A stretch of DNA of 64,000 nucleotides from Actinomadura craniellae. Its GTDB lineage: Bacteria; Actinomycetota; Actinomycetes; Streptosporangiales; Streptosporangiaceae. The position numbers and the translations under genes were made by a program. A model generated the notes under the pieces. It was not told where the DNA came from, ran no database searches, and worked only from the letters and a program-made list of their open reading frames with translations. The stretch lies in contig NZ_QLYX01000012.1 in the NCBI RefSeq assembly GCF_003289645.1, positions 1-64,000 of the forward strand, in the 5' to 3' direction. Below, in pieces: positions 1 to 64,000 of the stretch (positions are counted from its first letter, which is position 1; each line of letters starts with the position of its first letter).

Positions 1-634
1 TGGTCAGCAGCACGTTCCAGGTGAAGATCGGCATCCGGAACATGGTCATGCCGGGGGCGCGCATCCCCAGGATCGTGGTGGCGAAGTTGACGGCGCCCAG
101 GATGGTGCCCAACCCCGACAGCACCAGGCCCAGCACCCACAGGTCCCCGCCCAGTTCGGGGGAGTAGGACTCGGCGGACAGCGGGACGTACCCGGTCCAG
201 CCGAAACTGGCCGGGCCGCTGCTGCTCAGGAAGCCGCTGATGACGGTGAGGCCGCCGAACAGGAACAGCCAGTAGCTCAGCGCGTTCAGCCGGGGGAACG
301 CCACGTCCGGGGCGCCGATCTGCAGCGGCATGATCACGTTGGCGAACCCGGCGAACAGCGGGGTGGCGAACAGCAGCATCATGATCGTGCCGTGCATGGT
401 GAACAGCTGGTTGTACTGCTCGGGGCTCACCACCTGCTGGCCCGGTGCGGCCAGTTCCGCACGGATCAGCATGGCCATCAGCCCGGCCAGCAGGAAGAAG
501 GCGAACGAGGTGACCAGGTACAGGTAGCCGATCTTCTTGTGATCGGTGGTGGACAGCCACTCGGCCAGCCGTGTGCCCAGCGGCCGCCGTGCCGCTCCGG
601 GCGGCGAGATCGGTTCTTCGGTCGTCCGGGTCAT
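1..634 (-). CDS. ctaD: Cytochrome c oxidase subunit I (CtaD), N-terminal part, cut by window edge
   Basis: Subunit I of the aa3-type terminal oxidase, an integral membrane protein that carries heme a and the heme a3/CuB centre and reduces oxygen. The visible 211 residues run from the ATG at 634 leftwards out of the window. They begin [12 protein letters not shown], contain the [13 protein letters not shown] motif at the first membrane helix and the heme-ligand segment [14 protein letters not shown], followed by the conserved region around [19 protein letters not shown]. The start overlaps the stop of the preceding small membrane protein gene by ATGA, so the two are probably co-translated. The C-terminal two thirds lie outside the window. 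Identity is secure from these family motifs. Confidence 0.95.
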
Positions 635-852
635 GGCCTCTCCGGGGTCTCGATGCGCGCGGGGGCGCCCGGGGGCTGCTGCCGCGCGGACGGCTCCGGG
701 GAGGTCCGGGCCTCCCGGCCCGCGTTCATCGAGGCGATGACCAGGGTGGACATCAGCGCCGCACCGGCGGCCACCACCGCCAGTACCACCAGGGCCACCC
801 GGGGCGGCCGCCAGGAGACCACGGCCTGCGGCGGCCGTTCCCGCTGCGACAT
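631..852 (-). CDS. Small single-pass membrane protein upstream of ctaD
   Basis: A 73-residue protein starting [13 protein letters not shown] two codons upstream (858) would give 75 residues and is an equally possible start. It has a short charged N-terminus, one clear hydrophobic segment (about residues 19-42, [20 protein letters not shown]) and a proline-rich hydrophilic tail. Its stop overlaps the ctaD start by four bases, so it is translationally coupled to cytochrome oxidase subunit I. The position suggests an accessory or assembly role for the oxidase, but I recognise no named family and the function is unknown. Confidence 0.7.
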
Positions 853-1077
853 CCCCACCGCCCGTCCCCGGATCGGACCACCTCGACGCCGATCCCCTAC
901 CCGACCGTTCGGGCATCTCCTTCAGTAACCGGTCAACTTCTCCTAGTGATGGTCGCGGGCCGGGTGGTCCGGAGGGGGCGGGTGACGCTCGGGGGCCGCT
1001 CCTTGAGAGAGCCGATATCGTGGCCGGACGTGTACTCGCCGGGCCTGCGTCCGGCCCGGCCAGGAGAGGTGGACCCG

Positions 1078-1320
1078 ATGTCGTTCAGCCGGCAGGACGC
1101 CGCAGACGCCTTCGCCGTCGTCGACACCGACCACGACGGGATGATCGACCCGCAGGAGCTCACCCGGCTGTGGGAGCGCACCGGCGGCGCCCTCACCCCC
1201 GACCGGCTCGCCGAGATCTTCGCGCAGGCCGACACCAACGGCGACGGGCTGATCTCCTTGGAGGAGTTCGTGGAACTCCTGTGGCCCGGTGCCGCCGAGA
1301 GCGAGCCCGCCGCCCCCTGA
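1078..1320 (+). CDS. EF-hand calcium-binding protein, two motifs
   Basis: An 80-residue soluble protein with two canonical EF-hand loops. Loop 1 spans residues 16-27 ([12 protein letters not shown]) and loop 2 residues 52-63 ([12 protein letters not shown]). Both have acidic residues at loop positions 1, 3 or 5 and the invariant glutamate at position 12, so calcium binding is expected. The ATG at 1078 is preceded by a good ribosome binding site (CAGGAGAGG), which rules out the longer upstream reading. It resembles calerythrin/calsensin-like small actinobacterial proteins. It is transcribed divergently from the ctaD operon and convergently with the flavin reductase gene. Its partner is unknown. 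Confidence 0.88.
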
Positions 1321-1365
1321 GCCGGCGCCCGCCAGGAGCCCGTCCGGCCAGGAGGCGCGGGGCGG

Positions 1366-1890
1366 TCACAGCTCGGGGTGCCCGCTGACGACGTGGTAGC
1401 GGCCGGAGTGGTAGACCAGCGGTGCCCCGCCCGGGGCGTCGTACCGCACGACCTCCCCGAGCATGATCACGTGGTCTCCGGCGTCGATGCATCGCGCGGT
1501 ACGGCATTCGAACCGGGCGACGGCCCCGGGCAGCAGCGGCACCCCGCCGATGCCGTCGGCGGTCGGGACGCCGCCGAACTTGTCCTCGGCCGGGGTGGCG
1601 AACCGCCGGGAGAGCGGGTGCTGGCCGGCGGCGAGGACGTTGATCGCGAAGTACGGGGCACCGGCGAAGTCCGGCAGGCTCGGGGCGTCCTTGCCGGGAC
1701 ACCACAGGACCATGGGCGGGTCGAGGGAGACGGAGGTGAAGGAGTTCACCGTCATGCCGACCCGGCGGCCGCCGGCGGCGCGCGCCGTCACCACCGCCAC
1801 GCCGGTCGTGTACTGGCCGAGCGCGCGCCGGAAGTCACGGCCGTTGAAGGACACCGGCCGTCCGGTGCCGGTCACCGCGGTGCTTCGCAT
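1366..1890 (-). CDS. Flavin reductase, probable StyB-type partner of the neighbouring epoxidase
   Basis: A 174-residue protein of the flavin reductase-like family (FMN-binding split barrel). It supplies reduced FAD or FMN to a two-component monooxygenase. The family signature around GMTVNSFTSVSLDPPMVLWC lies near residues 45-64, and RRFATPAEDKF and GDHVIMLGEV follow at the expected places. The ATG is preceded by CCGGAGG at good distance. It lies 19 bases downstream of the StyA-like oxygenase on the same strand, so the two form an oxygenase/reductase pair in one transcript. The assignment as the reductase of this pair rests on adjacency; the family assignment rests on sequence. Confidence 0.9.
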   Translation of the reverse strand: MRSTAVTGTGRPVSFNGRDFRRALGQYTTGVAVVTARAAGGRRVGMTVNSFTSVSLDPPMVLWCPGKDAPSLPDFAGAPYFAINVLAAGQHPLSRRFATPAEDKFGGVPTADGIGGVPLLPGAVARFECRTARCIDAGDHVIMLGEVVRYDAPGGAPLVYHSGRYHVVSGHPEL

Positions 1891-1909
1891 GTCAGTGGCC
1901 TCCGGAGGC

Positions 1910-3133
1910 TCAGGCGCCGACCGAGGCGAGGTACGCCTCGGCGTCCGCCGGGTCCATGAACCAGTGGAAGAAGTCGCGCGGGTCGTCGAAGCCGTTGGCG
2001 AAGCGGTGGGCGATGCGCGGGCCGGCACCGGCCGCGCCGAGGAGCCGGAGCACGTGCTCGGGCGGCGGCGCGAGCAGGGCGTTGGTCCAGGTGGTGACGT
2101 ACTGGGCGTAGTCCCAGTACCGCTCGAACGTCTCCTGCATGAAGACCTGGTCGAAGGGCCGGTCGCCGTGCTCCAGGATGCTCGCCAGGTAGGAGGCGGC
2201 GCACTTGGCGGCGTTGTTGGACCCCTGGCCGGTGATCGGGTCGTTGAGCACGACCACGTCGGCGACGCCGAGCACGAGCGCGCCGGAGGGCAACTGCCCG
2301 ACGGGCTTGCGGACGGTGGGCGGGAACCGGCCGGCCAGGGTCCCCTGGGGGTCGGTGAGCCGGACGTCCTGGCACCGCTCCGCCTCCCACGGCAGGTGGT
2401 CGGCGAGGATCTGCAGCGACCGTTCCAGGTGCCGCTCGGGTGTGGTCGCGTCGCTCCAGCAGTCCATCGGGCCGCCGGGAACGCCCTCGAAGACCATGAT
2501 GTCGCAGGGCCCGGTGGTGGTGAGCGCGGGGAAGGTGAAGTACTCGCCCACCCCGGGGATGAGGTTGAAGCTGACGGCCGAGTACTCCGGTCGGGCGGCC
2601 ATGCCGGTGACGTAGGTGAGGGCCAGGGCGCGCTGCGGCACGGCGTACGGGGATCGCTGCGCGTCCCGCTCGAAGAGGCCCGAGATCGCGCCCTTGCCCG
2701 CCGCGACCAGCACCAGGTCGGAGTCGCGGGCGTAGTCCTCCAGGTCGTCCACACCGGCCTCGCGCAGCTCGACCTTGCCGCCGCGCCGTTCGAACTCCGC
2801 CAGCCAGGCCGGCATCTTGACCCGCTGGTCGACCGAGCGGGCGGTGGCGTCAAGGCGTGAAGCCCAGTTGATGGCCCGGCCGCCGGAGCCGTCCGGCACG
2901 GCGAAGGAGAGGCCCTCGATGGGCGGGCAGGTCTCGCCCCAGAGGTCGAGGTTCAGCGCCCGCTCGTGGCCCAGCGCGGTGCCGAACATGCACTGGCTGG
3001 ACATGATCCTGCCGTCCCGGATCTGCCCCCCGGTGCGGTCGGACACGAGGGTCACGTCGTATCCGGCGTCGACCAGGCCGATGCCGAGCTGCAGTCCGGC
3101 CTGGCCGGCTCCGATGATGGTGATTTTGCGCAT
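1910..3133 (-). CDS. Styrene/indole monooxygenase oxygenase component, StyA-like
   Basis: A 407-residue single-component-flavin oxygenase of the StyA group (group E flavoprotein monooxygenases), which epoxidise styrene or indole with reduced FAD delivered by a separate reductase. The N-terminal Rossmann motif is G8-A-G10-Q-A-G13 in ITIIGAGQAGLQLG. The protein lacks an NADPH domain, as expected for a two-component enzyme, and the flavin reductase gene follows directly. The start at 3133 was chosen because the Rossmann strand begins at residue 3 and a GAGGTCG-type ribosome site precedes it. It is divergent from an AraC-type regulator over a 258-base gap, a layout seen with indole/styrene oxidation loci. 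The true substrate cannot be read from sequence; indole is an inference. Confidence 0.85.
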   Translation of the reverse strand: MRKITIIGAGQAGLQLGIGLVDAGYDVTLVSDRTGGQIRDGRIMSSQCMFGTALGHERALNLDLWGETCPPIEGLSFAVPDGSGGRAINWASRLDATARSVDQRVKMPAWLAEFERRGGKVELREAGVDDLEDYARDSDLVLVAAGKGAISGLFERDAQRSPYAVPQRALALTYVTGMAARPEYSAVSFNLIPGVGEYFTFPALTTTGPCDIMVFEGVPGGPMDCWSDATTPERHLERSLQILADHLPWEAERCQDVRLTDPQGTLAGRFPPTVRKPVGQLPSGALVLGVADVVVLNDPITGQGSNNAAKCAASYLASILEHGDRPFDQVFMQETFERYWDYAQYVTTWTNALLAPPPEHVLRLLGAAGAGPRIAHRFANGFDDPRDFFHWFMDPADAEAYLASVGA

Positions 3134-3391
3134 GGGGGACGACCTCCGGTCGCTCGGTATTCGGACGGTTACGGGTGGCGGATGCGAACCCGAATATCGG
3201 TCGGGATAAAAAAGGTAATTCGGTGCCGGGCGCACCGCTTGTGGGAATGGCGGTCTTGCCCGGCGGCCCCTGCGTGGTGTCTCCTTTTATGTGGCGGAGT
3301 TACGGACAACGTAGGTCCGGCGCGACGCCGCCGCCATCCGCGCAACGCGGGGTCCTATCCGGATTGCGCACCCCGGTCCGTGGAGGTGGAC

Positions 3392-4372
3392 ATGAGCGAT
3401 CGGCCGCTGCCGCTCGCCGCCCACGAACGGTTCCACACGCATGACCTCGACGAGGCCCGCGCCGAGGTCGGCCGCGCCTTCTGCCCGCACGGGCTGAGCC
3501 TGGTGGGCCGCGGGGCGAGGCTGGCGGCGCGCCTGCACTCGACCACCTTCGAGCGGACCGGCCTGCACTACCTCGACTACGGGGCCGAGGTGCGCATCAC
3601 GCCCGGTGAGCTGGAGAGCTTCTTCCTCGTCCAGATCCCGCTGGCCGGCGCGGCCGAGGTGAGCTGCGGGCGCGAGCAGATCGTGTCCACGCCCGAACTC
3701 GCCTCCGTGCCGTCGCCGACCGACCCGCTGTCCATGCGCTGGGGGGCGGGGAATCCGCAGCTCATCGTCTGGATCGACCGGCCCGCCCTCGAAACCCATC
3801 TGGGCAGGCTGCTGGCCCGGCCGGCGCACCGGTCGATCGACTTCTCCCTGGGCATGGACCTGACCCTGCCTGCCGCCCGCTCGTGGCTGGGGACCGTCGA
3901 CCTACTGCGACGGGAGGCCGACGGGGACGGCGGGATGCTGGACCAGCCGCTCGTCGTGAAGCAGTTCGAGGAACTGCTCATGACACAGCTGCTGCTGGCG
4001 CAGCCGAGCAACTACACCGCGGCGCTGCTCGGGGAGCAGCCGCGGATGGCCCCGCCCGCGGTCAAGCGGGCCATGGAGCTGATCGAGGCGCACGCGGCCG
4101 AACCGCTCACGGTGGCCGACATCGCCGAGGCGGTGGGGGTGGGCGTGCGCGCCCTGCAAGAGGGGTTCCGGCGGCACCTGGAGACCACCCCGCTGGGCTA
4201 CCTCCGGGAGGTACGGCTGACCCGGGTCCGGGCGGACCTGGTCGGTTCCGACCCGGGGGTCACGACCGTCACCGACGTCGCGTGCCGCTGGGGGTTCTTC
4301 CACGCGGGCCGCTTCTCGGCCGCCTACCGGGAGCGTTTCGGGGAGTCGCCCTCCGCGACACTACGGCGCTGA
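3392..4372 (+). CDS. AraC-family transcriptional regulator
   Basis: A 326-residue regulator with an N-terminal AraC-binding-like (cupin) domain, roughly residues 20-190, and a C-terminal double helix-turn-helix from about residue 225 to the end. The first HTH includes PLTVADIAEAVGVGVRALQ and the second VTTVTDVACRWGFFHAGRFS followed by FGESPSATLRR, the classical AraC signature. The start ATG has TGGAGGTGG upstream. It is divergent from the monooxygenase/reductase pair and is the obvious candidate to control it, probably by sensing an aromatic substrate. That regulatory link is inferred from position. Confidence 0.92.
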   Translation: MSDRPLPLAAHERFHTHDLDEARAEVGRAFCPHGLSLVGRGARLAARLHSTTFERTGLHYLDYGAEVRITPGELESFFLVQIPLAGAAEVSCGREQIVSTPELASVPSPTDPLSMRWGAGNPQLIVWIDRPALETHLGRLLARPAHRSIDFSLGMDLTLPAARSWLGTVDLLRREADGDGGMLDQPLVVKQFEELLMTQLLLAQPSNYTAALLGEQPRMAPPAVKRAMELIEAHAAEPLTVADIAEAVGVGVRALQEGFRRHLETTPLGYLREVRLTRVRADLVGSDPGVTTVTDVACRWGFFHAGRFSAAYRERFGESPSATLRR

Positions 4373-4511
4373 CCAGGGGAGACGCCGGTTCGCCGGCCGG
4401 GCCGCGCAGTGCCGGTGCGGGGCCGGGGAGTCCGCGGCGGCGCCGCGCCCCGGCGTGCGGTAGAAAAGCGCTGAACGGTGTTCGGTACCCAAGGCGCAGG
4501 AGGGCTCATTC

Positions 4512-5750
4512 ATGGAGCTGGCCCCCGAGAAGACCGGGTTCGCCCCGGCCCGGCTGGAGCGCATCACGGAGCACTTCGAGCGCGCCTACATCGAGCCCGG
4601 CAAGATCGCCGGTTGCCAGGTCGCGGTGACCCGGCACGGGCACCTGGCCTACTTCCGCTCGTTCGGCCAGATGGACCGCGAGACCGGCAAGGCCATGGCC
4701 GACGACGCCGTCTTCCGCATCTACTCGATGACCAAGCCGATCACCTCGGTCGCGCTGATGACGCTCTACGAGCGGGGCCTGTTCCAGCTGAACGACCCGG
4801 TCAGCCGCTTCTTCCCGGCCTGGCGCAAGCAGCGCGTCTGGGTGTCGGGAGCGGGCCCCGACATGGTCACCGAGGAACCCGTCCGCCCGCCCACCATGCG
4901 CGACATGCTGTGCCACACCGGCGGCATCACCTACGGCACGGCCCTGGCGGACGTGGGCGCGCTCGGCACCGACCACCCCGTGGACCTGGCCTACGACGAG
5001 GTGGGCGTGCGGCGCGGCAAGGGCGAGACGCTGACGGAGTTCATGGACAAGCTCGCCGAGGTGCCGCTGCGCTACCAGCCGGGCGAGCGGTGGATGTACT
5101 CCTTCTCCACCGACGTCTGCGGTGCCCTGGTGGAGCGGATCAGCGGCCGGCGGTTCGACCGCTACCTACGGGAGGAGATCTTCGAGCCGCTGGGCATGGC
5201 GGACACCTCCTTCGTGGTCCCGGCCGACCGGGTGGACCGGTTCTGCGCCAACTACCACCGCGCGCCCGACAAGTCCCTCGTGCTCGCCGACGCGCCGGGG
5301 ACCAGCCGCTACCTCCGGGAGCCGAACTTCTTCTCCGGCGGCGGCGGTCTCACCTCGACCACCGCGGACTACCTGCGCTTCTGCGAGATGCTGCGCCGGG
5401 GCGGCGAGCTCGACGGCGCCCGCGTCCTGGGCCCCCGCACCCTGGCCCTGATGCACCGCAACCACCTCAAGGGCGGCCGGGACCTCGCCCAGATGGCCAT
5501 CGCCTCCTTCTCCGAGACCGCCAACGAGGGCGTCGGCTTCGGCCTGGGCTTCGCCACCACTCTCGACGCGGTGACCAACGGCGGTATCTGCGCGGGCGAC
5601 TACTACTGGGGCGGCGCGGCTTCGACGATCTTCTGGGTCGATCCGGTGGAGGACCTGACGGTGGTGTTCATGACCCAGGTCATGCCCTCGCGGACGTTCG
5701 ACTTCCGGGGACAGCTCAAGAACCTGGTCTACTCGTCGATCGTGGACTGA
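4512..5750 (+). CDS. Serine hydrolase, class C beta-lactamase/esterase family
   Basis: A 412-residue protein of the beta-lactamase (class C)/penicillin-binding-like family. The nucleophile motif S72-M-T-K75 sits in RIYSMTKPITSV and the second catalytic Tyr is at about residue 196 in MYSFSTDV. A third-motif equivalent lies in YYWGGAASTIFW near the C-terminus. There is no signal peptide, so it is probably cytoplasmic and an esterase or transesterase (EstB-like) rather than a cell-wall enzyme or true beta-lactamase. The gene stands alone between the AraC regulator and an AT-richer intergenic region. The substrate is unknown. Confidence 0.88.
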   Translation: MELAPEKTGFAPARLERITEHFERAYIEPGKIAGCQVAVTRHGHLAYFRSFGQMDRETGKAMADDAVFRIYSMTKPITSVALMTLYERGLFQLNDPVSRFFPAWRKQRVWVSGAGPDMVTEEPVRPPTMRDMLCHTGGITYGTALADVGALGTDHPVDLAYDEVGVRRGKGETLTEFMDKLAEVPLRYQPGERWMYSFSTDVCGALVERISGRRFDRYLREEIFEPLGMADTSFVVPADRVDRFCANYHRAPDKSLVLADAPGTSRYLREPNFFSGGGGLTSTTADYLRFCEMLRRGGELDGARVLGPRTLALMHRNHLKGGRDLAQMAIASFSETANEGVGFGLGFATTLDAVTNGGICAGDYYWGGAASTIFWVDPVEDLTVVFMTQVMPSRTFDFRGQLKNLVYSSIVD

Positions 5751-6111
5751 CGGCGCCCGGGCGGGCGGTGCCCCTGGCGGCGCGGCCCGTCCGGGGCAGG
5801 CCGCATTCGGGCGGACCGAATCCGTGAGTGCATACATTCCGCTGTCCGCAATTTCCGATGATCTTTATGGGTGCCGGATTCGCCGCTCCGGTACTGGTGG
5901 GATATGTGGCTATTGTCGGATTTTTACTCGGGTGGGACTATCCCGCGAAATATTTCGCGGGTCGGACTGTTGACTTCGGTTCGGTAGAGAGTCACCCTGA
6001 GCTGCGTAAGCGCATGCACTCCTCCGCAAAGCGGACCGCATGTGACGGGGAATTATTCGCCTTCCGTATGTCAAGATCTCCTTTTCCCATCGGGTATTCC
6101 AGGGGGACAAG
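5751..6111. other. Intergenic region before the uncharacterised seven-gene block
   Basis: A 361-base stretch without a convincing gene. The left third is GC-rich. The rest (about 5820-6100) is clearly more AT-rich than its surroundings, as expected for a promoter region. It contains a perfect 20-base palindrome (5942-5961) and a TTGACT box at 5970-5975 with no good -10 partner. Short open frames here lack typical GC3 codon bias and look spurious. AGGGGGAC just before 6112 is the ribosome binding site of the first gene of the block. Confidence 0.6.
5942..5961. promoter_or_regulatory. Perfect 20-base palindrome, possible operator
   Basis: The two 10-base half-sites (CCCGCGAAAT and its exact complement) abut without a spacer. 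The centre is AT-rich and the arms end in CCCGCG/CGCGGG. It sits 150 bases upstream of the seven-gene block and nine bases before a TTGACT box. That position suits a dimeric repressor site; a transcription terminator is the less likely alternative, because the element has no loop and no T-run. No matching regulator gene is adjacent. Confidence 0.45.
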
Positions 6112-6378
6112 ATGGGTCTCCTGCTCATTGACACGAGCGCCGAGGTGCTGCCCGGCCTGCGCGACATCGACGACCTTTATCTCGTTCGCTCCAGCATCGA
6201 GCGGATGGGAGACGACCGCTACCGGATCTCCGGCTACGCACCCGAGACGGTGATCCCGGAGTTGGAGGCACGGGGGTGCACGGTCCAGGTGCTGATGACC
6301 TCACAAGACATCGACCACTTCAACGACGACGTCGCGACCGCCATCGCCCCGCCGGACGACACCCCCCCAGAGTCCTGA
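6112..6378 (+). CDS. 88-aa protein of unknown function, first gene of the DUF6603/kelch block
   Basis: A small acidic protein, preceded by AGGGGGAC. It reads as a compact alpha/beta domain: VLPGLRDIDDLYLVRSSIER, then YRISGYAPETVIPELEARG and CTVQVLMTSQDIDHF, and a short acidic-proline tail. I do not recognise a named family. The pattern of a strand, a helix that numbers the chain (ETVIPELEARGC) and another strand resembles the small propeptide-like domains seen ahead of M14 peptidases, and the next gene, one base downstream, is an M14 peptidase. A chaperone or inhibitor for that enzyme is therefore one possibility, but this is inference only. Confidence 0.75.
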   Translation: MGLLLIDTSAEVLPGLRDIDDLYLVRSSIERMGDDRYRISGYAPETVIPELEARGCTVQVLMTSQDIDHFNDDVATAIAPPDDTPPES

Positions 6379-6379
6379 G

Positions 6380-7981
6380 ATGCCGCCGCCCTATCCCGAG
6401 ATCACGGCGCCGCTGCGCCCGCAGCAGATCGAGGACGCCCTGGCGGACCTCGCCACGACCTTCCCCACGCTGTGCACGCGGACCGTCTTCACCGGCAAGA
6501 CGCACGAGGGCCGCTCGCACAGCTACCTCAAGATCGCGAACGGCACCGGCGAGCGGCCGGCCGTCCTCGTCACCGGCGGCGTGCACGCCCGGGAATGGGC
6601 TCCACCGGACGCGCTGGTGACCTTCGCCCGCAACCTGCTGGTGTCCTTCCAGAGCGGCACCGACATCACGATCCCGGCGATGGAGGTCACCCCGCTGACC
6701 GGGCCGCCGGTGCGCTACCGCCCGTGGAAGATCAAGGCGAGTGATGTCGCCGGCATCCTCAACAAGGTCGACTTATACATCTTCCCGCTGGTCAACCCGG
6801 ACGGCCGGGAGTTCGACCTCACCCCGCCGATCGACCCGATCGGCTGGCGCAAGAACCGCAGACCACCCCCACCGGCGGGCGGCGACATCGGTGTCGACCT
6901 GAACCGCAACTTCAACATCGCCTGGAAGTTCGAGGACTACTACGACCTGCCGCTGTACGTCTCGCGCTACGGCGAGGAACCGGCGAAGCGGACACCGGTC
7001 GGCGACATCAACCAGCTCTACCGCGGGCCGAACGAACACTCCGAGCAGGAGACCCGCAACGTCGAGTCGCTGCTGGACACCCTGCCCGTCCACTACTACG
7101 TCGACGTGCACATGTTCGGCCGCAAGATCCTGCACTCCTGGGGCCTGGACGGGAACGGCAACGACCCGGCGATGAGCTTCACCAACCCGGCCTTCAACAA
7201 CAAGCGGGACGGGATGATCGCCGGCGACCCCGCGCTGCCGTTGGGACGGACCGACTACAAGGAGTACCTGCCCGACGACCCACCCCACAAGATCCGCTCG
7301 CGGGCCGTGTTCATCGCGAACGCGATGCGCGACGAGATCCTGCGCGCGGCGAACGGCGGCGCGACCCCACCGGCCGCCTCCAGCCCGCAGCAGAACCACT
7401 CGGACTACGAGGTCGGCCCGAGCGCCTTCCTGTACCTGCCGGTGGGTGGCGGCCCGACCCCCGGCTGCGCCGACGACTACGCGTGCAGCCGGCAGTTCGT
7501 CAATCCCGCCCGCAAGCCGATCTTCGCCTACACGATCGAGACCGGGCACCCCGAGGAGCAGGGCTTCCACTGCAACTACGCCAACCCGCCCGGGCACTTC
7601 CGGAAGATCAACCGGGAGGTCCACGCGGCGCTGCTCGCACTGCTCAAGGTCGCGGCGGCGTCGCCGCTGGCCCCGCCCGCACCCTCGCCCCGGCCCCCGA
7701 ACAGCGGGCCGTGCCTGATCGCGACCGCCACCATGGGCGACGCCGGCCACCCGGACGTGGTGTTCCTGCGCGCCCTGCGCGACGAGCGGCTGCGCGCCAC
7801 CCCGCGCGGCGCCCGGCTCGCCGACCTGCTCGACCGCGTCTACTACAGCTTCAGCCCGGCGGTGGCCCGGTACATCGAGGGGCGCCCCCGGGCCCGGACG
7901 GCCGTCCGGCTGCTGGTGATCCGTCCCCTCGTCGCCGTGCTGCGGCGCGCCCTGGGGACCGGCAAGGGAGGTCGCCGATGA
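6380..7981 (+). CDS. M14-family zinc carboxypeptidase with CFI-box-like C-terminal tail
   Basis: A 533-residue metallopeptidase of the carboxypeptidase A family. Zinc ligands are H69 and E72 in VHAREW and H244 in VDVHMFG. The substrate-carboxylate Arg is R176 in DLNRNF and the catalytic Glu is E387 in YTIETG, so it should be active. No signal peptide is visible. After a proline linker (residues 429-443) it ends with a tail starting CLIATATMG (residue 445), then FLRALRDERL, YYSFSPAVARYI and a basic hydrophobic end. This matches the CFI-box C-terminal module found on diverse bacterial enzymes, whose role is unknown. The stop overlaps the next gene's start by ATGA; the previous gene ends one base upstream. 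Confidence 0.9.
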   Translation: MPPPYPEITAPLRPQQIEDALADLATTFPTLCTRTVFTGKTHEGRSHSYLKIANGTGERPAVLVTGGVHAREWAPPDALVTFARNLLVSFQSGTDITIPAMEVTPLTGPPVRYRPWKIKASDVAGILNKVDLYIFPLVNPDGREFDLTPPIDPIGWRKNRRPPPPAGGDIGVDLNRNFNIAWKFEDYYDLPLYVSRYGEEPAKRTPVGDINQLYRGPNEHSEQETRNVESLLDTLPVHYYVDVHMFGRKILHSWGLDGNGNDPAMSFTNPAFNNKRDGMIAGDPALPLGRTDYKEYLPDDPPHKIRSRAVFIANAMRDEILRAANGGATPPAASSPQQNHSDYEVGPSAFLYLPVGGGPTPGCADDYACSRQFVNPARKPIFAYTIETGHPEEQGFHCNYANPPGHFRKINREVHAALLALLKVAAASPLAPPAPSPRPPNSGPCLIATATMGDAGHPDVVFLRALRDERLRATPRGARLADLLDRVYYSFSPAVARYIEGRPRARTAVRLLVIRPLVAVLRRALGTGKGGRR

Positions 7982-10900
7982 CCGGCACCGTCGAGCGGCT
8001 CGCGATCGAGGTCGGCAAGCTCCTCGAACCGATCACCGAACGGCTGGCCTCCGGCCAGCTCGTCGACCTGTTCGCCGACCTGGGGCTGCCGCTGCCACCG
8101 GCGGTGGCGAACTCACCCGCCGTCCAGGACGCGGCGAGCTCCGCGAACAACGTCCTCGTCGCGCTTCCCGCGAAGATCGGCGCGCTGGTGGACGCCGTGG
8201 CCGACGGCGACGACGGCGCCGTCGCCGCCGCGCTGACCGGGCTGCTGCAGGTGCTGCCCGGCGCGTTCAGCGCGAGCCGCGCGCTGGCGACCGCGGTCCG
8301 GACCGCGGTCACCGGAGCCGGCCCGGTCAGCCCGCCGGTGCAGCAGATCCTCACCGACCTGCCCCAGCGGCTGATCGACTTCACCGCCGCCACCTACCTG
8401 CTGGAGCAGCGCCCCGCGCTCGGCAACGCGCTGGCCCTGTTCGGCCTCGTCGACAACGTGCAGGTGGCCCCGGACGGAGACCGGCCCGGCTACCTGCGCC
8501 GCGGGTTCCGGACAGACCGGCTGGGCACGTTCCTGCGCGACCCGCTCCAGGCGCTCGCCGAGGTCTACGGCTGGGGGAACCCGGCGACCCCGCTGGACGT
8601 GCAGGCACTGTTCACCAGGCTCCGCGACCTGGCGCACGCGGCCGGCATCCCGGTCACCGTGCTCACCGGCCCGGACGGCCGGCTCCAACTGGCGGCGTTC
8701 CTCTTCCGGATCGACCAGGTCACCGGTCTCCCGCCGGGCACGCCGACCCCGCTGGACCTGGTGCTGGACGAGTTCGACCTCACCGGAGTCGATGTCGACC
8801 TGCCGTTCGGCACCACCTGGAAGGCGCACCTGCGCGCGGCGGGCACGCTCAACCTCGGCGCCGTGCTGCGCATCGAACCGCCCGCCACGCTGCGCCCCCA
8901 GGCGCCCGCGCCCGGCGTCCGGGGCGAGGTGACGGTGTCGTTCGAGCGCGTCCCCCCGCCCGGGTCCGGGCCGATCGTGCTGCTCGGCAGCGCCACCGGC
9001 ACCCGGCTGGCCGCCGACGCCATCCGCGCCGGGCTCGGCCTGTCCTTCGCCGCGGACGGCGGCGGGATCCAGGCGCGGCCGGTCCTCGACGCCGCGGTGG
9101 ACGGCGGCAAGCTGGTGATCGACCTGTCCTCCGGCGACGGCTTCCTCGCCACCCTGCTCGGCGGCGCCAAGATCGAGGCCGACCTCGACGCCGGCATCAC
9201 CATCGACCCCGAGCACGGCCTGCGGTTCCGCGGCGGCGGCGGGCTGGAGGTCCAGCTGCCGGTGCACGTGGAGCTGGGGCCGGTGGAGGTGCAGGCGGTC
9301 CACCTGGCGGCGCGCGTCGACGGGCCGGGGGTCGTGCTGGAGCTGTCGGCCGGGTTCCGGGCCCAGCTCGGTCCCGTCCAGGCCACCGTCGAGCGGGTGG
9401 GCGGCCTGGTCCACCTCAGCCTCCCGCCGGGCGGCGGCGACCTCGGCCCGGTCAAGACGAAGTTCGGGTTCAAGCCGCCCGACGGGGTCGGCCTCGCGGT
9501 CGACGCGGGCGTCGTGTCCGGCGGCGGGTACCTGTTCGCCGACGCGGACCGCGGGGAGTACGCCGGGGCGCTGGAACTGGAGTTCGCGAACTTCGTCGAG
9601 CTGAAGGCGATCGGGCTGATCAGCACCCGGATGCCGGACGGCTCCGCGGGGTTCTCGCTGCTCATCGTGATCACCACCGAGTTCGGCGGGGGTGGCCTCC
9701 AACTCGGCTACGGGTTCACCCTGCTCGCCGTCGGCGGCCTGATCGGGCTGAACCGGGGCATGAACCTGCAGGCGCTGGTGGAGGGCGTGCGCACCGGCTC
9801 GATCGAGTCGGTGATGTTCCCGCGGGACGTGGTGGCGAACGCGCCGCGCATCCTCAGCGACCTGCGCGCCTTCTTCCCGCCCGAGGACGGCACCTTCCTG
9901 GTCGGCCCGATGGCGAAGATCGGCTGGGGCACGCCGACGCTGGTCAGCGTGTCACTCGGGGTGATCGTCGAGATTCCGGGGAACCTCGCGATCCTCGGCG
10001 TCCTCAAGTGCGTGCTGCCCACCGAGCACCTGCCGCTGCTCGTCCTGCAGGTGAGCTTCATCGGCGCGGTCGAGTTCGACAGGTCGCGGCTGTGGTTTTT
10101 CGCCCAGCTCTTCGACTCGCGCGTCCTGATGATGACCCTCGACGGCGGGATGGGCCTGCTCGTCGCCTGGGGCGACGACCCCGACCTGGTGCTGACGGTC
10201 GGCGGGTTCCACCCCTCCTTCACCCCGCCGCCGTTGCCGTTCCCGGTGCCGAACCGGCTGTCGGTGGACATCCTCAACCAGCCGGGCCGGCTGATCCGGG
10301 TGTCCGGCTACTTCGCGATCACCAGCAACACGGTGCAGTTCGGCGCCCGGGCGGAACTGCGGCTGGGCTTCGGCGGCTTCGGCGTCGAGGGGCACCTCGC
10401 GTTCGACGCGCTGTTCCGGTTCTCGCCGTTCATGTTCATCATCGAGATCTCCGCGGGTGTCTCGCTCAAGGCGTTCGGGGTCGGCCTGTTCGGCATCGAC
10501 CTGCGGTTCCGGCTGGAGGGCCCGGCGCCGTGGCGGGCCCGCGGCCGCGGCTCGATCTCCCTGCTGTTCTTCGAGATCTCCGCGGACTTCGACATCACCT
10601 GGGGCGAGGAGCGCGACACCACGCTGCCGCCGGTCGACGTCCTGCCCCTGCTGGCGAGCGAGATCGCCAAACTCGAGGGCTGGCAGACCTTGCCGCCCGC
10701 CGGCGGCGCGAAGGCCCTGGTCAGCCTGCGCCCCCTGGCCGAGACCGACCAACTGGTGCTGCACCCGCTCGGCACGCTGTTCGTCCGGCAGCGGTCGATC
10801 CCGCTCGGCGTCCGCCTGGACCGGGTCGGCGCCCAGCGGCCGGCCGACGGCCGGCGCTTCGGCGTCGCGCCGGCCCCGGGCAGCGGCCTGGTGCAGCGGT

Positions 10901-12588
10901 CGGTCACCGACGACAAGTTCGCCATGGCCCAGTTCCAGGACATGGACGACGCGGCGAAGCTGTCCCGGCCCGCCTACGAGGACCAGGACGCCGGGCTGGA
11001 ACTGGCCGCCGCGCAGGGCGCGCTGGCGTCCGCCCGGGTGGTCCGGCGCAGCGCCCGCTACGAGCAGATCGTCATCGACAGCAGGGCACGCCAGGCCGGC
11101 GGCACGACGCTGCGGGCCACCGCCGCCGCCCCGGCCGGCGGAGGCAAGCGGCTCACCACCGTCAGCCCCGCGGTGTTCAACCGGTTGCTCGACGGCAGCA
11201 GCACCAGCCGCTCGCCGCTGTCCCGGCAGGACGCCGAGCGCAGGCAGCCGTTCACCGCCGCCGAGACCGTCCAGATCACCGGGCGCCGGTACGTGGTCGC
11301 CCATGCCAGCAACAACCTCCAGGCGTTCCCGCCGGGCACCGGCCCCGGCGGCCCGGCGAGCTTCCGCAGCCAGACGGCCGCGGAGGACGCCCTCGCGGAC
11401 TGGGTGGCCGACGCCCCCGCCCTGGCCGGCACGCTGCACGTCATCCCCGAGTCCGAGGCGGCCGCCCCGCCCGCGGTGCCGGGCACCTGGACCGCGGCGG
11501 CGAACCCGTTCCCGGCGGCGGTGTCCTGGGCGGCGGCGACGGACCCGGCGGCACGGCTGCCCGGCGGCAGGGTCCTGGCGGCCGGCGGCGCGGACGCCAC
11601 CGGGCAGTCCGTCGCGGGCACGGCGCTGTTCGACCCCGTCGCGCTCGCCTGGGCGGCGGGCCCGGCGCTGGCGACCGCCCGCCGGCTGCACTCGACCACC
11701 GGGCTCGCCGACGGCCGGGTCCTGGTCGCCGGGGGGCTGGGCGGCACGGCGCCGGTCGCCGCCGCCGAGATCTACGACCCGGTCGCCGGCACCTGGTCCG
11801 TGACCTCCGGTGGCATGGACACGGCGCGCTTCGCGCACTCGGCGACGCCGCTGCCGGACGGCACGGTCCTGGTCGCCGGCGGTACCGGAGCCCGCGGCGC
11901 GGCGCTGCCGTCGGCGGAACTGTTCGACCCGGTCGCCGGCACCTGGGACGCCGCCGCGCCGATGACCGACGCCCGCTCCGGCCACCGCGCCGTGGCGCTG
12001 CCCGGCGGCCGCGTGCTGGTCGTCGGCGGCGCGCTGCCGACCGGGGGAGCCGACGCCGCGCTCGCGCACTGCGAGATCTACGACCCGGAGACCGGCGAGT
12101 GGACCCCGACCGGAAGCCTGGTCACACCGCGCCGGGGACACCAGGCGACCTTGCTGGCCGACGGCTCGGTCCTGGTGACGGGCGGCGCCGCCCCCGGAAC
12201 ACCCGCCACCGGCGGGTACCACCCCGGCGCGCTGGCCGCCGCGGAACGGTACGACCCCGGCACGGGCGTGTGGACACCGGTCGCCGCCATGCCCGGCGGG
12301 CGCCGGGGGCACCGCGCCGTCCTGCTGCGGTCCGGCGGGGTGCTCGTCGTCGGCGGCACCGGCGGCCCCACCACCGCGGGGGGCTACCGGAGCGCGGTGC
12401 GCTACGACCCGGCGGCCGACACCTGGACGGCCACCGGCCCCCTCGGCACCGGCCGGTACGACTTCGCGGCCGTCGAACTGGCCGACGGCCGGGTCGTCGC
12501 CACGGGCGGGCGGGTGCTCTCCGGCGCCGCGGCACCCGACCCCGACGCGGACGTGCTAACCGCCACCACAGAGATCTTCACCCCGTGA
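7978..12588 (+). CDS. Giant DUF6603-like protein with C-terminal seven-blade kelch propeller
   Basis: A 1536-residue protein. The ATG at 7978 overlaps the upstream stop and gives the expected start; the frame stays open further upstream without meaning. The N-terminal 150 residues are helical. Residues of about 480-900 match the DUF6603 pattern: FGFKPPDGVGLAVDAGVVSG, AIGLISTRMPDGS, GYGFTLLAVGGLIGLNRGMN, SVMFPRDVVANAPRILSDLR and VGGFHPSFTPPPLPFP. This region is long, Gly-rich and beta-rich, without a signal peptide. After a linker, about residues 1165-1536 form seven kelch/galactose-oxidase-type blades, each with a [LG]-DGRVLVAGG strand and a YDP-x-x-x-W-x end. The biological role is unknown. 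Position inside a coupled operon suggests a multi-protein assembly. Confidence 0.88.
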   Translation: MTGTVERLAIEVGKLLEPITERLASGQLVDLFADLGLPLPPAVANSPAVQDAASSANNVLVALPAKIGALVDAVADGDDGAVAAALTGLLQVLPGAFSASRALATAVRTAVTGAGPVSPPVQQILTDLPQRLIDFTAATYLLEQRPALGNALALFGLVDNVQVAPDGDRPGYLRRGFRTDRLGTFLRDPLQALAEVYGWGNPATPLDVQALFTRLRDLAHAAGIPVTVLTGPDGRLQLAAFLFRIDQVTGLPPGTPTPLDLVLDEFDLTGVDVDLPFGTTWKAHLRAAGTLNLGAVLRIEPPATLRPQAPAPGVRGEVTVSFERVPPPGSGPIVLLGSATGTRLAADAIRAGLGLSFAADGGGIQARPVLDAAVDGGKLVIDLSSGDGFLATLLGGAKIEADLDAGITIDPEHGLRFRGGGGLEVQLPVHVELGPVEVQAVHLAARVDGPGVVLELSAGFRAQLGPVQATVERVGGLVHLSLPPGGGDLGPVKTKFGFKPPDGVGLAVDAGVVSGGGYLFADADRGEYAGALELEFANFVELKAIGLISTRMPDGSAGFSLLIVITTEFGGGGLQLGYGFTLLAVGGLIGLNRGMNLQALVEGVRTGSIESVMFPRDVVANAPRILSDLRAFFPPEDGTFLVGPMAKIGWGTPTLVSVSLGVIVEIPGNLAILGVLKCVLPTEHLPLLVLQVSFIGAVEFDRSRLWFFAQLFDSRVLMMTLDGGMGLLVAWGDDPDLVLTVGGFHPSFTPPPLPFPVPNRLSVDILNQPGRLIRVSGYFAITSNTVQFGARAELRLGFGGFGVEGHLAFDALFRFSPFMFIIEISAGVSLKAFGVGLFGIDLRFRLEGPAPWRARGRGSISLLFFEISADFDITWGEERDTTLPPVDVLPLLASEIAKLEGWQTLPPAGGAKALVSLRPLAETDQLVLHPLGTLFVRQRSIPLGVRLDRVGAQRPADGRRFGVAPAPGSGLVQRSVTDDKFAMAQFQDMDDAAKLSRPAYEDQDAGLELAAAQGALASARVVRRSARYEQIVIDSRARQAGGTTLRATAAAPAGGGKRLTTVSPAVFNRLLDGSSTSRSPLSRQDAERRQPFTAAETVQITGRRYVVAHASNNLQAFPPGTGPGGPASFRSQTAAEDALADWVADAPALAGTLHVIPESEAAAPPAVPGTWTAAANPFPAAVSWAAATDPAARLPGGRVLAAGGADATGQSVAGTALFDPVALAWAAGPALATARRLHSTTGLADGRVLVAGGLGGTAPVAAAEIYDPVAGTWSVTSGGMDTARFAHSATPLPDGTVLVAGGTGARGAALPSAELFDPVAGTWDAAAPMTDARSGHRAVALPGGRVLVVGGALPTGGADAALAHCEIYDPETGEWTPTGSLVTPRRGHQATLLADGSVLVTGGAAPGTPATGGYHPGALAAAERYDPGTGVWTPVAAMPGGRRGHRAVLLRSGGVLVVGGTGGPTTAGGYRSAVRYDPAADTWTATGPLGTGRYDFAAVELADGRVVATGGRVLSGAAAPDPDADVLTATTEIFTP

Positions 12589-12616
12589 ACCGGGCGACCA
12601 CGAAGGGTTCGACGCC

Positions 12617-13792
12617 ATGACCAGTCCGACACTGGCGGCCACCGGGCAGTGGACGGCCACCGACGACCTGCCCGCGCCCGGAAGCTGGGACGGGCAGTAC
12701 GACGGCGCGGTCCTGCTGGAGAACGGCAAGGTCCTCGTCGTGGGCGGCGCCGACGCGGCGTCGGCGGCACTGGCCCGCGCCGCGCTCTACGACCCGGCCG
12801 CGCAGACCTGGCAGGCCACCGGTTCGCTGCAGACCGCCCGCCGGCGGCACTCCGCGACCCTGCTGGACGACGGGAAGGTCCTCGTCGCCGGCGGGATCAG
12901 CGGGTCCGCGCAGTTCCCGGCGCCGGGCCTCGCGGCGGCCGAGGTCTACACCCCGGCCACCGGAACGTGGGCGGCGACGGGCGCCATGCCGGGGCCCCGC
13001 TGGGGGCACAGCGCCGTGCTGCTGGAGGACGGGAAGGTCCTGGTGGCGGGCGGCACGACGGTCCGGTCCGGCCAGTCGGTGCGGGCCCTGCGCTCGGCGG
13101 CCCGCTACGACCCGGCCGCCGGCACCTGGAGCGCGGCCGCGGACATGACCGACGCCCGCAGCGGCCACACCGCCGTCGTGCTGGACGACGGGAAGGTCCT
13201 CGTCGCCGGCGGCACCGCGCCGGTCAGTCGGGACGGCGAGGCCGCGCTCGCCTTCTGCGAGCTGTACGACCCGGTCGCCGACACCTGGACGCCGACCGGG
13301 AACCTGCGCGTCCCGCGCGCCCGGCACCAGGCCGTCCGGGTGTCCGGGACCCGGGTGCTCGTCACCGGGGGCAGCGCTCCCGGGGCCGCCGCCGACGGCA
13401 CGTTCGACCCGCTGAGCCGGCGCACGGCCGAGGTGTACGACCAGGCCACCGGCGCGTGGACCTTCACCCCGGAGATGCCCGGCGGGCGCGGCCTGCACCG
13501 TGCCGTCCCGCTCGGCGCGGGCAAGGTCCTGGTGGTGGGCGGCACCGACGACGTCCGTGACGGCGTCGGCTACCGCAGCGCGCTCATCTTCGACGCCGCC
13601 GCGAACACCTGGACCCCGGCCGGCGGACCGGCCGACGGCCGGTGGGCCTTCGCCGCCACCGCGCTGGCGGACGGCAAGGTCCTCGTCACCGGCGGGATCA
13701 CCCGGTCCGGCCTGGCGGCCTCGACTCCGGACGCCGTCGAGCTGACCGCCGGCACGGAGGTCTTCAGCATCACCGGAGGGGGCATCCCGTGA
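12617..13792 (+). CDS. Kelch-repeat beta-propeller protein, seven blades
   Basis: A 391-residue protein made almost entirely of kelch-type repeats. Seven blades can be counted from the strand DGKVLVAGG or a close variant (first in LLENGKVLVVGG, last in ALADGKVLVTGG), most followed by a YDPAAGTW-like end. It is essentially a free-standing copy of the propeller that closes the preceding giant protein, so the two probably arose by duplication. There is no signal peptide or enzyme motif, and a galactose-oxidase copper site is not apparent. The gene starts 28 bases after the previous stop and shares a GTGA overlap with the next start. A protein-protein interaction scaffold is the likely role. Confidence 0.88.
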   Translation: MTSPTLAATGQWTATDDLPAPGSWDGQYDGAVLLENGKVLVVGGADAASAALARAALYDPAAQTWQATGSLQTARRRHSATLLDDGKVLVAGGISGSAQFPAPGLAAAEVYTPATGTWAATGAMPGPRWGHSAVLLEDGKVLVAGGTTVRSGQSVRALRSAARYDPAAGTWSAAADMTDARSGHTAVVLDDGKVLVAGGTAPVSRDGEAALAFCELYDPVADTWTPTGNLRVPRARHQAVRVSGTRVLVTGGSAPGAAADGTFDPLSRRTAEVYDQATGAWTFTPEMPGGRGLHRAVPLGAGKVLVVGGTDDVRDGVGYRSALIFDAAANTWTPAGGPADGRWAFAATALADGKVLVTGGITRSGLAASTPDAVELTAGTEVFSITGGGIP

Positions 13793-16700
13793 GCGCGAAC
13801 GCCTATTCCTTTCTGCCCTGGCTGCGGACCGGCATCGCGACCAAGATCACCGCCGATCCGGGTACGGCCGACCGGGCGAGCATCACGGTCACGCTCCGGC
13901 TGACCGGTGAGGCGATCGCCGGCGGGCAGCTCCCGCCCCGGGACGTCGAGCAGCAGGTGCAGATCTACGGGCCGGGAGACGTCATCGGGGTGGACCCGCG
14001 AGCCATCTCCCGCACCGAGCCGGCGCCGTGGGTCACCAACGTCGAGCCCAACTACCTGGCGCACCTCGAGTTCTACGACGAGGACTTCCCGTGGCGTTAC
14101 AGCCCGGCCGTCCCGGACGGCACGACCCGGCGGCTGGCGCCCTGGCTTGCGCTGGTCGTGCTCGCCGCGGGGGAGGGCCCGGACGGCGCGGGCGCCGAGT
14201 TCACCGAGGGCGTGCTCCCGGACCGGCCGCTGCCGTTCATCGCCGTCACCGACCCGGCGGCCACGCTGCCGCCGGCGGACCAGCTCGGCGCGTGGGCGCA
14301 CGTCCACGTCAACGGCGGGCTGGACGCCGCGGTCGCCACCGACGACCTGTCCGCCGCGCTGCCCAACCTCGACGGAGTGCTGCGGCACAACGCCGACAAC
14401 GCCTGCTCCCGGCTGATGTGCCCCCGGCGGCTGGACCCCGACACCGGGTACCACGCCTTCCTGGTGCCCGCGTTCGAGACGGGACGGCTCGCCGGGCTCG
14501 GCCTGGACCCCGCCGGCTCGCCGGGCGCGCTGTTCCCCGCCTGGGGCGCGACGTACCAGGGGCAGCAGGCTGCGGGAACGCTGCCCTACTACCACCGCTG
14601 GTTCTTCGGCACCGGAGGCGCCGGGGACTTCGAGTACCTGGTCCGGCTGCTGGAGCCCCGGATCCCCGACCCGCGCGTCGGCCGCCGGGACGTCGATGTC
14701 CACCGCTCGCCGGGCCTCGGCCTGCCCGGCATCAACACGCCGGACGCCATCGGCGGGGTGCTGCGCCTCGGCGGTGCCCTGCAGGTGCCCAAGCGCCCCG
14801 CGGACGCGTTCGACACCTGGGACACCCCCTACCCGCACCCGTTCCAGCAGGCCCTGTCCGGCCTGATCAACCTGGCCGACGACTACACCGGACAGCAGCC
14901 GGCCGCGGCCCACGCCGCCCTGGCCGCCACCGACCCGGCGGCCCGGGCGGCGGTCCCCCAGGCCGCCGAGGGCGATCAGGTCGATCCCGTCATCACGCCC
15001 CCGCTGTACGGCCGGTGGCACGCGCTCACCTCGCGGCTGCTGTCCGAGCGGGACGGCACGCCAATCCCCGCTCCGCTCGACCGGAACTGGGTGCACCGGC
15101 TCAACCTCGACCCGCGGTTCCGGGTCGCCGCGGGCTTCGGCGTCCGGGTCGTCCAGCGGCGGCAGGAGGAGTTCATGGCCGCCGCCTGGGCGCAGATCGG
15201 CGACGTGCTCGCCCTCAACGGCAGGATCCGCGCCGCCCAGCTCGCGCGCGAGGTCGGGCACGCGTTGCAGGCCAGGCATCTGGAACCGCCGGCGACCACC
15301 GCCCGGCTGGCGGCGTTCCCGTCAGGGAAGTCGTTGACGCTGACCGCGCCGGCCCACTCGCGGGTGACGGTCTCCGCATCGTCCGGGCCGGGGCAGGGGC
15401 TCCTCGCCGGCCTGGCCGGGACCGTCGCCGTCGGCCACCGGGTGGCCACCAGCCAGGTCGCCGCCGCGCCGCTGTCCCCGGCGATGCGCCGGATCGTCCG
15501 GCCGGGCGCGCGGCTGATGCGGTCGCTGGAGTTCCCCGCGGGCAGCCCCCCGGAGGCGCTGGTGTCGCGGATGGACGCCGAGTCCGGCCCGGTCACCGCC
15601 GCGCCGCCCAAGACCGTGCCGGACGCGGTCGTCACACCCGAGCAGCTGGACGAGGTCCTGCACCCGCCGGGCCCGGGCCTGGCCGCGGCCGGCGATCCGG
15701 TCGGCGAGCTGCCCACCAGCAGCGACTTCGTGCTGACCCTGCCCGGCGACCCCTTCGTCCCCACACCGGGCGGCCCGGACAGCCCGGAGGCACAGCAGTT
15801 CAAGGCCGCGCTCCGCGACCTCTACCAGGGCCGGGACGCGGCGGCCGTGGGCGGGCGGGCCGACGCGCGCGACCGGCTCCTCGTGGACGAGGCCGCGACC
15901 GCGGTGCTGCAGGGCCTGCGCGCCGACCGGACGGTGCCGCAGGCGATGCTCGACGCGGTGAACCTGCCCCAGCGGGTGCGGTCGTTCGCCGAACGGTTCA
16001 TCGAGGCGATGGCCTACCCGGTCATCGACCTGCCGATGTACCGGGCGCTGCTGGAGGACTCGGTGGACGTGTTCGTGCCCAACCTCACCCTGATCCCGCC
16101 GAACACGATCACCCTGCTGGAGACCAACCAGGAGTTCATCGAGTCCTACCTCGTCGGGCTGAACCACGAGCTGGCCCGCGAGCTGCTGTGGCGGGAGTAC
16201 CCGACCGACCAGCGGGGCACGCCGTTCCGGCAGTTCTGGGACTCCCGCACGGCCCTGTCCCCGCCCGGCGAGACGGCCGAACAGCGCAGGGAACGGCTGT
16301 ACGACATCCGGCCGATCCACCGCTGGCCTCCCGAGTCCGGGCTCGGCGAGAACGACAACCGGGAGGAGGGCGGCGCGCAGGAGGACGACCTGGTGCTGGT
16401 CATCCGGGGCGACCTACTGAAGAAGTACCCGAATGCGGCGATCTACGCGCACCGGGCCCGCTGGCAGCCCGACAACGCCCACCCCGATCCGGACCAGGAG
16501 CGGGTCCCGGTCGATCTCGTCGATCCGGAGCACCCGACCCTGGCGGAGATCCGGCTGCCGCTGTACGAGGCCAAGGTCGATCCGGACATCCACCTGCTCG
16601 GCTTCGACCTGACCGCGGCCGAGGCCGAGGGGGAGAACGGCGACGCGGGCTGGTTCTTCGTCATCAAGGAGCGGCCCGGCGACCCCCGGTTCGGGCTGGA

Positions 16701-16992
16701 CGTGGGGCCGAGTACCCGGGTGGAGGTCTGGAACGACCTGTCCTGGCCGGACGTGGACCCCGCCGGCCACGGCTTCATCCGGCTCGACGCGAACACCGCG
16801 CCGGTCCCGCTCCAGGAGTTCGACGACCCGATCGACGACCAGGAGAAACGCGAGCAGCACCTGGAGGACCTGTCCCTGCCGGTCTGGTTCGCGGGGCTGA
16901 GCGCCGCCGACATCGCCTACATGCTCTTCCAGGCACCGGTCCTGATGGCCGTACACGCACAGGAGATGCTGCCGCAATGGCCGACCAGCTGA
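13789..16992 (+). CDS. Large protein of unknown function (1067 aa)
   Basis: The GTG start overlaps the upstream stop (GTGA), so the protein begins NAYSFLPWLRTGIATKI after two residues. An N-terminal domain has well-spaced motifs QIYGPGDVIGVDP, NVEPNYLAHLEFYDEDFPW and APWLALVVLAAGE, which look like a conserved beta-rich domain. A middle region with DTWDTPYPHPFQQAL follows. The C-terminal half contains AYPVIDLPMYRALLEDS, NLTLIPPNTITLLETNQEF and the aromatic/acidic EYPTDQRGTPFRQFWD. It has no signal peptide or membrane segment. I cannot connect it with a characterised family; the regular domain order argues for a real, selected protein. It overlaps the next gene by 16 bases. Confidence 0.85.
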   Translation: MSANAYSFLPWLRTGIATKITADPGTADRASITVTLRLTGEAIAGGQLPPRDVEQQVQIYGPGDVIGVDPRAISRTEPAPWVTNVEPNYLAHLEFYDEDFPWRYSPAVPDGTTRRLAPWLALVVLAAGEGPDGAGAEFTEGVLPDRPLPFIAVTDPAATLPPADQLGAWAHVHVNGGLDAAVATDDLSAALPNLDGVLRHNADNACSRLMCPRRLDPDTGYHAFLVPAFETGRLAGLGLDPAGSPGALFPAWGATYQGQQAAGTLPYYHRWFFGTGGAGDFEYLVRLLEPRIPDPRVGRRDVDVHRSPGLGLPGINTPDAIGGVLRLGGALQVPKRPADAFDTWDTPYPHPFQQALSGLINLADDYTGQQPAAAHAALAATDPAARAAVPQAAEGDQVDPVITPPLYGRWHALTSRLLSERDGTPIPAPLDRNWVHRLNLDPRFRVAAGFGVRVVQRRQEEFMAAAWAQIGDVLALNGRIRAAQLAREVGHALQARHLEPPATTARLAAFPSGKSLTLTAPAHSRVTVSASSGPGQGLLAGLAGTVAVGHRVATSQVAAAPLSPAMRRIVRPGARLMRSLEFPAGSPPEALVSRMDAESGPVTAAPPKTVPDAVVTPEQLDEVLHPPGPGLAAAGDPVGELPTSSDFVLTLPGDPFVPTPGGPDSPEAQQFKAALRDLYQGRDAAAVGGRADARDRLLVDEAATAVLQGLRADRTVPQAMLDAVNLPQRVRSFAERFIEAMAYPVIDLPMYRALLEDSVDVFVPNLTLIPPNTITLLETNQEFIESYLVGLNHELARELLWREYPTDQRGTPFRQFWDSRTALSPPGETAEQRRERLYDIRPIHRWPPESGLGENDNREEGGAQEDDLVLVIRGDLLKKYPNAAIYAHRARWQPDNAHPDPDQERVPVDLVDPEHPTLAEIRLPLYEAKVDPDIHLLGFDLTAAEAEGENGDAGWFFVIKERPGDPRFGLDVGPSTRVEVWNDLSWPDVDPAGHGFIRLDANTAPVPLQEFDDPIDDQEKREQHLEDLSLPVWFAGLSAADIAYMLFQAPVLMAVHAQEMLPQWPTS

Positions 16993-19900
16993 GTGACGAC
17001 TACCCGGTGCTGCTCGGCCCGGTACGCATCGAGACCCGGTTCACCCCGACCGAGTTGCTGGTCCGGGTGTTCCCGGACGAGTGGGCGATCGACGCGTTCG
17101 AGCCCCGGCCCACCCGGGCCGAGATCAGCGCCCTGGACGCCTACTGGACCGCGTTCTGGCGGGCGGCCGGCGACCTGGCCGGCGAGCAGGCCGCCTGGCA
17201 GGAGCTGACCGGGCGGATCGCGCCGGGCCGCGCGAGCTGGTTGCTGCAGAGCCGGCGGCCCGCCAACCCGGGGGAGCGGCCGACCGCGGTGCCGGCCGGC
17301 ACGGCCGTGCTGGTGGTCGTCACCGGCCAGGCCGTGCCGGCGAACGACCGGCAGCCCACGATCAACTACTGGACCTCGATCTGGCGGGCGCACGGCGACC
17401 GCGCCGAGATCCGCGCCGCCGACATCGCGCTGCTCGCCGCCGTCGGCGCGACCCGCGCGGGCACCATCCGCGCCCGCCGCCCCGCCGGGGTGGACGCCGC
17501 CCCGGTCACCCCCGGCGACGCCGTGGCGGTGGCGTTCCTGGTGCTGCCGCCGCCGGCCGCCGCCGACCTGGCCCCGCAGTCGTGGACCCGGGCGGCCACC
17601 GCCCGGCTGCTGCCGGACCGGTTCACCGTCCTGGGCTACGTGGCCGGCGAGCAGGTGCTGTCGGCGACCGGGGCAGCGATCCCCGCCACGCTGGCGGTGA
17701 GCCCCGACCCGAGCGCCACCGACCAGCTGGAGGTGGACGAGGAGACCGGCGCCCTGCACGTCCCGGACGCGCTGCGCTGGCTGACCGACTTCGACCGCGC
17801 CGTCCAGGTGGGGATGGGCCTGCGGATCCCGCTGGACGACGGCACCCGCGACGGGCTGGACCGGCTGGTGGTGCTCGGGTTACGGCAGGGGGCCGCCCCG
17901 GCGCAGGCCGCCACCGACCTGGCGGACCTGCTCACCCGCCAGCACCGCAGCCCGGCCGGGTTCGGCCTGCTGCCCCAGGGCACGCCGACCAACAACACCG
18001 AACGGGCCCCGGCGGGCCAGGACGCCGCCGCGGAGACCGCGGCCGGGCTGCGGACGGCGTTCGGTTTCGCCGCCGCGGCGACCCCGGGCGACTGGACGGC
18101 CAAGACCGACGGGCAGTGGTTCGCCGAACTCCTCGGCCTCGACCCCGCCACGCTGACCGGGGTGCCGAACGCCGACCTGACCGACCAGCGGGACGCCCGC
18201 GCCCTCAACACGGCGCTGTGGCCCGCCACCTGGGGCTACCACCTGCAGACCGCGCTGCACCCGATCCTCGCCCCCGACGCGGTGGCGCGCACCCGCGAGT
18301 TCTTCCTGCGGCACGTGTCCGGGCGCGGCCCGATCCCGGCCGTCAAGATCGGCAGGCAGCCGTACGGCATCCTCCCCACCACCGCCTTCTCCCGGCTGGC
18401 CTGGCCCGACCCGGCCGCGCACCGGCGCGCCCTGAAGGGGGTGCTCGACGCCGCCGCGCAGGACTGGGCCGCGGCCGTCGCGAAGGTCGCCCGGCTCGGC
18501 GCCGCCACCGACGACCCGCACCAGACGCTGCTGGACATCCTCGCGCTGCACCCCACCTCGGCCGAGTACCACCAGCGGTACGCCCAGAGCGTCGAGGACG
18601 TCTACAACCGGGAGCACCTGGGCGGCCTCGGCGGCACCGTGCTGCCCGCGCTGGCCCAGCTGAACATGCCGCAGCCGATCCGCGCGCTGCTCGCCCGGCT
18701 GGGCCACACCGGCGCCGACCCGGACCTGATCCGCCGGCTGTTCGTCGGCGACCAGCACCCCCTGCTGGGCCCGCTGGTCGACGACCGCCCGCCCTCGGAG
18801 ACCGACCCCCTCCGGGAGTACACCGCCGACCAGCGCAACTACCTGCGCTGGCTGGCCGACCACGGGCGCACCGACCTGGAGACGGTCCGGCTGGAGCAGG
18901 GTTTCGCGGCGGGCGGCCCGCCCGCCGCGCTGCTCTACCTCCTGCTGCGGCACGCGGTCCTGCTCGGCTGGGAGGAGGCCGCCCGCGGCCTCGCGGTCGC
19001 CGCCGGACTGCCGGCCCTGCCAGCCGCGGACCCGCCGTTCATCCACATCAAGCTCGGCGACCCGCCGCCGCCCAGCGAGAGCCGGTTCCGGCGGCTGTAC
19101 TCCCCGGAACCGGCCATCACGGGGGACCCCGCCACGCTGGTGGTCGACCACATCCCGACCGTCATCGACACGCATCCGGCCACCGCCCCGCTCGCCGAGC
19201 AGGTCGGCGCGCTCGCCCTGCTGGCCGACCTGCCCACCGCCCGGCTGGAGCGGGTGCTGGCCGAGCACCTCGACTGCGCGACCTACCGGCTGGACGCCTG
19301 GCGGCTGGGGCTGGCCAACGAGCGGCTGGCCGAACTGCGCTACGGCCCCGCCGGCGACGCCCCGGCCCGGCGCGGGGTGCACCTGGGCGCCTACGGGTGG
19401 CTGGAGGACGTCCGCCCGCGGCCCGCGGCCGGACAGCCCACCCCGGTGCAGCCGCCCGCCGGGCTCGACGAGGTCTTCGACGGCCCGCTGCTGCACGACC
19501 CGAAGAACGGCGGCTACGTGCACGCCCCGTCGCCCGGCCACGCCACCACCGCCGCGGTGCTGCGGGCCGGCTACATCGCCAACGGCTCGCCGGAGAACCC
19601 CGGCGCGTTCGCGGTGAACCTGAGCTCCGAGCGCGTCCGGGTGGCGCTCACCATGCTGGACGGGCTGCGGCAGGGGCAGTCGCTGGGCGCGCTGCTGGGC
19701 TACCGGCTGGAACGCGGGTTGCACGACCGGCACCCGGACGCCGAGGTGGACTCCTTCATCCTCGCGCTGCGCGGCGAGTTCCCGTTGCGGGCCGGCAAGC
19801 TCCCGGAGACCCGGCCCGTGGAGCCCGTCGCGATCGAGCAGGTCGAGGCCCGCAACGTCATCGACGGGCTGGCCCTGGTCCGGCACCTCACCCGCAACGA

Positions 19901-22184
19901 CGTCCCGCAGAGCTACCCGTTCGGCCTGGACGACCGGCTGCCGGACGCCGACCCCGACCAGGCCGCGGTCATCACCGGGGAGGTCGTCCGGCTGCTGGAC
20001 GTCCACGACGCCCTGGCCGACCTCGCCGTCGCCGAGGGCGCCCACCAGGCGCTGCTCGGCAACGCCGAACGGGCCTCCGCCACCCTCGACGCGTACGCCA
20101 AGGAGGGTTTCCCGCCCGAGCCCGCGGTGGTCGAGACCCCGCGCGGCGGGACCACCCTCACCCACCGGCTGGGCCTGCTGCTGAACCCCGGGCGGAGCCC
20201 CGCCCTCGCGCAGGGCCCCCGGGCCAAGGCCGAGCCCGCGGTCGACGACTGGCTGCCCAAGCTGCTGCCGTCCCGGCAGGACGTGGCGGCCGTGGTCACC
20301 TGGACCGACCCCGTCAGCGGGCAGGGGCGCAGCCGCGTGGTGACCCAGGTCGACGTCGGGTTGCAGCCGATCGACCTGCTGTGGGCGGTCAGACCCGCCG
20401 GCGAGGCGGCGATGACCGACCTGGACGACCGGATCATCGGCGCGGTCCTCGACCGCGACCATCCCCGCCCGGATGCGGTGCTGACCATCCGGCACACCCA
20501 GCGGGTGCCCGGAAAGGTCACCTTCTTCGAGCTCTCCCCGCTGGTCGCCGCGCTGCGGTCGCTGCTGACGGCGTCCCGGCCGCTGCGCCCGACCGACCTG
20601 GTGCCCGCCGCCGGCACCGCGCCGGTGGATCGGGGCGCCGACGACGCCATCGCCCTGTCCAAGGCGCGGCCGGCCGCGGTCCGCGACCTGCTGGACGACC
20701 TGCGCGAGGACGTCGACGACTACGTCGCCGACCTGGCGGCGCTGCTGCCCGACCCGCCCGGGCAGCCCGACCGGGCCGACCTGGTCGAGGGGATCGACGT
20801 TTTCCTCGGCCGGTACGCCGGGCTGGTCACCGCCGCGGGCGGCTTCGGCATGGTCCGCAGCGGCTGGGGCGAGGCGACCGGCTGGCGCCGCGGCGTGTAC
20901 GCGGACGTGCTGGCCGCGGTGGCCGTGACCGCCGACCGGATGGCCAAGACGCTGGCCTCGGCCGACGCGCTCATCGCCCAGTACGACGCGCTGCCCTCGG
21001 GCACCCCCGCCCAGCAGCGGTTCCGGCTGCTCCAGCAGGCCGAGCGGCTGCTCACCACGCAGCCGACCACCCCCCGCCCGGCGCAGCCGGCGCAGCTGCG
21101 CGCGATCGTCGCCGTCCGCCGCCAGCAGTTCCACGGCAGGCTGCAGGCGCTGCGGCAGGTGGACGACACCACCAGGACGACGCTGAGCGGGCTGCTGGAC
21201 CAGGTCGCGGACCTGCTGCCGCTGACCACCTTCGACCCGACCGGGCTGGACCTGACACCGTTCGAGGACCGGGTCGTCGCCCATGCCGGGGACCTGCTGG
21301 CGCGGGCGCGGGCGCTGCGGACCGACATCGCCGCCCGGCTCGCCGCCGCCACCGCGGCGCTCGCCGAATACGACCAGGCGGTGACCGGCCCGGACCGGGT
21401 CCAGGCCGCGACCGACGCGCTCCGGGCGCTGCTCGGCGAGGACGTGCTCGCGGTGCCGGAGTTCACCCCGCCCGCCCCGGTCACCGCGGACTGGAAGAAG
21501 TCCCTGAACGACAGCGGCGAGCTCGTCGAGCACCTCGCCGAGGACTTCGACCGGGACTTCCCCGTGGACGACTGGCTGCACGGCATCGCGCGGGTGCGGG
21601 ACAAGCCCCGGCTGTGGGAGAAGGCCGTCGTGCTGAGCGACGCGCTGCGCGGGCCCGGCGGCCTGCTGGGCAACCTGCTCGGCTGGCAGGAGCCCGAACT
21701 GCAGCCGGTCCAGCTGCCCTACCGGAACAACGACCACTGGCTGGGCATGGAGTTCGCCGACGGGACCACGATCACCGAGGACCGGCTGCTGTTCACCGCG
21801 CACTACGCCGCCGGCGCGATGCCGCTGATCGGCGACGCGCGGTGCGGCCTGCTGCTCGACGAGTGGACCGAGGTCATCCCGGCCGAGCGGGAGACCACCG
21901 GGATCGCCGTCCACTACGACGGCCCGGACTCCGAGCCGCCGCAGGCGATGCTGCTGGTCGTCCCGCCGGTGAAGACCGGCACCTGGAGCACCGGTGACCT
22001 GGTCGCCGCGATCAACGAGACCTACGACCTGGCACAGTCCCGCGCCGTCGAACCCGGGCACCTGGACGACACGGCGTACGCACAACTGCTACCGGCGACG
22101 GTCATGTCGGCGACCCGGCGGCCGATCACCATCAGCACCGATCTCGCGATCGCCAACCTCCGCTGGAAGGCCGCCCATGAGTGA
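16977..22184 (+). CDS. Very large protein of unknown function (1735 aa)
   Basis: The start at 16977 lies inside the end of the previous gene and gives MADQLSDDYPVLLGPVRIET, followed by a short beta-strand domain with LLVRVFPDEWAIDAFEPRPT. The central part carries GRGPIPAVKIGRQPYGILPT and a series of helical segments. The C-terminal part has long helical stretches, such as the region near residues 1280-1480, and ends in a domain with WLGMEFADGTTITEDRLLFT. No signal peptide, membrane helix or known catalytic motif is evident. The length, lack of repeats and strict coupling to its neighbours suggest a structural component of a large complex. Function unknown. Confidence 0.85.
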   Translation: MADQLSDDYPVLLGPVRIETRFTPTELLVRVFPDEWAIDAFEPRPTRAEISALDAYWTAFWRAAGDLAGEQAAWQELTGRIAPGRASWLLQSRRPANPGERPTAVPAGTAVLVVVTGQAVPANDRQPTINYWTSIWRAHGDRAEIRAADIALLAAVGATRAGTIRARRPAGVDAAPVTPGDAVAVAFLVLPPPAAADLAPQSWTRAATARLLPDRFTVLGYVAGEQVLSATGAAIPATLAVSPDPSATDQLEVDEETGALHVPDALRWLTDFDRAVQVGMGLRIPLDDGTRDGLDRLVVLGLRQGAAPAQAATDLADLLTRQHRSPAGFGLLPQGTPTNNTERAPAGQDAAAETAAGLRTAFGFAAAATPGDWTAKTDGQWFAELLGLDPATLTGVPNADLTDQRDARALNTALWPATWGYHLQTALHPILAPDAVARTREFFLRHVSGRGPIPAVKIGRQPYGILPTTAFSRLAWPDPAAHRRALKGVLDAAAQDWAAAVAKVARLGAATDDPHQTLLDILALHPTSAEYHQRYAQSVEDVYNREHLGGLGGTVLPALAQLNMPQPIRALLARLGHTGADPDLIRRLFVGDQHPLLGPLVDDRPPSETDPLREYTADQRNYLRWLADHGRTDLETVRLEQGFAAGGPPAALLYLLLRHAVLLGWEEAARGLAVAAGLPALPAADPPFIHIKLGDPPPPSESRFRRLYSPEPAITGDPATLVVDHIPTVIDTHPATAPLAEQVGALALLADLPTARLERVLAEHLDCATYRLDAWRLGLANERLAELRYGPAGDAPARRGVHLGAYGWLEDVRPRPAAGQPTPVQPPAGLDEVFDGPLLHDPKNGGYVHAPSPGHATTAAVLRAGYIANGSPENPGAFAVNLSSERVRVALTMLDGLRQGQSLGALLGYRLERGLHDRHPDAEVDSFILALRGEFPLRAGKLPETRPVEPVAIEQVEARNVIDGLALVRHLTRNDVPQSYPFGLDDRLPDADPDQAAVITGEVVRLLDVHDALADLAVAEGAHQALLGNAERASATLDAYAKEGFPPEPAVVETPRGGTTLTHRLGLLLNPGRSPALAQGPRAKAEPAVDDWLPKLLPSRQDVAAVVTWTDPVSGQGRSRVVTQVDVGLQPIDLLWAVRPAGEAAMTDLDDRIIGAVLDRDHPRPDAVLTIRHTQRVPGKVTFFELSPLVAALRSLLTASRPLRPTDLVPAAGTAPVDRGADDAIALSKARPAAVRDLLDDLREDVDDYVADLAALLPDPPGQPDRADLVEGIDVFLGRYAGLVTAAGGFGMVRSGWGEATGWRRGVYADVLAAVAVTADRMAKTLASADALIAQYDALPSGTPAQQRFRLLQQAERLLTTQPTTPRPAQPAQLRAIVAVRRQQFHGRLQALRQVDDTTRTTLSGLLDQVADLLPLTTFDPTGLDLTPFEDRVVAHAGDLLARARALRTDIAARLAAATAALAEYDQAVTGPDRVQAATDALRALLGEDVLAVPEFTPPAPVTADWKKSLNDSGELVEHLAEDFDRDFPVDDWLHGIARVRDKPRLWEKAVVLSDALRGPGGLLGNLLGWQEPELQPVQLPYRNNDHWLGMEFADGTTITEDRLLFTAHYAAGAMPLIGDARCGLLLDEWTEVIPAERETTGIAVHYDGPDSEPPQAMLLVVPPVKTGTWSTGDLVAAINETYDLAQSRAVEPGHLDDTAYAQLLPATVMSATRRPITISTDLAIANLRWKAAHE

Positions 22185-23985
22185 GCCGCCCCGTATCGAC
22201 GACCTCCCCGCGGCCCTCGCCGGCCGCGCGTTCCCGACGGTCGGCCAGTGGAACCGGCTGGAGGGCCGGCCCCGCACCACCGACTTCGCCCGCGCGCTGC
22301 GGGTGGAGGTGCGCGACCCGCTGTGGATGCTCACCCGGCAGTGGCAGCTCGGCGAGTTCCGCGGCACGGACGGGGGCTCGCCGGTCACCGCCACCTACTC
22401 CGTCGCCACCGTCCCGCCCACCCGGTTCCGGCCGGGCGGCGGCGCGGCCGGGGACCTGCCCGCCGACCGGCCGCTGGAGGCGGTCGCCGAGCGGCGGCCG
22501 GTGCCGTTCGCGTTCGGCGCCGACCGGATCTCCTTCGACCTCCGGCTGGCCATCGGCCGCCGCTGGCTGAAGCTGGTCGGCCGGTCGCCGCTGCTCCGCC
22601 TGCTCAACATCCGCCAGCAGTACGTCACGCGCTACCCCATCGCGCTGCCCAACCCGGCCAGCGACGCCGACACCCCGCGGGTGGCGCACCCGGAGGTCTG
22701 GGCGTCGATGCAGGCGGTCGCCGGCCGGCGGATGGACGGCTACCTGCTCTACCAGCACCTCAAGGGCGGCGGGCACGCCGCCGACGGCATCACCGGCCTG
22801 CTGAACCTGCACCGTCCCGCGCTCGCCGAACTCGGCGCCCGGCTGGTCGCCTGGTTCGAGGCGCTGATCGACCAGCCCGCCGGCGACGACGCCTGGGACC
22901 CGCGCCGGCTCGAACACCGGTTCTCGGTGGCGGCCACCGGGCCGGCCGGCGGCGAGAAGGTCCTCACCGCGCAGGAGTACCCCGGTGGGCGGCTCGACTG
23001 GCACGCCTTCTCGATCGACCCCGGCGGCCCGCTCGGCGGTACCGACCCGGCGCCGCCGCCCATCAACCGGACCGTGTTCCCCGCGCCGGTACGGTTCTCC
23101 GGCATGCCGCTGCCCCGCTGGTGGGCGGTCGAGGACGGGCGCACCAACTTCGCCGCGGTCCGCCCCGACAGCACCGACCTGGCCCGGCTGATCTTCCTGG
23201 AGTTCGCGCTCGTCTACAGCAACGACTGGTTCCACCTGCCCTGCGACCTGCCGGCGGGGACGCTGGCGGAGATCCGGGGCCTGGCCGTGACCGACGTCTT
23301 CGGGCAGCAACTGTGGATCACCCCGGCCGGTGCCGGGGACGACCAGGACTGGCAGCGCTGGTCGATGTTCACCCTCGACACGATCGGCGACGAGTCGGTG
23401 CCCGCGGACACCGGCCTGTTCCTGCCGCCGGTCGTGCCGAAGGTCGCCGACGGGCCCGTACTGGAGGACGTGGCGCTGATCCGCGACGAGAACGCCAACC
23501 TGGTCTGGGGGATCGAGCGCACCGTCCGGCAGGCCACCGGCGAGGGCCGCCGGGGCAGCGAGGTCGCCGCCGAGGTCCTGGCCCACCGCAGGCGGCTGTT
23601 CCCGCCGGAGCCGCCGGGCGACCCGCGCGCGGCCGTCGCCTACGAGGCGATGAACTCGATCCCGGAGAACTGGATCCCGTTCATCCCGGTGCACGTCCCC
23701 GGCGACAACCGGAGCATCCAGCTGCAACGCGCCGCGCTGCCCGGCGCGATCGACGGCGTCCCGGTCCGGCCCCGGACCGCGCTGCTGCGTGAGGGGTTCG
23801 ACGCCGGGCAGCCGTACTTCGTCAACGAGGAGGAGGTGCCGCAGTCCGGCACCGTGGTCACCGTCGCCTACAACCGCACCCGGTGGACCGACGGCCGGGT
23901 CGTGCTCTGGCTCAGCGCCCGGCGCGGCACCGGCCGCGGCGAGGGCTCCAGCGGCCTGGCCTTCGACTCCCTGATCGACACCTGA
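22177..23985 (+). CDS. Protein of unknown function (602 aa), last gene of the block
   Basis: The ATG at 22177 overlaps the end of the 1735-aa gene by eight bases. The protein opens with a striking motif, EVRDPLWMLTRQWQLGEFRG followed by TDGGSP, near residues 46-70, and later has PLPRWWAVEDGRTNFAAV, LIFLEFALVYSNDWFHLPCD and NWIPFIPVHVPGDNRSIQLQ. These aromatic-rich, ungapped motifs look like a conserved core of an uncharacterised family. There is no signal peptide or membrane segment. A strong hairpin follows directly, so this gene ends the transcription unit. The role is presumably tied to the other large proteins of the block. Confidence 0.86.
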   Translation: MSEPPRIDDLPAALAGRAFPTVGQWNRLEGRPRTTDFARALRVEVRDPLWMLTRQWQLGEFRGTDGGSPVTATYSVATVPPTRFRPGGGAAGDLPADRPLEAVAERRPVPFAFGADRISFDLRLAIGRRWLKLVGRSPLLRLLNIRQQYVTRYPIALPNPASDADTPRVAHPEVWASMQAVAGRRMDGYLLYQHLKGGGHAADGITGLLNLHRPALAELGARLVAWFEALIDQPAGDDAWDPRRLEHRFSVAATGPAGGEKVLTAQEYPGGRLDWHAFSIDPGGPLGGTDPAPPPINRTVFPAPVRFSGMPLPRWWAVEDGRTNFAAVRPDSTDLARLIFLEFALVYSNDWFHLPCDLPAGTLAEIRGLAVTDVFGQQLWITPAGAGDDQDWQRWSMFTLDTIGDESVPADTGLFLPPVVPKVADGPVLEDVALIRDENANLVWGIERTVRQATGEGRRGSEVAAEVLAHRRRLFPPEPPGDPRAAVAYEAMNSIPENWIPFIPVHVPGDNRSIQLQRAALPGAIDGVPVRPRTALLREGFDAGQPYFVNEEEVPQSGTVVTVAYNRTRWTDGRVVLWLSARRGTGRGEGSSGLAFDSLIDT

Positions 23986-23988
23986 GGG

Positions 23989-24022
23989 CCCCGCCCGCCG
24001 GGTCCGGGTCCGGCGGGCGGGG
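23989..24022. terminator. Hairpin ending the uncharacterised block
   Basis: A perfect 12-bp stem (23989-24000 with 24011-24022, CCCCGCCCGCCG) with a 10-base loop. It lies four bases after the stop of the 602-aa gene and ten bases before the end of the convergent hydrolase gene, so it can serve both strands. No T-run follows, as is usual in high-GC actinomycetes. Confidence 0.75.
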
Positions 24023-24031
24023 CGGTCGGGA

Positions 24032-26413
24032 TCAGCCTTCCTGGTCGTCGTCGGTGACCACCAGCCGGGCGAACCCGCTGCCGATCACCGCGTTGGTCGG
24101 TGCCGAGGCGACCACCTGGTAGGACTGGGCGGCCGGGGCCACCGTCGTGTTCCCGGTGATGGGGATCTGGAACGTCGCCGACGTCGCCCGGGCCGGGATG
24201 ACGACCTGCCGGGCGAGCTGGGTGGCCACCGGCGTGGCCCCGGTGACGATCGACTGGACGTTGACCGTCACGGGCTCGTCGGTGCGGCGCGACAGCGTGA
24301 GCTTCATGGTCGCGACGCCGGGCCCGTCGCCCTCGGGGACGGTCAGGCTCTGCACCGAGATCTGCGGCAGCTCCGACAGCCGCGCGCTTCCCGCGTCGTC
24401 GTCGGCGAACGCCAGGTCGGCGAGGTAGACGCCGCCGGTGGCGCTCGCACCCGAGATGCGGATCTCGCTGACGGAGTGCAGGTCGACGTGCTTGAGGGAG
24501 CCGGTCGGGATGCGGACGGTGCGCAGCCAGGTCTTGGGCAGCGGCGAGCTGAGGCCCGGGAACCGGGTCAGCGCGTCGCTTATGGCCGACACCCGGACCG
24601 TTTGGGCGCGTCCCCTCCGGTCCACCACGGTGACGTCCAGGTCGGCGTCCCCGGAAGCCTCGTCCAGCGCCGCCCGGAAGGTCAGCGCGTCGTAGCCGCG
24701 GACGTTCCCCGCGCCGTGCGGCAGCACGGCCCGCACCCGGGCGCCCGGTCCGGTCCAGGAGAACCGCAGCACCGGCGTGGACGCCACGTTCGGCGCGTAG
24801 GTGGCGGGCGTCCAGGACGGGGCCTGCGAGGTGGTCAGGGTGGTGGCGCAGGACGGGAGGCCGCTGTCGAGGGACCGGTCGAGCATGCCGGCGCAGATGA
24901 CGCCGGTGCCCGGGCCGGTCACGGTCACCGACCGGGACGGCGCGGTGAACGTGGCCACGTCCAGCCGCTCGTCGGCGGGCGCCTGGGCGACGGTGTGCAC
25001 CTCGGCCCGCCCGGCGGACGGGGCGGTGCCGCCGCTGCCGTCGAACAGCGGCAGGAACTCGTCCTCCTCGCCCTGGAACAGCCGGAAGAACCCGGAGATG
25101 TAGGTCGTGCCGAGCGCGTACTGCTCGGCGGCGCTCAGCCGGGTCGGGGCGGTGTTGCCGCAGACCGGGTCGGCGTTGTTGAACCAGTCGTCGCCTGCGG
25201 GCGCGACGGCCACGCCCGGGGTCCACTCGGTGTTGAAGAAGTTGTGGTTGACCCCCATCATCATCAGCGCCGAGCGGGCCGCCTTGTCCCGGCGCGCGGC
25301 GTACCGGGTGTCGTCGTAGAAGTGCTGGCCCTGCTGGTTGGAGACGTCCCCGTCGCAGTAGGGCAGGAACACCGACATCGGGACGTTGGGCAGGGTGGCC
25401 CGGGCGAAGTCGGTGGGCGCCAGCGGCAGCACCGCCCTGATCCCGTAGGGCTTGGCACGGCCGTCGTTGAGCAGGGCGGCCTTGACGACGCCCTCACCGC
25501 CCCGGGAGTGGCCCATCAGCCCGACGTCGTTCATGTCGAGGCGGCCCTTGAACAGCTTGGTCAGCGCCGGGTCGCCGGAGCCCTTGGCGGCGGCGGCGAG
25601 CAGGTCGAGGTGGTGCATGACGAGTTCGCCGCGGGCGAGCGCGCCGCGGTCCTCGCTGAAGGGGTTGTCGGTGGCGTTGACGCCGTTCGCGCTGATCGAC
25701 ACCACCGCGTAGCCGTGGCTGGCCAGCACCTCGGCGGGCCCGCTGTAACCGGTGTGGCTGTCGATGGGCAGCTCGCCCGCCGGGCACGGCCACTGCGAGT
25801 TGGACGTCCGCCGGGTGTCCGGGTTGTAGCAGGCCGAGTGGCGGCCGTGCAGGAACAGCACCAGGGGACGCTTGCCCCAGGCTTTGGGCTGGTAGACGAC
25901 GGCGCGGACCTCCGCGGGGCGCCCGCCGATCCCGGACAGCGTGACGGCGGTGTCGCCGAAGTCGTAGGCGGTCTTCTCGACCTGGTACCTGCCGGGTGTG
26001 GCGGGGTCGGCGGGCAGGTGGGGCTTCTTCTTCGGTGTGGTGGCCGGGGGAGCGGGCCTGGCCCGCGGGGTGGTGTTCGAGGGGACTTCGCCGTTCCAGG
26101 CCACCTGTACGGATGTCGCCTTGGCGGCTCGGGGGTCGGCGGTGACGAGCGTCAGGGTCTTCCCGTCGGGCGACTCCTGGGCGGGGCCGAGGGAGGCGCC
26201 GTCCACGGCCAGTTCGGGCACGGCGGCGCGGACCGGTAGCGGCTGGTCCAGGTGGAGGGTGATGCGGTGGCCGCCGGGGACGGGCTGGACCGTCCAGTCG
26301 GCGGTGGGTTCCGGGTCGGCGTGCGCCGGCCCGGAGAGCCCGGCCAGGAGGACCGCCGCGGCCAGCGTCCCTCCCGCCAGGGCCCGCTTCCAGGCACGGA
26401 TGTGCAGGGGCAT
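24032..26413 (-). CDS. Secreted alpha/beta hydrolase with C-terminal Calx-beta-like domain
   Basis: A 793-residue exported protein. The start at 26413 gives a classical signal peptide (residues 1-32: basic MPLHIRAWKR, hydrophobic core, cleavage after AHA). A small beta domain follows, then a linker with KKK and an alpha/beta hydrolase domain (about 140-500) with HG in VLFLHGRHS and the nucleophile S303 in GLMGHSRGGEG. Next comes a jelly-roll-like region (about 500-690) and a final Calx-beta-type domain (PQISVQSLTVPEGDGPG to the end). A lipase or polyester hydrolase is likely, but the substrate is unknown. It is transcribed after the aldo/keto reductase gene with 143 bases between, including a hairpin. 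Confidence 0.87.
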   Translation of the reverse strand: MPLHIRAWKRALAGGTLAAAVLLAGLSGPAHADPEPTADWTVQPVPGGHRITLHLDQPLPVRAAVPELAVDGASLGPAQESPDGKTLTLVTADPRAAKATSVQVAWNGEVPSNTTPRARPAPPATTPKKKPHLPADPATPGRYQVEKTAYDFGDTAVTLSGIGGRPAEVRAVVYQPKAWGKRPLVLFLHGRHSACYNPDTRRTSNSQWPCPAGELPIDSHTGYSGPAEVLASHGYAVVSISANGVNATDNPFSEDRGALARGELVMHHLDLLAAAAKGSGDPALTKLFKGRLDMNDVGLMGHSRGGEGVVKAALLNDGRAKPYGIRAVLPLAPTDFARATLPNVPMSVFLPYCDGDVSNQQGQHFYDDTRYAARRDKAARSALMMMGVNHNFFNTEWTPGVAVAPAGDDWFNNADPVCGNTAPTRLSAAEQYALGTTYISGFFRLFQGEEDEFLPLFDGSGGTAPSAGRAEVHTVAQAPADERLDVATFTAPSRSVTVTGPGTGVICAGMLDRSLDSGLPSCATTLTTSQAPSWTPATYAPNVASTPVLRFSWTGPGARVRAVLPHGAGNVRGYDALTFRAALDEASGDADLDVTVVDRRGRAQTVRVSAISDALTRFPGLSSPLPKTWLRTVRIPTGSLKHVDLHSVSEIRISGASATGGVYLADLAFADDDAGSARLSELPQISVQSLTVPEGDGPGVATMKLTLSRRTDEPVTVNVQSIVTGATPVATQLARQVVIPARATSATFQIPITGNTTVAPAAQSYQVVASAPTNAVIGSGFARLVVTDDDQEG

Positions 26414-26446
26414 GTTCGATCCCTTCGAGTGCCACGCACCCAGAGG

Positions 26447-26478
26447 CCCACCCGCGGGTAGCACCCGTTGCGGGTGGG
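26447..26478. terminator. Hairpin between the aldo/keto reductase and hydrolase genes
   Basis: CCCACCCGC (26447-26455) pairs with GCGGGTGGG (26470-26478), and an inner GGGT/ACCC helix extends the stem with a small bulge. On the minus strand it lies after the aldo/keto reductase stop and in the leader of the hydrolase gene. It could be a terminator or an mRNA leader structure; I recognise no riboswitch class. Confidence 0.5.
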
Positions 26479-26556
26479 TTTGGTGCAATTTGCACTCGAA
26501 TAAGACCGGTTGTCGTGCTGTGGACCGTTACACCGCTGTTGCGGCCCGGTTAATGA

Positions 26557-27561
26557 TCAACCGGAGGGGAGCGCCGGCCCCTCTCCCGCGCCGGTGCGCT
26601 CGATGGCCGCGGCGATCTCGTCCAGGTCCGCCCGGGTGAGCCGCAGCGCCGCGGCGGGCAGCCAGCCGTCGATCTGGTCAGGCCGGCGGGCACCGACGAT
26701 CGCGCCCGTCACACCGGTCCACGCCAGCGTCCACGCGACCGCCACCGCGGAGACCGGGACACCGTGCCGCTCCGCGACCGGCGGCAGCGCGGCGGCGAGC
26801 GCCAGGTTGGCGTCCAGCCCGGTGGTGAAGTCGGGGTGGCCCGAACGCCAGTCGTCGGGAGGCAGGGCCGCGGCGCGCTCCCGGGAGAACGCCCCGGTCA
26901 GCAGGCCCGACTGCATGGGCGAGTAGACGATGACGCCGGTGCCGTGCGCGGCGCACCACTCGATCTCGGCGGCCGCGGAGCGGTGGATCGCCGAGAACGG
27001 CGGCTGGAGCGAGTCGACGTGCCCGATCTTCTCGGCGGTCTCCAGCCGGGAGACGTCGTGGTTGGACAGCCCCGCCGCGCGGATCTTGCCTTCGGTCTTG
27101 AGGCCCAGCATCGTCCCCCAGTAGTCCTCCAGCGGCGTTCCGTCGTCGGGCGGCCAGTGCATCTGGTAGAGGTCGATGCGCTCGACGCCCAGGCGGCGCA
27201 GCGAGTCCTCCACCTCCCGCCGGATGCTCTCCGGCGCCCCGATCCGGCGGGGCTCGGCGGAGCGGTCGGCCGGGTCCCAGACCATGCCGCACTTGGTGAA
27301 CACGTAGGGCCGGTCGGCCTCGGGGACGCCCTGCAGCGCCCGCGCGACGACCTCCTCGGAGTGCCCGAGCCCGTACACCGCGGCCGTGTCGATCCAGTTG
27401 ACGCCGTGCTCCAGCGCGTACCGGATCGCCGCGATCGACTCCGTGTCGTCCTGCGTCCCCCAGCCGAAGGTCCAGCCGGCGCCGCCGATCGCCCAGGCGC
27501 CGAACCCCACCCGGGTGATGTCCATCTTGGTGGTACCGAGCGGCTGCGTTGGCAGTGTCAT
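26557..27561 (-). CDS. Aldo/keto reductase
   Basis: A 334-residue NADPH-dependent oxidoreductase of the aldo/keto reductase superfamily, TIM-barrel fold, cytoplasmic. Catalytic residues read as Asp in NWIDTAAVYG, Tyr in the same segment (VYGLGHSE), Lys in YVFTKCG and His in LYQMHWPP. The cofactor-binding end is TGAIVGARRPDQIDG. A G-rich ribosome site precedes the ATG at 27561. It is divergent from the elongation factor G gene over 258 bases. The physiological substrate cannot be predicted. It belongs to the group close to actinobacterial general-stress or L-glyceraldehyde-type reductases. Confidence 0.9.
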   Translation of the reverse strand: MTLPTQPLGTTKMDITRVGFGAWAIGGAGWTFGWGTQDDTESIAAIRYALEHGVNWIDTAAVYGLGHSEEVVARALQGVPEADRPYVFTKCGMVWDPADRSAEPRRIGAPESIRREVEDSLRRLGVERIDLYQMHWPPDDGTPLEDYWGTMLGLKTEGKIRAAGLSNHDVSRLETAEKIGHVDSLQPPFSAIHRSAAAEIEWCAAHGTGVIVYSPMQSGLLTGAFSRERAAALPPDDWRSGHPDFTTGLDANLALAAALPPVAERHGVPVSAVAVAWTLAWTGVTGAIVGARRPDQIDGWLPAAALRLTRADLDEIAAAIERTGAGEGPALPSG

Positions 27562-27819
27562 GACAGATCCCCCCTCAAGATCCCCCGGATCCCCTGAGGT
27601 CGCGTCCCCCTCTCTCGTTGGTGTGCTCGATCGGTCGCGGTGGAACCGCCTCAAATCATGAAAAGTCGAGGGTTCCCGAGTGCCCGGAAAACCCTTCGCA
27701 CCGTTCCGGGATGTCCGGTTACTGTCGCGATCACCGTAGAGAGATCGAGTTCGGGTGGCCGCCGGGTGCGGACCCGCGCCGGCCACCGCCGATCGAGAAC
27801 CGAAGGAGGATGATGCACG

Positions 27820-29931
27820 ATGGTCGCCACATTCCTGGACCTGACCCATGTCCGCAATATCGGGATCATTGCCCACATTGACGCAGGGAAGACGACGACC
27901 ACCGAGCGCATCCTGTTCTACACGGGGGTCTCGTACCGGATCGGCGAGGTCCACGACGGCGCCGCCACCATGGACTGGATGAAACAGGAGCGGGATCACG
28001 GCATCACCATCACCTCCGCCGCGACGACCTGCCACTGGGCGCTGGACGGCACCGAACACACCGTCAACATCATCGACACCCCGGGCCACGTCGACTTCAC
28101 CATCGAGGTGGAACGCTGCCTGCGCGTGCTCGACGGTGCCGTGACGGTGTTCGACGGCGTCGCCGGAGTCGAGCCGCAGTCGGAGACCGTCTGGCGGCAG
28201 GCCGACCGCTACGGCGTCCCGCGCATCTGTTTCGTGAACAAGCTCGACCGCGCCGGGGCCGACTTCCACCGCTGCGTCGACATGATCGTCGATCGGCTCG
28301 GGGCGGTGCCGCTGGTCGTGCAGCTTCCGCTGGGCGCCGAGGCCGGCTTCACCGGCGTCGTCGACCTGGTCGAGATGCGGGCGCTCGTCTGGCCCGCCGA
28401 CCACACGCGGTCCTACGACGCCGTCGGGATCCCGGCCTCGCACGCCGAGGCCGCCGCCCGGTGGCGCGGCCGGCTCGTCGACACGCTCGCCGAGCACGAC
28501 GAGGAGATCATGGAGCTGTACCTGGAGGGCACCGAGCCCGCCGCGGAACAGCTGCACGCCGCGATCCGCCGGGTCACGATCGCCTCCGGCGGGTCCACCG
28601 GCGTCACGATCACCCCGGTGCTCTGCGGCACCGCCTTCCGGAACAAGGGCGTGCAGCCGCTGCTGGACGCGGTCGTGCGCTACCTGCCGTCCCCGCTCGA
28701 CATCGGGGCCGTCGAGGGGATCGAGGGGCACGCCGCGGGGCGGGCCGTGCGGCGGGAGCCGTCCGACGCCGAACCGCTGTCCGCGCTGGCGTTCAAGGTC
28801 ATGAGCGACCGGCATCTCGGCAGGCTCACGTTCGTCCGGATCTATTCGGGCCGCCTGGAGTCCGGCACCGCGGTGCTGAACCCGATCAAGGGACGGAAGG
28901 AGCGGATCGGCAAGATCTACCGCATCCACGCGGACAAGCGCGAGGAGATCGGCTCGGCGGGCGCCGGCGACATCGTCGCCGTCATGGGCCTGAAGCAGAC
29001 CACCACCGGTGAGACGCTGTGCGACGAGCGGCACCCGGTGACCCTGGAGTCGATGGACTTCCCGGCCCCGGTCATCGAGGTCGCCATCGAGCCCAGGTCC
29101 AAGGGCGACCGGGAGAAACTGGCCGAGGCCATCGGGCGGCTGGCCGAGGAGGATCCGTCCTTCCAGGTGCACGCCGACGCCGAGACCGGCCAGACCGTCA
29201 TCGGCGGCATGGGCGAACTCCATCTGGAGATCCTCATCGACCGGATGAAGGAGGAGTTCCGGGTCGAGGCCGATGTCGGCCGGCCCCGGGTCGCCTACCG
29301 GGAGACCATCCGCCGGGCGGTCGAGAAGGTCGACCACACGCACAAGAAGCAGACGGGAGGCAAGGGGCAGTTCGCCCGGGTGCAGATCTCGGTCGAGCCG
29401 ATCGAGGGCGGCGAGGCCTCGTACGAGTTCGTGAACCGGGTCACCGGCGGCCGCATCCCGCGGGAGTTCATCCCCGCCGTGGACGCGGGCTGCCAGGAGG
29501 CGATGCAGTTCGGCGTCCTGGCCGGCTACGAGATGACGGGCGTGCGCGTCATCCTGCTCGACGGTGCCCACCACGAGTACGACTCGTCCGAGCTCGCGTT
29601 CAAGATCGCCGGTGCGCAGGCCTTCAAGGAGGCCGTGCGCCGGGCCTCGCCCGCGCTGCTCGAACCGGTGATGGCCGTGGAGGTCATCACCCCCGAGGAG
29701 TACCTGGGCGCGGTCGTCGGTGACGTCAACGCCCGCCGCGGCCAGGTCGGCGGCATGCGGGAGCGCTCCGGCGCCCGGGTCGTCGAGGCCCTGGTGCCCC
29801 TGTCGGAGATGTTCGGGTACGTGGGAGACCTCCGCAGCGCGACCTCGGGTCGCGCCGCCTACTCGATGCAGTTCGACTCCTACGCCGAAGTGCCGCGGAA
29901 CGTCGCCGAGCGGATCACGGCGGCCGGCTGA
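27820..29931 (+). CDS. Elongation factor G, solitary copy
   Basis: A 703-residue translational GTPase that drives ribosomal translocation. All G motifs are intact: G1 AHIDAGKT (residues 18-25), switch [11 protein letters not shown] (61-70), G3 DTPGH (86-90) and G4 NKLD (140-143). Domain IV keeps [10 protein letters not shown] and [11 protein letters not shown], and domain V keeps [20 protein letters not shown], so it should be functional. GAAGGAGG lies ten bases before the ATG. It is a lone gene, not in the usual rpsL-rpsG-fusA-tuf operon, and therefore probably a second EF-G. A role in resistance to a ribosome inhibitor is conceivable but nothing in the sequence proves it. Confidence 0.93.
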
Positions 29932-29940
29932 ACGGAGTGC

Positions 29941-29974
29941 GGGGCCGCCCGGGTGCATGCACCCGGGCGGCCCC
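29941..29974. terminator. Perfect 34-base palindrome after the EF-G gene
   Basis: Seventeen-base arms (GGGGCCGCCCGGGTGCA and its exact complement) meet without a spacer, so the hairpin would close on the central bases. It lies nine bases after the EF-G stop and is the natural terminator of that gene. Confidence 0.8.
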
Positions 29975-30091
29975 GCGCGGTGCGCAACGGGTTGTACCTA
30001 CCTGATAATTCGCGCTTTTTGAATTGAATATTCGTCTGACGCATCCGGGACGGTACAGAGCGACAATCGCTGCACATTCCCGCCCCCCACA

Positions 30092-30107
30092 GGAAGGCCG
30101 GCCTTCC
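30092..30107 (+). promoter_or_regulatory. Palindrome covering the ribosome binding site of the cutinase gene
   Basis: GGAAGGCC (30092-30099) is followed directly by its complement GGCCTTCC (30100-30107), two bases before the ATG at 30110. The only purine-rich ribosome site (AGGAAGG) lies inside the left arm. A folded leader would hide it, which suggests control of translation, though the element could also be a protein site. Confidence 0.4.
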
Positions 30108-30109
30108 CG

Positions 30110-30988
30110 ATGCGCACACGTTCGAGACGTCCACGAAAATGGTTCATGGCGCTGCAGTCCGCAGCCGTCCTCACCCTCGGTCTGGTCGCCGCTCCGGCCG
30201 CCCACTCCGCCCAGAGCCCCTACGAGCGCGGACCCGCCCCCACCGAGACGAGCGTCCGGGCCTCGACCGGCCCGTTCCAGTACGCCCAGGTGAGCGTGCC
30301 GGGCGCCGGCTTCGGTTCGGGCACGATCTACTACCCGACCGACACCGGCCAGGGCACCTTCGGCGGTGTCGCGGTCTCACCGGGCTTCCTCTCGCCCGAA
30401 ATCCTCATCGCCTGGCTGGGGCCAAAACTGGCCTCGAACGGCTTCGTGGTCATCACCATTTCGACCAATAACCCAGGAGACCAGCCCGACAGCCGCGGCG
30501 AGCAGCTTCTGGCCGCGCTGAACTACCTGGCCACGCAGAGCCCGGCGGCCGTGCGCCAGCGGCTCGACCCCGGCCGGCTCTCGGTGATCGGGCACTCGAT
30601 GGGCGGCGGTGGCGCCCTGCGCGCGGCCGACAGCCGGCCCGACCTCCAGGCGGCCATCCCGCTGGGCGGCTGGCACACCAACAAGAACTGGTCGAACATC
30701 CGGGTCCCCACCATGGTCATCGGCGCCCAGAACGACTTCATCGCGCCCAACGACCAGCACTCCCAGCGGTTCTACACCAGCATCACCCAGGCCCCGGAGA
30801 AGGCCTACCTCCGGCCCGTGGGCACCGGACACGTCAACGTCGGCACGGGAACCCCGGTGGTCGGGAAGTTCGTCCTGTCCTGGCTGAAGCGCTTCGTCGA
30901 TGACGACACCCGCTACGACCAGTTCCTGTGCCCGACGCCCTCCGGCAGCGACCTCGTCGAGTACCACAGCACCTGCCCGCACACCTGA
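30110..30988 (+). CDS. Secreted cutinase / polyester hydrolase, PET-hydrolase type
   Basis: A 292-residue exported alpha/beta hydrolase that closely follows Thermobifida cutinases (TfCut2 type). The signal peptide ends near AHSA (residue 34), and the mature part begins YERGPAPTE as in those enzymes. The catalytic triad is S163 in GHSMGGGG, D209 in GAQNDFIAP and H241 in GTGHVNV. The substrate-clamp Trp is W188 in GGWHTNKNW, and the C-terminal disulfide is C274-C289. The oxyanion-loop aromatic residue, Tyr in TfCut2, is Phe93 here (SPGF), and that loop differs locally. It should cleave cutin, polyesters or triglycerides outside the cell. It stands alone, ended by a hairpin shared with the convergent gene. 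Confidence 0.93.
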   Translation: MRTRSRRPRKWFMALQSAAVLTLGLVAAPAAHSAQSPYERGPAPTETSVRASTGPFQYAQVSVPGAGFGSGTIYYPTDTGQGTFGGVAVSPGFLSPEILIAWLGPKLASNGFVVITISTNNPGDQPDSRGEQLLAALNYLATQSPAAVRQRLDPGRLSVIGHSMGGGGALRAADSRPDLQAAIPLGGWHTNKNWSNIRVPTMVIGAQNDFIAPNDQHSQRFYTSITQAPEKAYLRPVGTGHVNVGTGTPVVGKFVLSWLKRFVDDDTRYDQFLCPTPSGSDLVEYHSTCPHT

Positions 30989-31002
30989 TCCGCGCTCCCA
31001 CC

Positions 31003-31032
31003 GGTGGCGGCCGGCGCGAGGCGGCCGCCACC
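31003..31032. terminator. Bidirectional hairpin between convergent genes
   Basis: An 11-bp perfect stem (31003-31013 GGTGGCGGCCG with 31022-31032) and an 8-base loop, 14 bases after the cutinase stop and just before the end of the convergent aldo/keto reductase gene. Confidence 0.7.
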
Positions 31033-31035
31033 CGG

Positions 31036-32043
31036 TCAGCGGCCGGTGAGCCTCGCCCAGGATTCGCCGGCCACCCAGGGGTTCGTTTCGCACTCGGCGA
31101 GGAAGGCGCCCGGGAAACCCAGGTCGAACTCCGCCGCCGCCGCCAACTGCTCGGCCGTCTCCGCGGGCAGGGCGACGTCGACCGAGCCGAGGTTCTCGGT
31201 GAGCTGGGCGACGCTGCTCGCGCCGACGAGCGGGTGCACGGCGCTCGACCGGGTTCGCAGCCAGGCGAGCGCCACCTGGGCGGCGGGGACGCCCAGGTCG
31301 GCGGCGGCCTTCCGGACGGCGCGTGCGACGGCGTGGTCCCGGGGGGTGAGGGTGGCGGGGTCGGTCCGGGGGCCGGCGCCGCCGGGGTCGAGGAACTTTC
31401 CCGACAGGACGCCGCGGGCGAGCGGGGCCCAGGCGGCCACGCTCAGCCCGAGCGCCTCCGCCATCGGCAGCAACTCCCGCTCCACGTCGCGCTGGAGCAG
31501 GTTGTAGGGCACCTGGAGGCCCGCGAACGGGGTCCAGCCGTGCCACTCCGCCAGGGTGTTGGCGCGGCTGACCACCCAGGCGGGGGCGTCGGAGATGCCC
31601 ACGTACAGGATCTTCCCGGCGCGGACGGCGTCGTCCAGCGCGCGCATCGTCTCCTCGATCGGGGTGTGCCGGTCCCAGAAGTGCACCCAGTAGAGGTCGA
31701 TGTGGTCGGTGCGCAGCTGCCGCAGGCTCCGCTCCAGGGACAGGGTGAGGTTCTTGCGGTGGTTGCCGGCGGCGTTCGGGTCGCTCCGGTCACGGGAGAT
31801 CGAGTACTTCGTGGCGAGGACGAAGCGGTCGCGGCGGCCGTCCAGCAGCTCGCCGAGGATGCTCTCGCTGTCGCCGTACGCCGAGGCGGTGTCGATGACG
31901 TTGCCGCCGGCGTCGGCATAGGTGTCGATCATGGCGCGGTACTCCCGGACCGCGTCCGCGTTCTCCCGGTCGTGGAAGGTCATCGCGCCGAAGAACAGCT
32001 CGGACACGCGCAGCCCGGTCCGGCCCAGCAGTCGGTAACGCAC
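31036..32043 (-). CDS. Aldo/keto reductase
   Basis: A 335-residue aldo/keto reductase starting at a GTG (VRYRLLGRTGLRVSE) with a perfect AGGAGG six to seven bases upstream. Catalytic residues are Asp and Tyr in NVIDTASAYGDSES, Lys in VLATKYS and His in DLYWVHFWD. The cofactor loop is HPLVGASSVAQLTENL. It is divergent from an XRE-type regulator that may control it. It lies closer to YajO/PdxI-like and actinobacterial AKRs than to the other reductase in this window. The substrate is unknown. Confidence 0.9.
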   Translation of the reverse strand: MRYRLLGRTGLRVSELFFGAMTFHDRENADAVREYRAMIDTYADAGGNVIDTASAYGDSESILGELLDGRRDRFVLATKYSISRDRSDPNAAGNHRKNLTLSLERSLRQLRTDHIDLYWVHFWDRHTPIEETMRALDDAVRAGKILYVGISDAPAWVVSRANTLAEWHGWTPFAGLQVPYNLLQRDVERELLPMAEALGLSVAAWAPLARGVLSGKFLDPGGAGPRTDPATLTPRDHAVARAVRKAAADLGVPAAQVALAWLRTRSSAVHPLVGASSVAQLTENLGSVDVALPAETAEQLAAAAEFDLGFPGAFLAECETNPWVAGESWARLTGR

Positions 32044-32184
32044 GGGTCCTCCTAGCCTTCGGTGAAGGTGCTCATGGCAGCCGAGCCTGCCGGTCGGGGC
32101 AGCGCGGAGGGAGGCCGCGGTGAGACTGGTCCTCCCAGGGCCATGATCGCCGGAACCGGCTCCGTGGCGGGTAGGCTGCCCGGC

Positions 32185-33003
32185 ATGGCAGGCAGTGAGC
32201 TGGGGGCCTTCCTGCGTTCCCGGCGGGAGGCCGTCGCGCCCGCCGAGGCGGGGTTTCCGAACGGGTCGCGGCGCCGCACGCCCGGGCTGCGCCGGGCCGA
32301 GCTGGCCACGCTCGCCGGGGTCAGCGTGGAGTACCTCACCCGGCTGGAGCAGGGGCGCGACCGGCGCCCCTCGCCCGAGATCATCGGTGCGCTCGCCGAG
32401 GCGCTGAGCCTGTCCGCGGACGAGACGGTCCACATGCACCGCCTGGTCAAGTCGGGCGACGGCCGCTGCCAGTGGGCCGGGCCGCCGGCTCGCACGGTGC
32501 GCCCCACCGTGCGGGCGCTGCTCGACCGGCTCGAACCCGCCCCGGCGATCGTGGCCGACCGGCTGGGCGAGGTGCTCGCCTGGACGACCGGGTACGAGCG
32601 GCTCGCCGCCCCCGTCGGGCTGCTGGACGTCCGGCCGCCGCACCTCGCCCGGTTCGTGTTCACCGACGACCGGGCCCGGACCGTCTACCCCGACTGGGAG
32701 CGGGTCGCCGACGAGCGGGCGGCCGCGCTGCGGGCCGCGGCGGCGCTCGGCGACCCGTACGCCGCGGACCTCGCCAAGGAGTTGACGGCCGCGGCCGGCG
32801 CCTCGTTCGGTGACCGGTTCACCGCCCCGGGCGCCCTCCCCGGGTACACCGGCGTCGAGCGGTGGGCGCACCCGGTGGCGGGCGAGTTGCGGCTGGCCTA
32901 CGAGAGCCTCGAACTGCCCGACGCCGACGAGCAGCGCCTGGTCGTCTACCTCCCGGCCGACGACGCCGCATCGACCGCGCTCGACCACCTCACCGCGGGC
33001 TGA
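32185..33003 (+). CDS. XRE-family regulator with MmyB-like ligand domain
   Basis: A 272-residue transcription factor. The N-terminal helix-turn-helix contains RRRTPGLRRAELATLAGVSV and the recognition-helix part EYLTRLEQGRDRRPS. The C-terminal half (from about residue 105, RPTVRALLDRLEPAPAIVAD to RWAHPVAGELRLAYESLELP) is the PAS-like MmyB ligand-binding domain. This architecture is very common in actinomycetes, where the regulator controls an adjacent divergent oxidoreductase. The start at 32185 (MAGSELGAF) was chosen because the frame upstream is only a leader without domain content. Confidence 0.9.
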   Translation: MAGSELGAFLRSRREAVAPAEAGFPNGSRRRTPGLRRAELATLAGVSVEYLTRLEQGRDRRPSPEIIGALAEALSLSADETVHMHRLVKSGDGRCQWAGPPARTVRPTVRALLDRLEPAPAIVADRLGEVLAWTTGYERLAAPVGLLDVRPPHLARFVFTDDRARTVYPDWERVADERAAALRAAAALGDPYAADLAKELTAAAGASFGDRFTAPGALPGYTGVERWAHPVAGELRLAYESLELPDADEQRLVVYLPADDAASTALDHLTAG

Positions 33004-33120
33004 GCGCCGCCGGGAACCGGGCCGGCCACGGCGTGCCCGAAAGATTCTCACACCAATGGGTGTGGCTCGGTACCGTATTGTGCGCCGGCTGAATTATACA
33101 TTTCTTGTAGTTGCCGAGTT

Positions 33121-33139
33121 GACTGCGGATCGCGCAGTC
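33121..33139. promoter_or_regulatory. Inverted repeat in the rmlB upstream region
   Basis: GACTGCG (33121-33127) and its complement CGCAGTC (33133-33139) flank five bases, immediately after a TTGACT box. The surrounding 191-base gap is AT-richer than the genes on both sides. It probably holds the rmlB promoter, and this repeat may be a regulator site. Confidence 0.4.
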
Positions 33140-33194
33140 CGCAAGGGTGGAAAACACCTGACACCAGGATATGGACGGGCGGTGCGGATCGCTT

Positions 33195-34169
33195 ATGGTC
33201 ACGAGAATACTGGTCACCGGAGGAGCCGGTTTCATCGGCTCGCATTACGTGCGCTCGGTGCTCGAAGGGAAGCATGAAGAAGTGCGCGTGACCGTGCTGG
33301 ACAAACTGACCTACGCGGGTAATCCGAACAACCTGCGGGAGGTCCGCGACGATCGGCGGCTGACCTTCGTGCGCGGTGACATCTGCGACGCGCGCCTGGT
33401 CGACGGCCTGGTCCGGCGGGCCGACCAGGTGGTGCACTTCGCCGCCGAATCACATGTGGACCGCTCGCTGTTCGGCGCGGACACGTTCGTGCGCACCAAT
33501 GTGCTGGGCACCCAGACCCTGTTGAACGCGGCGCTGCGGCATGGCCTGGAACGGTTCGTGCACATTTCCACCGACGAGGTCTACGGGTCCATCACGGCGG
33601 GCTCCTGGACCGAGGACCACCCCGTGCAGCCGAATTCACCGTATGCGGCGTCCAAGGCGTCCAGCGACCTGGTCGCGTTGTCCTACCACCACACCCACGG
33701 TCTGGACGTGCGGGTGACCCGGTGCTGCAACAACTACGGGCCGCACCAGTTCCCGGAGAAGGTCATCCCGCTGTTCGTGACCAACCTGCTGGAGGGGCGG
33801 AAGGTGCCGCTGTACGGCGACGGCCGCAACGTCCGGGAGTGGCTGCACGTCGGCGACCACGTCCGGGGGGTGGAGCTGGTGCGCACCGGCGGCTCCCCGG
33901 GCGAGATCTACAACCTCGGCGGCGGCACCGAACTGACCAACCGCGAGCTGACCGGGATGCTGCTGGCGGCGTGCGGGGCGGGCCGGCACATGGTGGAGCA
34001 CGTGCCGGACCGGCTCGGGCACGACCTGAGGTACTCGACCGACTGGACGAAGGCGCGCGACGAGCTGGGCTACCGCCCGCGCACGGACTTCGCCGCCGGC
34101 CTCGGCGAGACGGTCGCCTGGTACCGGGAGCACCATGACTGGTGGGCTCCGCTCAAGCACGCCGGGTGA
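33195..34169 (+). CDS. rmlB: dTDP-glucose 4,6-dehydratase
   Basis: A 324-residue short-chain dehydrogenase/reductase-type enzyme that makes dTDP-4-keto-6-deoxyglucose, the branch point to deoxysugars. The NAD motif GGAGFIG lies at residues 9-15, the catalytic T126-D127-E128 in STDEVYG and Y150/K154 in SPYAASKA. The C-terminal part has RNVREWLHVGDH and LGYRPRTDF as in antibiotic-cluster homologues. A start at 33171 would add eight residues. It marks the left end of the recognisable biosynthetic cluster and supplies the 4-keto sugar for the aminotransferase and C-methyltransferase encoded 18 kb away on the other strand. Confidence 0.94.
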   Translation: MVTRILVTGGAGFIGSHYVRSVLEGKHEEVRVTVLDKLTYAGNPNNLREVRDDRRLTFVRGDICDARLVDGLVRRADQVVHFAAESHVDRSLFGADTFVRTNVLGTQTLLNAALRHGLERFVHISTDEVYGSITAGSWTEDHPVQPNSPYAASKASSDLVALSYHHTHGLDVRVTRCCNNYGPHQFPEKVIPLFVTNLLEGRKVPLYGDGRNVREWLHVGDHVRGVELVRTGGSPGEIYNLGGGTELTNRELTGMLLAACGAGRHMVEHVPDRLGHDLRYSTDWTKARDELGYRPRTDFAAGLGETVAWYREHHDWWAPLKHAG

Positions 34170-34296
34170 CGATTTACCGTTTTGTTGTAAGACAATATGA
34201 AATGGGTACCCCTGCCGGATGCCGAGCGGCCGCGTCCGCACCGCGGCCACTCGACATGAGCGCTCCGCGAAAAGAAGGCGACGAGGGGAGGCAGGG

Positions 34297-35112
34297 GTGC
34301 GATCGAACGGATCCGAGCCGAAACGGGGTGCCCCACACCGGACCGAAGAACCATTCACTCCGGTCATCGGATCAAATGGTTCACTCTTCAATCATTCGGC
34401 CGGCACCGAGGCCGTGGAACAGCCGATCCGGATCCTCGTGGTGGCGGACTGCTCCGCGGTCGCCTACCTGGTCGAGGACATGCGCTGGCACGGGTTCGAC
34501 GCGCACGCCGCCAAGTCCGGAACGGGAGCGATGGAGGAGTACGCCGACTACGACGTGCTCCTGCTGGACGTCGACCTTCCCGACCTCGACGGGCTGGCGG
34601 TCTGCCGGACGATCCGCGCCACCAGCGACATCCCGATCATCGGTTTCACCTCGCAGCCGTCCGAACTGGACCAGGTGCTGTGCCTGGAGGCCGGCTGTGA
34701 CGACTGCATCGAGAAGCCGTACCGCTCCCGGGAACTGGTCGCCCGGATCAACGCCGTCATGCGGCGGGTGCGGGTCACCGACGGCGAGCCCGGACGGCAG
34801 GACGGGCAGCGGCTCTCGCTGGGCCCGCTGTCGATCGACTCCGTCGCCCGCGAGGTCCGCCTGCACGACCGGCTGGTCGGCACCACCCGCAAGGAGTTCG
34901 ACCTGCTGCGCCTGCTGGCGGCCGAGCCCGAGAAGGTCTTCTCCCGCGAGGAGCTGATGACCGAGATCTGGGACCACCCCGCCGAGGCGGACGTGAGCCC
35001 GCAGGCCAGCCGAACCATCGACACGCACGTCAGCAGCCTGCGCGGCAAGCTGGGCGGGGGCGGCTGGATCACCACCGTCCGCGGCGTGGGGTTCCGCTTC
35101 GGCGGCCCGTGA
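34297..35112 (+). CDS. Atypical OmpR/JadR1-type response regulator, cluster-situated
   Basis: A 271-residue regulator with an N-terminal receiver domain and a C-terminal winged-helix DNA-binding domain (TTRKEFDLLRLLAAEPEKVF, TIDTHVSSLRGKL, VRGVGFRF). The phosphoacceptor Asp is present in LLLDVDLPDLDG and the Lys in EKPY, but the acidic pair that binds magnesium reads VVADC, so one of the two residues is Ala. Orphan regulators of this kind in antibiotic clusters (JadR1 type) often do not depend on phosphorylation. The start is uncertain: GTG at 34297 has GGGGAGG upstream, while the frame is open back to 34219. No kinase gene is near. Confidence 0.85.
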   Translation: MRSNGSEPKRGAPHRTEEPFTPVIGSNGSLFNHSAGTEAVEQPIRILVVADCSAVAYLVEDMRWHGFDAHAAKSGTGAMEEYADYDVLLLDVDLPDLDGLAVCRTIRATSDIPIIGFTSQPSELDQVLCLEAGCDDCIEKPYRSRELVARINAVMRRVRVTDGEPGRQDGQRLSLGPLSIDSVAREVRLHDRLVGTTRKEFDLLRLLAAEPEKVFSREELMTEIWDHPAEADVSPQASRTIDTHVSSLRGKLGGGGWITTVRGVGFRFGGP

Positions 35113-35154
35113 GCCGGTCGGGGCCGCCGCCCGGTCGGCGGCCCCGACCGGCTC
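35111..35154. terminator. Strong bidirectional hairpin
   Basis: A perfect 19-bp stem (35111-35129 with 35136-35154) and a six-base loop. It overlaps the stop codon of the response regulator gene and lies just before the end of the convergent FMN-protein gene, so it ends both the regulator transcript and the NRPS operon. Confidence 0.85.
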
Positions 35155-35157
35155 GGC

Positions 35158-35670
35158 TCAGGCCGCGAACCGCCACCGGGTCTGGGAGAACTCGTCCTTG
35201 CCGAAGCCGAACACGGTCACCGGTGCCAGCGCGTAGACCCACGTCTCGCCGACCATGCCGTGGAAGGCCCCGTCCCGGACCTTGAAGTGCCACTCCTCGG
35301 AGTACTTGGCCCGGTACACCTCGGCCACCCGCCCCAGCTCGGCGTCGTCGGTCACCCGGACCGCGTCGCCCTCCAGGACGATGTCGAGCCCGCTGCGCAG
35401 CCGGTTGCACCCGGTCATCAGGATGCATCGGGAGTCGCCCGACAGGTTCCCGACCTTGCGCTCGCCCGGCCCCGAGCAGAAGTACATCCGGTCGGCGTGC
35501 CAGACCGCGACCAGCGGAGTGGTGTGCGGCCGCCCGTCCGGGCGGAGGGTCGTCAGCCAGTACAGCTCCGCCTCGGCCAGCAGCCGGCGCCCCTCGCTCC
35601 ACGGGGCGGCCGACGCGCCTTCCCTGCTGAACCGCAGGTCCAGCTCGACGTCGAACGGTTCCTTCGCCAT
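35158..35670 (-). CDS. PPOX-family flavin/F420-binding oxidoreductase
   Basis: A 170-residue protein of the pyridoxamine 5-phosphate oxidase-like split-barrel family. Family features are LYWLTTLRPDGRPHTTPLVA, ADRMYFCSGPGERKVGNL and RCILMTGCN. AGGAG precedes the ATG. Members bind FMN or coenzyme F420 and catalyse redox or quinone/heme-type reactions. It is the last gene of the operon A-PCP, C-A-PCP-Red, kynurenine monooxygenase, this protein, with only 26 bases to the upstream gene. A late redox tailoring step on the pyrrolobenzodiazepine, for instance adjusting the hydropyrrole or imine oxidation state, is plausible but not shown. Confidence 0.85.
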   Translation of the reverse strand: MAKEPFDVELDLRFSREGASAAPWSEGRRLLAEAELYWLTTLRPDGRPHTTPLVAVWHADRMYFCSGPGERKVGNLSGDSRCILMTGCNRLRSGLDIVLEGDAVRVTDDAELGRVAEVYRAKYSEEWHFKVRDGAFHGMVGETWVYALAPVTVFGFGKDEFSQTRWRFAA

Positions 35671-35696
35671 GTGAGAACTCCTCTCCTTGCGGACGG

Positions 35697-37145
35697 TCAC
35701 GCCGACCGCTCTCGCGGTGCGGGCACGGAGTAGGCCCCGGAACGGTCGCCGCGGGCCAGCGCCGGGTAGGCCGCGATGATCCGTTCGATCTCGGTGCGCA
35801 GGTCGTGCCCCGCGCAGAGCCGGTCGAGGATGTCGTCCTGCCACGCCTGCCGCCGGACGACCTCGTGGTAGGGCATGTGGGTGAAGGCGACCATCTGGTA
35901 GAGCGGCATGAAGTCGCCCGGGCAGCGCCGGCCGAGCAGGCGTTCCAGCCGCTTGCGGGCGTGGAAGCGCTCGTCGTCCACCCGGGCGCTCAGCTCCTCC
36001 AGGTTGGCCAGCGACAGGTCGGTGATCGCGTGGCCGGGGGCGACGCGCAGCTCGCTGTACTCCGCGACCGCCCGGGTGACGCCCGCCACCGGGTCGCCGG
36101 CGGCGTGCCGGTCCAGCAGCGAGCACAGCACCGAGACGTCCTCAAAGGAGCAGTTGATGCCCTGCCCGTAGAACGGGACGATCGTGTGCGCCGCATCGCC
36201 CAGCAGGACGGCCCGCTCGTCGTGGTACGGGGTGCACCGGACGACCTTGAGCTGGGCGGGGCGGGTGCCGAGCACGTCCTCGGCCACCCGGGGCAGCGCC
36301 GGCGCGATGTCGCCGAACTCGCGGTCGAACAGGTCCCGCACCGCCGGCCGGTCACCCAGCGACCGGAACCGCAGGTCCCGCCCGCCGCCCTCCAGCGGCA
36401 TGAACAGCGTGGTGGTGAAGGTGTCGTCGCGGTTGGGTTGCGCCTGCAGGAAGTGGTCGCCGCGCGGCCACAGGTGCATGCCGGCGCGGCCGCTCTCGGG
36501 CCGCCCCGGCTCGCCCAGCCGCCAGCGCATCCGGTGCTCGTCGGCGGTGTCCAGGGCGATCTCGACGTGCCCGTGCGGGATGTACCCCTGCTCGATCCGC
36601 ATCCGGGCGCCGGACTTGGACAGCTCGTGCCGCAGCAGGCTGTTCGCTCCGTCGCAGCCCACGAGCAGGTCGCCCGAGACGCTGCACACGCCGCCGTCCG
36701 CGGTGACGAACGTGGCCTCGGCCCGGCGCGAGTCGGCGACGACGCACGTGTGGCCGTAATGCACCCGCGCGCCCTCCGCCATGGCCTGCCGCAGCAGCGT
36801 CCGGTGCAGCACCGAACGCGGGATGGACAGCAGGTGGTGGTCGGGGTGCACCCCGTAGGGCTGGTAGGAGACGCCGCCGTCCCGGTGGTGCACGATGCGC
36901 TGGGACAGCACCACCCCCGCGGCGTACAGCGCGGCGCGCTGCTGCGGGCCGAGGCAGTTCAGCCCCCGGGAGGTGAGCGTCAGGTTGAACGAATGCCCTG
37001 TGGGGGCCGGGCCCTCGTCGAAGGCCGGGCACTTCTCGTACAGGCTGACGTCGAAGTTCCGCCGGCGCAGCTCGATGGCCGTGAGGCACCCGACGGGACC
37101 GGCTCCGACGATGATCGCTCGTGGCTTGCGGATGGCGTGTGGCAC
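35697..37145 (-). CDS. kmo: Kynurenine 3-monooxygenase
   Basis: A 482-residue FAD-dependent aromatic hydroxylase that converts kynurenine to 3-hydroxykynurenine with NADPH and oxygen. The N-terminal Rossmann motif is G14-A-G16-P-V-G19. The GD motif sits in LLGDAAHTIVPFYGQG and the DG motif in VGCDGANSLLR. Family-specific segments are SFNLTLTSRGLNCLG, SIPRSVLHRTLL and the C-terminal MPLYQMVAFTHMPYHEVVRR, which match eukaryotic and bacterial KMO. Translation starts at GTG (37145) with GGAAAGGA upstream. It lies 21 bases behind the NRPS gene. In the pathway it acts after the dioxygenase and formamidase and before C-methylation and kynureninase. Confidence 0.95.
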   Translation of the reverse strand: MPHAIRKPRAIIVGAGPVGCLTAIELRRRNFDVSLYEKCPAFDEGPAPTGHSFNLTLTSRGLNCLGPQQRAALYAAGVVLSQRIVHHRDGGVSYQPYGVHPDHHLLSIPRSVLHRTLLRQAMAEGARVHYGHTCVVADSRRAEATFVTADGGVCSVSGDLLVGCDGANSLLRHELSKSGARMRIEQGYIPHGHVEIALDTADEHRMRWRLGEPGRPESGRAGMHLWPRGDHFLQAQPNRDDTFTTTLFMPLEGGGRDLRFRSLGDRPAVRDLFDREFGDIAPALPRVAEDVLGTRPAQLKVVRCTPYHDERAVLLGDAAHTIVPFYGQGINCSFEDVSVLCSLLDRHAAGDPVAGVTRAVAEYSELRVAPGHAITDLSLANLEELSARVDDERFHARKRLERLLGRRCPGDFMPLYQMVAFTHMPYHEVVRRQAWQDDILDRLCAGHDLRTEIERIIAAYPALARGDRSGAYSVPAPRERSA

Positions 37146-37166
37146 GGTGCGGTCCTTTCCGGTCGA

Positions 37167-40100
37167 TCACGGAGCCGGGACGGTTGCGAGCTCTCCGGTC
37201 GCCCGGAAGTAGCCGATCATCGCGGTGATCCAGGCCCCGTCGGCCGCGGGGAACTCCGTCCCCAGCGCCCGCAGCTCCCGGGCGGTGGCCTCGTTGGTGT
37301 ACAGGTGGTCGCCCAGCTCCAGCACGCCCTCCTCGAACAGCGGGACGAGGCTGGCCAGCGAGTACCCGCCGTCCTCGCCGCTGCGGTCGGCCAGGGCGGC
37401 CAGCCAGTCGTCCGCCGGGACCAGGTCCAGCCCGTAGCCGGCGGCCCGGATCGCCGCGAACACCGCGTCCCAGCTCAGGCCCTCGGGGTGGAAGACATGC
37501 AGGGTCCGGTTCGGTGCGGACTCCGCCAGCGACAGCCGGGTGACCGCGTCGGCGACGAAGTCGACCGGCAGCAGGTCCACCGGCGGCCCGGGTTCGGCGG
37601 GGGCCAGCCCGAGCTCGACGAAGCTCTTGAGCTGCAACCAGAAGAAGTCGTCGGCCCGGCAGGCGCCGGTGGCCGAGTCCCCGCCGATCCGCCCGATCCG
37701 GTGGATCGTCACCGGCACCCCGCGCTCGCGCGCGGCCAGGGCCAGCCGCTCGGCGACCCACTTGCTCTGCGCGTAGCCGATGCCGAGCCCGCGCGGCTCC
37801 GCCGGGACGCCGTCCTCGGTGACGACCCCCGACGGCTGCCGGGGGGAGAACACCGCCGGCGTCGACATGTGGTGCACCGGCTTGCGGGTGCGCTCGGCGG
37901 CGAACTCCAGCACGCGGACGAAGCCGTCCACGTTGGTGGGCTTGACCGACGCGTAGGGGGCGGCGAAGTTGATGTGCGCGGCCGCGTGGTACACCGCGCC
38001 GACCTCCCCGGCGAGCCGCGCGTACGCCGCGGCGTCCAGGCCGAACCGGTCCTCGGCCAGGTCGCCGGGTACCACCTCGATCCGCGCCGGGTCCAGGTCG
38101 GCTTCGAGCCCGTAGCGGCGGGCGTTGGCCAGCAGCCGCGACCGGGCCTGGGCTGCGTCGCCGGCCCGGACCAGGCAGTGCACGGTGCGGCCGGCGGCCA
38201 GCAGCGAGCGCAGCAGGTAGATCCCGAGGAAGCCGGTCGCGCCGGTCAGCAGCACGTGCCGCGACTCCGCCGGGGCGGTGCCGTCCGCCGTCAGGCCGTC
38301 CGGCAGCCGGACGTCGGCCCACAGGTCGGGCTCGCCCGGGTCGTCCCCGGCCCCGGACAGCCGGGCCGCCATGCCCGCCACCGTCGGCGCGCCGAGCAGC
38401 GTGCCCAGCGCGATGTCGGCGCCGAACTCCTCGCGCACGGCCTGCATGAGCCGCACGGCCAGGATCGAGTGGCCGCCGAGGGCGAAGAAGTCGTCGTCGA
38501 GCCCGACGTCCTCGCTCTCCAGCAGCCCGCTCCAGATCGCCAGTAGCCGGCGCTCGGTCGCGGTCGGCTCCCGCGCGTGCTCCCGCGGGCCGCGTGGCGC
38601 GGTGTCGGCCGGTGCGGGCAGCGCCCGGCGGTCGATCTTGCCGCTGGGCGTGGTCGGGACGGCGTCCAGGTACGCGAAACGCCACGGGATCATGTAGTCG
38701 GGCAGGGTCCCGCCGAGCAGCCGGCGCAGCTCGGCGGCCGGGGCGGGGCGCGCCGCGACCAGGTACGCGATCAGCCGCCGGTCGCCGGGCCCGAAGTCGG
38801 CCGCGACCACCGCCGAGGTCTCGACGAAGTCCAGCCCGTTCAGCGCGGCCTCGATCTCGGCCGGTTCGACGCGGTAGCCGCGCACCTTCACCTGGTCGTC
38901 CACCCGGCCGAGGTAGTTCAGCTCGTGGTCGGCGGTGTACTTGACCAGGTCGCCGGTGCGGTAGAGCCGGGCGCCGGGGTCGAACGGGTCGGCCAGGAAC
39001 CGTTCCCGGGTCTGCTCGGGCAGGCCGTTGTAGCCGGGGGACAGGATGTCCCCGCCCACGTACAGCTCGCCGGGCACCCCGAACGGCACGGGCCGCCGGT
39101 GCTCGTCCAGTACCGGCAGCTTCACGCCGGTCACCGCGTGCCCGATGGGCGGGGTCTCGCCCCAGGCGGCGGGGTCGGCGGGCAGCCGGTGGACGGTGCA
39201 CAGGTGGCTCTCCGACGGGCCGTAGATGTTGAACAGCCGGGCGCCGGTGTGGTGGGCGAACATCTCCCGCAGCGCGGGCGTGACCACCAGCTGCTCCCCG
39301 GTCGAGTAGACCTCGGCCAGGTGCGGCAGCGGGGTGCGGTTGCGCGCCACCAGGCCGGCGATCTGGTGCAGCGCGATGTAGGGCAGGAACAGCCGGGCGA
39401 TCCGCCGCTCGTCCACGAACGCGACGAGCCGGTGCAGGTCGGTCCGCAACTCCTCGCCGACCACCACCAGCGTCCCGCCGGCGCACAGCGTGCCCAGGAT
39501 CTCCTCGACCGAGACGTCGAAGGACAGGGACATGTACTGCAACGTCCGGGCGGCGGCGTTGGCGCCGGAGATGTCGATCTGCCGGTGGACCAGGTTGGCG
39601 ACGGTGAGATCGTTGATGATCACGCCCTTCGGCCGCCCGGTCGAGCCCGAGGTGTACACCACGTAGATCTCGTCCCGCGGGGACTTGTACCGCGGCGGGT
39701 CGGTCGCCGGGTGCGGGCCCGCCCCGGCGTCCAGGTCGAAGACGCAGGTCCCGACGGGCAGCCGCCCGGCCAGGGAACCGCAGGTGACCACGACCGAGGC
39801 CGCGGAGTCGGCGAGCATGTACTCGATCCGGTCCTGCGGGTAGGCCGGGTCGAGCGGGACGTAGGCCGCGCCGGACTTGAGCACCGCCAGCAGGGCGACG
39901 ATCATCTCCGGGCCGCGGTCCAGGAAGATCCCGACCCGTGCCCCGGCGGCGGCACCGCGCCCGCGCAGCGCCCGGGCCAGCCGGTTGGCCGACTCGTTGA
40001 GCTCCCGGTAGGTCAGGGCACGGTCCTCGAACTCCACCGCCGTCGCGTCGGGCGTCCGCCGCGCCTGCCGCTGGAAGATCTCAGCGACCGGTTCCCGGCC

Positions 40101-41762
40101 CACCCGCTCGTCGGCGGGGGCGTCCCAGGCGGCCAGCAGTTCCCGCTCCTGGCGGGGGGTGAGCAGCCGCAGGTCGGCGACGGTGGCGTCCGGCCGGTCG
40201 GCCATCTCCGCCAGCAGGTTCAGGAACCGCTCCGCCATGGCCCGCACGGTCTCCGGCAGGAACAGCGCCGTGTCGTACTCGAAGACGCCGCCGAGCCGGT
40301 CCGTGTCCTCGTCCGGTTCCTCCTCCAGGAGCAGGACCAGGTCGTACTTGGCGCCGTGGCTGACGTGCCGCCAGGGCTCGACGTCCAGCCCCGGCACCCG
40401 GTAGGCGCGCCGGTCCTTGCGCAGGTGGGTCACCATGGTCTGGAAGATCGGGGCGTGGCCGGTGCTCCGGCCGGGGTTGACCGCCTCGACGACCTTCTCG
40501 AACGGCAGCGCCCGGTGCCGCATCGACTCCACGACCTCGGTCTTGACCTGGCCGAGCAGTTCCCGCACCGGCATGTCGCCGGTGACGCGGGGCAGCAGCG
40601 TGACCGTGTTGATCAGGTGCCCGACGACCGTCTGGGCCTCCGGCCGGTCGCGCAGCGAGGCCGGCATGCCCACCGGCAGCTCCCGCCGGCCGGTGTGCTT
40701 GTGCAGGAAGACCGCGTACGCGGCGAGCAGGAACATCAGCGGGGTGACGCCCTCGGCGCGGGCCCGTTCCCGCAGCCCGCGCAGGGTCCGCTCGGGGACC
40801 GCGAAGGGCACCGCCCCGCCCGCGAACGCCTGCACCGGCGGCCGGGGCCGGTCCAGCGGCAGGTCGAGCAGGGGAGCGACCCCGCCGAGCTTGTCCTTCC
40901 AGTAGGTCAGGGACTCCTCCGCCGCGGGCCCGCCCGGCCGGTCCTGGACGTCGCGGAACTGCCAGGGACGGTCGGTGCCGCCCGGCTCCCGCCCTTCCGC
41001 CAGGTCCCGGTACGCGGCGAACAGCTCGGGCAGGAAGACCTGCCAGGAGAAGCCGTCGAACACCGCGTGGTGGACGTTGCAGAGCAGCCGGGTGTCGCCG
41101 GGCCCCCGCCGGGCGCACACCACCCGCAGCAGCGGGCCGTGGCGCAGGTCGAAGTCGGTCCGCGCGACGTCGTCCACCAGCCGGTTCAGGTCGGCCCCGG
41201 CCGGGGCGTCGGCGACCTCGAACCGGACCTCCGGCTCGGCCGAGATGCGTTGCATCACCGTGCCGTCGACCAGCTCGAAGGTGGTGCGCAGGCTCTCGTG
41301 CCGGCCCACCACCCGGCGCAGCGCGCGCTCCAGCAGGGCGGGATCGAGCGCCGACCGGACGCGCATCGAGATCGGCGAGTTGTAGACCGTCGGGTCGGCC
41401 GCGTACTGGCCGATGAACCAGATGCCGGCCTGCCCGTCCGAGGCCGGGTGCAGGCGGTCTTCCGGAAGGTCGGCCTCCCGCGCCCGGTCGTCCCGGTCGT
41501 CCCGGACGGTCGCGATGTGCTCGGCGAGCGCGGCGGCGGTCCCGCAGCGGGCCACGTCGTCCCCGGTCAGCGGGACGCCCAGCACGCTCCCCAGATCAGC
41601 GGCCAGGTCCCTGGCCAGATCAGCGGCCAGATCAGCGGCCAGGGCGGCGGGGGGCTCGGCGGGCGGGGCGTGGTCGGCGAACCGGTCTCCGGCCGCGGGG
41701 GCGGCCGTTCCGGTCACCGCCCGCCACCGTTGGAGTACCACGGCGAGCAGCAGATCGTTCAC
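37167..41762 (-). CDS. NRPS, C-A-PCP-reductase (pyrrolobenzodiazepine assembly and release)
   Basis: A 1531-residue non-ribosomal peptide synthetase. Domains: an N-terminal ~100-residue segment with carrier-like character, a condensation domain (about 105-540; HHxxxDG at 231-237), an adenylation domain (about 555-1050; TSGSTG at 704-709, alpha-amino Asp D749, core Lys in PSGKIDR near 1042), a carrier domain (S1099 in LGGHS) and a terminal NAD(P)H reductase domain (LLTGATGFLG at 1171, YAQSKW). The A domain should select the proline-like hydropyrrole acid. The reductase releases an aldehyde that closes the imine of the diazepine, as in SibD/Orf22-type enzymes. GTG start with CGGAGG upstream, 23 bases after the A-PCP gene. 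Confidence 0.95.
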   Translation of the reverse strand: MNDLLLAVVLQRWRAVTGTAAPAAGDRFADHAPPAEPPAALAADLAADLARDLAADLGSVLGVPLTGDDVARCGTAAALAEHIATVRDDRDDRAREADLPEDRLHPASDGQAGIWFIGQYAADPTVYNSPISMRVRSALDPALLERALRRVVGRHESLRTTFELVDGTVMQRISAEPEVRFEVADAPAGADLNRLVDDVARTDFDLRHGPLLRVVCARRGPGDTRLLCNVHHAVFDGFSWQVFLPELFAAYRDLAEGREPGGTDRPWQFRDVQDRPGGPAAEESLTYWKDKLGGVAPLLDLPLDRPRPPVQAFAGGAVPFAVPERTLRGLRERARAEGVTPLMFLLAAYAVFLHKHTGRRELPVGMPASLRDRPEAQTVVGHLINTVTLLPRVTGDMPVRELLGQVKTEVVESMRHRALPFEKVVEAVNPGRSTGHAPIFQTMVTHLRKDRRAYRVPGLDVEPWRHVSHGAKYDLVLLLEEEPDEDTDRLGGVFEYDTALFLPETVRAMAERFLNLLAEMADRPDATVADLRLLTPRQERELLAAWDAPADERVGREPVAEIFQRQARRTPDATAVEFEDRALTYRELNESANRLARALRGRGAAAGARVGIFLDRGPEMIVALLAVLKSGAAYVPLDPAYPQDRIEYMLADSAASVVVTCGSLAGRLPVGTCVFDLDAGAGPHPATDPPRYKSPRDEIYVVYTSGSTGRPKGVIINDLTVANLVHRQIDISGANAAARTLQYMSLSFDVSVEEILGTLCAGGTLVVVGEELRTDLHRLVAFVDERRIARLFLPYIALHQIAGLVARNRTPLPHLAEVYSTGEQLVVTPALREMFAHHTGARLFNIYGPSESHLCTVHRLPADPAAWGETPPIGHAVTGVKLPVLDEHRRPVPFGVPGELYVGGDILSPGYNGLPEQTRERFLADPFDPGARLYRTGDLVKYTADHELNYLGRVDDQVKVRGYRVEPAEIEAALNGLDFVETSAVVAADFGPGDRRLIAYLVAARPAPAAELRRLLGGTLPDYMIPWRFAYLDAVPTTPSGKIDRRALPAPADTAPRGPREHAREPTATERRLLAIWSGLLESEDVGLDDDFFALGGHSILAVRLMQAVREEFGADIALGTLLGAPTVAGMAARLSGAGDDPGEPDLWADVRLPDGLTADGTAPAESRHVLLTGATGFLGIYLLRSLLAAGRTVHCLVRAGDAAQARSRLLANARRYGLEADLDPARIEVVPGDLAEDRFGLDAAAYARLAGEVGAVYHAAAHINFAAPYASVKPTNVDGFVRVLEFAAERTRKPVHHMSTPAVFSPRQPSGVVTEDGVPAEPRGLGIGYAQSKWVAERLALAARERGVPVTIHRIGRIGGDSATGACRADDFFWLQLKSFVELGLAPAEPGPPVDLLPVDFVADAVTRLSLAESAPNRTLHVFHPEGLSWDAVFAAIRAAGYGLDLVPADDWLAALADRSGEDGGYSLASLVPLFEEGVLELGDHLYTNEATARELRALGTEFPAADGAWITAMIGYFRATGELATVPAP
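41593..41640. repeat. Four 12-bp tandem repeats inside the NRPS gene
   Basis: AGATCAGCGGCC occurs at 41593, 41617 and 41629, with a diverged copy (AGGTCCCTGGCC) at 41605. On the coding strand the array encodes a repeated Ala-Asp-Leu-Ala unit near residues 40-56 of the NRPS. Its unit length keeps frame, so copy number can vary without breaking the protein. Confidence 0.8.
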
Positions 41763-41785
41763 CTTCGAACACCTCCGATCGGGTG

Positions 41786-43603
41786 TCAGCCGGTCCGCGC
41801 GGGCACGCCGGCGCGGATCTCCTCGACGCGGGCGGCCAGGGACTCGGCGGTGTCGTGCTGGAAGACGTCCTCGGCCTGCACGGTGACGCCGAGCACCTGG
41901 CGCAGGCCGGCGGCGAGCTGGATGAACTGCAGCGAGTTGCCGCCCGCGGCGATGAAGGAGTCCCGGGTACCGAGTTCGGGCACCCCGGCGATCGTGCGGT
42001 AGAGCCCGGCGATGACCGAGGCCAGCGGGTCGTCCACGGGGGCGCCGGCCGCGGCCGGGCGGGCGTCGCGCGGTTCTTCGAGTGCCATGCGATCGACCTT
42101 TCCGTTGAGGTTCACCGGCAGTTCGGTGCGGTGGTGGAAGCGCGCCGGGTGCATGTAGTCGGGCAGCCGCTCGCGCAGGCCCGCCAGCAGGTCCCCCACC
42201 GGGACCGGCGCGTCGTCGCCGGTGGTGTAGAACGCCACCAGCTCCTTGAGGTTGTCGGCGGCGTCGAACGCCTTGACCACGACCTGGTCCACCGGCGCGG
42301 CCTGCCTGAGCGCCAGCTCCACCTCGCGGGTCTCCACCCGGAAGCCCCGGATCTTGACCATCTGGTCGGTCCGGCCGACCAGCGCGATCTCGCCGCCGGG
42401 GGTGGTGCGGGCCAGGTCGCCGGTGCGCAGCAGCACCGGGTGGTCGACCGCACCGGTGTGGATCTCCAGCGAGCCGCGCAGCGGGTCGTCGACGAACTTC
42501 TGCGCGGTCAGGGCGGGCGCGTTCAGGTAGCCCAGCGCCACCCCGGCGCCGCCGATGCACAGCTCGCCCACCTCGCCCGGCGGGCAGGGCCGCAGGGAGC
42601 CGTCCAGCACGTGCATCGTCACGCCCGGCAGCGGCCGGCCGACGGGGACGGCGCCGCCGCCGAGGTCGTCTTCGGTCACCCGGTGCACCGCGGTCAGGGC
42701 CGAGTTCTCGGTGCACCCGAACGCGTTGTAGATCGTCGCGTCGGTGGCGCGCAGCGCCCGGGCCAGGTGCGGCGGCGAGGCGAACTCCCCGCTGATGATG
42801 ATCGTCCGCACCTCGCGCAGCGCGTCGGGGTGGTGGGTGACCAGCAGGTTGAACAGCCCGCAGGGCAGGTTCAGGAAGGTGACCTTCCGCTCGGTGATGG
42901 TCGCGGCCAGGTCGGGCAGCGAGGGCAGCTCCGGCGGCGCCACCACCAGCCGGGCGCCGTGCAGCAGGCTCAGCCAGATGTCGGTGGTGGAGGCCGCGAA
43001 GGAGAGCGCGGCGAGCTGGAGGAACGCGTCGCCGGGCCCGACGGCGACCTCGCCGTTGTGGTCGGCGATCCGGGAGATCCCGCGGTGCGCGATCCGCACG
43101 CCCTTGGGGCGGCCGGTGGAGCCGGAGGTGAACAGGATGAACGCGGTGCTCTCCGGGTCCGCCGCCAGCCCGAGGTCGGTGTCGGCCAGGCCGGCGCTCC
43201 CGGCCAGCAGGCCGGCCGCGTCCCGGACGGTCACGCCCTCGCCCAGGTCGATCGGCCCGTCGCCGACGACCAGCGGCAGGGCCGCCTCCGCGGCGACCGC
43301 CCGGCGCACCGCGAGCGGGTGGGCCGGGTTCAGCGGGACCACGCACGCGCCGGCCTTCAGCAGCGCCAGCAGCGTGACGTAGAGCTCGATCGAGCGGGAC
43401 ACGTGCATACCGACGCGCGTCCCCGGCCGGACGTCCTCGCGTTGCAGCCGCCGGGCGAGCCGGTTGGCCCGGGCGTTCAGCTCCCGGTAGGTGAGGGTGA
43501 CGTCGCCGTACTCCAGGGCGGTGCGGTCCGCCGCCCGCCGCACGGCGCGTTCGAAGGCGTCGGAGAGGCTCGGGACTCCTTGCAGGTCGTGTTGTTTCCG
43601 CAC
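41786..43603 (-). CDS. NRPS loading protein A-PCP, activates a hydroxyanthranilate
   Basis: A 605-residue stand-alone adenylation-carrier protein (SibE/Orf21 type). The A domain spans about residues 15-505, with [11 protein letters not shown] at 158-168, [10 protein letters not shown] at 292-301 and the catalytic Lys K502 in NLNGKVDR. The carrier Ser is S557 in AGGNSLQF. At the position that normally holds the Asp binding an alpha-amino group the motif is SFAAS (A203), as in enzymes that load aryl acids. This fits a 3-hydroxy-4-methylanthranilate-type substrate. GTG start with GAGGAGG upstream. It heads the operon of NRPS, KMO and PPOX genes. Confidence 0.94.
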
Positions 43604-43645
43604 GGGGTGCCTCCTCGGGGGCTCGGGGGGTCTCGGGGGGAACGC

Positions 43646-43676
43646 GAAGGCCCCCGGCGCGGTGCCGGGGGCCTTC
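43646..43676. terminator. Hairpin after the uvrA-like gene
   Basis: A 13-bp perfect stem (43646-43658 GAAGGCCCCCGGC with 43664-43676) and a five-base loop. On the minus strand it follows the stop of the uvrA-like gene by 15 bases and precedes the NRPS operon, separating or attenuating transcription between them. Confidence 0.75.
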
Positions 43677-43691
43677 GGGATGCGGTGGGTG

Positions 43692-46025
43692 TCAGCGGTG
43701 CGCCGCCGGGCTGCCGTCCGGCAGTGACCGGCGCAGGTACTCGGCGGTGTGCGAGTCGCAGGTCCGCGCCATCTCGGTGGGCGTCCCGGCGAAGACGATC
43801 TCGCCGCCCTGCTCGCCGGCGTCCGGGCCGAGGTCGATGATCCAGTCGGCGTGCTTGATGACGTCCAGGTCGTGCTCGACCACGATCACCGAGTTGCCCG
43901 AGTCCACCAGCCGGTCCAGCAGGGCCAGCAGGGTGTCGATGTCGGCCATGTGCAGACCGGTGGTGGGCTCGTCGAAGACGTAGACGCTGCCCTGCTCGTG
44001 CAGCCGGTGGGCGAGCTTGATGCGCTGCCGCTCACCGCCGGACAGCATCGACAGCGGCCGGCCGAGCGTCAGGTAGCCCAGGCCGACCTCGTGCAGCGGG
44101 GCGAGGCGCTGCAGGATGGTGGGGTTGGAGAAGTACTCCAGCGCCTCCTCCACGGTCAGGGCGAGGATCTCCACCACGTTCTTGCCGTCGAGCTTGTAGC
44201 GCAGCACCTCGTCCCGGTACCGGCGGCCCTCGCAGACCTCGCAGACGGTGGTGACCGGGTCCATGAAGGCCAGGTCCATGGTGATGGTGCCGCGGCCCTG
44301 GCACTCGGGGCAGCCGCCCTTGGAGTTGAAGCTGAACAGCCCGGCGTCCACGCCGTGCTCCTGGGCGAGCAGCCTGCGCACCATGTCCCAGACGTTGGTG
44401 TACGTCGCCGGGGTGGAGCGCGGCGAGATGCCGATGGCCGACTGGTCCAGCACGATCGCCTCGGGGTGCTCAACAGCGAAAACACCCGAGATGAGGGTGC
44501 TCTTGCCGGACCCGGCCACCCCGGTGACCGCGGTGAGCACGCCGGTCGGGACGTCGACGGAGACGTTTTTGAGGTTGTGCAGGTCCGCGCCGCGGAGGGG
44601 CAGCGCGCCGGTCGGCTCGCGGTACCCGCCCTTGACGTCGAGCACCTTGCGGTAGCGCCGCCCGGTCTCGGTGTCGCTGGCCGCGAGCTGCTCGACCGTC
44701 CCCTCGAAGACGATGTCGCCGCCGTGCGTGCCGGCGCCGGGCCCGACGTCGACGACGTGGTCGGCGATGGCGATGACGTCCCGGTCGTGCTCGACGATGA
44801 GCACGGTGTTGCCCTTGTCCCGCAGCGCGGCCAGCAGCCCGTTGAGCCGGTCGACGTCCCGGGCGTGCAGGCCGACGCTGGGCTCGTCGAAGACGTAGGT
44901 CATCCCGGTCAGGGCGCTGCCCAGGTGGCGCACCGTCTTGAGGCGCTGGCCCTCGCCGCCGGACACGGTCCGGGTGGGCCGGGCCAGGCTCAGGTAGCCC
45001 AGCCCGACCGACTCGATGCGGCGCAGCGCGGCCAGTGCGGCCGGCACCACGGCGGTGGCCGCCACGCCCGTGACGCCTTCGAGCACGCCGATGAGGTCGC
45101 TGATCTCCATGGCGCAGTAGTCGGCGATGTCGTGCTCGCCGATCTTCGTGGCCAGCGCGGCCCCGTTCAGCCGGGCGCCGTGGCACTCGGGGCAGGGCCG
45201 CTCCGACACCAGGTCCTCGACGGCCTTGCGGTCGCGGGCGTTCAGCGACTCCAGCCCCGGCTTGATGTAGCGCCGGGTGAAGCGGTGCACCAGCCCCTCG
45301 TAGTCGTTGATGGCGACCTTGCCGAGGTCGTCCGGGCGGCGGGTCTGGAACCCCTCGCCGTACAGCAGCAGGTGCATCTCCGCGTCGGTGTAGCGGCCGA
45401 CGGGCTTGTCGGCGTCGAACACGGGCTCGCCGACGTGGTCGATGTCCTTCCTGGGGTCGTAGCGGCTGATCTGGGCGTACCGCTTCCAGTAGTTCGTCCC
45501 GACCGCGAAGGACGGGTGCCGGATCGCCCCCTCGTTGAGGGACTTCTCCTTGTCCAGCAGCCGGTCGAGGTCGAGTTGCAGCTTGTTGCCCAGCCCCTCG
45601 CAGGTCGGGCACATCCCCTGCGGGTCGTTGAAGGAGTACAGGTGCGAGGGGCCCGCGCTGGGGGCGCCGTACCGCGAGAACAGCACCCGCAGGATGGGGT
45701 TGACCTCGGTCATCGTCCCCACCGTGGAGCGCGAGCCGCCGCCGACCGGCTTCTGGTCGACGATGATCGCGGGGGTCAGGTTCTCGATGAAGTCGAACTT
45801 CGGGCGCTCGTGCCGCGGCAGCCGGTTGCGGATGAAGGCGGGGAAGACCTCGTTGAGCTGCCGCTGCGACTCCACCGCCAGGGTGTCGAAGACGATCGAC
45901 GACTTCCCGGATCCGGACACGCCGGTCACGACGGTGAGCCTGCCGTGCGGGACGCGCAGCGTGATGCCCTTCAGGTTGTTCTCGCGGGCACCGGTGACGA
46001 CGATATGGACGTTGTTGCCGCTCAT
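43692..46025 (-). CDS. UvrA-like excision-repair ATPase, probable self-resistance protein
   Basis: A 777-residue tandem ABC ATPase of the UvrA family, about 170 residues shorter than housekeeping UvrA and similar in size to DrrC. The first Walker A is GVSGSGKS (35-42), the second GVAGSGKST, and the signatures are [11 protein letters not shown] and [13 protein letters not shown]. Cys pairs in CPTCEG, CPECHG, CPECQG and CEVCEG form zinc modules. Short UvrA paralogues in clusters for DNA-alkylating drugs (daunorubicin DrrC, pyrrolobenzodiazepine clusters) are thought to recognise or free drug-bound DNA. Pyrrolobenzodiazepines bond to guanine N2, so this role fits the locus. A GAGGAG site precedes the ATG. 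Confidence 0.92.
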
Positions 46026-46115
46026 CGTGCGTTCACTTCTCCTCGGATGTCGCGGCCGGGGTCACGTTGCTTCTTGCCGACGTTGCCTTCCCCTGACAAG
46101 GGGGTTGACACCGGG

Positions 46116-47207
46116 CTAGGCCGCCCAGGGCAGGCCGTCGGCCACCCGCAGATCGGTGAGCGAGACGCGCCCGCCCCGGGTGAGCAGGTCGGTCATCAGG
46201 GCGGGGAGCGGGGCGTCCAGGGCGGTGCCCACGTTCTCGAACCACTCCAGGCTGGCCTGCGCGACCCGCTGGGCGTCCTCCACCACCGGGCGGCGCGCCG
46301 CCTCGTACGTCGCCAACGCGTCGGGCACGGTGCCCGCCCCGCGCAGCGCGGCGGCGAGGGCGAGCGCGTCCTCCAGGGCCAGCTTGGTGCCCGAGCCGAT
46401 GGAGTAGTGGACGGTGTGCGCCGCGTCGCCGAGCAGGACCACGTTGCCGGCCCGCCAGGTCGCGTTGCGGACCACGGTGAAGTGGTGCCACCGCGACCCG
46501 TTGGAGCGCAGTGGCGCGCCGTCCAGGTGCTCGGCGAAGAGGCCGGCGAGCCCGTCGAGGTCGGGTCGCCCGCCCGCCGTCGGCGCGCCCGGGCCCGCCT
46601 CGACCAGGAAGGTGCTGCGGCCGGGCTCGTAGGGGTAGGCGTGCGCGAGCACCGGCCCGGACGCGGTCTCGGCGACCAGGAAGCTCAGCCCGTCGAAGGA
46701 CCCGCCCGCCCCCAGCCACGCGTAGCGCAGCGCGCACGGGGTGGCGGTGGTGCCGAAGGACTCCAGGTGGGCGGCGCGGATCGCCGAGTGGGCGCCGTCC
46801 GCGGCCACCACCAGGTCGGCCGCGGCGCGCAGCCGCCCGACCGGCGGGGCCGCCCGGTGGTGGTGCATGGCCACGCCCAGCCGGTCGCACCGCCGCCGCA
46901 GGTGCCGCAGCAGCGCCCGGCGGCCGATGGCCGCGAACCCCAGGCCGGTCGTGGTGGCCGAACCGCCGCGGTGATGCACCGTGACGTCGTTCCAGCCGAC
47001 CAGGTCCGGCGCGAGGGCGCCGGCCAGCGCGAGGTCGGCCCGCCGCAGCGCGTCCAGCGCCGGGGCGGAGAAGATGACCCCGAATCCGTAGGTCCGGTCC
47101 GCGGGGTTGCGCTCCCAGACCTCCACGTGGTGCCTCGGGTCGAGTTCCTTCGCCAGCGCGGCGAAGTACAGCCCGCCCGGGCCGCCACCGACAACGGCGA
47201 TCCGCAC
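46116..47207 (-). CDS. FAD-dependent hydroxylase, anthraniloyl-type (SibG-like)
   Basis: A 363-residue flavoprotein monooxygenase. The Rossmann motif is G7-x-G9-x-x-G12 in VVGGGPGGLYFAALAK. VWERNPADRTYGFGVIFS closely follows the N-terminus of anthraniloyl-CoA monooxygenases rather than salicylate hydroxylases. The GD motif is VVLLGDAAHTVHYSIGSG. In sibiromycin biosynthesis a related enzyme hydroxylates the anthranilate ring while it is tethered to the loading NRPS, creating the hydroxyl later glycosylated. The resemblance to a thioester-acting family supports such a carrier-bound substrate here. GTG start with GGGAGGTG upstream. It follows the glycosyltransferase gene by 36 bases, which fits a hydroxylation-glycosylation pair. 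Confidence 0.9.
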   Translation of the reverse strand: MRIAVVGGGPGGLYFAALAKELDPRHHVEVWERNPADRTYGFGVIFSAPALDALRRADLALAGALAPDLVGWNDVTVHHRGGSATTTGLGFAAIGRRALLRHLRRRCDRLGVAMHHHRAAPPVGRLRAAADLVVAADGAHSAIRAAHLESFGTTATPCALRYAWLGAGGSFDGLSFLVAETASGPVLAHAYPYEPGRSTFLVEAGPGAPTAGGRPDLDGLAGLFAEHLDGAPLRSNGSRWHHFTVVRNATWRAGNVVLLGDAAHTVHYSIGSGTKLALEDALALAAALRGAGTVPDALATYEAARRPVVEDAQRVAQASLEWFENVGTALDAPLPALMTDLLTRGGRVSLTDLRVADGLPWAA

Positions 47208-47243
47208 GTGTGCTCACCTCCCGGCAGTGGGTGGGTTCTCCGG

Positions 47244-48413
47244 TCAGCCGATCAGCTCTTCGATCCGGCCGACGATGGCCGTGGGGGACGGCAGCGCCGC
47301 CATCTCCCCGGCCACCTCCGTACCGGCCTTCCGGTAGGACGGGTTGCGCAGCGCGGCGTCGACCGCCCGCGCCACGTCGGGGGCGGTGATGCCCGCCATG
47401 TCGAGGGTCATGCCCGCCCCGCGCGCCTCGACGGTCTGCGCGTTGGTCCAGTTGACGGTCCCGGCCAGCGGGATCGCGATCTGCGGCAGCCCGGAGACGA
47501 ACGAGGTGAGCACGGTGCCGGAACCGCCGTGGTGCACGATCACGTCGCTGGTGTCCAGCAGCGCGCGCAGCGAGATCCAGTCCACCGTCCGCACGTGGTC
47601 GGGCAGCGGGGTGGGCAGCTCGGGCAGGTCGGCGCCGGCGGTGAGGACCACCACCTCCACGTCCAGGTCGGCCGTACCCTGCACGATCTCCCGGTAGATG
47701 CTGCCACCGCGGGACATCTCGGTCACCGACCCGCAGGTGGCCACCACCCGCGGCCGGTCGGCGGGCACCCGCGCCCACTCCGGCAGCGACGAGCCGACGC
47801 TGAAGGCGGTGTACCGCATGGGCAGGGTGTGCCCGGGCTGCTCGATCTCCGAGGGCAGCTGCACGAAGTCGCTCAGCGAAGCCGGGCACACGTCGATCTC
47901 GATCTCCGCCTCCCGGAGGGAGTCGATCCCGGCCTTGCGGGCGGTCGGCGCCAGGTACTCCAGCGCGGGCCCGAACGTGGGCAGCGGGGTGCCGTAGCCG
48001 TGCAGGATCGCGGGGACGCCGACGATCCGGGCCGCGAGCAGCCCCGCGGCGTGGATCGACGGGTAGACGATCGCGTCGGCCCGCCACTCCCGGGCCACCT
48101 GCACGAGCTCGTCCAGCATGAGCTCGCCGACCTCGCCGAACACGGTGCCGTACACGCCCAGCATCTCCTCGTCGGACAGGTCCGCGCCCAGCGAGGTCTC
48201 GTTCAGCTTGCGCACCAGCTCGGCGTAGGGCCGCACCACGTCGTTCCTGGTGCCAACGTCGGTGGCGATCAGCCCCGAGGCGGTGGCGGTGCGCAGCGCG
48301 GACCCGCTGGTGGCGACCAGCGACTCGTGCCCGGCGGCCTGCGCGGCGTGCGCCAGCGGGATCAGCGGCATCAGGTGCGAGGATGCCGACATCGTGGTGA
48401 ACAGGTAGCGCAT
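47244..48413 (-). CDS. Glycosyltransferase, GT1 family, deoxyaminosugar transfer
   Basis: A 389-residue GT-B enzyme starting MRYLFTTMSASSHLMPLIPL, typical of antibiotic glycosyltransferases. The C-terminal donor site contains VHHGGSGTVLTSFVSGLPQI and a Pro-rich strand. An ATG directly upstream (48416) would add one Met. The second ATG gives a TGATG junction with the rmlA stop and better spacing from AAGGAG. It should transfer the dTDP-amino sugar made by the neighbouring genes to the phenolic hydroxyl of the pyrrolobenzodiazepine. No EryCII/DesVIII-like helper gene is nearby. Confidence 0.92.
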   Translation of the reverse strand: MRYLFTTMSASSHLMPLIPLAHAAQAAGHESLVATSGSALRTATASGLIATDVGTRNDVVRPYAELVRKLNETSLGADLSDEEMLGVYGTVFGEVGELMLDELVQVAREWRADAIVYPSIHAAGLLAARIVGVPAILHGYGTPLPTFGPALEYLAPTARKAGIDSLREAEIEIDVCPASLSDFVQLPSEIEQPGHTLPMRYTAFSVGSSLPEWARVPADRPRVVATCGSVTEMSRGGSIYREIVQGTADLDVEVVVLTAGADLPELPTPLPDHVRTVDWISLRALLDTSDVIVHHGGSGTVLTSFVSGLPQIAIPLAGTVNWTNAQTVEARGAGMTLDMAGITAPDVARAVDAALRNPSYRKAGTEVAGEMAALPSPTAIVGRIEELIG

Positions 48414-49402
48414 CATCTGCTCCTTCCGTTTCCGGACGTGCTCAGGGTGGGGACCGCCGCGTACTCCACCGGCGGTTCGCCGGAGTCGGCGATCAGGTCG
48501 TAGCGCAGCGGGGTCGGCACCCGCCGCCCGGTGATGCTCCGCTCCACCAGGTCGATCAGGTACCTGCCGTGGTCGGTGTCGGCGTGCTCGCGGCCGAGCC
48601 GCAGGCACTGTTCCTCGCCGATGAAGCCCATCCGGAACGCGATCTCCTCCAGGCAGGCGACCCGCAGGCCCTGCCGCTGCTCCAGCAGCTGGACGTACTG
48701 CCCGGCCTCCAGCAGCGAGTCGTGGGTGCCAGTGTCCAGCCAGACGAACCCGCGGCCCAGCTCCACCAGCCGGGCCCGGCCGCGCTCCAGGTAGACCCGG
48801 TTGACGTCGGTGATCTCCAGCTCGCCGCGGGCGGACGGGGCCAGCCCGCGGGCGATGTCCACCGCGTCGCCGTCGTACATGTACAGGCCGGTGATGGCGA
48901 GGTCGGAGCGGGGCTCGCTCGGCTTCTCCGCCAGCGCCACCAGCCGGCCCCGGTCGTCCACCTCGCCGAGGCCGTAACGCCAGGGGTCGCGGACCGGGTA
49001 GCCGAACAGGGTGCACCCGTCCAGCCGCTCGGCGCTGGACTGCAGAACGGAGGAGAAGCCGGGGCCGTGGAAGACGTTGTCGCCCAGCACCAGCGCCACC
49101 GGCTCGTCCCCGATGTGGTCCGCGCCGATGATCAGGGCCTCGGCGATGCCGCGGGGCTCCGGCTGCTCGGCGTAGTCGATCCGCAGGCCCAGCCGGGAGC
49201 CGTCCCCGAGCAGGTCGCGGAGCAGCCCGAGGTGCTGCGGCGAGGAGATGACCAGGATGTCCCGGACGCCGGCCAGCATCAGCACCGACAGCGGGTAGTA
49301 GATCATCGGCTTGTTGTAGACGGGCAGTAGCTGCTTGGACAGCACGCCGGTCAGCGGCCGCAGCCGGGTGCCGCTGCCACCGGCGAGGATGATGCCCTTC
49401 AT
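48413..49402 (-). CDS. rmlA: Glucose-1-phosphate thymidylyltransferase
   Basis: A 329-residue nucleotidyltransferase that makes dTDP-glucose, first step of the deoxysugar branch. The signature GIILAGGSGTRLRPLT is at the N-terminus, followed by KQLLPVYNKPMIYYPLS, the magnesium-binding LGDNVFHG and the sugar-binding EKPSEP. At 329 residues it is somewhat longer than RmlA (about 290-300), like the antibiotic-cluster type (StrD-like) with a C-terminal extension. The gene is ATGA-coupled to the rmlC-like gene upstream and overlaps the glycosyltransferase start. Confidence 0.95.
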   Translation of the reverse strand: MKGIILAGGSGTRLRPLTGVLSKQLLPVYNKPMIYYPLSVLMLAGVRDILVISSPQHLGLLRDLLGDGSRLGLRIDYAEQPEPRGIAEALIIGADHIGDEPVALVLGDNVFHGPGFSSVLQSSAERLDGCTLFGYPVRDPWRYGLGEVDDRGRLVALAEKPSEPRSDLAITGLYMYDGDAVDIARGLAPSARGELEITDVNRVYLERGRARLVELGRGFVWLDTGTHDSLLEAGQYVQLLEQRQGLRVACLEEIAFRMGFIGEEQCLRLGREHADTDHGRYLIDLVERSITGRRVPTPLRYDLIADSGEPPVEYAAVPTLSTSGNGRSR

Positions 49403-50016
49403 GAGGTGCCTCCCGGGGCGGACAGCCGCTTCTCGATGACGTGGCTCTCGTGGTGGTCCGGCAGCAGCCCGAGCTCCCGGGCCTCGGCCAGGGTGGGGGC
49501 GGCGGCGTCCCGCGGGGAGAGCACCGGCGCGACGTCGCGGGGAATCGGCAGCCCCAGCTCGGGGTCCAGGACGTCCACCGACCGCTCGTCGGCCGGGTCG
49601 TAGGTGCGCGACAGCAGGTACGCCAGGGCGGTGTCGTCGGCGAGCGCGACGAACGCGTGGCCGACGCCGACCGGGTAGTACACCGCCCGGAAACCGGTGG
49701 CGTCCAGCTCGACGGCGTCCCACCGGCCGAACGTGGGGGAGCCGACGCGCAGGTCCACCACGATGTCCAGCGCCCGGCCCCGCACGCAGTGGACGTACTT
49801 GGCGGTGCCCGGCGGCGTGGCGGTGTAGTGCACGCCGCGCACCACGTCCCTGCGGGACGCGCTGAGGCTGGTCTGCGCCACCGGGAACAGTGGCCCGTCG
49901 TGCGCGTCCTCGAAGGCCGTCTCGTGGAACACCGAGACGAAGAGGCCGCGGTCGTCGCGGTTCACCCGGGGGGTGAACTCCAGGGCCCCCTCGACGGCGA
50001 GTCGTCGGGTTTTCAT
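49399..50016 (-). CDS. rmlC: dTDP-4-keto-6-deoxyhexose 3,5-epimerase-like protein
   Basis: A 205-residue cupin enzyme of the RmlC family that epimerises C3/C5 or only one of them in dTDP-4-keto-6-deoxyglucose. The catalytic His is H63 in VVRGVHYTATPPG and the conserved Tyr is Y133. VDLRVGSPTFGRWD and YYPVGVGHAF are family signatures. The exact stereochemical outcome (3,5-, 3- or 5-epimerase) cannot be read safely. The gene overlaps the hydrolase gene upstream (stop/start within four bases) and rmlA downstream by ATGA. Confidence 0.93.
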   Translation of the reverse strand: MKTRRLAVEGALEFTPRVNRDDRGLFVSVFHETAFEDAHDGPLFPVAQTSLSASRRDVVRGVHYTATPPGTAKYVHCVRGRALDIVVDLRVGSPTFGRWDAVELDATGFRAVYYPVGVGHAFVALADDTALAYLLSRTYDPADERSVDVLDPELGLPIPRDVAPVLSPRDAAAPTLAEARELGLLPDHHESHVIEKRLSAPGGTS

Positions 50017-50843
50017 CCGTCCTCCAGTCCGAGCCGGCCCAGCACCGCCCGGCCCAGCGGGGTGCGCGGGCGGCCGAGGTCCAGCGGCAGGTCGAAGTGG
50101 TCACGGTCGGCGGCCACCAGGCCGGTGGCCCGCTGCCCGGTTGCGCGCAGCGCGCCCAGCAGCAGCGCGTGCTGGCGGGCGTACTCGCGGGTTTCGTGCC
50201 GGCCCCGGGCCACGAGCACGTCGGGGACGCGCAGCGGCAGCCGCCGCAGTGGGCTGTGGTCGGCCGCCGCCCGGGCGTCGAGCCCCAGCGCGTCGTTGAC
50301 GTAGCTGTGCCGGACCGGCTCCAGGTCGTAGACGCCGCTGAGCAGGCAGGCCCCGGCGACCTCGGCCGGTTCGGGGCCGGTGACGGCCAGCGCCACCAGG
50401 TGCGCCCCGGCCGAGCTGCCGGCGGCGTGGACGCGGTCGGGGCGCGAGCCCAGGTCGCGGGCGTGCGCGCGCACCCAGCGCAGCCCCCGGCGCACCGACG
50501 CCGCCATCTCGGGCAGCCCGCGCCGGGGGGCCAGCCCGTAGCCCAGCGCGACGTACCCCGCCCCGGCCGCGATCAGGCCGGGGGCGGGGAAGCAGGCGTC
50601 CTCCTTGCTGGACTCCTGCCAGTGGCCGCCGTGGACGAACACCAGCAGGGGCGCGCCGGGCAGCAGCGGGGGGAACCAGTGCAGCCGCTCGTCGGGCGAG
50701 GGCCCGTAGGGGACGTCGAGCTCGCAGTCCAGCCGGCGGCGGGCCGCCGCGCTCTCGTCGCGGTACCTGGCCAGGGTGCCGGCGGCGTCCCGGGCCAGGC
50801 GGCTGGGCGAGTACTCCCGGTCCAGCTCCTGCCGGGACGTCAC
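50013..50843 (-). CDS. Arylformamidase-like alpha/beta hydrolase
   Basis: A 276-residue hydrolase of the kynurenine formamidase/esterase group. The oxyanion motif is VFVHGGHWQE, the nucleophile Ser sits in AAGSSAGAHLVALA, and the acid and base follow in VPDVLVARGRHE and DRDHFDLPLD. It should hydrolyse N-formylkynurenine made by the tryptophan dioxygenase. It starts with GTG that overlaps the stop of the methyltransferase gene upstream. It lies within the sugar/methyltransferase operon, not next to the dioxygenase, so the assignment rests on family and pathway need. Another esterase function remains possible. Confidence 0.85.
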   Translation of the reverse strand: MTSRQELDREYSPSRLARDAAGTLARYRDESAAARRRLDCELDVPYGPSPDERLHWFPPLLPGAPLLVFVHGGHWQESSKEDACFPAPGLIAAGAGYVALGYGLAPRRGLPEMAASVRRGLRWVRAHARDLGSRPDRVHAAGSSAGAHLVALAVTGPEPAEVAGACLLSGVYDLEPVRHSYVNDALGLDARAAADHSPLRRLPLRVPDVLVARGRHETREYARQHALLLGALRATGQRATGLVAADRDHFDLPLDLGRPRTPLGRAVLGRLGLEDG

Positions 50844-51907
50844 GGGGCCCGCCTGCCCTCCACCACCCCGTGCGGCGTCCAGCCGGTGCCGGCGACGCGC
50901 CGCAGGCCGGTGAAGCCCGCCGCGCGCAGCCACTCCTCGTGCTCGCACCAGCGGTAGATGGTGCTGTCGCGGAACGGGAGGGTGGCGAAGTAGACGTTGT
51001 CCAGCGCCGCGTACAGCGGGCCGGCGCCGTCGTCGTCGCAGAACGCGTTGAAGACCAGCACCCGGCCGCCCGGCTCGACCGCGTCGTGCGCCTTGCGCAG
51101 CAGCCGCAGGTTCTGCTCGGGCGACCAGATGACGAGCTGGTGGGCGAACAGGACGCAGTCGTGGCCGCCGGGGTAGGGGTCGTCGAAGATGTCCGCGGCG
51201 TGGGTGCCGACCCGGTCCGCCAGCCTGGCCCGCTCGATGTTGCGGCGGGCGGGCTCCAGCGCGCCCGGCCGGTCGAGCACGGTGATCCGCAGCTGCGGGT
51301 GCGCCCGGGCCAGCGCGATCGCGTTGACCGCGTCGCCGCCCCCGACGTCGAGGATCCGCCGCGTCCCGGTGTGGTCGACCTGGTCGACCAGGACGGGGTT
51401 GGACAGCTCGGACCAGGAGTTCATGCACCGGTAGAACAGCTCCTCCAGGCCCGGCACGCCGGCCAGCCGCGAGTACAGGTCGCGGGTGTCGCCCGGGAAG
51501 TGCCGGATCCCCGCGTTCTCGCCGGTGCGCAGCGACTCGGCGAAGTCGGCGGCGGGCAGGTAGGACACCCGCGCCTGGAACTCCACGATGTCGCGCAGGA
51601 CGGGCCAGCTGCCCTGGGCGAACGCGGCGGCGACGGCCGGGCCGGTGCGGTACCGGCCGCCCTCGACGGCGGTGAGCCGCAGCGCGGTGGTGCCCAGCAG
51701 CAGGATGCCGGCCGGGCGGCGGCCGAGCCCGAGGGCTTCGGCCACCTCGGCCGCGCCGAGCGGGCCGCGCTCGTGCAGCAGCTCGAACAGCCCGAGCTCG
51801 CAGGCCGCGTTGAGCTGCTGGAACGCGGCGTGCCCGAACAGGATGGGCACCAGCTCCGCCAGGTCGGATCCGGTGGCGGGCGGCTCGTGGACGGTCAGAT
51901 CGGTCAT
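50840..51907 (-). CDS. SAM-dependent methyltransferase, probable 3-hydroxykynurenine C-methyltransferase
   Basis: A 355-residue methyltransferase of the O-methyltransferase-like/AcmG fold. It has an N-terminal dimerisation and winged-helix domain (about 20-110) and a C-terminal Rossmann domain with RILDVGGGDAVNAIALAR and FAHQLVIWSPEQNL. Homologues in pyrrolobenzodiazepine and related clusters (SibL type) methylate C4 of 3-hydroxykynurenine before kynureninase acts, giving 3-hydroxy-4-methylanthranilate. It is coupled to the arylformamidase-like gene by GTGA. An O-methylation cannot be excluded from sequence alone. Confidence 0.88.
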   Translation of the reverse strand: MTDLTVHEPPATGSDLAELVPILFGHAAFQQLNAACELGLFELLHERGPLGAAEVAEALGLGRRPAGILLLGTTALRLTAVEGGRYRTGPAVAAAFAQGSWPVLRDIVEFQARVSYLPAADFAESLRTGENAGIRHFPGDTRDLYSRLAGVPGLEELFYRCMNSWSELSNPVLVDQVDHTGTRRILDVGGGDAVNAIALARAHPQLRITVLDRPGALEPARRNIERARLADRVGTHAADIFDDPYPGGHDCVLFAHQLVIWSPEQNLRLLRKAHDAVEPGGRVLVFNAFCDDDGAGPLYAALDNVYFATLPFRDSTIYRWCEHEEWLRAAGFTGLRRVAGTGWTPHGVVEGRRAP

Positions 51908-51925
51908 GGGTCCCTCCGGGCGGGG

Positions 51926-53191
51926 TCAGGCCGCCACGATCGACGGCTCGGGGACCGGCAGGATGAACGTGCCGCCGGAGTCCAGGAACGCCGACTCCTT
52001 GCGCAGGATCTCGTCGGCGTAGTTCCAGGCCAGGAGCAGGTAGCAGTCCGGCGGGTCCTGCGCCGCGGCCTGCGGCGAGCGCACCGGGACGTGCGTGCCG
52101 GGCAGCACCTTCCCCTGCTTGAGGTCGGTGGTGTCGCTGCAGAACTCCAGCTCGGCGCTGCCGAGCCCGCAGATGTTGAGCAGCGTCGTCCCCTTGGCCG
52201 AGGCGCCGTACCCGGCGACGCGCTCGCCGGCGGCCACCAGCCCGCGGACCAGGGAGCGCAACCCGTCCCTGGTCCGCTCGACCTGCCGGGCGAAGTCCCG
52301 GTAGGCGGCGTCCCCGTACAGCCCGGCGGACTCCTCCAGCCGCAGCAGTTCGGAGACGACCGGCCGGACCGGCCAGGGCCCGTCGGCGAAGCCGGCGAAG
52401 ACCAGGATCGAACCGCCGTGCACCGGCAGCCGCTCGATGTCGAAGACGCGCATGCCGTGCCGCTCGAACAGCGCGCACAGCGGCCGGATCAGGAAGTACG
52501 ACAGGTGCTCGTGGTAGATGGTGTCGAACTCCAGCCGTTCGACCAGGTCCAGCGCGTACGGCACCTCCACGGCGAACACCCCGTCCGGGGTGAGCAGCTC
52601 GCGCAGGCCGGAGACGACGCCGGAGATGTCGTCGATGTGGGCGAAGACGTGCCGGCCGAGCACCAGGTCGGCCCGGCCGAAGTCGCGGGCGACCTGCCGG
52701 GCGGTGCCGGCGGAGAAGAACTCCGGCAGCGTCGGGACGCCCGCGGCGTCGGCGACGGCCGCCAGGTTGCGCGCCGGATCGACGCCGAGGACGCGCGCCC
52801 CGGTGTCCTGGAACGCCGCGAGCTGCTGCCCGGTGTTGCTGCCGATCTCCACCACGAAGTCGCCCGGCGCGAGCCCGAACCGCCGCCGGCAGGTCTCGGC
52901 GACCCCGCGCATGTGCCGGACCATCGTGTCGGAGCCCGACGTGACGTAGGCGTAGTCGCGGTACAGGATCTCGGGGTCCACCACGTGGGTGAGGCTCAGC
53001 AGCCGGCACGAGCGGCAGGACACGACGCCCAGCGGGTAGCGCGGCTCGTCCGGGTAGGCGGCGGCCGGGTCCAGGAACCCGTTCGCCAGCGGGACGGAGC
53101 CGAAGGAGACGACGTCCTGCCAGTCGTCGGCCCTACAGGTGCGGCAGCGGGTGACCGGCCGGGCCGCGGTACGGGTCGTGAGGTCGGTCAT
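51926..53191 (-). CDS. NDP-hexose C-methyltransferase, TylCIII type
   Basis: A 421-residue sugar C-methyltransferase. The N-terminal zinc module has CRTCRADDW and CRSCRLLSLTHV, the SAM motif is VVEIGSNTGQQLAAF in the central Rossmann domain, and a C-terminal catalytic half follows with GYGASAKGTTLLNICGLG. The family methylates C3 of dTDP-4-keto sugars by way of an enolate. In this cluster it should build the 3-C-methyl branch of the amino sugar. It is coupled by ATGA to the aminotransferase gene. Confidence 0.93.
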   Translation of the reverse strand: MTDLTTRTAARPVTRCRTCRADDWQDVVSFGSVPLANGFLDPAAAYPDEPRYPLGVVSCRSCRLLSLTHVVDPEILYRDYAYVTSGSDTMVRHMRGVAETCRRRFGLAPGDFVVEIGSNTGQQLAAFQDTGARVLGVDPARNLAAVADAAGVPTLPEFFSAGTARQVARDFGRADLVLGRHVFAHIDDISGVVSGLRELLTPDGVFAVEVPYALDLVERLEFDTIYHEHLSYFLIRPLCALFERHGMRVFDIERLPVHGGSILVFAGFADGPWPVRPVVSELLRLEESAGLYGDAAYRDFARQVERTRDGLRSLVRGLVAAGERVAGYGASAKGTTLLNICGLGSAELEFCSDTTDLKQGKVLPGTHVPVRSPQAAAQDPPDCYLLLAWNYADEILRKESAFLDSGGTFILPVPEPSIVAA

Positions 53192-54369
53192 CGGGATTCC
53201 TTTCCGCGCGGCTCGAACGAGGTGAGGGCGTCCACCACCCGCGCCACCTGGGCGCCGGTCATCCCGGCGTACAGCGGCAGGCGGATGAGGCACTCGGCGA
53301 CCCGCTCGGTGACCGGGCAGCCGCCCGGGGCGGTCCGGCCGTACCGGCGGCCCGCCGGGGAGGTGTGCAGCGGCTGGAAGTGGATGGCGGCCCGGACGCC
53401 GTGGCCGGCCAGGTGGTCCAGGAGGGCCCCGGTGGTCGCGGCGTCCGGTGGCACCAGGTAGTAGATGTGCGCCGGGTGGGTGCACCCGGCGGGCACGGAC
53501 GGCGTCTTGATCGCGGTGCGTTCCGCCCAGCCGGCCAGCTCCCGGTGGTAGGTGTCCCAGACGCCCAGCCGGCGCCGCTGGATGTCCGGCAGCTCCTCCA
53601 GTTGGGCGGTCAGGAAGGCGGCGAGCATGTCCGACAGCAGGTAGCTGGACCCCACGTCCACCCACCGGTACTTGTCGACCTCGCCGCGGAAGTACTGGCA
53701 CCGGTCGGTGCCCTTGTCGCGGACGATCTCCGCGCGTTCCAGCAGCGCGGGGTCGTTGACGAGCAGGGCGCCGCCCTCGCCGCACTGGACGTTCTTGGTC
53801 TGCTGGAAGCTCAGCGCCCCCAGCGCGCCCAGGGAGCCCAGCCCCCGCCCGTGGTAGGAGCCGGTGAGGCCGTGCGCGTTGTCCTCGATCACCGGCAGGC
53901 CGTGCCGCCCGGCGATCTCCCCGATCTCGTCCATCGCGCAGGCCACGCCCGCGTAGTGCATCACCACGATGGCCCGGGTGCGCTCGGTGATCGCGGCCTC
54001 GACCAGCCGCTCGTCGAGGTTGAGCGTGTCGGGCCGGCAGTCGACGTACACCGGGACCGCGCCGCGCAGCACGAAGGCGCTGGCGGTCGGCGGGAAGGTG
54101 TAGGAGGGGACGATGACCTCGTCCCCCGGCTCCAGGTCCAGCAGGAAGGCCGCGATCTCCAGGGCCTGCGTGCAGGACGGGGCCAGCAGCGCGTGCGGCG
54201 ACCCGGTGTATCGCTCCAGCAGCGTGGTGGCGCGCCGCGCGAACGGGCCGTCGGGGCCGTCCAGCTTCCTGGACGCGATCGCCTCCTGGACGTAGGACTC
54301 CTCGCGCGCGCCGACGTACGGAACGTAGAGCGGGACGGTTTCGGGACTCGCTTGCGTAATGAGGGTCAT
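53188..54369 (-). CDS. dTDP-4-keto-6-deoxyhexose 4-aminotransferase, WecE-like
   Basis: A 393-residue PLP-dependent DegT/DnrJ/EryC1-family aminotransferase. The PLP Lys is K192 in FQQTKNVQCGEGG, with the Asp of the IED motif at 163. KGTDRCQYFRGEVDKY followed by RWVDVGSSYL is the special signature of WecE/RffA, which aminate C4 of dTDP-4-keto-6-deoxyglucose from glutamate. A C4 amino group is therefore better supported than C3. A hairpin upstream (54397-54433) suggests it starts its own transcript with the sugar and tailoring genes. Confidence 0.94.
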   Translation of the reverse strand: MTLITQASPETVPLYVPYVGAREESYVQEAIASRKLDGPDGPFARRATTLLERYTGSPHALLAPSCTQALEIAAFLLDLEPGDEVIVPSYTFPPTASAFVLRGAVPVYVDCRPDTLNLDERLVEAAITERTRAIVVMHYAGVACAMDEIGEIAGRHGLPVIEDNAHGLTGSYHGRGLGSLGALGALSFQQTKNVQCGEGGALLVNDPALLERAEIVRDKGTDRCQYFRGEVDKYRWVDVGSSYLLSDMLAAFLTAQLEELPDIQRRRLGVWDTYHRELAGWAERTAIKTPSVPAGCTHPAHIYYLVPPDAATTGALLDHLAGHGVRAAIHFQPLHTSPAGRRYGRTAPGGCPVTERVAECLIRLPLYAGMTGAQVARVVDALTSFEPRGKESR

Positions 54370-54396
54370 GGTTCACGCACCTGGGGTCGGAAACGG

Positions 54397-54433
54397 GCCG
54401 GCGCCGGTGGACGGAGCGTCCACCGGCGCCGGC
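54397..54433. terminator. Hairpin between methyltransferase and aminotransferase genes
   Basis: A perfect 17-bp stem (54397-54413 with 54417-54433) and a three-base loop. On the minus strand it follows the stop of the 248-aa methyltransferase by about 14 bases and precedes the aminotransferase start. It therefore likely ends the kynureninase operon. Confidence 0.8.
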
Positions 54434-54447
54434 ATGAGGGGCCGCGG

Positions 54448-55194
54448 TCACCGGGCCCGGTCGAACTCCAGCAGGGTGAAGTCGAGCTGCACCATCCCGG
54501 TGTCGTCGGCGTAGCCGGCCAGCGCGGGGTCCGAGCCCAGCTCGTCCGGCGGGGCGGCGAAGCATTCCTGCCGGTGCACCCGGCAGCGCAGCCCGGCCTG
54601 CCGGCCGAGGTCCTCCAGCAGGCCGGCGTTCCCCATGGCCTTGCTGAAGCCGAAGAAGAGCCGGCCGGTGTCGGTCAGGTGCCGCGGCACGGTGCGGAAG
54701 AACTCCCGGTGCATCGCGTAGCCGGGATCGAAGAAGTGGTACTCCACGATCGAGTCCATCGGGCGTTCTGCGGGGGCTTCGATGAAGGGCGAGTTCCAGT
54801 AGACGAGGTCGAAGGTCTCGTCGTCGCCGAGCGCGCCGAACAGGTCGCTGCGCAGCGCGCGCACCCGGTCCGCCACGCCGTGCCGGCGCGCGTTCATCGC
54901 GGTGTTGCGCACCGCGGCGGGGTTGATGTCCAGGGCCGTCACGGACGCGCAGCCGCGCAGCGCGGCCAGCACCGAGGCGACGCCGCAGCCGGACCCCATC
55001 TCCAGGAAGCGCCCGCCCGCCGGGTAGGGCAGCCAGGAGGCGAACAGGCCCGCGGCCTGGTTGTAGTCGCCGCCGAGGACGTCGTCGAGCTGGTCCCATT
55101 CCAGGTCCAGCTGGGTGAAGGTCGCCTGGTGGTCGGTGCGCCGGGTGACCTGGTCGTAGGCCTCCAGCGCCATCGCGTAGCCGAGATTGTGCAT
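54448..55194 (-). CDS. Class I SAM-dependent methyltransferase, substrate uncertain
   Basis: A 248-residue methyltransferase. Motif I is RFLEMGSGCGVASVLAAL and the catalytic loop reads VYWNSPFIEAP, similar to the NPPY-type motif of N-methyltransferases and PrmC-like enzymes. A terminal hydrophobic strand, QLDFTLLEFDR, closes the fold. It is the third gene of the kynureninase, tryptophan dioxygenase, methyltransferase unit. N-methylation of the 4-amino sugar is one candidate role; C-methylation in the hydropyrrole branch (LmbW/SibZ-type step) is the other. The sequence does not settle which. Confidence 0.88.
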   Translation of the reverse strand: MHNLGYAMALEAYDQVTRRTDHQATFTQLDLEWDQLDDVLGGDYNQAAGLFASWLPYPAGGRFLEMGSGCGVASVLAALRGCASVTALDINPAAVRNTAMNARRHGVADRVRALRSDLFGALGDDETFDLVYWNSPFIEAPAERPMDSIVEYHFFDPGYAMHREFFRTVPRHLTDTGRLFFGFSKAMGNAGLLEDLGRQAGLRCRVHRQECFAAPPDELGSDPALAGYADDTGMVQLDFTLLEFDRAR

Positions 55195-55231
55195 GGGGGT
55201 TCCTCTCCAGGAGCGGGCCGTTCAGGGCCGG

Positions 55232-56032
55232 TCAGAGCAGGGTGCGGGCGGTCCACAGCTCGGGGAAGAAACGGTGCTCGTTGACCTCGCGCAGCCAGCG
55301 GGCCCCGTCGGTGCCCGCGGTGCCCCGCTTGCCGCCGAGCATCCGCTCGACGACGAGCAGGTGCGCCGCGCGCCAGTGCGAGAACTGGTAGGCCACCTCG
55401 ATCAGGTGCTCGGCGAGCCGGTAGGGCTCCGGGTGCCCGGCCGGGTCCGCGTAGACCTGCTGCCAGGCCCGCTCGACCCGCTCGTCGGGCTCGTACTGCC
55501 GGGTGACGTCGCGGTCCAGCGTCGCGGCGGGCAGCGGGAGGCCGTGCCGGTCCAGGAAGCGCAGCGCCTCGTCGTACAGGCTGGGGCGCTCGAACTCGGC
55601 GCGCAGCTGCGGGTAGCGGCGCAGGTCGGGCGGCCGGACCATGACCGGGTTCTTGTTGCCCATGGCGAACTCCAGGCCGCGGTACGCGAACGACTGGGTG
55701 CCGGACGCCTGGCCGAGGACGTCGCGGAACCGGACGAACTCGTCCGCGGGCATCCCGTTCATGCTCTCCCAGCAGGCGATGAGCACCCGCTGGGTGCGGG
55801 TGGCGCGGGCCAGCGCCCGGCACGCCTCGCCGGCGCGGTCGGCGCGGAGGTGACCGCGCGCCTGGTCCAGTTCCAGATGCACCATCCGGAACAGCAGCTC
55901 CTTCACCTGGCTCAGCAGGATGAAGGAGAGTTCGAAGGGCGAGCCCGTCCGGGTGTCCTGCAGGTCGTGCAGCTCGTCCATGCGCGCGTAGCTGACGTAC
56001 TCCGCCCGCCGGTCTGCCACGGCGTTGCTCAC
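55232..56032 (-). CDS. kynA: Tryptophan 2,3-dioxygenase
   Basis: A 266-residue heme dioxygenase that opens the indole ring of L-tryptophan to N-formylkynurenine, the entry step to the anthranilate half of the product. The N-terminal core is FELSFILLSQVKELLFRM with H52 next to it. The proximal heme His is H224 in the segment WRAAHLLVVERMLG, and the family end GGKRGTAGT follows. A GTG start (56032) with AAGGAG seven bases upstream was chosen. It lies 26 bases after the kynureninase gene in one operon. Confidence 0.95.
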   Translation of the reverse strand: MSNAVADRRAEYVSYARMDELHDLQDTRTGSPFELSFILLSQVKELLFRMVHLELDQARGHLRADRAGEACRALARATRTQRVLIACWESMNGMPADEFVRFRDVLGQASGTQSFAYRGLEFAMGNKNPVMVRPPDLRRYPQLRAEFERPSLYDEALRFLDRHGLPLPAATLDRDVTRQYEPDERVERAWQQVYADPAGHPEPYRLAEHLIEVAYQFSHWRAAHLLVVERMLGGKRGTAGTDGARWLREVNEHRFFPELWTARTLL

Positions 56033-56058
56033 GATGAACTCCTTCGCTCGGGTTCGGC

Positions 56059-57300
56059 TCAGGTGACCACTTCGCGCACCTGGAAGTCCGGGGCGCGGTG
56101 CGCGCCCGTGCTCGCGACCTCCTGCATCGCCGCGACGGCGGTGTGGACGTCGGTGTAGGACACGTACAGCCCGTTCAGGCACAGCCGGAGCACGGTGGAC
56201 GAGCGCACGTCGCCGATGACCCCGCGGGCCTTCAGCGCGGCCATCACCGCGTGCGCCTCGGGGTGGCGCACCGCGAAGTGGTTGCCCCGCCGGAGCGGGT
56301 CGCGTGGTGTCGCCACCTCGAAGCCCAGCCCGGTGAGCATGCTGTCGGCGCAGCCCAGGAAGAACTCGCCGAGCTTGAGGCTCTTGTCGCGCACCGCCGC
56401 GACGCCGGCCCGTTCCAGCGGTTCCAGCGCGGCTTCCAGGGCCAGCAGCGACAGCACGTGCGGCGTGCCGATGCGGGTCCGGGCGATGTCCGGGGCCGGC
56501 TCGAAGCCGTCCGCCATGTCGAACGGCCGGGCGTGGCCGTGCCAGCCGGTCAGCGGCAGGTCGAGGGCGGCCTGGTGCCGGGCGGCGGCGTAGACGTAGG
56601 CGGGCGAGCCGGGGCCGCCCGACAGGTACTTGTAGGTGCAGCCGACCGCGAGGTCGACGCCGTCCGCGTCCACCTGGACCGGTACGGCGCCGGCCGCGTG
56701 GCTGAGGTCCCACATCGCCAGGGCGCCGGCCCGGTGCGCGAGGTCGGTGATCCCGGCGACGTCCCACAGCGCGCCGGTGCAGTAGTCCACGGCCGGGTAG
56801 AAGACCACGGCCACCTCGCCGGCGTGCCGGTCGAGCGCCGCCGCCAGCGTGTCCGCGGTGGTCTCGACGACCTCCAGGCCGAGCAGCCGGGCCGCCGAGG
56901 CGGCCAGGTACCGGTCGGTGGGGAAGTTGCCCGCCTCGGTGACGAGCACCCGCCGGCCCGGGCGCAGCCGGGCCGCGGCGACCAGCGTGTTGAAGATCTG
57001 CACGGATGTGGACTCGCCCACGGCGGTCTGCCCGGCCGCGGCTCCGATCAGGCGGCCGATCCGGTCGCCGACGCGCAGCGGCGCCGACCACCAGTCCTCG
57101 TCGTTCCAGGCCCGGATCAGCCGCTCGCCCCACTGCCGCCGCACGACGTCGTCCATGACGCCGGGCACGGCCGCCGGGAGCGGGCCGAGCGAGTTGCCGT
57201 TCAGGTAGACCACGCCCTCGGGCAGCGCGAAGTCGGCGCGGAACGGGGCGAGGGGGTCGGCGGCGTCCAGGCTCTTCGCCAGCGCGCTGCTCGGTCGCAT
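56059..57300 (-). CDS. kynU: Kynureninase
   Basis: A 413-residue PLP enzyme that cleaves 3-hydroxykynurenine, here probably its 4-methyl form, to the anthranilate and alanine. It belongs to the aspartate aminotransferase fold type. The PLP Lys is K224 in GCTYKYLSGGPGSPAYVY; YLNGNSLGPLP near the N-terminus, AMWDLSHAAGAVPV and NHFAVRHPEA are family signatures. The ATG at 57300 matches the usual N-terminus; an in-frame ORF extends upstream to 57408 but crosses the putative promoter. First gene of its operon, divergent from the OvmZ-like gene. Confidence 0.95.
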   Translation of the reverse strand: MRPSSALAKSLDAADPLAPFRADFALPEGVVYLNGNSLGPLPAAVPGVMDDVVRRQWGERLIRAWNDEDWWSAPLRVGDRIGRLIGAAAGQTAVGESTSVQIFNTLVAAARLRPGRRVLVTEAGNFPTDRYLAASAARLLGLEVVETTADTLAAALDRHAGEVAVVFYPAVDYCTGALWDVAGITDLAHRAGALAMWDLSHAAGAVPVQVDADGVDLAVGCTYKYLSGGPGSPAYVYAAARHQAALDLPLTGWHGHARPFDMADGFEPAPDIARTRIGTPHVLSLLALEAALEPLERAGVAAVRDKSLKLGEFFLGCADSMLTGLGFEVATPRDPLRRGNHFAVRHPEAHAVMAALKARGVIGDVRSSTVLRLCLNGLYVSYTDVHTAVAAMQEVASTGAHRAPDFQVREVVT

Positions 57301-57357
57301 TGTTCGGGGCACCCCAATTCGTGATGTCACACAAACACCGCACAAATCAGGCGCACT

Positions 57358-57393
57358 ATAGGAAAAACTATCTTCGGTCCTAATGGGCGTCAA
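57358..57393 (-). promoter_or_regulatory. Promoter of the kynureninase operon, with shared motif
   Basis: On the minus strand a TTGACG -35 box (57388-57393) and a TAGTTT -10 box (57365-57370) are 17 bases apart. An inverted repeat ATAG-n6-CTAT (57358-57371) overlaps the -10. The same arrangement, including CGAAGRTAGTTT and identical spacing, occurs before the hydropyrrole operon at 63592-63627, so a common regulator is likely. Confidence 0.6.
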
Positions 57394-57544
57394 CCAGTGC
57401 GATGTCATAAGACCTGTAGATATGTGTCAGGGAAACGTCAGAGGCGGGCGATCTGGCCAGCTCAGCCGGTGGTGCTGCGCCGTGCTGCCATGTTTATTCA
57501 GCATGTGAGCACATGAATATGGATAAGCAGGGAACTCCGCCGAA

Positions 57545-58363
57545 ATGAAACACCACACGAATCTACCTCAATCACCCATGGCGGGACCTGTCTCGTGCGT
57601 CGGACCTGCCTGTCTCGACGGGACGGCCCCCCGGCGCCCGCTCCCCGGCGCCCGGCTGTGCCCACCCTGCCGGACCGCCCTGGAAGGCGCGCTGCGCCGC
57701 CTGCCGGCACTCCACCACGACTGCGCGAGCCGGCTCGGCGGCTCGCCCTCGCCCCCCTGGCGGGAGATCCCCGGCGGCCCGCGACCGGACATGCCGTTCA
57801 ACACCGCCGCCGCCGACTGCCGCTCGGCCATCGTCGGCGTCCTGTCCTCTTGGTCCGCCCTGGTCGCCGACGAGCGCGGGGTGGCGCCACCACGCCGGGC
57901 GGCCCCGCACCTCGGCACGTTCCTGCGCCGCCACCTGGACTGGCTGGCCCGCCACCCCGGCGCGGGCGACTTCGCGGCCGAGGTGGCCGCCCTGGAACGC
58001 GCGGCCCACCGGGTGACGAGCCCCGACCCCACCCGCCGCCTCCCCGTCGGCCCCTGCGTCGAGCCCCGCTGCACCGGCTCGCTCACCGCCCTCGTGACCC
58101 GCGACCGGCACCGCCCGGCGGAGATCCGCTGCGACGCCGACCCCGCCCACACCTGGACGGGCCACGAATGGCTCGCCCTGGGCGACCGGCCGACCGAGGC
58201 CCCTCGCTGGCTCAGCCCCGCCGACATCGAGTGCCTGTGGGACATCCCCCGAGGCAGCGTCTACCGCCTGGCCAGCGAACAGCGCTGGCGCAGGCACCGC
58301 CGCGCGGGCCGCGCCTACTACGCCGCGGCCGACGTCCAACGCACCCTGGTCCACCGCCACTGA
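57545..58363 (+). CDS. OvmZ-like protein, putative zinc-binding regulator
   Basis: A 272-residue protein. It carries several Cys pairs (C18/C23 and C39/C42 near the N-terminus; GPCVEPRCTGS and IRCDADPAHTW in the second half), a central helical domain (FNTAAADCRSAIVGVLSSWS, HLDWLARHPGAGDFAAEV), and a C-terminal part (WLSPADIECLWDIPRGSVYR, WRRHRRAGRAYYAAADVQ) that reads as a MerR-like winged helix. The arrangement matches the OvmZ-type proteins common in Streptomyces and relatives. It is divergent from the kynureninase operon and may control the cluster; direct evidence is absent. Confidence 0.8.
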   Translation: MKHHTNLPQSPMAGPVSCVGPACLDGTAPRRPLPGARLCPPCRTALEGALRRLPALHHDCASRLGGSPSPPWREIPGGPRPDMPFNTAAADCRSAIVGVLSSWSALVADERGVAPPRRAAPHLGTFLRRHLDWLARHPGAGDFAAEVAALERAAHRVTSPDPTRRLPVGPCVEPRCTGSLTALVTRDRHRPAEIRCDADPAHTWTGHEWLALGDRPTEAPRWLSPADIECLWDIPRGSVYRLASEQRWRRHRRAGRAYYAAADVQRTLVHRH

Positions 58364-58379
58364 CCCCGGCCCGCGCAGC

Positions 58380-58414
58380 GGATCGGCCCGGCTCCCCAAG
58401 AGCCGGGCCGATCC
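58380..58414. terminator. Bidirectional hairpin between OvmZ-like and gamma-glutamyltransferase genes
   Basis: A perfect 15-bp stem (58380-58394 with 58400-58414, arms GGATCGGCCCGGCTC) and a five-base loop lie between two convergent genes, so it can end both transcripts. Confidence 0.85.
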
Positions 58415-58428
58415 CTCCAGCGGGCCGT

Positions 58429-60222
58429 TCAGTGCGCGACCGCGTACGCCTGGGCGCCGCGGGGGCTCGCCGCGGCCAGGGCGCCGCCGTCGGGGGTCGG
58501 GCCGGCCATGCAGACCTTGCCGAGGGAGTAGGGCTCGGCGTCCTCCACCTCGTGCCCGCGGCGGCGCAGTTCCGCCAGCACCGCGGGGTCCCAGCCGCGC
58601 TCGGCCACCAGGGAGCGCGGGCGGGAGCGGCGCGGCGTGAACGACGACGGGACGTGGTCGGTGTGGAAGGCCGGCGCCTCCACCGCGGCCTGCGGGCTCA
58701 TCCCGAAGTCGACGTGGTTGAGGAAGGCGTGCAGCGTCCACTGGTCCTGCTGGTCGCCGCCGGGCGTACCGAACGCCAGGTGCGGGCGGCCGTCCCGGAG
58801 CACCAGGCTCGGGCTCAGCGTGGTGCGCGGCCGCTTGCCGGGGGCGAGCGCGTTGGGGTGCGCGGCGTCCAGCCAGGCCATCTGCCCGCGGGTGCCGAGC
58901 GGGAAGCCCAGGCCGGGCACCACCGGGGAACTCTTCAGCCAGCCGCCGCTCGGCGTGGCCGCCACCATGTTGCCCTCGGCGTCGGCGGCGGTGACGCAAC
59001 AGGTGTCGCCGCGCGCCGCGGTCCGCCTGACCACCATCGGGATCCCGTTGTCGAGCTGTTCCAGCCAGCCGTGCTCCCGCCGCCGCGCCACCCCCTCCGG
59101 GACCCGCGGCAGCCGCGCCGGCAGGCCGCCGGGCCAGCCCGGCCGCAGCCGGCCGGACGCCTCGGCGCCGACGAGCGTGCGGCGCCGGGCCGCGTACCCG
59201 CGGTCGAGCAGCTCCGCCAGCGGGACGTCGGCGTGCGCCGGGTCGCCGTACCACGCCTCGCGGTCGGCGAACGCGAGCTTGGTGGACTCGACGACGGTGT
59301 GCAGGTGGTCGGCGCTGCCGAACCCCATGCCCGCCAGGTCGAACCCCTCCAGCAGCGCGAGCTGCTGGAGGAAGACGGGGCCCTGCGACCACGGGCCGGG
59401 CTTGTGCACCACGTGCCCCCGGTAGTCGAAGGAGCACGGCTCCTCGACGGCGGGACGCCAGGTCGCCAGGTCGTCCCCGGTGAGCAGCCCGCCGTTGCGC
59501 CGACCGGTGGCGTCGATCATCTCGGCGGTGGCCAGGAACTTGTCGACGGCCTCGGCGACGAAACCGTCGTAGAACGCGGTGTGGGCGGCCTCGATCTGGG
59601 CCTCCCGGTCGTCCCCGGCCGCCCGCGCCGCGGCGACCAGCCGCCGGTACGTCCGCGCCAGCACCGGGTTGCGCAGCCGCTCGCCCGGCGCCGGGGCCCG
59701 CCCGTCCACCAGGTAGGTGCGCCCCGACTCGGCCCACTCGGTGCGGAACAGCGGGGCCATCGCCTCGATCATCGCGGCGGCCTTGGGCAGCACCGGGTAG
59801 CCCTCCTCGGCGTACCTGATCGCCGGGGCGAGGACGTCGGCGAGCCGCAGCCGGCCGTGCCGCCGCAGCAGCAGCAGCCACGCCCCGACGGCGCCGGGGA
59901 CGCAGGCCGCCAGCAGGCCGGAGCCGGGAACGGCGTCCAGGCCGCGCTCGCGGAACCGCTCGATACCGGCGGCCCGCGGCATCGGCCCCTGCCCGCAGAT
60001 GACCTCGACCTTCTCGCGCCGGGCGTCGTACACCATGATCGGGACGTCCCCGCCGGGGCCGTTGAGGTGCGGTTCGACGACCTGGATCACGAAGGCGGCG
60101 GCCGCCGCCGCGTCGAACGCGTTCCCGCCGCGCTCGGACATCGCCAGGCCGGCCGCCGAGGCCAGCCAGTGGGTGCTGGCGACCGCCGCGCGGGTGCCGT
60201 GGAGTTCGGGCCGGAACAGCAT
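58429..60222 (-). CDS. Gamma-glutamyltransferase-like enzyme of the hydropyrrole pathway
   Basis: A 597-residue Ntn-hydrolase of the gamma-glutamyltranspeptidase family. The autoprocessing nucleophile is Thr407 in GDTCCVTAADAEGNMV, preceded by the large-subunit motif LNGPGGDVP (residues 53-61), and the small-subunit signature PNALAPGKRPRTTLSPS follows. There is no signal peptide, unlike the periplasmic glutathione enzyme, so it acts inside the cell. LmbA/Orf6/SibY-type homologues perform a C-C bond cleavage during breakdown of the L-DOPA-derived ring. It is the last gene of the coupled operon 63475-58429. Confidence 0.92.
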   Translation of the reverse strand: MLFRPELHGTRAAVASTHWLASAAGLAMSERGGNAFDAAAAAAFVIQVVEPHLNGPGGDVPIMVYDARREKVEVICGQGPMPRAAGIERFRERGLDAVPGSGLLAACVPGAVGAWLLLLRRHGRLRLADVLAPAIRYAEEGYPVLPKAAAMIEAMAPLFRTEWAESGRTYLVDGRAPAPGERLRNPVLARTYRRLVAAARAAGDDREAQIEAAHTAFYDGFVAEAVDKFLATAEMIDATGRRNGGLLTGDDLATWRPAVEEPCSFDYRGHVVHKPGPWSQGPVFLQQLALLEGFDLAGMGFGSADHLHTVVESTKLAFADREAWYGDPAHADVPLAELLDRGYAARRRTLVGAEASGRLRPGWPGGLPARLPRVPEGVARRREHGWLEQLDNGIPMVVRRTAARGDTCCVTAADAEGNMVAATPSGGWLKSSPVVPGLGFPLGTRGQMAWLDAAHPNALAPGKRPRTTLSPSLVLRDGRPHLAFGTPGGDQQDQWTLHAFLNHVDFGMSPQAAVEAPAFHTDHVPSSFTPRRSRPRSLVAERGWDPAVLAELRRRGHEVEDAEPYSLGKVCMAGPTPDGGALAAASPRGAQAYAVAH

Positions 60223-60255
60223 GGAAGACCGCCTCTCGTCTCGGGTCGTCTCGGG

Positions 60256-61137
60256 TCATCTCGGGCCGGGAACGGTGCCGGGGTGCGCCGGCAGGACGAG
60301 GTTCCCGCGGACGGCCGGGACCACCCGCCCGGTCACGGAGGCGGTCACCGACCCGTCCCCGCCGATGGTGAGCGCGCAGTCCAGCCGGGCCGGCCGGCCC
60401 ATCTCGGCCCCCTGGTCGATGCCGTAGCCATGGGTGCCGGCGTCCGCCGGAAGCGCGCCCTCGGCGACCAGCCAGAGGCCGAGCCCGAGGGCCACGCCCG
60501 CGCAGGCCGGGTCCTCGGGGATGCCGTAGCCGGGCGCGAACAGCCGCCCGTGCGCGGTCCGCCGGGCGGCGTCCCAGCCGAACACGAAGACGTCGGGGAG
60601 GTCCAGCCGCGCCATCCTCCCCAGGTCGGGCCGGGCGGCTCGCACCGCCTCGTCCCGGACCGGCAGGTAGTGGAACAGCGGGCCGAAACCCGCCGCGCGC
60701 GCGGTGCCGGCGAGGTCCGCGCGGGCCAGCCCGGTGGCCTCCAGCAGCGGTTCCGGGTCGATCTCGCCGCCGGGCCGCGGCCCGGCGGCGGACATCGTGG
60801 CGCGGGTCCGGTCCGCGGACAGCCGGTGCAGCCCGGGGCCGCACTCCTGCACCACGTCCCCGGCGGGCAGCAGCCCGTCGCGGACCAGCGTCACCGCGGT
60901 CCCGATGCAGGAGTGGCCGCCGAACGGCGACTCGCCGCCCGGGGTGAAGATCCGGACCCGGTGCGTCGCGCCCGGCGCCGCCGGTGGCAGGACGAAGGCG
61001 GTCTCGTCGGTGTCGAGCGCCGTGGCGACCTGCCGCATGCGCTCGTCCGACAGGCCGCGCGCGTCGGTCACGACCCCCAGCGCGCTGCCCGCGCACGCGC
61101 GCTCGGCGAACATGTTGACGATGGTGAAGCGGATCAT
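60256..61137 (-). CDS. PhzF-family isomerase of the hydropyrrole pathway
   Basis: A 293-residue enzyme of the PhzF (diaminopimelate-epimerase-like) fold. The N-terminal active-site Glu sits in TDETAFVLPP, followed by VRIFTPGGESPFGGHSCIG and, in the second lobe, FAPGYGIPEDPACAGVALG. In lincomycin and pyrrolobenzodiazepine pathways (LmbX type) it shifts a double bond before F420-dependent reduction. The start ATG overlaps the stop of the F420 reductase gene (ATGA). The next gene on the same strand is the gamma-glutamyltransferase, 33 bases away. Confidence 0.92.
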   Translation of the reverse strand: MIRFTIVNMFAERACAGSALGVVTDARGLSDERMRQVATALDTDETAFVLPPAAPGATHRVRIFTPGGESPFGGHSCIGTAVTLVRDGLLPAGDVVQECGPGLHRLSADRTRATMSAAGPRPGGEIDPEPLLEATGLARADLAGTARAAGFGPLFHYLPVRDEAVRAARPDLGRMARLDLPDVFVFGWDAARRTAHGRLFAPGYGIPEDPACAGVALGLGLWLVAEGALPADAGTHGYGIDQGAEMGRPARLDCALTIGGDGSVTASVTGRVVPAVRGNLVLPAHPGTVPGPR

Positions 61138-62033
61138 TTCGCACCTCCCTGCGGGCGCACCACGGTGGCGGCGACCTCCTCCAGCACGTCGAGGCTCCCC
61201 TGGTAGGGGAACTCCGGCCGGGGCCAGTGCACGGCGAGGTCGGTGAAGCCGGCCCCGGCGAACAGCCCGGCCGCGTCCCGGTAGGTCTCGGCCGAGTCGA
61301 GCACCCCGCCGACGGCCGCGTCGGTGATCAGCAGCCGGTCTAGTTCGGTGGGGTCGCGGCCGGCGGCCTCGCACGCCGCGTCGACCGCCGCGTTCTGCTC
61401 CTTCAGCAGCGGCAGCGCCTGGTCGTAGCGCTCGGCCTCGAACGCGTTGGGCTTCCCGCTGGTCACCCAGATGTCGGCGAAGCGGGCCGCCAGGGCCATG
61501 CCGCGGGGCCCGGTCGCCGCGACGGCGAGGGGCACCCGGGGGGACTGGACGCAGCCCGGCTCCATGCGCACCCCGACGGCCCGGTAGTGGACGCCCTCGT
61601 AGGAGGTCACCGGCCTGCGCAGCAGCCGGTCCAGCAACTCCACGAACTCGGCGAACCGGATGCCCCGCTCGCGCGGCGACAGCACGGCGTCGCCGCGGAT
61701 CTCGGCGTCGTAGCCGACCGGCGACCCGGCCCCCACCCCGCAGACCAGCCGGCCCGCGGAGATGTCGTCCAGCGTCATGAGCTCCTTGGCCAGGTTCACC
61801 GGATGCCGGAAGTTGGGGCTGGCGACGAGGGTGCCGAGCTTGATCGTCGAGGTGGCGGTGGCCGCCGCCGTCAGCGTCGGGACGGTGGCGAACCAGGGCT
61901 TGTCACCGAGCCACCGCCACATGAGGTGGTCGTAGGTCCACGCGTGCTCGAAGCCCAGCCGCTCGGCGGCCGACCAGATCTCCCGGGCCCGGCTCCAGCG
62001 GTGCTCGGGCAGGATCACCACGCCGTGACGCAT
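61134..62033 (-). CDS. F420-dependent reductase of the hydropyrrole pathway
   Basis: A 299-residue luciferase-like monooxygenase-fold (LLM) protein. It begins HGVVILPEHRW and has TYDHLMW, the family region KLGTLVASPNFRHPVNLAKE and GRLVCGVGAGSP that binds the cofactor tail, and a substrate loop near VPLAVAATGPRG. Homologues (LmbY/Orf7/SibT type) reduce an endocyclic imine or exocyclic double bond of the 4-substituted dihydropyrrole. F420 use is inferred from family and pathway. It overlaps the PhzF gene by ATGA and lies 12 bases after the tyrosine hydroxylase gene. Confidence 0.92.
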   Translation of the reverse strand: MRHGVVILPEHRWSRAREIWSAAERLGFEHAWTYDHLMWRWLGDKPWFATVPTLTAAATATSTIKLGTLVASPNFRHPVNLAKELMTLDDISAGRLVCGVGAGSPVGYDAEIRGDAVLSPRERGIRFAEFVELLDRLLRRPVTSYEGVHYRAVGVRMEPGCVQSPRVPLAVAATGPRGMALAARFADIWVTSGKPNAFEAERYDQALPLLKEQNAAVDAACEAAGRDPTELDRLLITDAAVGGVLDSAETYRDAAGLFAGAGFTDLAVHWPRPEFPYQGSLDVLEEVAATVVRPQGGAK

Positions 62034-62045
62034 CTCGTTCGCCTC

Positions 62046-62987
62046 CTACGTGTGGGCGGGCACGAGCCCCGCGGCGGTCTCCCCGACCCGGGAGAGGATC
62101 TTGAAGAGGCCGTACTCGCAGGCGATCACCTCGTCTTGGCCGTACTCCGCCGGCATCCGGGGGACGCCGTGGCCCAGCGGGTAGAGGTCGTTGGCGGCGA
62201 CGTCCAGGGCCACCGCCCGCAGCCGGCGCAGCAACTGGTCGACGATGCGGTCGGCCCGGGTCGGGGCCCGCAGCGTGAGGAAGTAGTTGTCGTAGAGGAC
62301 GGCGGTCTTGGCGGAGCTCTTGACCGACGTCTCCGACATGGACTGCTGGAGCAGCGACCGCCCGCTCGGCACGAGCTTGGCCGCGATGCCGTCATGGATC
62401 GTTTTGTGTGTTTCCACCGCGGCGCGCAGCCCCGCGGCCTCCGGGCCGTCCGTCCACGGCTGCGGGCGGCCGCGGAACAGCGCGCGCACCGGGCCGAAGT
62501 CCGGGGCCCACGTGCCGCTGAAACCCGGGTGCTGGAGGAACATGCTCGGCCTGATCAGGCCCGTGTAGACCGGGCGCGGGCAGGAGCCGGTGTAGAGCAG
62601 CATCGCGCAGTACCCGTGCGTGTAGGCGGTGAGCGCGTCCAGCTCGGCGGCGCTCGCCTGGCCGCGCTCGGCCACCGGCTTGATCAGCCGCCCCATGAGC
62701 TGCCAGACGGCGAAGGTGAGCTGGTGGCCGGTGATCCAGCGGAACCAGAACAACCGGTCGTAGGACTGGAACGGGTCGGCCTCCACCGGGGTGTCCCAGG
62801 CGCCGGTGAACGCCCGCAACTCCCGGCAGACCGCCGCGAAGTCGCCCTGCGGCGGGTCGCCCGCGGCCAGCGGCGCCATTCCGGGGACGGGCAGGGTCAG
62901 CGGTTCCAGCGCGTAGGGGAAATCGCCGAAGTCCCAGGACTCCAGGCTGGTGCGTTCGGTGAACGTGGTGTCGAGTCGGATTCCCAT
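62046..62987 (-). CDS. Heme-dependent L-tyrosine 3-hydroxylase
   Basis: A 313-residue protein of the LmbB2/Orf13/SibU family, heme peroxidase-like enzymes that turn L-tyrosine into L-DOPA with peroxide. Family segments are DRLFWFRWITGHQLTFAVWQ near the middle, THGYCAMLLYTGSCPRPVY, HKTIHDGIAAKLVPSG with candidate heme His residues, and SETSVKSSAKTAVLYDNYF followed by the Arg-rich end. It has no relation to pterin-dependent hydroxylases. It overlaps the L-DOPA dioxygenase gene by a single base (TGATG). This pair is a strong marker of the hydropyrrole pathway. Confidence 0.93.
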   Translation of the reverse strand: MGIRLDTTFTERTSLESWDFGDFPYALEPLTLPVPGMAPLAAGDPPQGDFAAVCRELRAFTGAWDTPVEADPFQSYDRLFWFRWITGHQLTFAVWQLMGRLIKPVAERGQASAAELDALTAYTHGYCAMLLYTGSCPRPVYTGLIRPSMFLQHPGFSGTWAPDFGPVRALFRGRPQPWTDGPEAAGLRAAVETHKTIHDGIAAKLVPSGRSLLQQSMSETSVKSSAKTAVLYDNYFLTLRAPTRADRIVDQLLRRLRAVALDVAANDLYPLGHGVPRMPAEYGQDEVIACEYGLFKILSRVGETAAGLVPAHT

Positions 62988-63475
62988 CAGTCGCCGCCCG
63001 GAATATAGGTGAACTCGAATTCCAGGCCGTTCACGTCGAGGACGTAAAGGCTCTGCACGCCTTCGGCATCGGTCACGATGTCGGTGGGCCCGTCGGGGCG
63101 GGCGAACGCGTACCGGCCGGAGCGGAACAGCTCGATCCACCGCTCGCGCACCTCGTGCAGTTCCGCCGGTGAATCCACTTCGACGCACACGTGCTGGAAC
63201 AGCGTCCCCCATCCGTCGGGGAGCGTGCGGGTGTGGCCGTCCCGGTCGAACAGGTGGAAGCGGACGCCGCCCGCCTCCACCTCGACCAGCCGGCGGATGC
63301 CGGGCAGCCGGCTGAGCGTCAGCTCAGAGAACCGGTCCAGCGACCAGTTCGGCTCGGCCCCGAAGAAGTCCCGGTACCAGGCCAGGCAGTTCTCCAGGTC
63401 GGCGGTCTGGATTCCCAGATGGTGGAATCCGAGGGCGACCTTCTCCCGGCCGGGAAGGGTGGATGTCTCGGGCAC
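62987..63475 (-). CDS. L-DOPA 2,3-extradiol dioxygenase, VOC family
   Basis: A 162-residue single-domain vicinal-oxygen-chelate protein of the LmbB1/Orf12/SibV family. Likely iron ligands are H18 or H19 in GFHHLGIQT, H95 in FQHVCVEVD and E152 or E154 in NGLEFEF. It cleaves the catechol ring of L-DOPA; the semialdehyde then cyclises to the pyrroline. The start is GTG (63475) with GAGGAGG eight bases upstream. It is the first gene of the hydropyrrole operon and sits 116 bases downstream of a good promoter. Confidence 0.93.
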   Translation of the reverse strand: MPETSTLPGREKVALGFHHLGIQTADLENCLAWYRDFFGAEPNWSLDRFSELTLSRLPGIRRLVEVEAGGVRFHLFDRDGHTRTLPDGWGTLFQHVCVEVDSPAELHEVRERWIELFRSGRYAFARPDGPTDIVTDAEGVQSLYVLDVNGLEFEFTYIPGGD

Positions 63476-63591
63476 GGCAAAGCCTCCTCACATCAGATTG
63501 AGGTCCATTGCCCAGTGCGGGAAGTCCGGCCGGGACTTTCGCTCGATCGATCAACCGGGATCAGAAAACGAAGTCACGAATACGGCGGACA

Positions 63592-63627
63592 GTAGAAGAA
63601 ACTACCTTCGCCCGCCCCGGCCTTCAA
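63592..63627 (-). promoter_or_regulatory. Promoter of the hydropyrrole operon, with shared motif
   Basis: On the minus strand TTGAAG (63622-63627) and TAGTTT (63599-63604) form -35 and -10 boxes 17 bases apart. GTAG-n6-CTAC (63592-63605) is an inverted repeat over the -10. The module equals that of the kynureninase operon: GGTTGAMG, 12 variable bases, then CGAAGRTAGTTT. Confidence 0.6.
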
Positions 63628-64000
63628 CCGGGGTGACTTCAGATGATTCATAGCCTTCCGTCAGGCGAACGTTAAACGCCGCGCGGCGGCTGATTTTCGG
63701 GGCGGCCGGCTCCCGGGACCGTCCCGCCGCCTCCGCCGCGGCTCCGCCCGGCCGGTCGAGCCGGCTCGGGCGCGGTCGTTCGCGGGGCTCCGGCGGCGGG
63801 TGCGATCGACCCTCCAGCGCCCCTCGTCACGACTGTCTACATAACGGTATTGGACATCTCCAAGACGGGAGGGGGCAAGGAATAGGACGATCTGTCCGGG
63901 ATACGTTTCGGTACCGGTGATTCACCAGAGCGTGTGGGCCACGCCCACGGGCCGCTCAGGATGAGCCGGTTCCCGGCGCTGATCTCGATGTCCCTCCGGT
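63628..64000. other. Right-end intergenic region
   Basis: No gene can be supported in the last 373 bases. Most is GC-rich without a clear start and ribosome site. A minus-strand frame without stop enters from the right edge and ends at a TAG at 63837-63839 (54 codons visible), and an ATG at 63961 opens a plus-strand frame into the edge. Either could belong to a gene beyond the window, but the visible part is too short to judge. Confidence 0.5.

What the first reader, a model, noticed from the sequence alone, without database searches (positions are those of the whole stretch)
6112..23985. Seven-gene coupled block of giant uncharacterised proteins with DUF6603 and kelch propellers
The sequence shows seven plus-strand genes spanning 17.9 kb. 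Five of the six gene junctions overlap or lie one base apart (the exception is 28 bases between the giant and kelch genes). A DUF6603-like giant, a duplicate propeller, an M14 peptidase and three large proteins with well-ordered aromatic motifs but no recognisable function occur together, and a hairpin ends the unit. Such strict packing implies fixed stoichiometry or co-assembly. None has a signal peptide. I infer a large intracellular or non-classically exported particle with its own processing peptidase. It is not a phage tail, T6SS or contractile system by any motif I can see.
Basis: partly seen in the sequence, partly recalled or inferred. Interest (0 to 1): 0.82.

Follow-up and report, generated by a model that had tools for sequence, protein, structure and literature searches.

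The report
Four-protein chassis with swappable enzyme
A set of four giant proteins of unknown function, kept together in the same order in many bacteria and some archaea, carries an exchangeable enzyme (several kinds of protease, a phospholipase-like enzyme, a phosphatase-like enzyme, an oxidase) that is swapped together with a matching half of one of the giant proteins, which points to an unrecognised enzyme-carrying machine.

Summary
In detail: seven plus-strand genes (6112-23985), coupled as described. But they are not one fixed particle. Four genes, DUF6603-g5-g6-g7, form a conserved chassis: consistent order and strand in 79 of 79 g5 loci from many phyla (66 match all four; 10 of the 13 gaps are contig ends), also on haloarchaeal and Streptomyces plasmids. 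The kelch genes are an actinomycete addition. The M14 peptidase and its small partner g1 fill an exchangeable enzyme slot; other loci hold trypsin-like, S8, M64-like, PhoD-like, PLD-like or copper-oxidase-like enzymes. On trees of g5, g6 and g7 the enzyme class changes 20 times each (46 loci, 7 classes); on DUF6603 residues 1-460 it changes 6 times, the minimum, and the switch is sharp near residues 450-530. So DUF6603 is a chimera: enzyme-specific adaptor plus chassis half. Trypsin-like and S8 enzymes share a C-terminal tail found only beside this system (8 of 8 places in 150 genomes). g5 models well (pLDDT 87) without a PDB match. Best reading: a modular enzyme carrier. Docking and destination are inferred.

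The parts
6112..6378 (+). g1, 88 aa; part of the M14 cassette (possible stand-alone propeptide, inhibitor or chaperone: inference)
   Evidence: No Pfam, NCBIfam or PHROGs family. A homologue (54-55% id) lies at the same place before the only other close M14 homologue found, in G064.
6380..7981 (+). g2, M14 zinc carboxypeptidase, 533 aa, with C-terminal CFI-box: occupant of the exchangeable enzyme slot
   Evidence: PF00246 residues 17-397, E 1e-39; NF041770 CFI_box residues 445-514. HARE 69, DVH and TIETG motifs located; their roles are recalled knowledge of M14.
7978..9357 (+). g3 residues 1-460: enzyme-specific adaptor half of the DUF6603 protein
   Evidence: Tracks the upstream enzyme class with the minimum number of changes; boundary about residues 450-530.
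9358..11505 (+). g3 residues 461-1176: conserved chassis half; most of Pfam DUF6603 and of a long antiparallel beta meander
   Evidence: PF20248 over P0003 428-991; AlphaFold of residues 1-1176 pLDDT 81, pTM 0.54; class changes like g5-g7, not like residues 1-460.
11545..12588 (+). g3 C-terminal kelch propeller
   Evidence: Kelch families in the C-terminal part of P0003, about 1190-1535 (start by eye).
12617..13792 (+). g4, stand-alone kelch propeller, 391 aa
   Evidence: Kelch families; kelch found in 25 of 79 loci, 24 of them actinomycete.
13789..16992 (+). g5, 1067 aa, chassis protein of unknown fold
   Evidence: 131 relatives in genome contigs; AlphaFold pLDDT 87.1, pTM 0.72; no PDB match at E<=0.001, best VIA Z 4.4.
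15589..15768 (+). g5 residues 601-660: lower-confidence loop here; in 36 of 69 rows this site holds a hydrophobic helical hairpin
16977..22184 (+). g6, 1735 aa, chassis protein, no family
   Evidence: present in 75 of 79 g5 loci.
22177..23985 (+). g7, 602 aa, chassis protein, no family
   Evidence: present in 68 of 79 g5 loci; in 21 of the 21 g5 genomes among 150 of the window's family.
23988..24023 (+). GC-rich hairpin after the unit

Best explanation
The locus is a modular enzyme carrier. A conserved chassis (the C-terminal half of the DUF6603 protein, g5, g6, g7) holds a hydrolase or oxidase encoded directly upstream. The N-terminal ~460 residues of the DUF6603 protein (mostly helical at first, then the start of the beta sheet) are an adaptor matched to the enzyme class, and enzyme and adaptor are exchanged together by recombination inside the DUF6603 gene. 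Here the enzyme is an M14 carboxypeptidase with its partner g1. SHOWN by computation: the four-gene set and order; the enzyme swaps; the chimeric DUF6603; the shared tail on two unrelated protease folds, seen only beside this system in the genomes searched; the hairpin insertion in about half of the g5 rows. INFERRED: physical docking of the enzyme on the adaptor; a giant complex; cytoplasmic-side membrane attachment where the hairpin exists; use of the enzyme in conflict (about 0.55), either released against the cell's own contents or an invader when triggered, or delivered to other cells, these two about equal.
For: Core: consistent order and strand in 79 of 79 g5 loci, matches to all four genes in 66 of 79; 5 of 5 plasmid or phage-contig loci opened likewise, one of them haloarchaeal; in 20 of 21 g5 genomes among 150 of the window's family DUF6603 and g7 are on the same contig within 10 kb of g5. 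Slot: 72 upstream proteins fall in 13 clusters (Pfam on 20 representatives); 27 changes of class on the g5 tree, least possible 12. Chimera: class changes DUF-N 6 (minimum), DUF-C 16, g5, g6 and g7 20 each, 46 loci; 14 classes, 13 changes (minimum) on DUF-N, 61 labelled rows; sliding windows at the minimum (7) up to residue 450 and 22-27 from 526 on; g7 rejects the M64 loci as one clade, p-AU 9e-133. Window against G064 (same M14 and g1, 68% and 55%): DUF-N 57%, DUF-C 39%, g5-g7 30-32%; window against five nearer cores with other enzymes: DUF-N 30-39%, DUF-C 75-77%. Tail: shared by trypsin-like and S8 enzymes (for example 41% id, E 6e-18); 8 of 8 places in 150 genomes lie within 3 kb of a core-type DUF6603 domain.
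Against: Linkage alone could give the adaptor-enzyme match, because the adaptor end of DUF6603 is the end next to the enzyme gene; no interaction was tested. Adaptors separate by catalytic class even where the tail is shared (tailed trypsin against tailed S8: 1 change), and the two CFI-box enzymes do not have sister adaptors: the copper oxidase's (L071) joins those of the tailed trypsins. So neither tail nor CFI-box is simply the adaptor's ligand. Three loci with enough flank lack a core gene (L007 and L072 no DUF6603, L070 no g7). The tail searches scored only the best candidates of each genome (27, 14). Nothing shows expression, complex formation, activity or destination. An exopeptidase and a copper oxidase are unusual as weapons.
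Confidence: 0.66

Rival explanations
1. Intracellular conflict (abortive-infection type) system: chassis proteins sense infection at the membrane and switch on the bound hydrolase, which kills or arrests the cell.
For: Interchangeable hydrolases; in most loci the enzyme gene ends at the DUF6603 start, leaving no room there for an immunity gene (other places were not searched); patchy spread (g5 in 21 of 150 family genomes; 6 of 296 in the phylum sample); hairpin flanks of net charge +1.7 and +1.6 suggest an in-in topology (the positive-inside rule is recalled); recombinase genes near two plasmid loci. Weak hints only: a PADLOC subtilase model in L018 (E 4e-20) and Cas10h in L053 (E 6e-4), AbiJ_NTD4 in L042 below its cut-off.
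Against: No PADLOC match for g2-g5 and g7 (g1 and g6 not scanned); no NTPase or nucleotide-sensor family in the Pfam scans; the slot includes an exopeptidase and a copper oxidase; no nuclease among the Pfam hits.
Confidence: 0.3
2. Exported or lysis-released particle that delivers the enzyme to other cells or to the surroundings (antagonism or feeding).
For: Slot enzymes are of kinds usually secreted (M14, M64-like, PhoD-like, copper-oxidase-like; 'usually secreted' is recalled), yet only 4 of 72 have a signal-like N terminus on a crude scan; some homologues carry surface-type annotations (BGTF surface, lamin tail, VCBS); the beta meander resembles porins, ushers, LptD and ApoB in arrangement.
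Against: No match to phage-tail families in g5-g7 or to any other named family; hairpin charge pattern points to the producer's cytoplasmic membrane; fold matches are only a common arrangement (rmsd about 10 A).
Confidence: 0.3
3. No docking: enzyme and DUF6603 N-half are exchanged together only because they are adjacent and crossovers fall in the conserved DUF6603 domain.
For: The matched half is the one next to the enzyme gene; the border lies at the start of more conserved sequence, where homologous recombination is easiest.
Against: The N-half stays at the minimum number of changes over 450 residues rather than decaying with distance; tailed enzymes carry a module seen only beside the system; enzyme classes keep related adaptors across phyla.
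Confidence: 0.25
4. Ordinary enzyme scaffold for nutrition or envelope maintenance, not conflict.
For: Digestive-type enzymes; catalytic motifs kept in many.
Against: Patchy distribution and frequent class swaps; giant chassis for one or a few hydrolases.
Confidence: 0.2
5. The first reader's fixed seven-gene particle with its own processing peptidase.
For: Tight coupling of the seven genes in this window.
Against: M14, g1 and kelch are not conserved parts; the slot holds non-peptidases elsewhere.
Confidence: 0.04

Closest known systems
Pfam DUF6603 (PF20248)
   Same: g3 residues about 428-991 match at E 3e-127.
   Different: A domain of unknown function; the family also includes a second type with other neighbours. 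It says nothing of the adaptor half, g5-g7 or the enzyme slot.
T6SS VgrG loci with cognate adaptors and effectors (PMC10673891, abstract and outline seen)
   Same: A conserved carrier with exchangeable effectors and matched helper domains: the nearest thing it works like.
   Different: No T6SS family was hit by any of the seven proteins; the adaptor is the N-terminal half of a giant beta protein; found in actinomycetes, Chloroflexota and haloarchaea.
Peptidase-coupled conflict systems with effector-associated domains (PMC7159879; section 32 and one search passage seen)
   Same: Trypsin-like and S8 peptidases, several per operon, tied to a core by a small shared domain.
   Different: Those have NucA or STAND NTPase components; none of the proteins scanned here matched such families, and the words kelch, PhoD, phospholipase D and carboxypeptidase do not occur in that text.
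Polymorphic toxins, Rhs and Tc toxins (recalled)
   Same: Constant body with a swapped enzymatic part.
   Different: There the variable part is usually C-terminal on the same polypeptide (recalled); here it is a separate upstream gene plus the N-terminal half of the next protein; no Rhs-type family was hit.

Membership tests
DUF6603 (PF20248) | Profile match over the curated cut-off | tested here: met
   425.7 bits against cut-off 27
Peptidase M14 | Profile match over the cut-off, with HxxE...H zinc motif and catalytic Glu | tested here: met
   137 bits against 21.6; HARE 69, DVH 241, TIETG 385 located; the meaning of the motifs is recalled
T6SS or phage-tail-like system | Match to tail, sheath, spike or baseplate families | tested here: inconclusive
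   No PHROGs or Pfam match in g5-g7; no PDB sequence match for g5 and only E 0.04 and 0.8 for g7; no fold match for g5; g6 and g7 not folded
Known anti-phage defence systems (PADLOC) | Match of core proteins to a system model | tested here: not met
   0 families for P0002-P0005 and P0007; g1 and g6 not scanned; of five slot enzymes L018 hits 'subtilase' (E 4e-20) and L053 'Cas10h' (E 6e-4)
EAD / NTP-dependent conflict systems | STAND or other NTPase core and EAD domain | tested here: not met
   No NTPase or EAD family in Pfam scans of the seven proteins and 20 slot representatives
Outer-membrane beta-barrel or lipid-transfer beta-sheet proteins (for DUF6603) | Closed barrel or groove with a fold match over most of a domain | tested here: inconclusive
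   Z 11-15 in the 50 rows shown, but rmsd mostly about 10 A or more; TMq at most 0.15
Co-assembled particle | Purified particle of the four proteins | not testable with these tools
   needs bench work

The most novel reading that the evidence does not exclude
An undescribed kind of prokaryotic effector machine, shared by bacteria and haloarchaea, in which a four-protein chassis built on a giant beta sheet and an unknown fold (g5) loads any of at least seven recognised enzyme types through class-matched adaptor halves, with joint recombination of adaptor and enzyme as its way of diversifying.
Probability: 0.5. Interest if true: 0.93.

Novelty: categorically new. Interest (0 to 1): 0.86.

Why it matters
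A machine spread over many bacterial phyla and haloarchaea would have gone unnamed: three of its four core proteins (the window's copies) have no family in Pfam, NCBIfam or PHROGs, one of them has a confident model without a PDB match, and 'DUF6603' occurs in 0 of 5.39 million held papers. The sharp border inside DUF6603 gives a testable rule for which enzyme fits which carrier, so the function of a large dark-matter family could be probed with a few co-purifications.

Tried and rejected
Fixed seven-gene unit: rejected. Kinship of the chassis proteins with one another: four of six pairs compared, no hhalign signal (alignment A3, used there for DUF6603, held an out-of-frame window row and was later replaced by A5). 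PDB by sequence: nothing for g5; g7, g6 and DUF6603 gave only weak matches, many to coiled coils and designed helical proteins (best E 0.04, 4e-4, 0.006). Fold families not listed for g5 or DUF6603 are not excluded. BFVD matches of DUF6603 reach E 2e-5 but TM about 0.1 and were not used. Viral contigs: 160 pattern stretches, 0 relatives; phage records: 1 unverified contig. CFI-box as the adaptor's partner: not supported; the CFI-box is not special to this system in general, since weak matches below its cut-off rang in 2 of 14 control genomes. g1 against slot enzymes by phmmer: nothing. A first windowed comparison with G064 used the wrong frame and was redone. The phylum search for the tail was empty and held no genome known to have the tail, so by itself it shows little. 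Papers: searches for DUF6603, CFI-box and two descriptive searches returned nothing; one search listed only general papers. The label alpha/beta hydrolase (L064) is my reading of a motif, not a call; the two unknown groups (grp4, grp6) have no Pfam hit. Rows left out: one search left 11 of 69 rows unlabelled; searches used the 46 loci that had all four alignments and one of seven classes; one search used 54 rows and 62; near copies and cut genes among the 79 loci were left out of the alignments (A1 63, A2 69, A4 55, A5 61 rows).

Full report
WHAT IS IN THE WINDOW. g5, g6 and g7 match no Pfam, NCBIfam or PHROGs family at E<=0.1. Ten neighbouring reading frames look ordinary (beta-lactamase-class protein, EF-G, PETase-like hydrolase and others). 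The window lies in contig C4 of a 7.5 Mb genome of 41 contigs.

THE CORE IS FOUR GENES. A scan with g5 found 131 relatives; 80 were kept, 79 distinct loci, from Actinomycetota, Cyanobacteriota, Bacteroidota, Pseudomonadota, Chloroflexota, Planctomycetota, Myxococcota, Acidobacteriota, Nitrospirota and others. DUF6603 was found in 76, g6 in 75 and g7 in 68 of the 79. Order and strand were consistent in 79 of 79; 13 lack at least one core gene, 10 of them at a contig end, 3 (L007, L070, L072) with flank available and nothing found by tblastn. Plasmids: 13 records with g5, among them 5 of Streptomyces and 4 that I know as haloarchaea (the taxonomy line was seen for one). The four plasmid loci and one unverified phage contig that I opened all hold the four genes in order (DUF6603 cut by the contig end in the last); in Rhizobium g5 and g6 are each split in two. 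In 150 genomes of the window's family g5 is in 21, g7 in 25 (all 21 included; the other four are one fragment and three weak matches), DUF6603 in 38. In 20 of the 21, DUF6603 and g7 lie on the same contig within 10 kb of g5; in the last (G020, about 840 contigs) the three are on three contigs. In a phylum sample g5 is in 6 of 296, the window's genome included. So the set is real, fixed in order and patchy.

THE GENE IN FRONT IS AN EXCHANGEABLE ENZYME. The gene that overlaps or abuts the DUF6603 start was extracted. 72 proteins of at least 200 aa, the window's included, form 13 clusters: S8 and trypsin-like together 33, M64-like 16, PhoD-like 7, an unknown group 5, PLD-like 2, another unknown pair, and seven singletons. 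Pfam on 20 representatives gives S8, M64, PhoD, PLDc and galactose-oxidase-like domains over cut-off; trypsin is over cut-off in one (L051) and below it in two; nine of the twenty had no hit at E<=0.01. All 16 M64-like proteins have HExxH. On a g5 tree with 58 labelled rows and 13 classes the class changes 27 times (least possible 12, shuffled mean 37.5); the window's nearest rows carry PLD, trypsin-like and M64 enzymes. Of 150 family genomes, three have M14 matches beyond the generic level (window, G064, G136; the next is at 38 bits) and all three are directly upstream of a core; G064 also has g1 and the CFI-box, and the CFI-box profile is over its cut-off in 2 of 150 genomes, these two.

DUF6603 IS A CHIMERA MATCHED TO THE ENZYME. 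Windowed identity, after regression on g5+g6+g7 identity, is higher for loci with the same enzyme class in DUF6603 residues 1-460 (z 5.8-13.0, 200 label shuffles); it is 2.8-3.1 in the next two windows, -1.6 to 2.7 beyond residue 500, and about zero on average in g5, g6 and g7 (largest 2.1, 2.6, 2.1) (46 loci). Trees of the same 46 loci: 6 changes on DUF-N (the minimum for 7 classes), 16 on DUF-C, 20 each on g5, g6, g7. With 62 rows and 14 classes DUF-N again gives the minimum, 13 (shuffled mean 39.2). Sliding 150-residue trees (54 rows, 8 classes) stay at the minimum 7 up to residue 450, then 10, 15 and 22-27. g7 rejects the 11 M64 loci as one clade among 54 rows (p-AU 9e-133; quick tree, no mixture model). 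Direct example: window and G064 share the enzyme and have DUF-N 57% but DUF-C 39% and g5-g7 30-32% identity; window and five nearer cores with other enzymes have DUF-N 30-39% and DUF-C 75-77%. The trees are mostly FastTree with long branches in places; the contrast between regions does not rest on single branches.

A DEDICATED TAIL. Trypsin-like and S8 enzymes, unrelated catalytic folds, share a C-terminal domain of about 110 residues (alignment A6). It is in 30 of 72 slot enzymes. In 150 family genomes it occurs in 8 places in 5 genomes, all within 3 kb of a core-type DUF6603 domain; in 296 phylum genomes none was found, though these searches score only the best candidates of each genome. Several loci carry two or three tailed enzymes in tandem. 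Against a simple tail-adaptor lock: tailed trypsin and tailed S8 have separate adaptor groups, and the CFI-box oxidase (L071) has an adaptor next to those of tailed trypsins, not next to the CFI-box M14.

STRUCTURE AND TOPOLOGY. g5: AlphaFold pLDDT 87.1, pTM 0.72, no PDB match at E<=0.001 (best 0.29), best VIA Z 4.4; single domains may still match if searched alone. In 36 of 69 rows a strongly hydrophobic stretch sits exactly at the loop near window residue 629; it reads as a helical hairpin of about 41 residues with positive flanks on both sides (34 of 69 by another rule; mean +1.71 and +1.62), so both flanks probably face the cytoplasm. The actinomycete rows, except L079, lack it, as do some Bacteroidota, Nannocystis and others. 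DUF6603: mostly helical 1-221, then long antiparallel strands to about 875; it resembles porins, ushers, LptD and ApoB only in general arrangement. A crude scan found no signal-like N terminus in g5, g6 and g7 rows and one in 61 DUF6603 rows; 4 of 72 slot enzymes score.

HOW IT MOST LIKELY WORKS. Shown: conserved chassis, enzyme exchange, chimeric DUF6603, tail seen only beside the system. Inferred: the enzyme docks on DUF6603 1-460; the chassis holds it at the membrane or in a particle; the enzyme is deployed in conflict. I give 0.66 to the carrier-adaptor reading and cannot separate triggered self-attack from delivery. Hitchhiking by linkage is the main technical rival.

KNOWN OR NEW. No paper in the held library mentions DUF6603, and the families compared differ in defining features. 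It works most like T6SS effector-adaptor-VgrG matching (PMC10673891, abstract and outline seen) or like peptidase-coupled conflict systems (PMC7159879, section 32 and a passage seen), but is a member of neither on the evidence here. PADLOC gave nothing for the five window proteins scanned. The system may be described in sources not held.

Noticed in passing
G000:C8:155819-157249 (L002, L088): A second DUF6603 type in the same genome, in an open frame of 3930 aa, with a neighbouring reading frame whose start resembles the g5 N terminus by eye. Seven other loci fetched (L101-L107) have DUF6603 with no g6 or g7 match; two (L102, L107) have weak g5-like neighbours (E 2e-5, 1e-4). Possibly a parallel, simpler system.
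   Followed up: partly
L086 (Rhizobium lusitanum plasmid) 11902-19790: g5 and g6 are each split into two adjacent genes, which marks natural domain borders (profile positions about 300/370 of g5 and about 955 of g6).
   Followed up: no
L083 (Salinigranum plasmid), L085 (Streptomyces plasmid): g6 is annotated with a BGTF surface domain and g7 with a lamin tail domain in the archaeon, g5 with VCBS repeats in Streptomyces: extra surface-type domains on chassis proteins.
   Followed up: no
L084, L086: Tyrosine recombinase genes lie near the core on two plasmids, pointing to island-like mobility.
   Followed up: no
window 24035-26488 (-): Convergent 818-aa protein just after the hairpin with a weak PETase-like alpha/beta hydrolase match just below its cut-off; not tested for linkage to the system.
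   Followed up: no
G342:C1:7481626-7484136: g5 homologue inside a 3212-aa open frame, a possible fusion or insertion.
   Followed up: no
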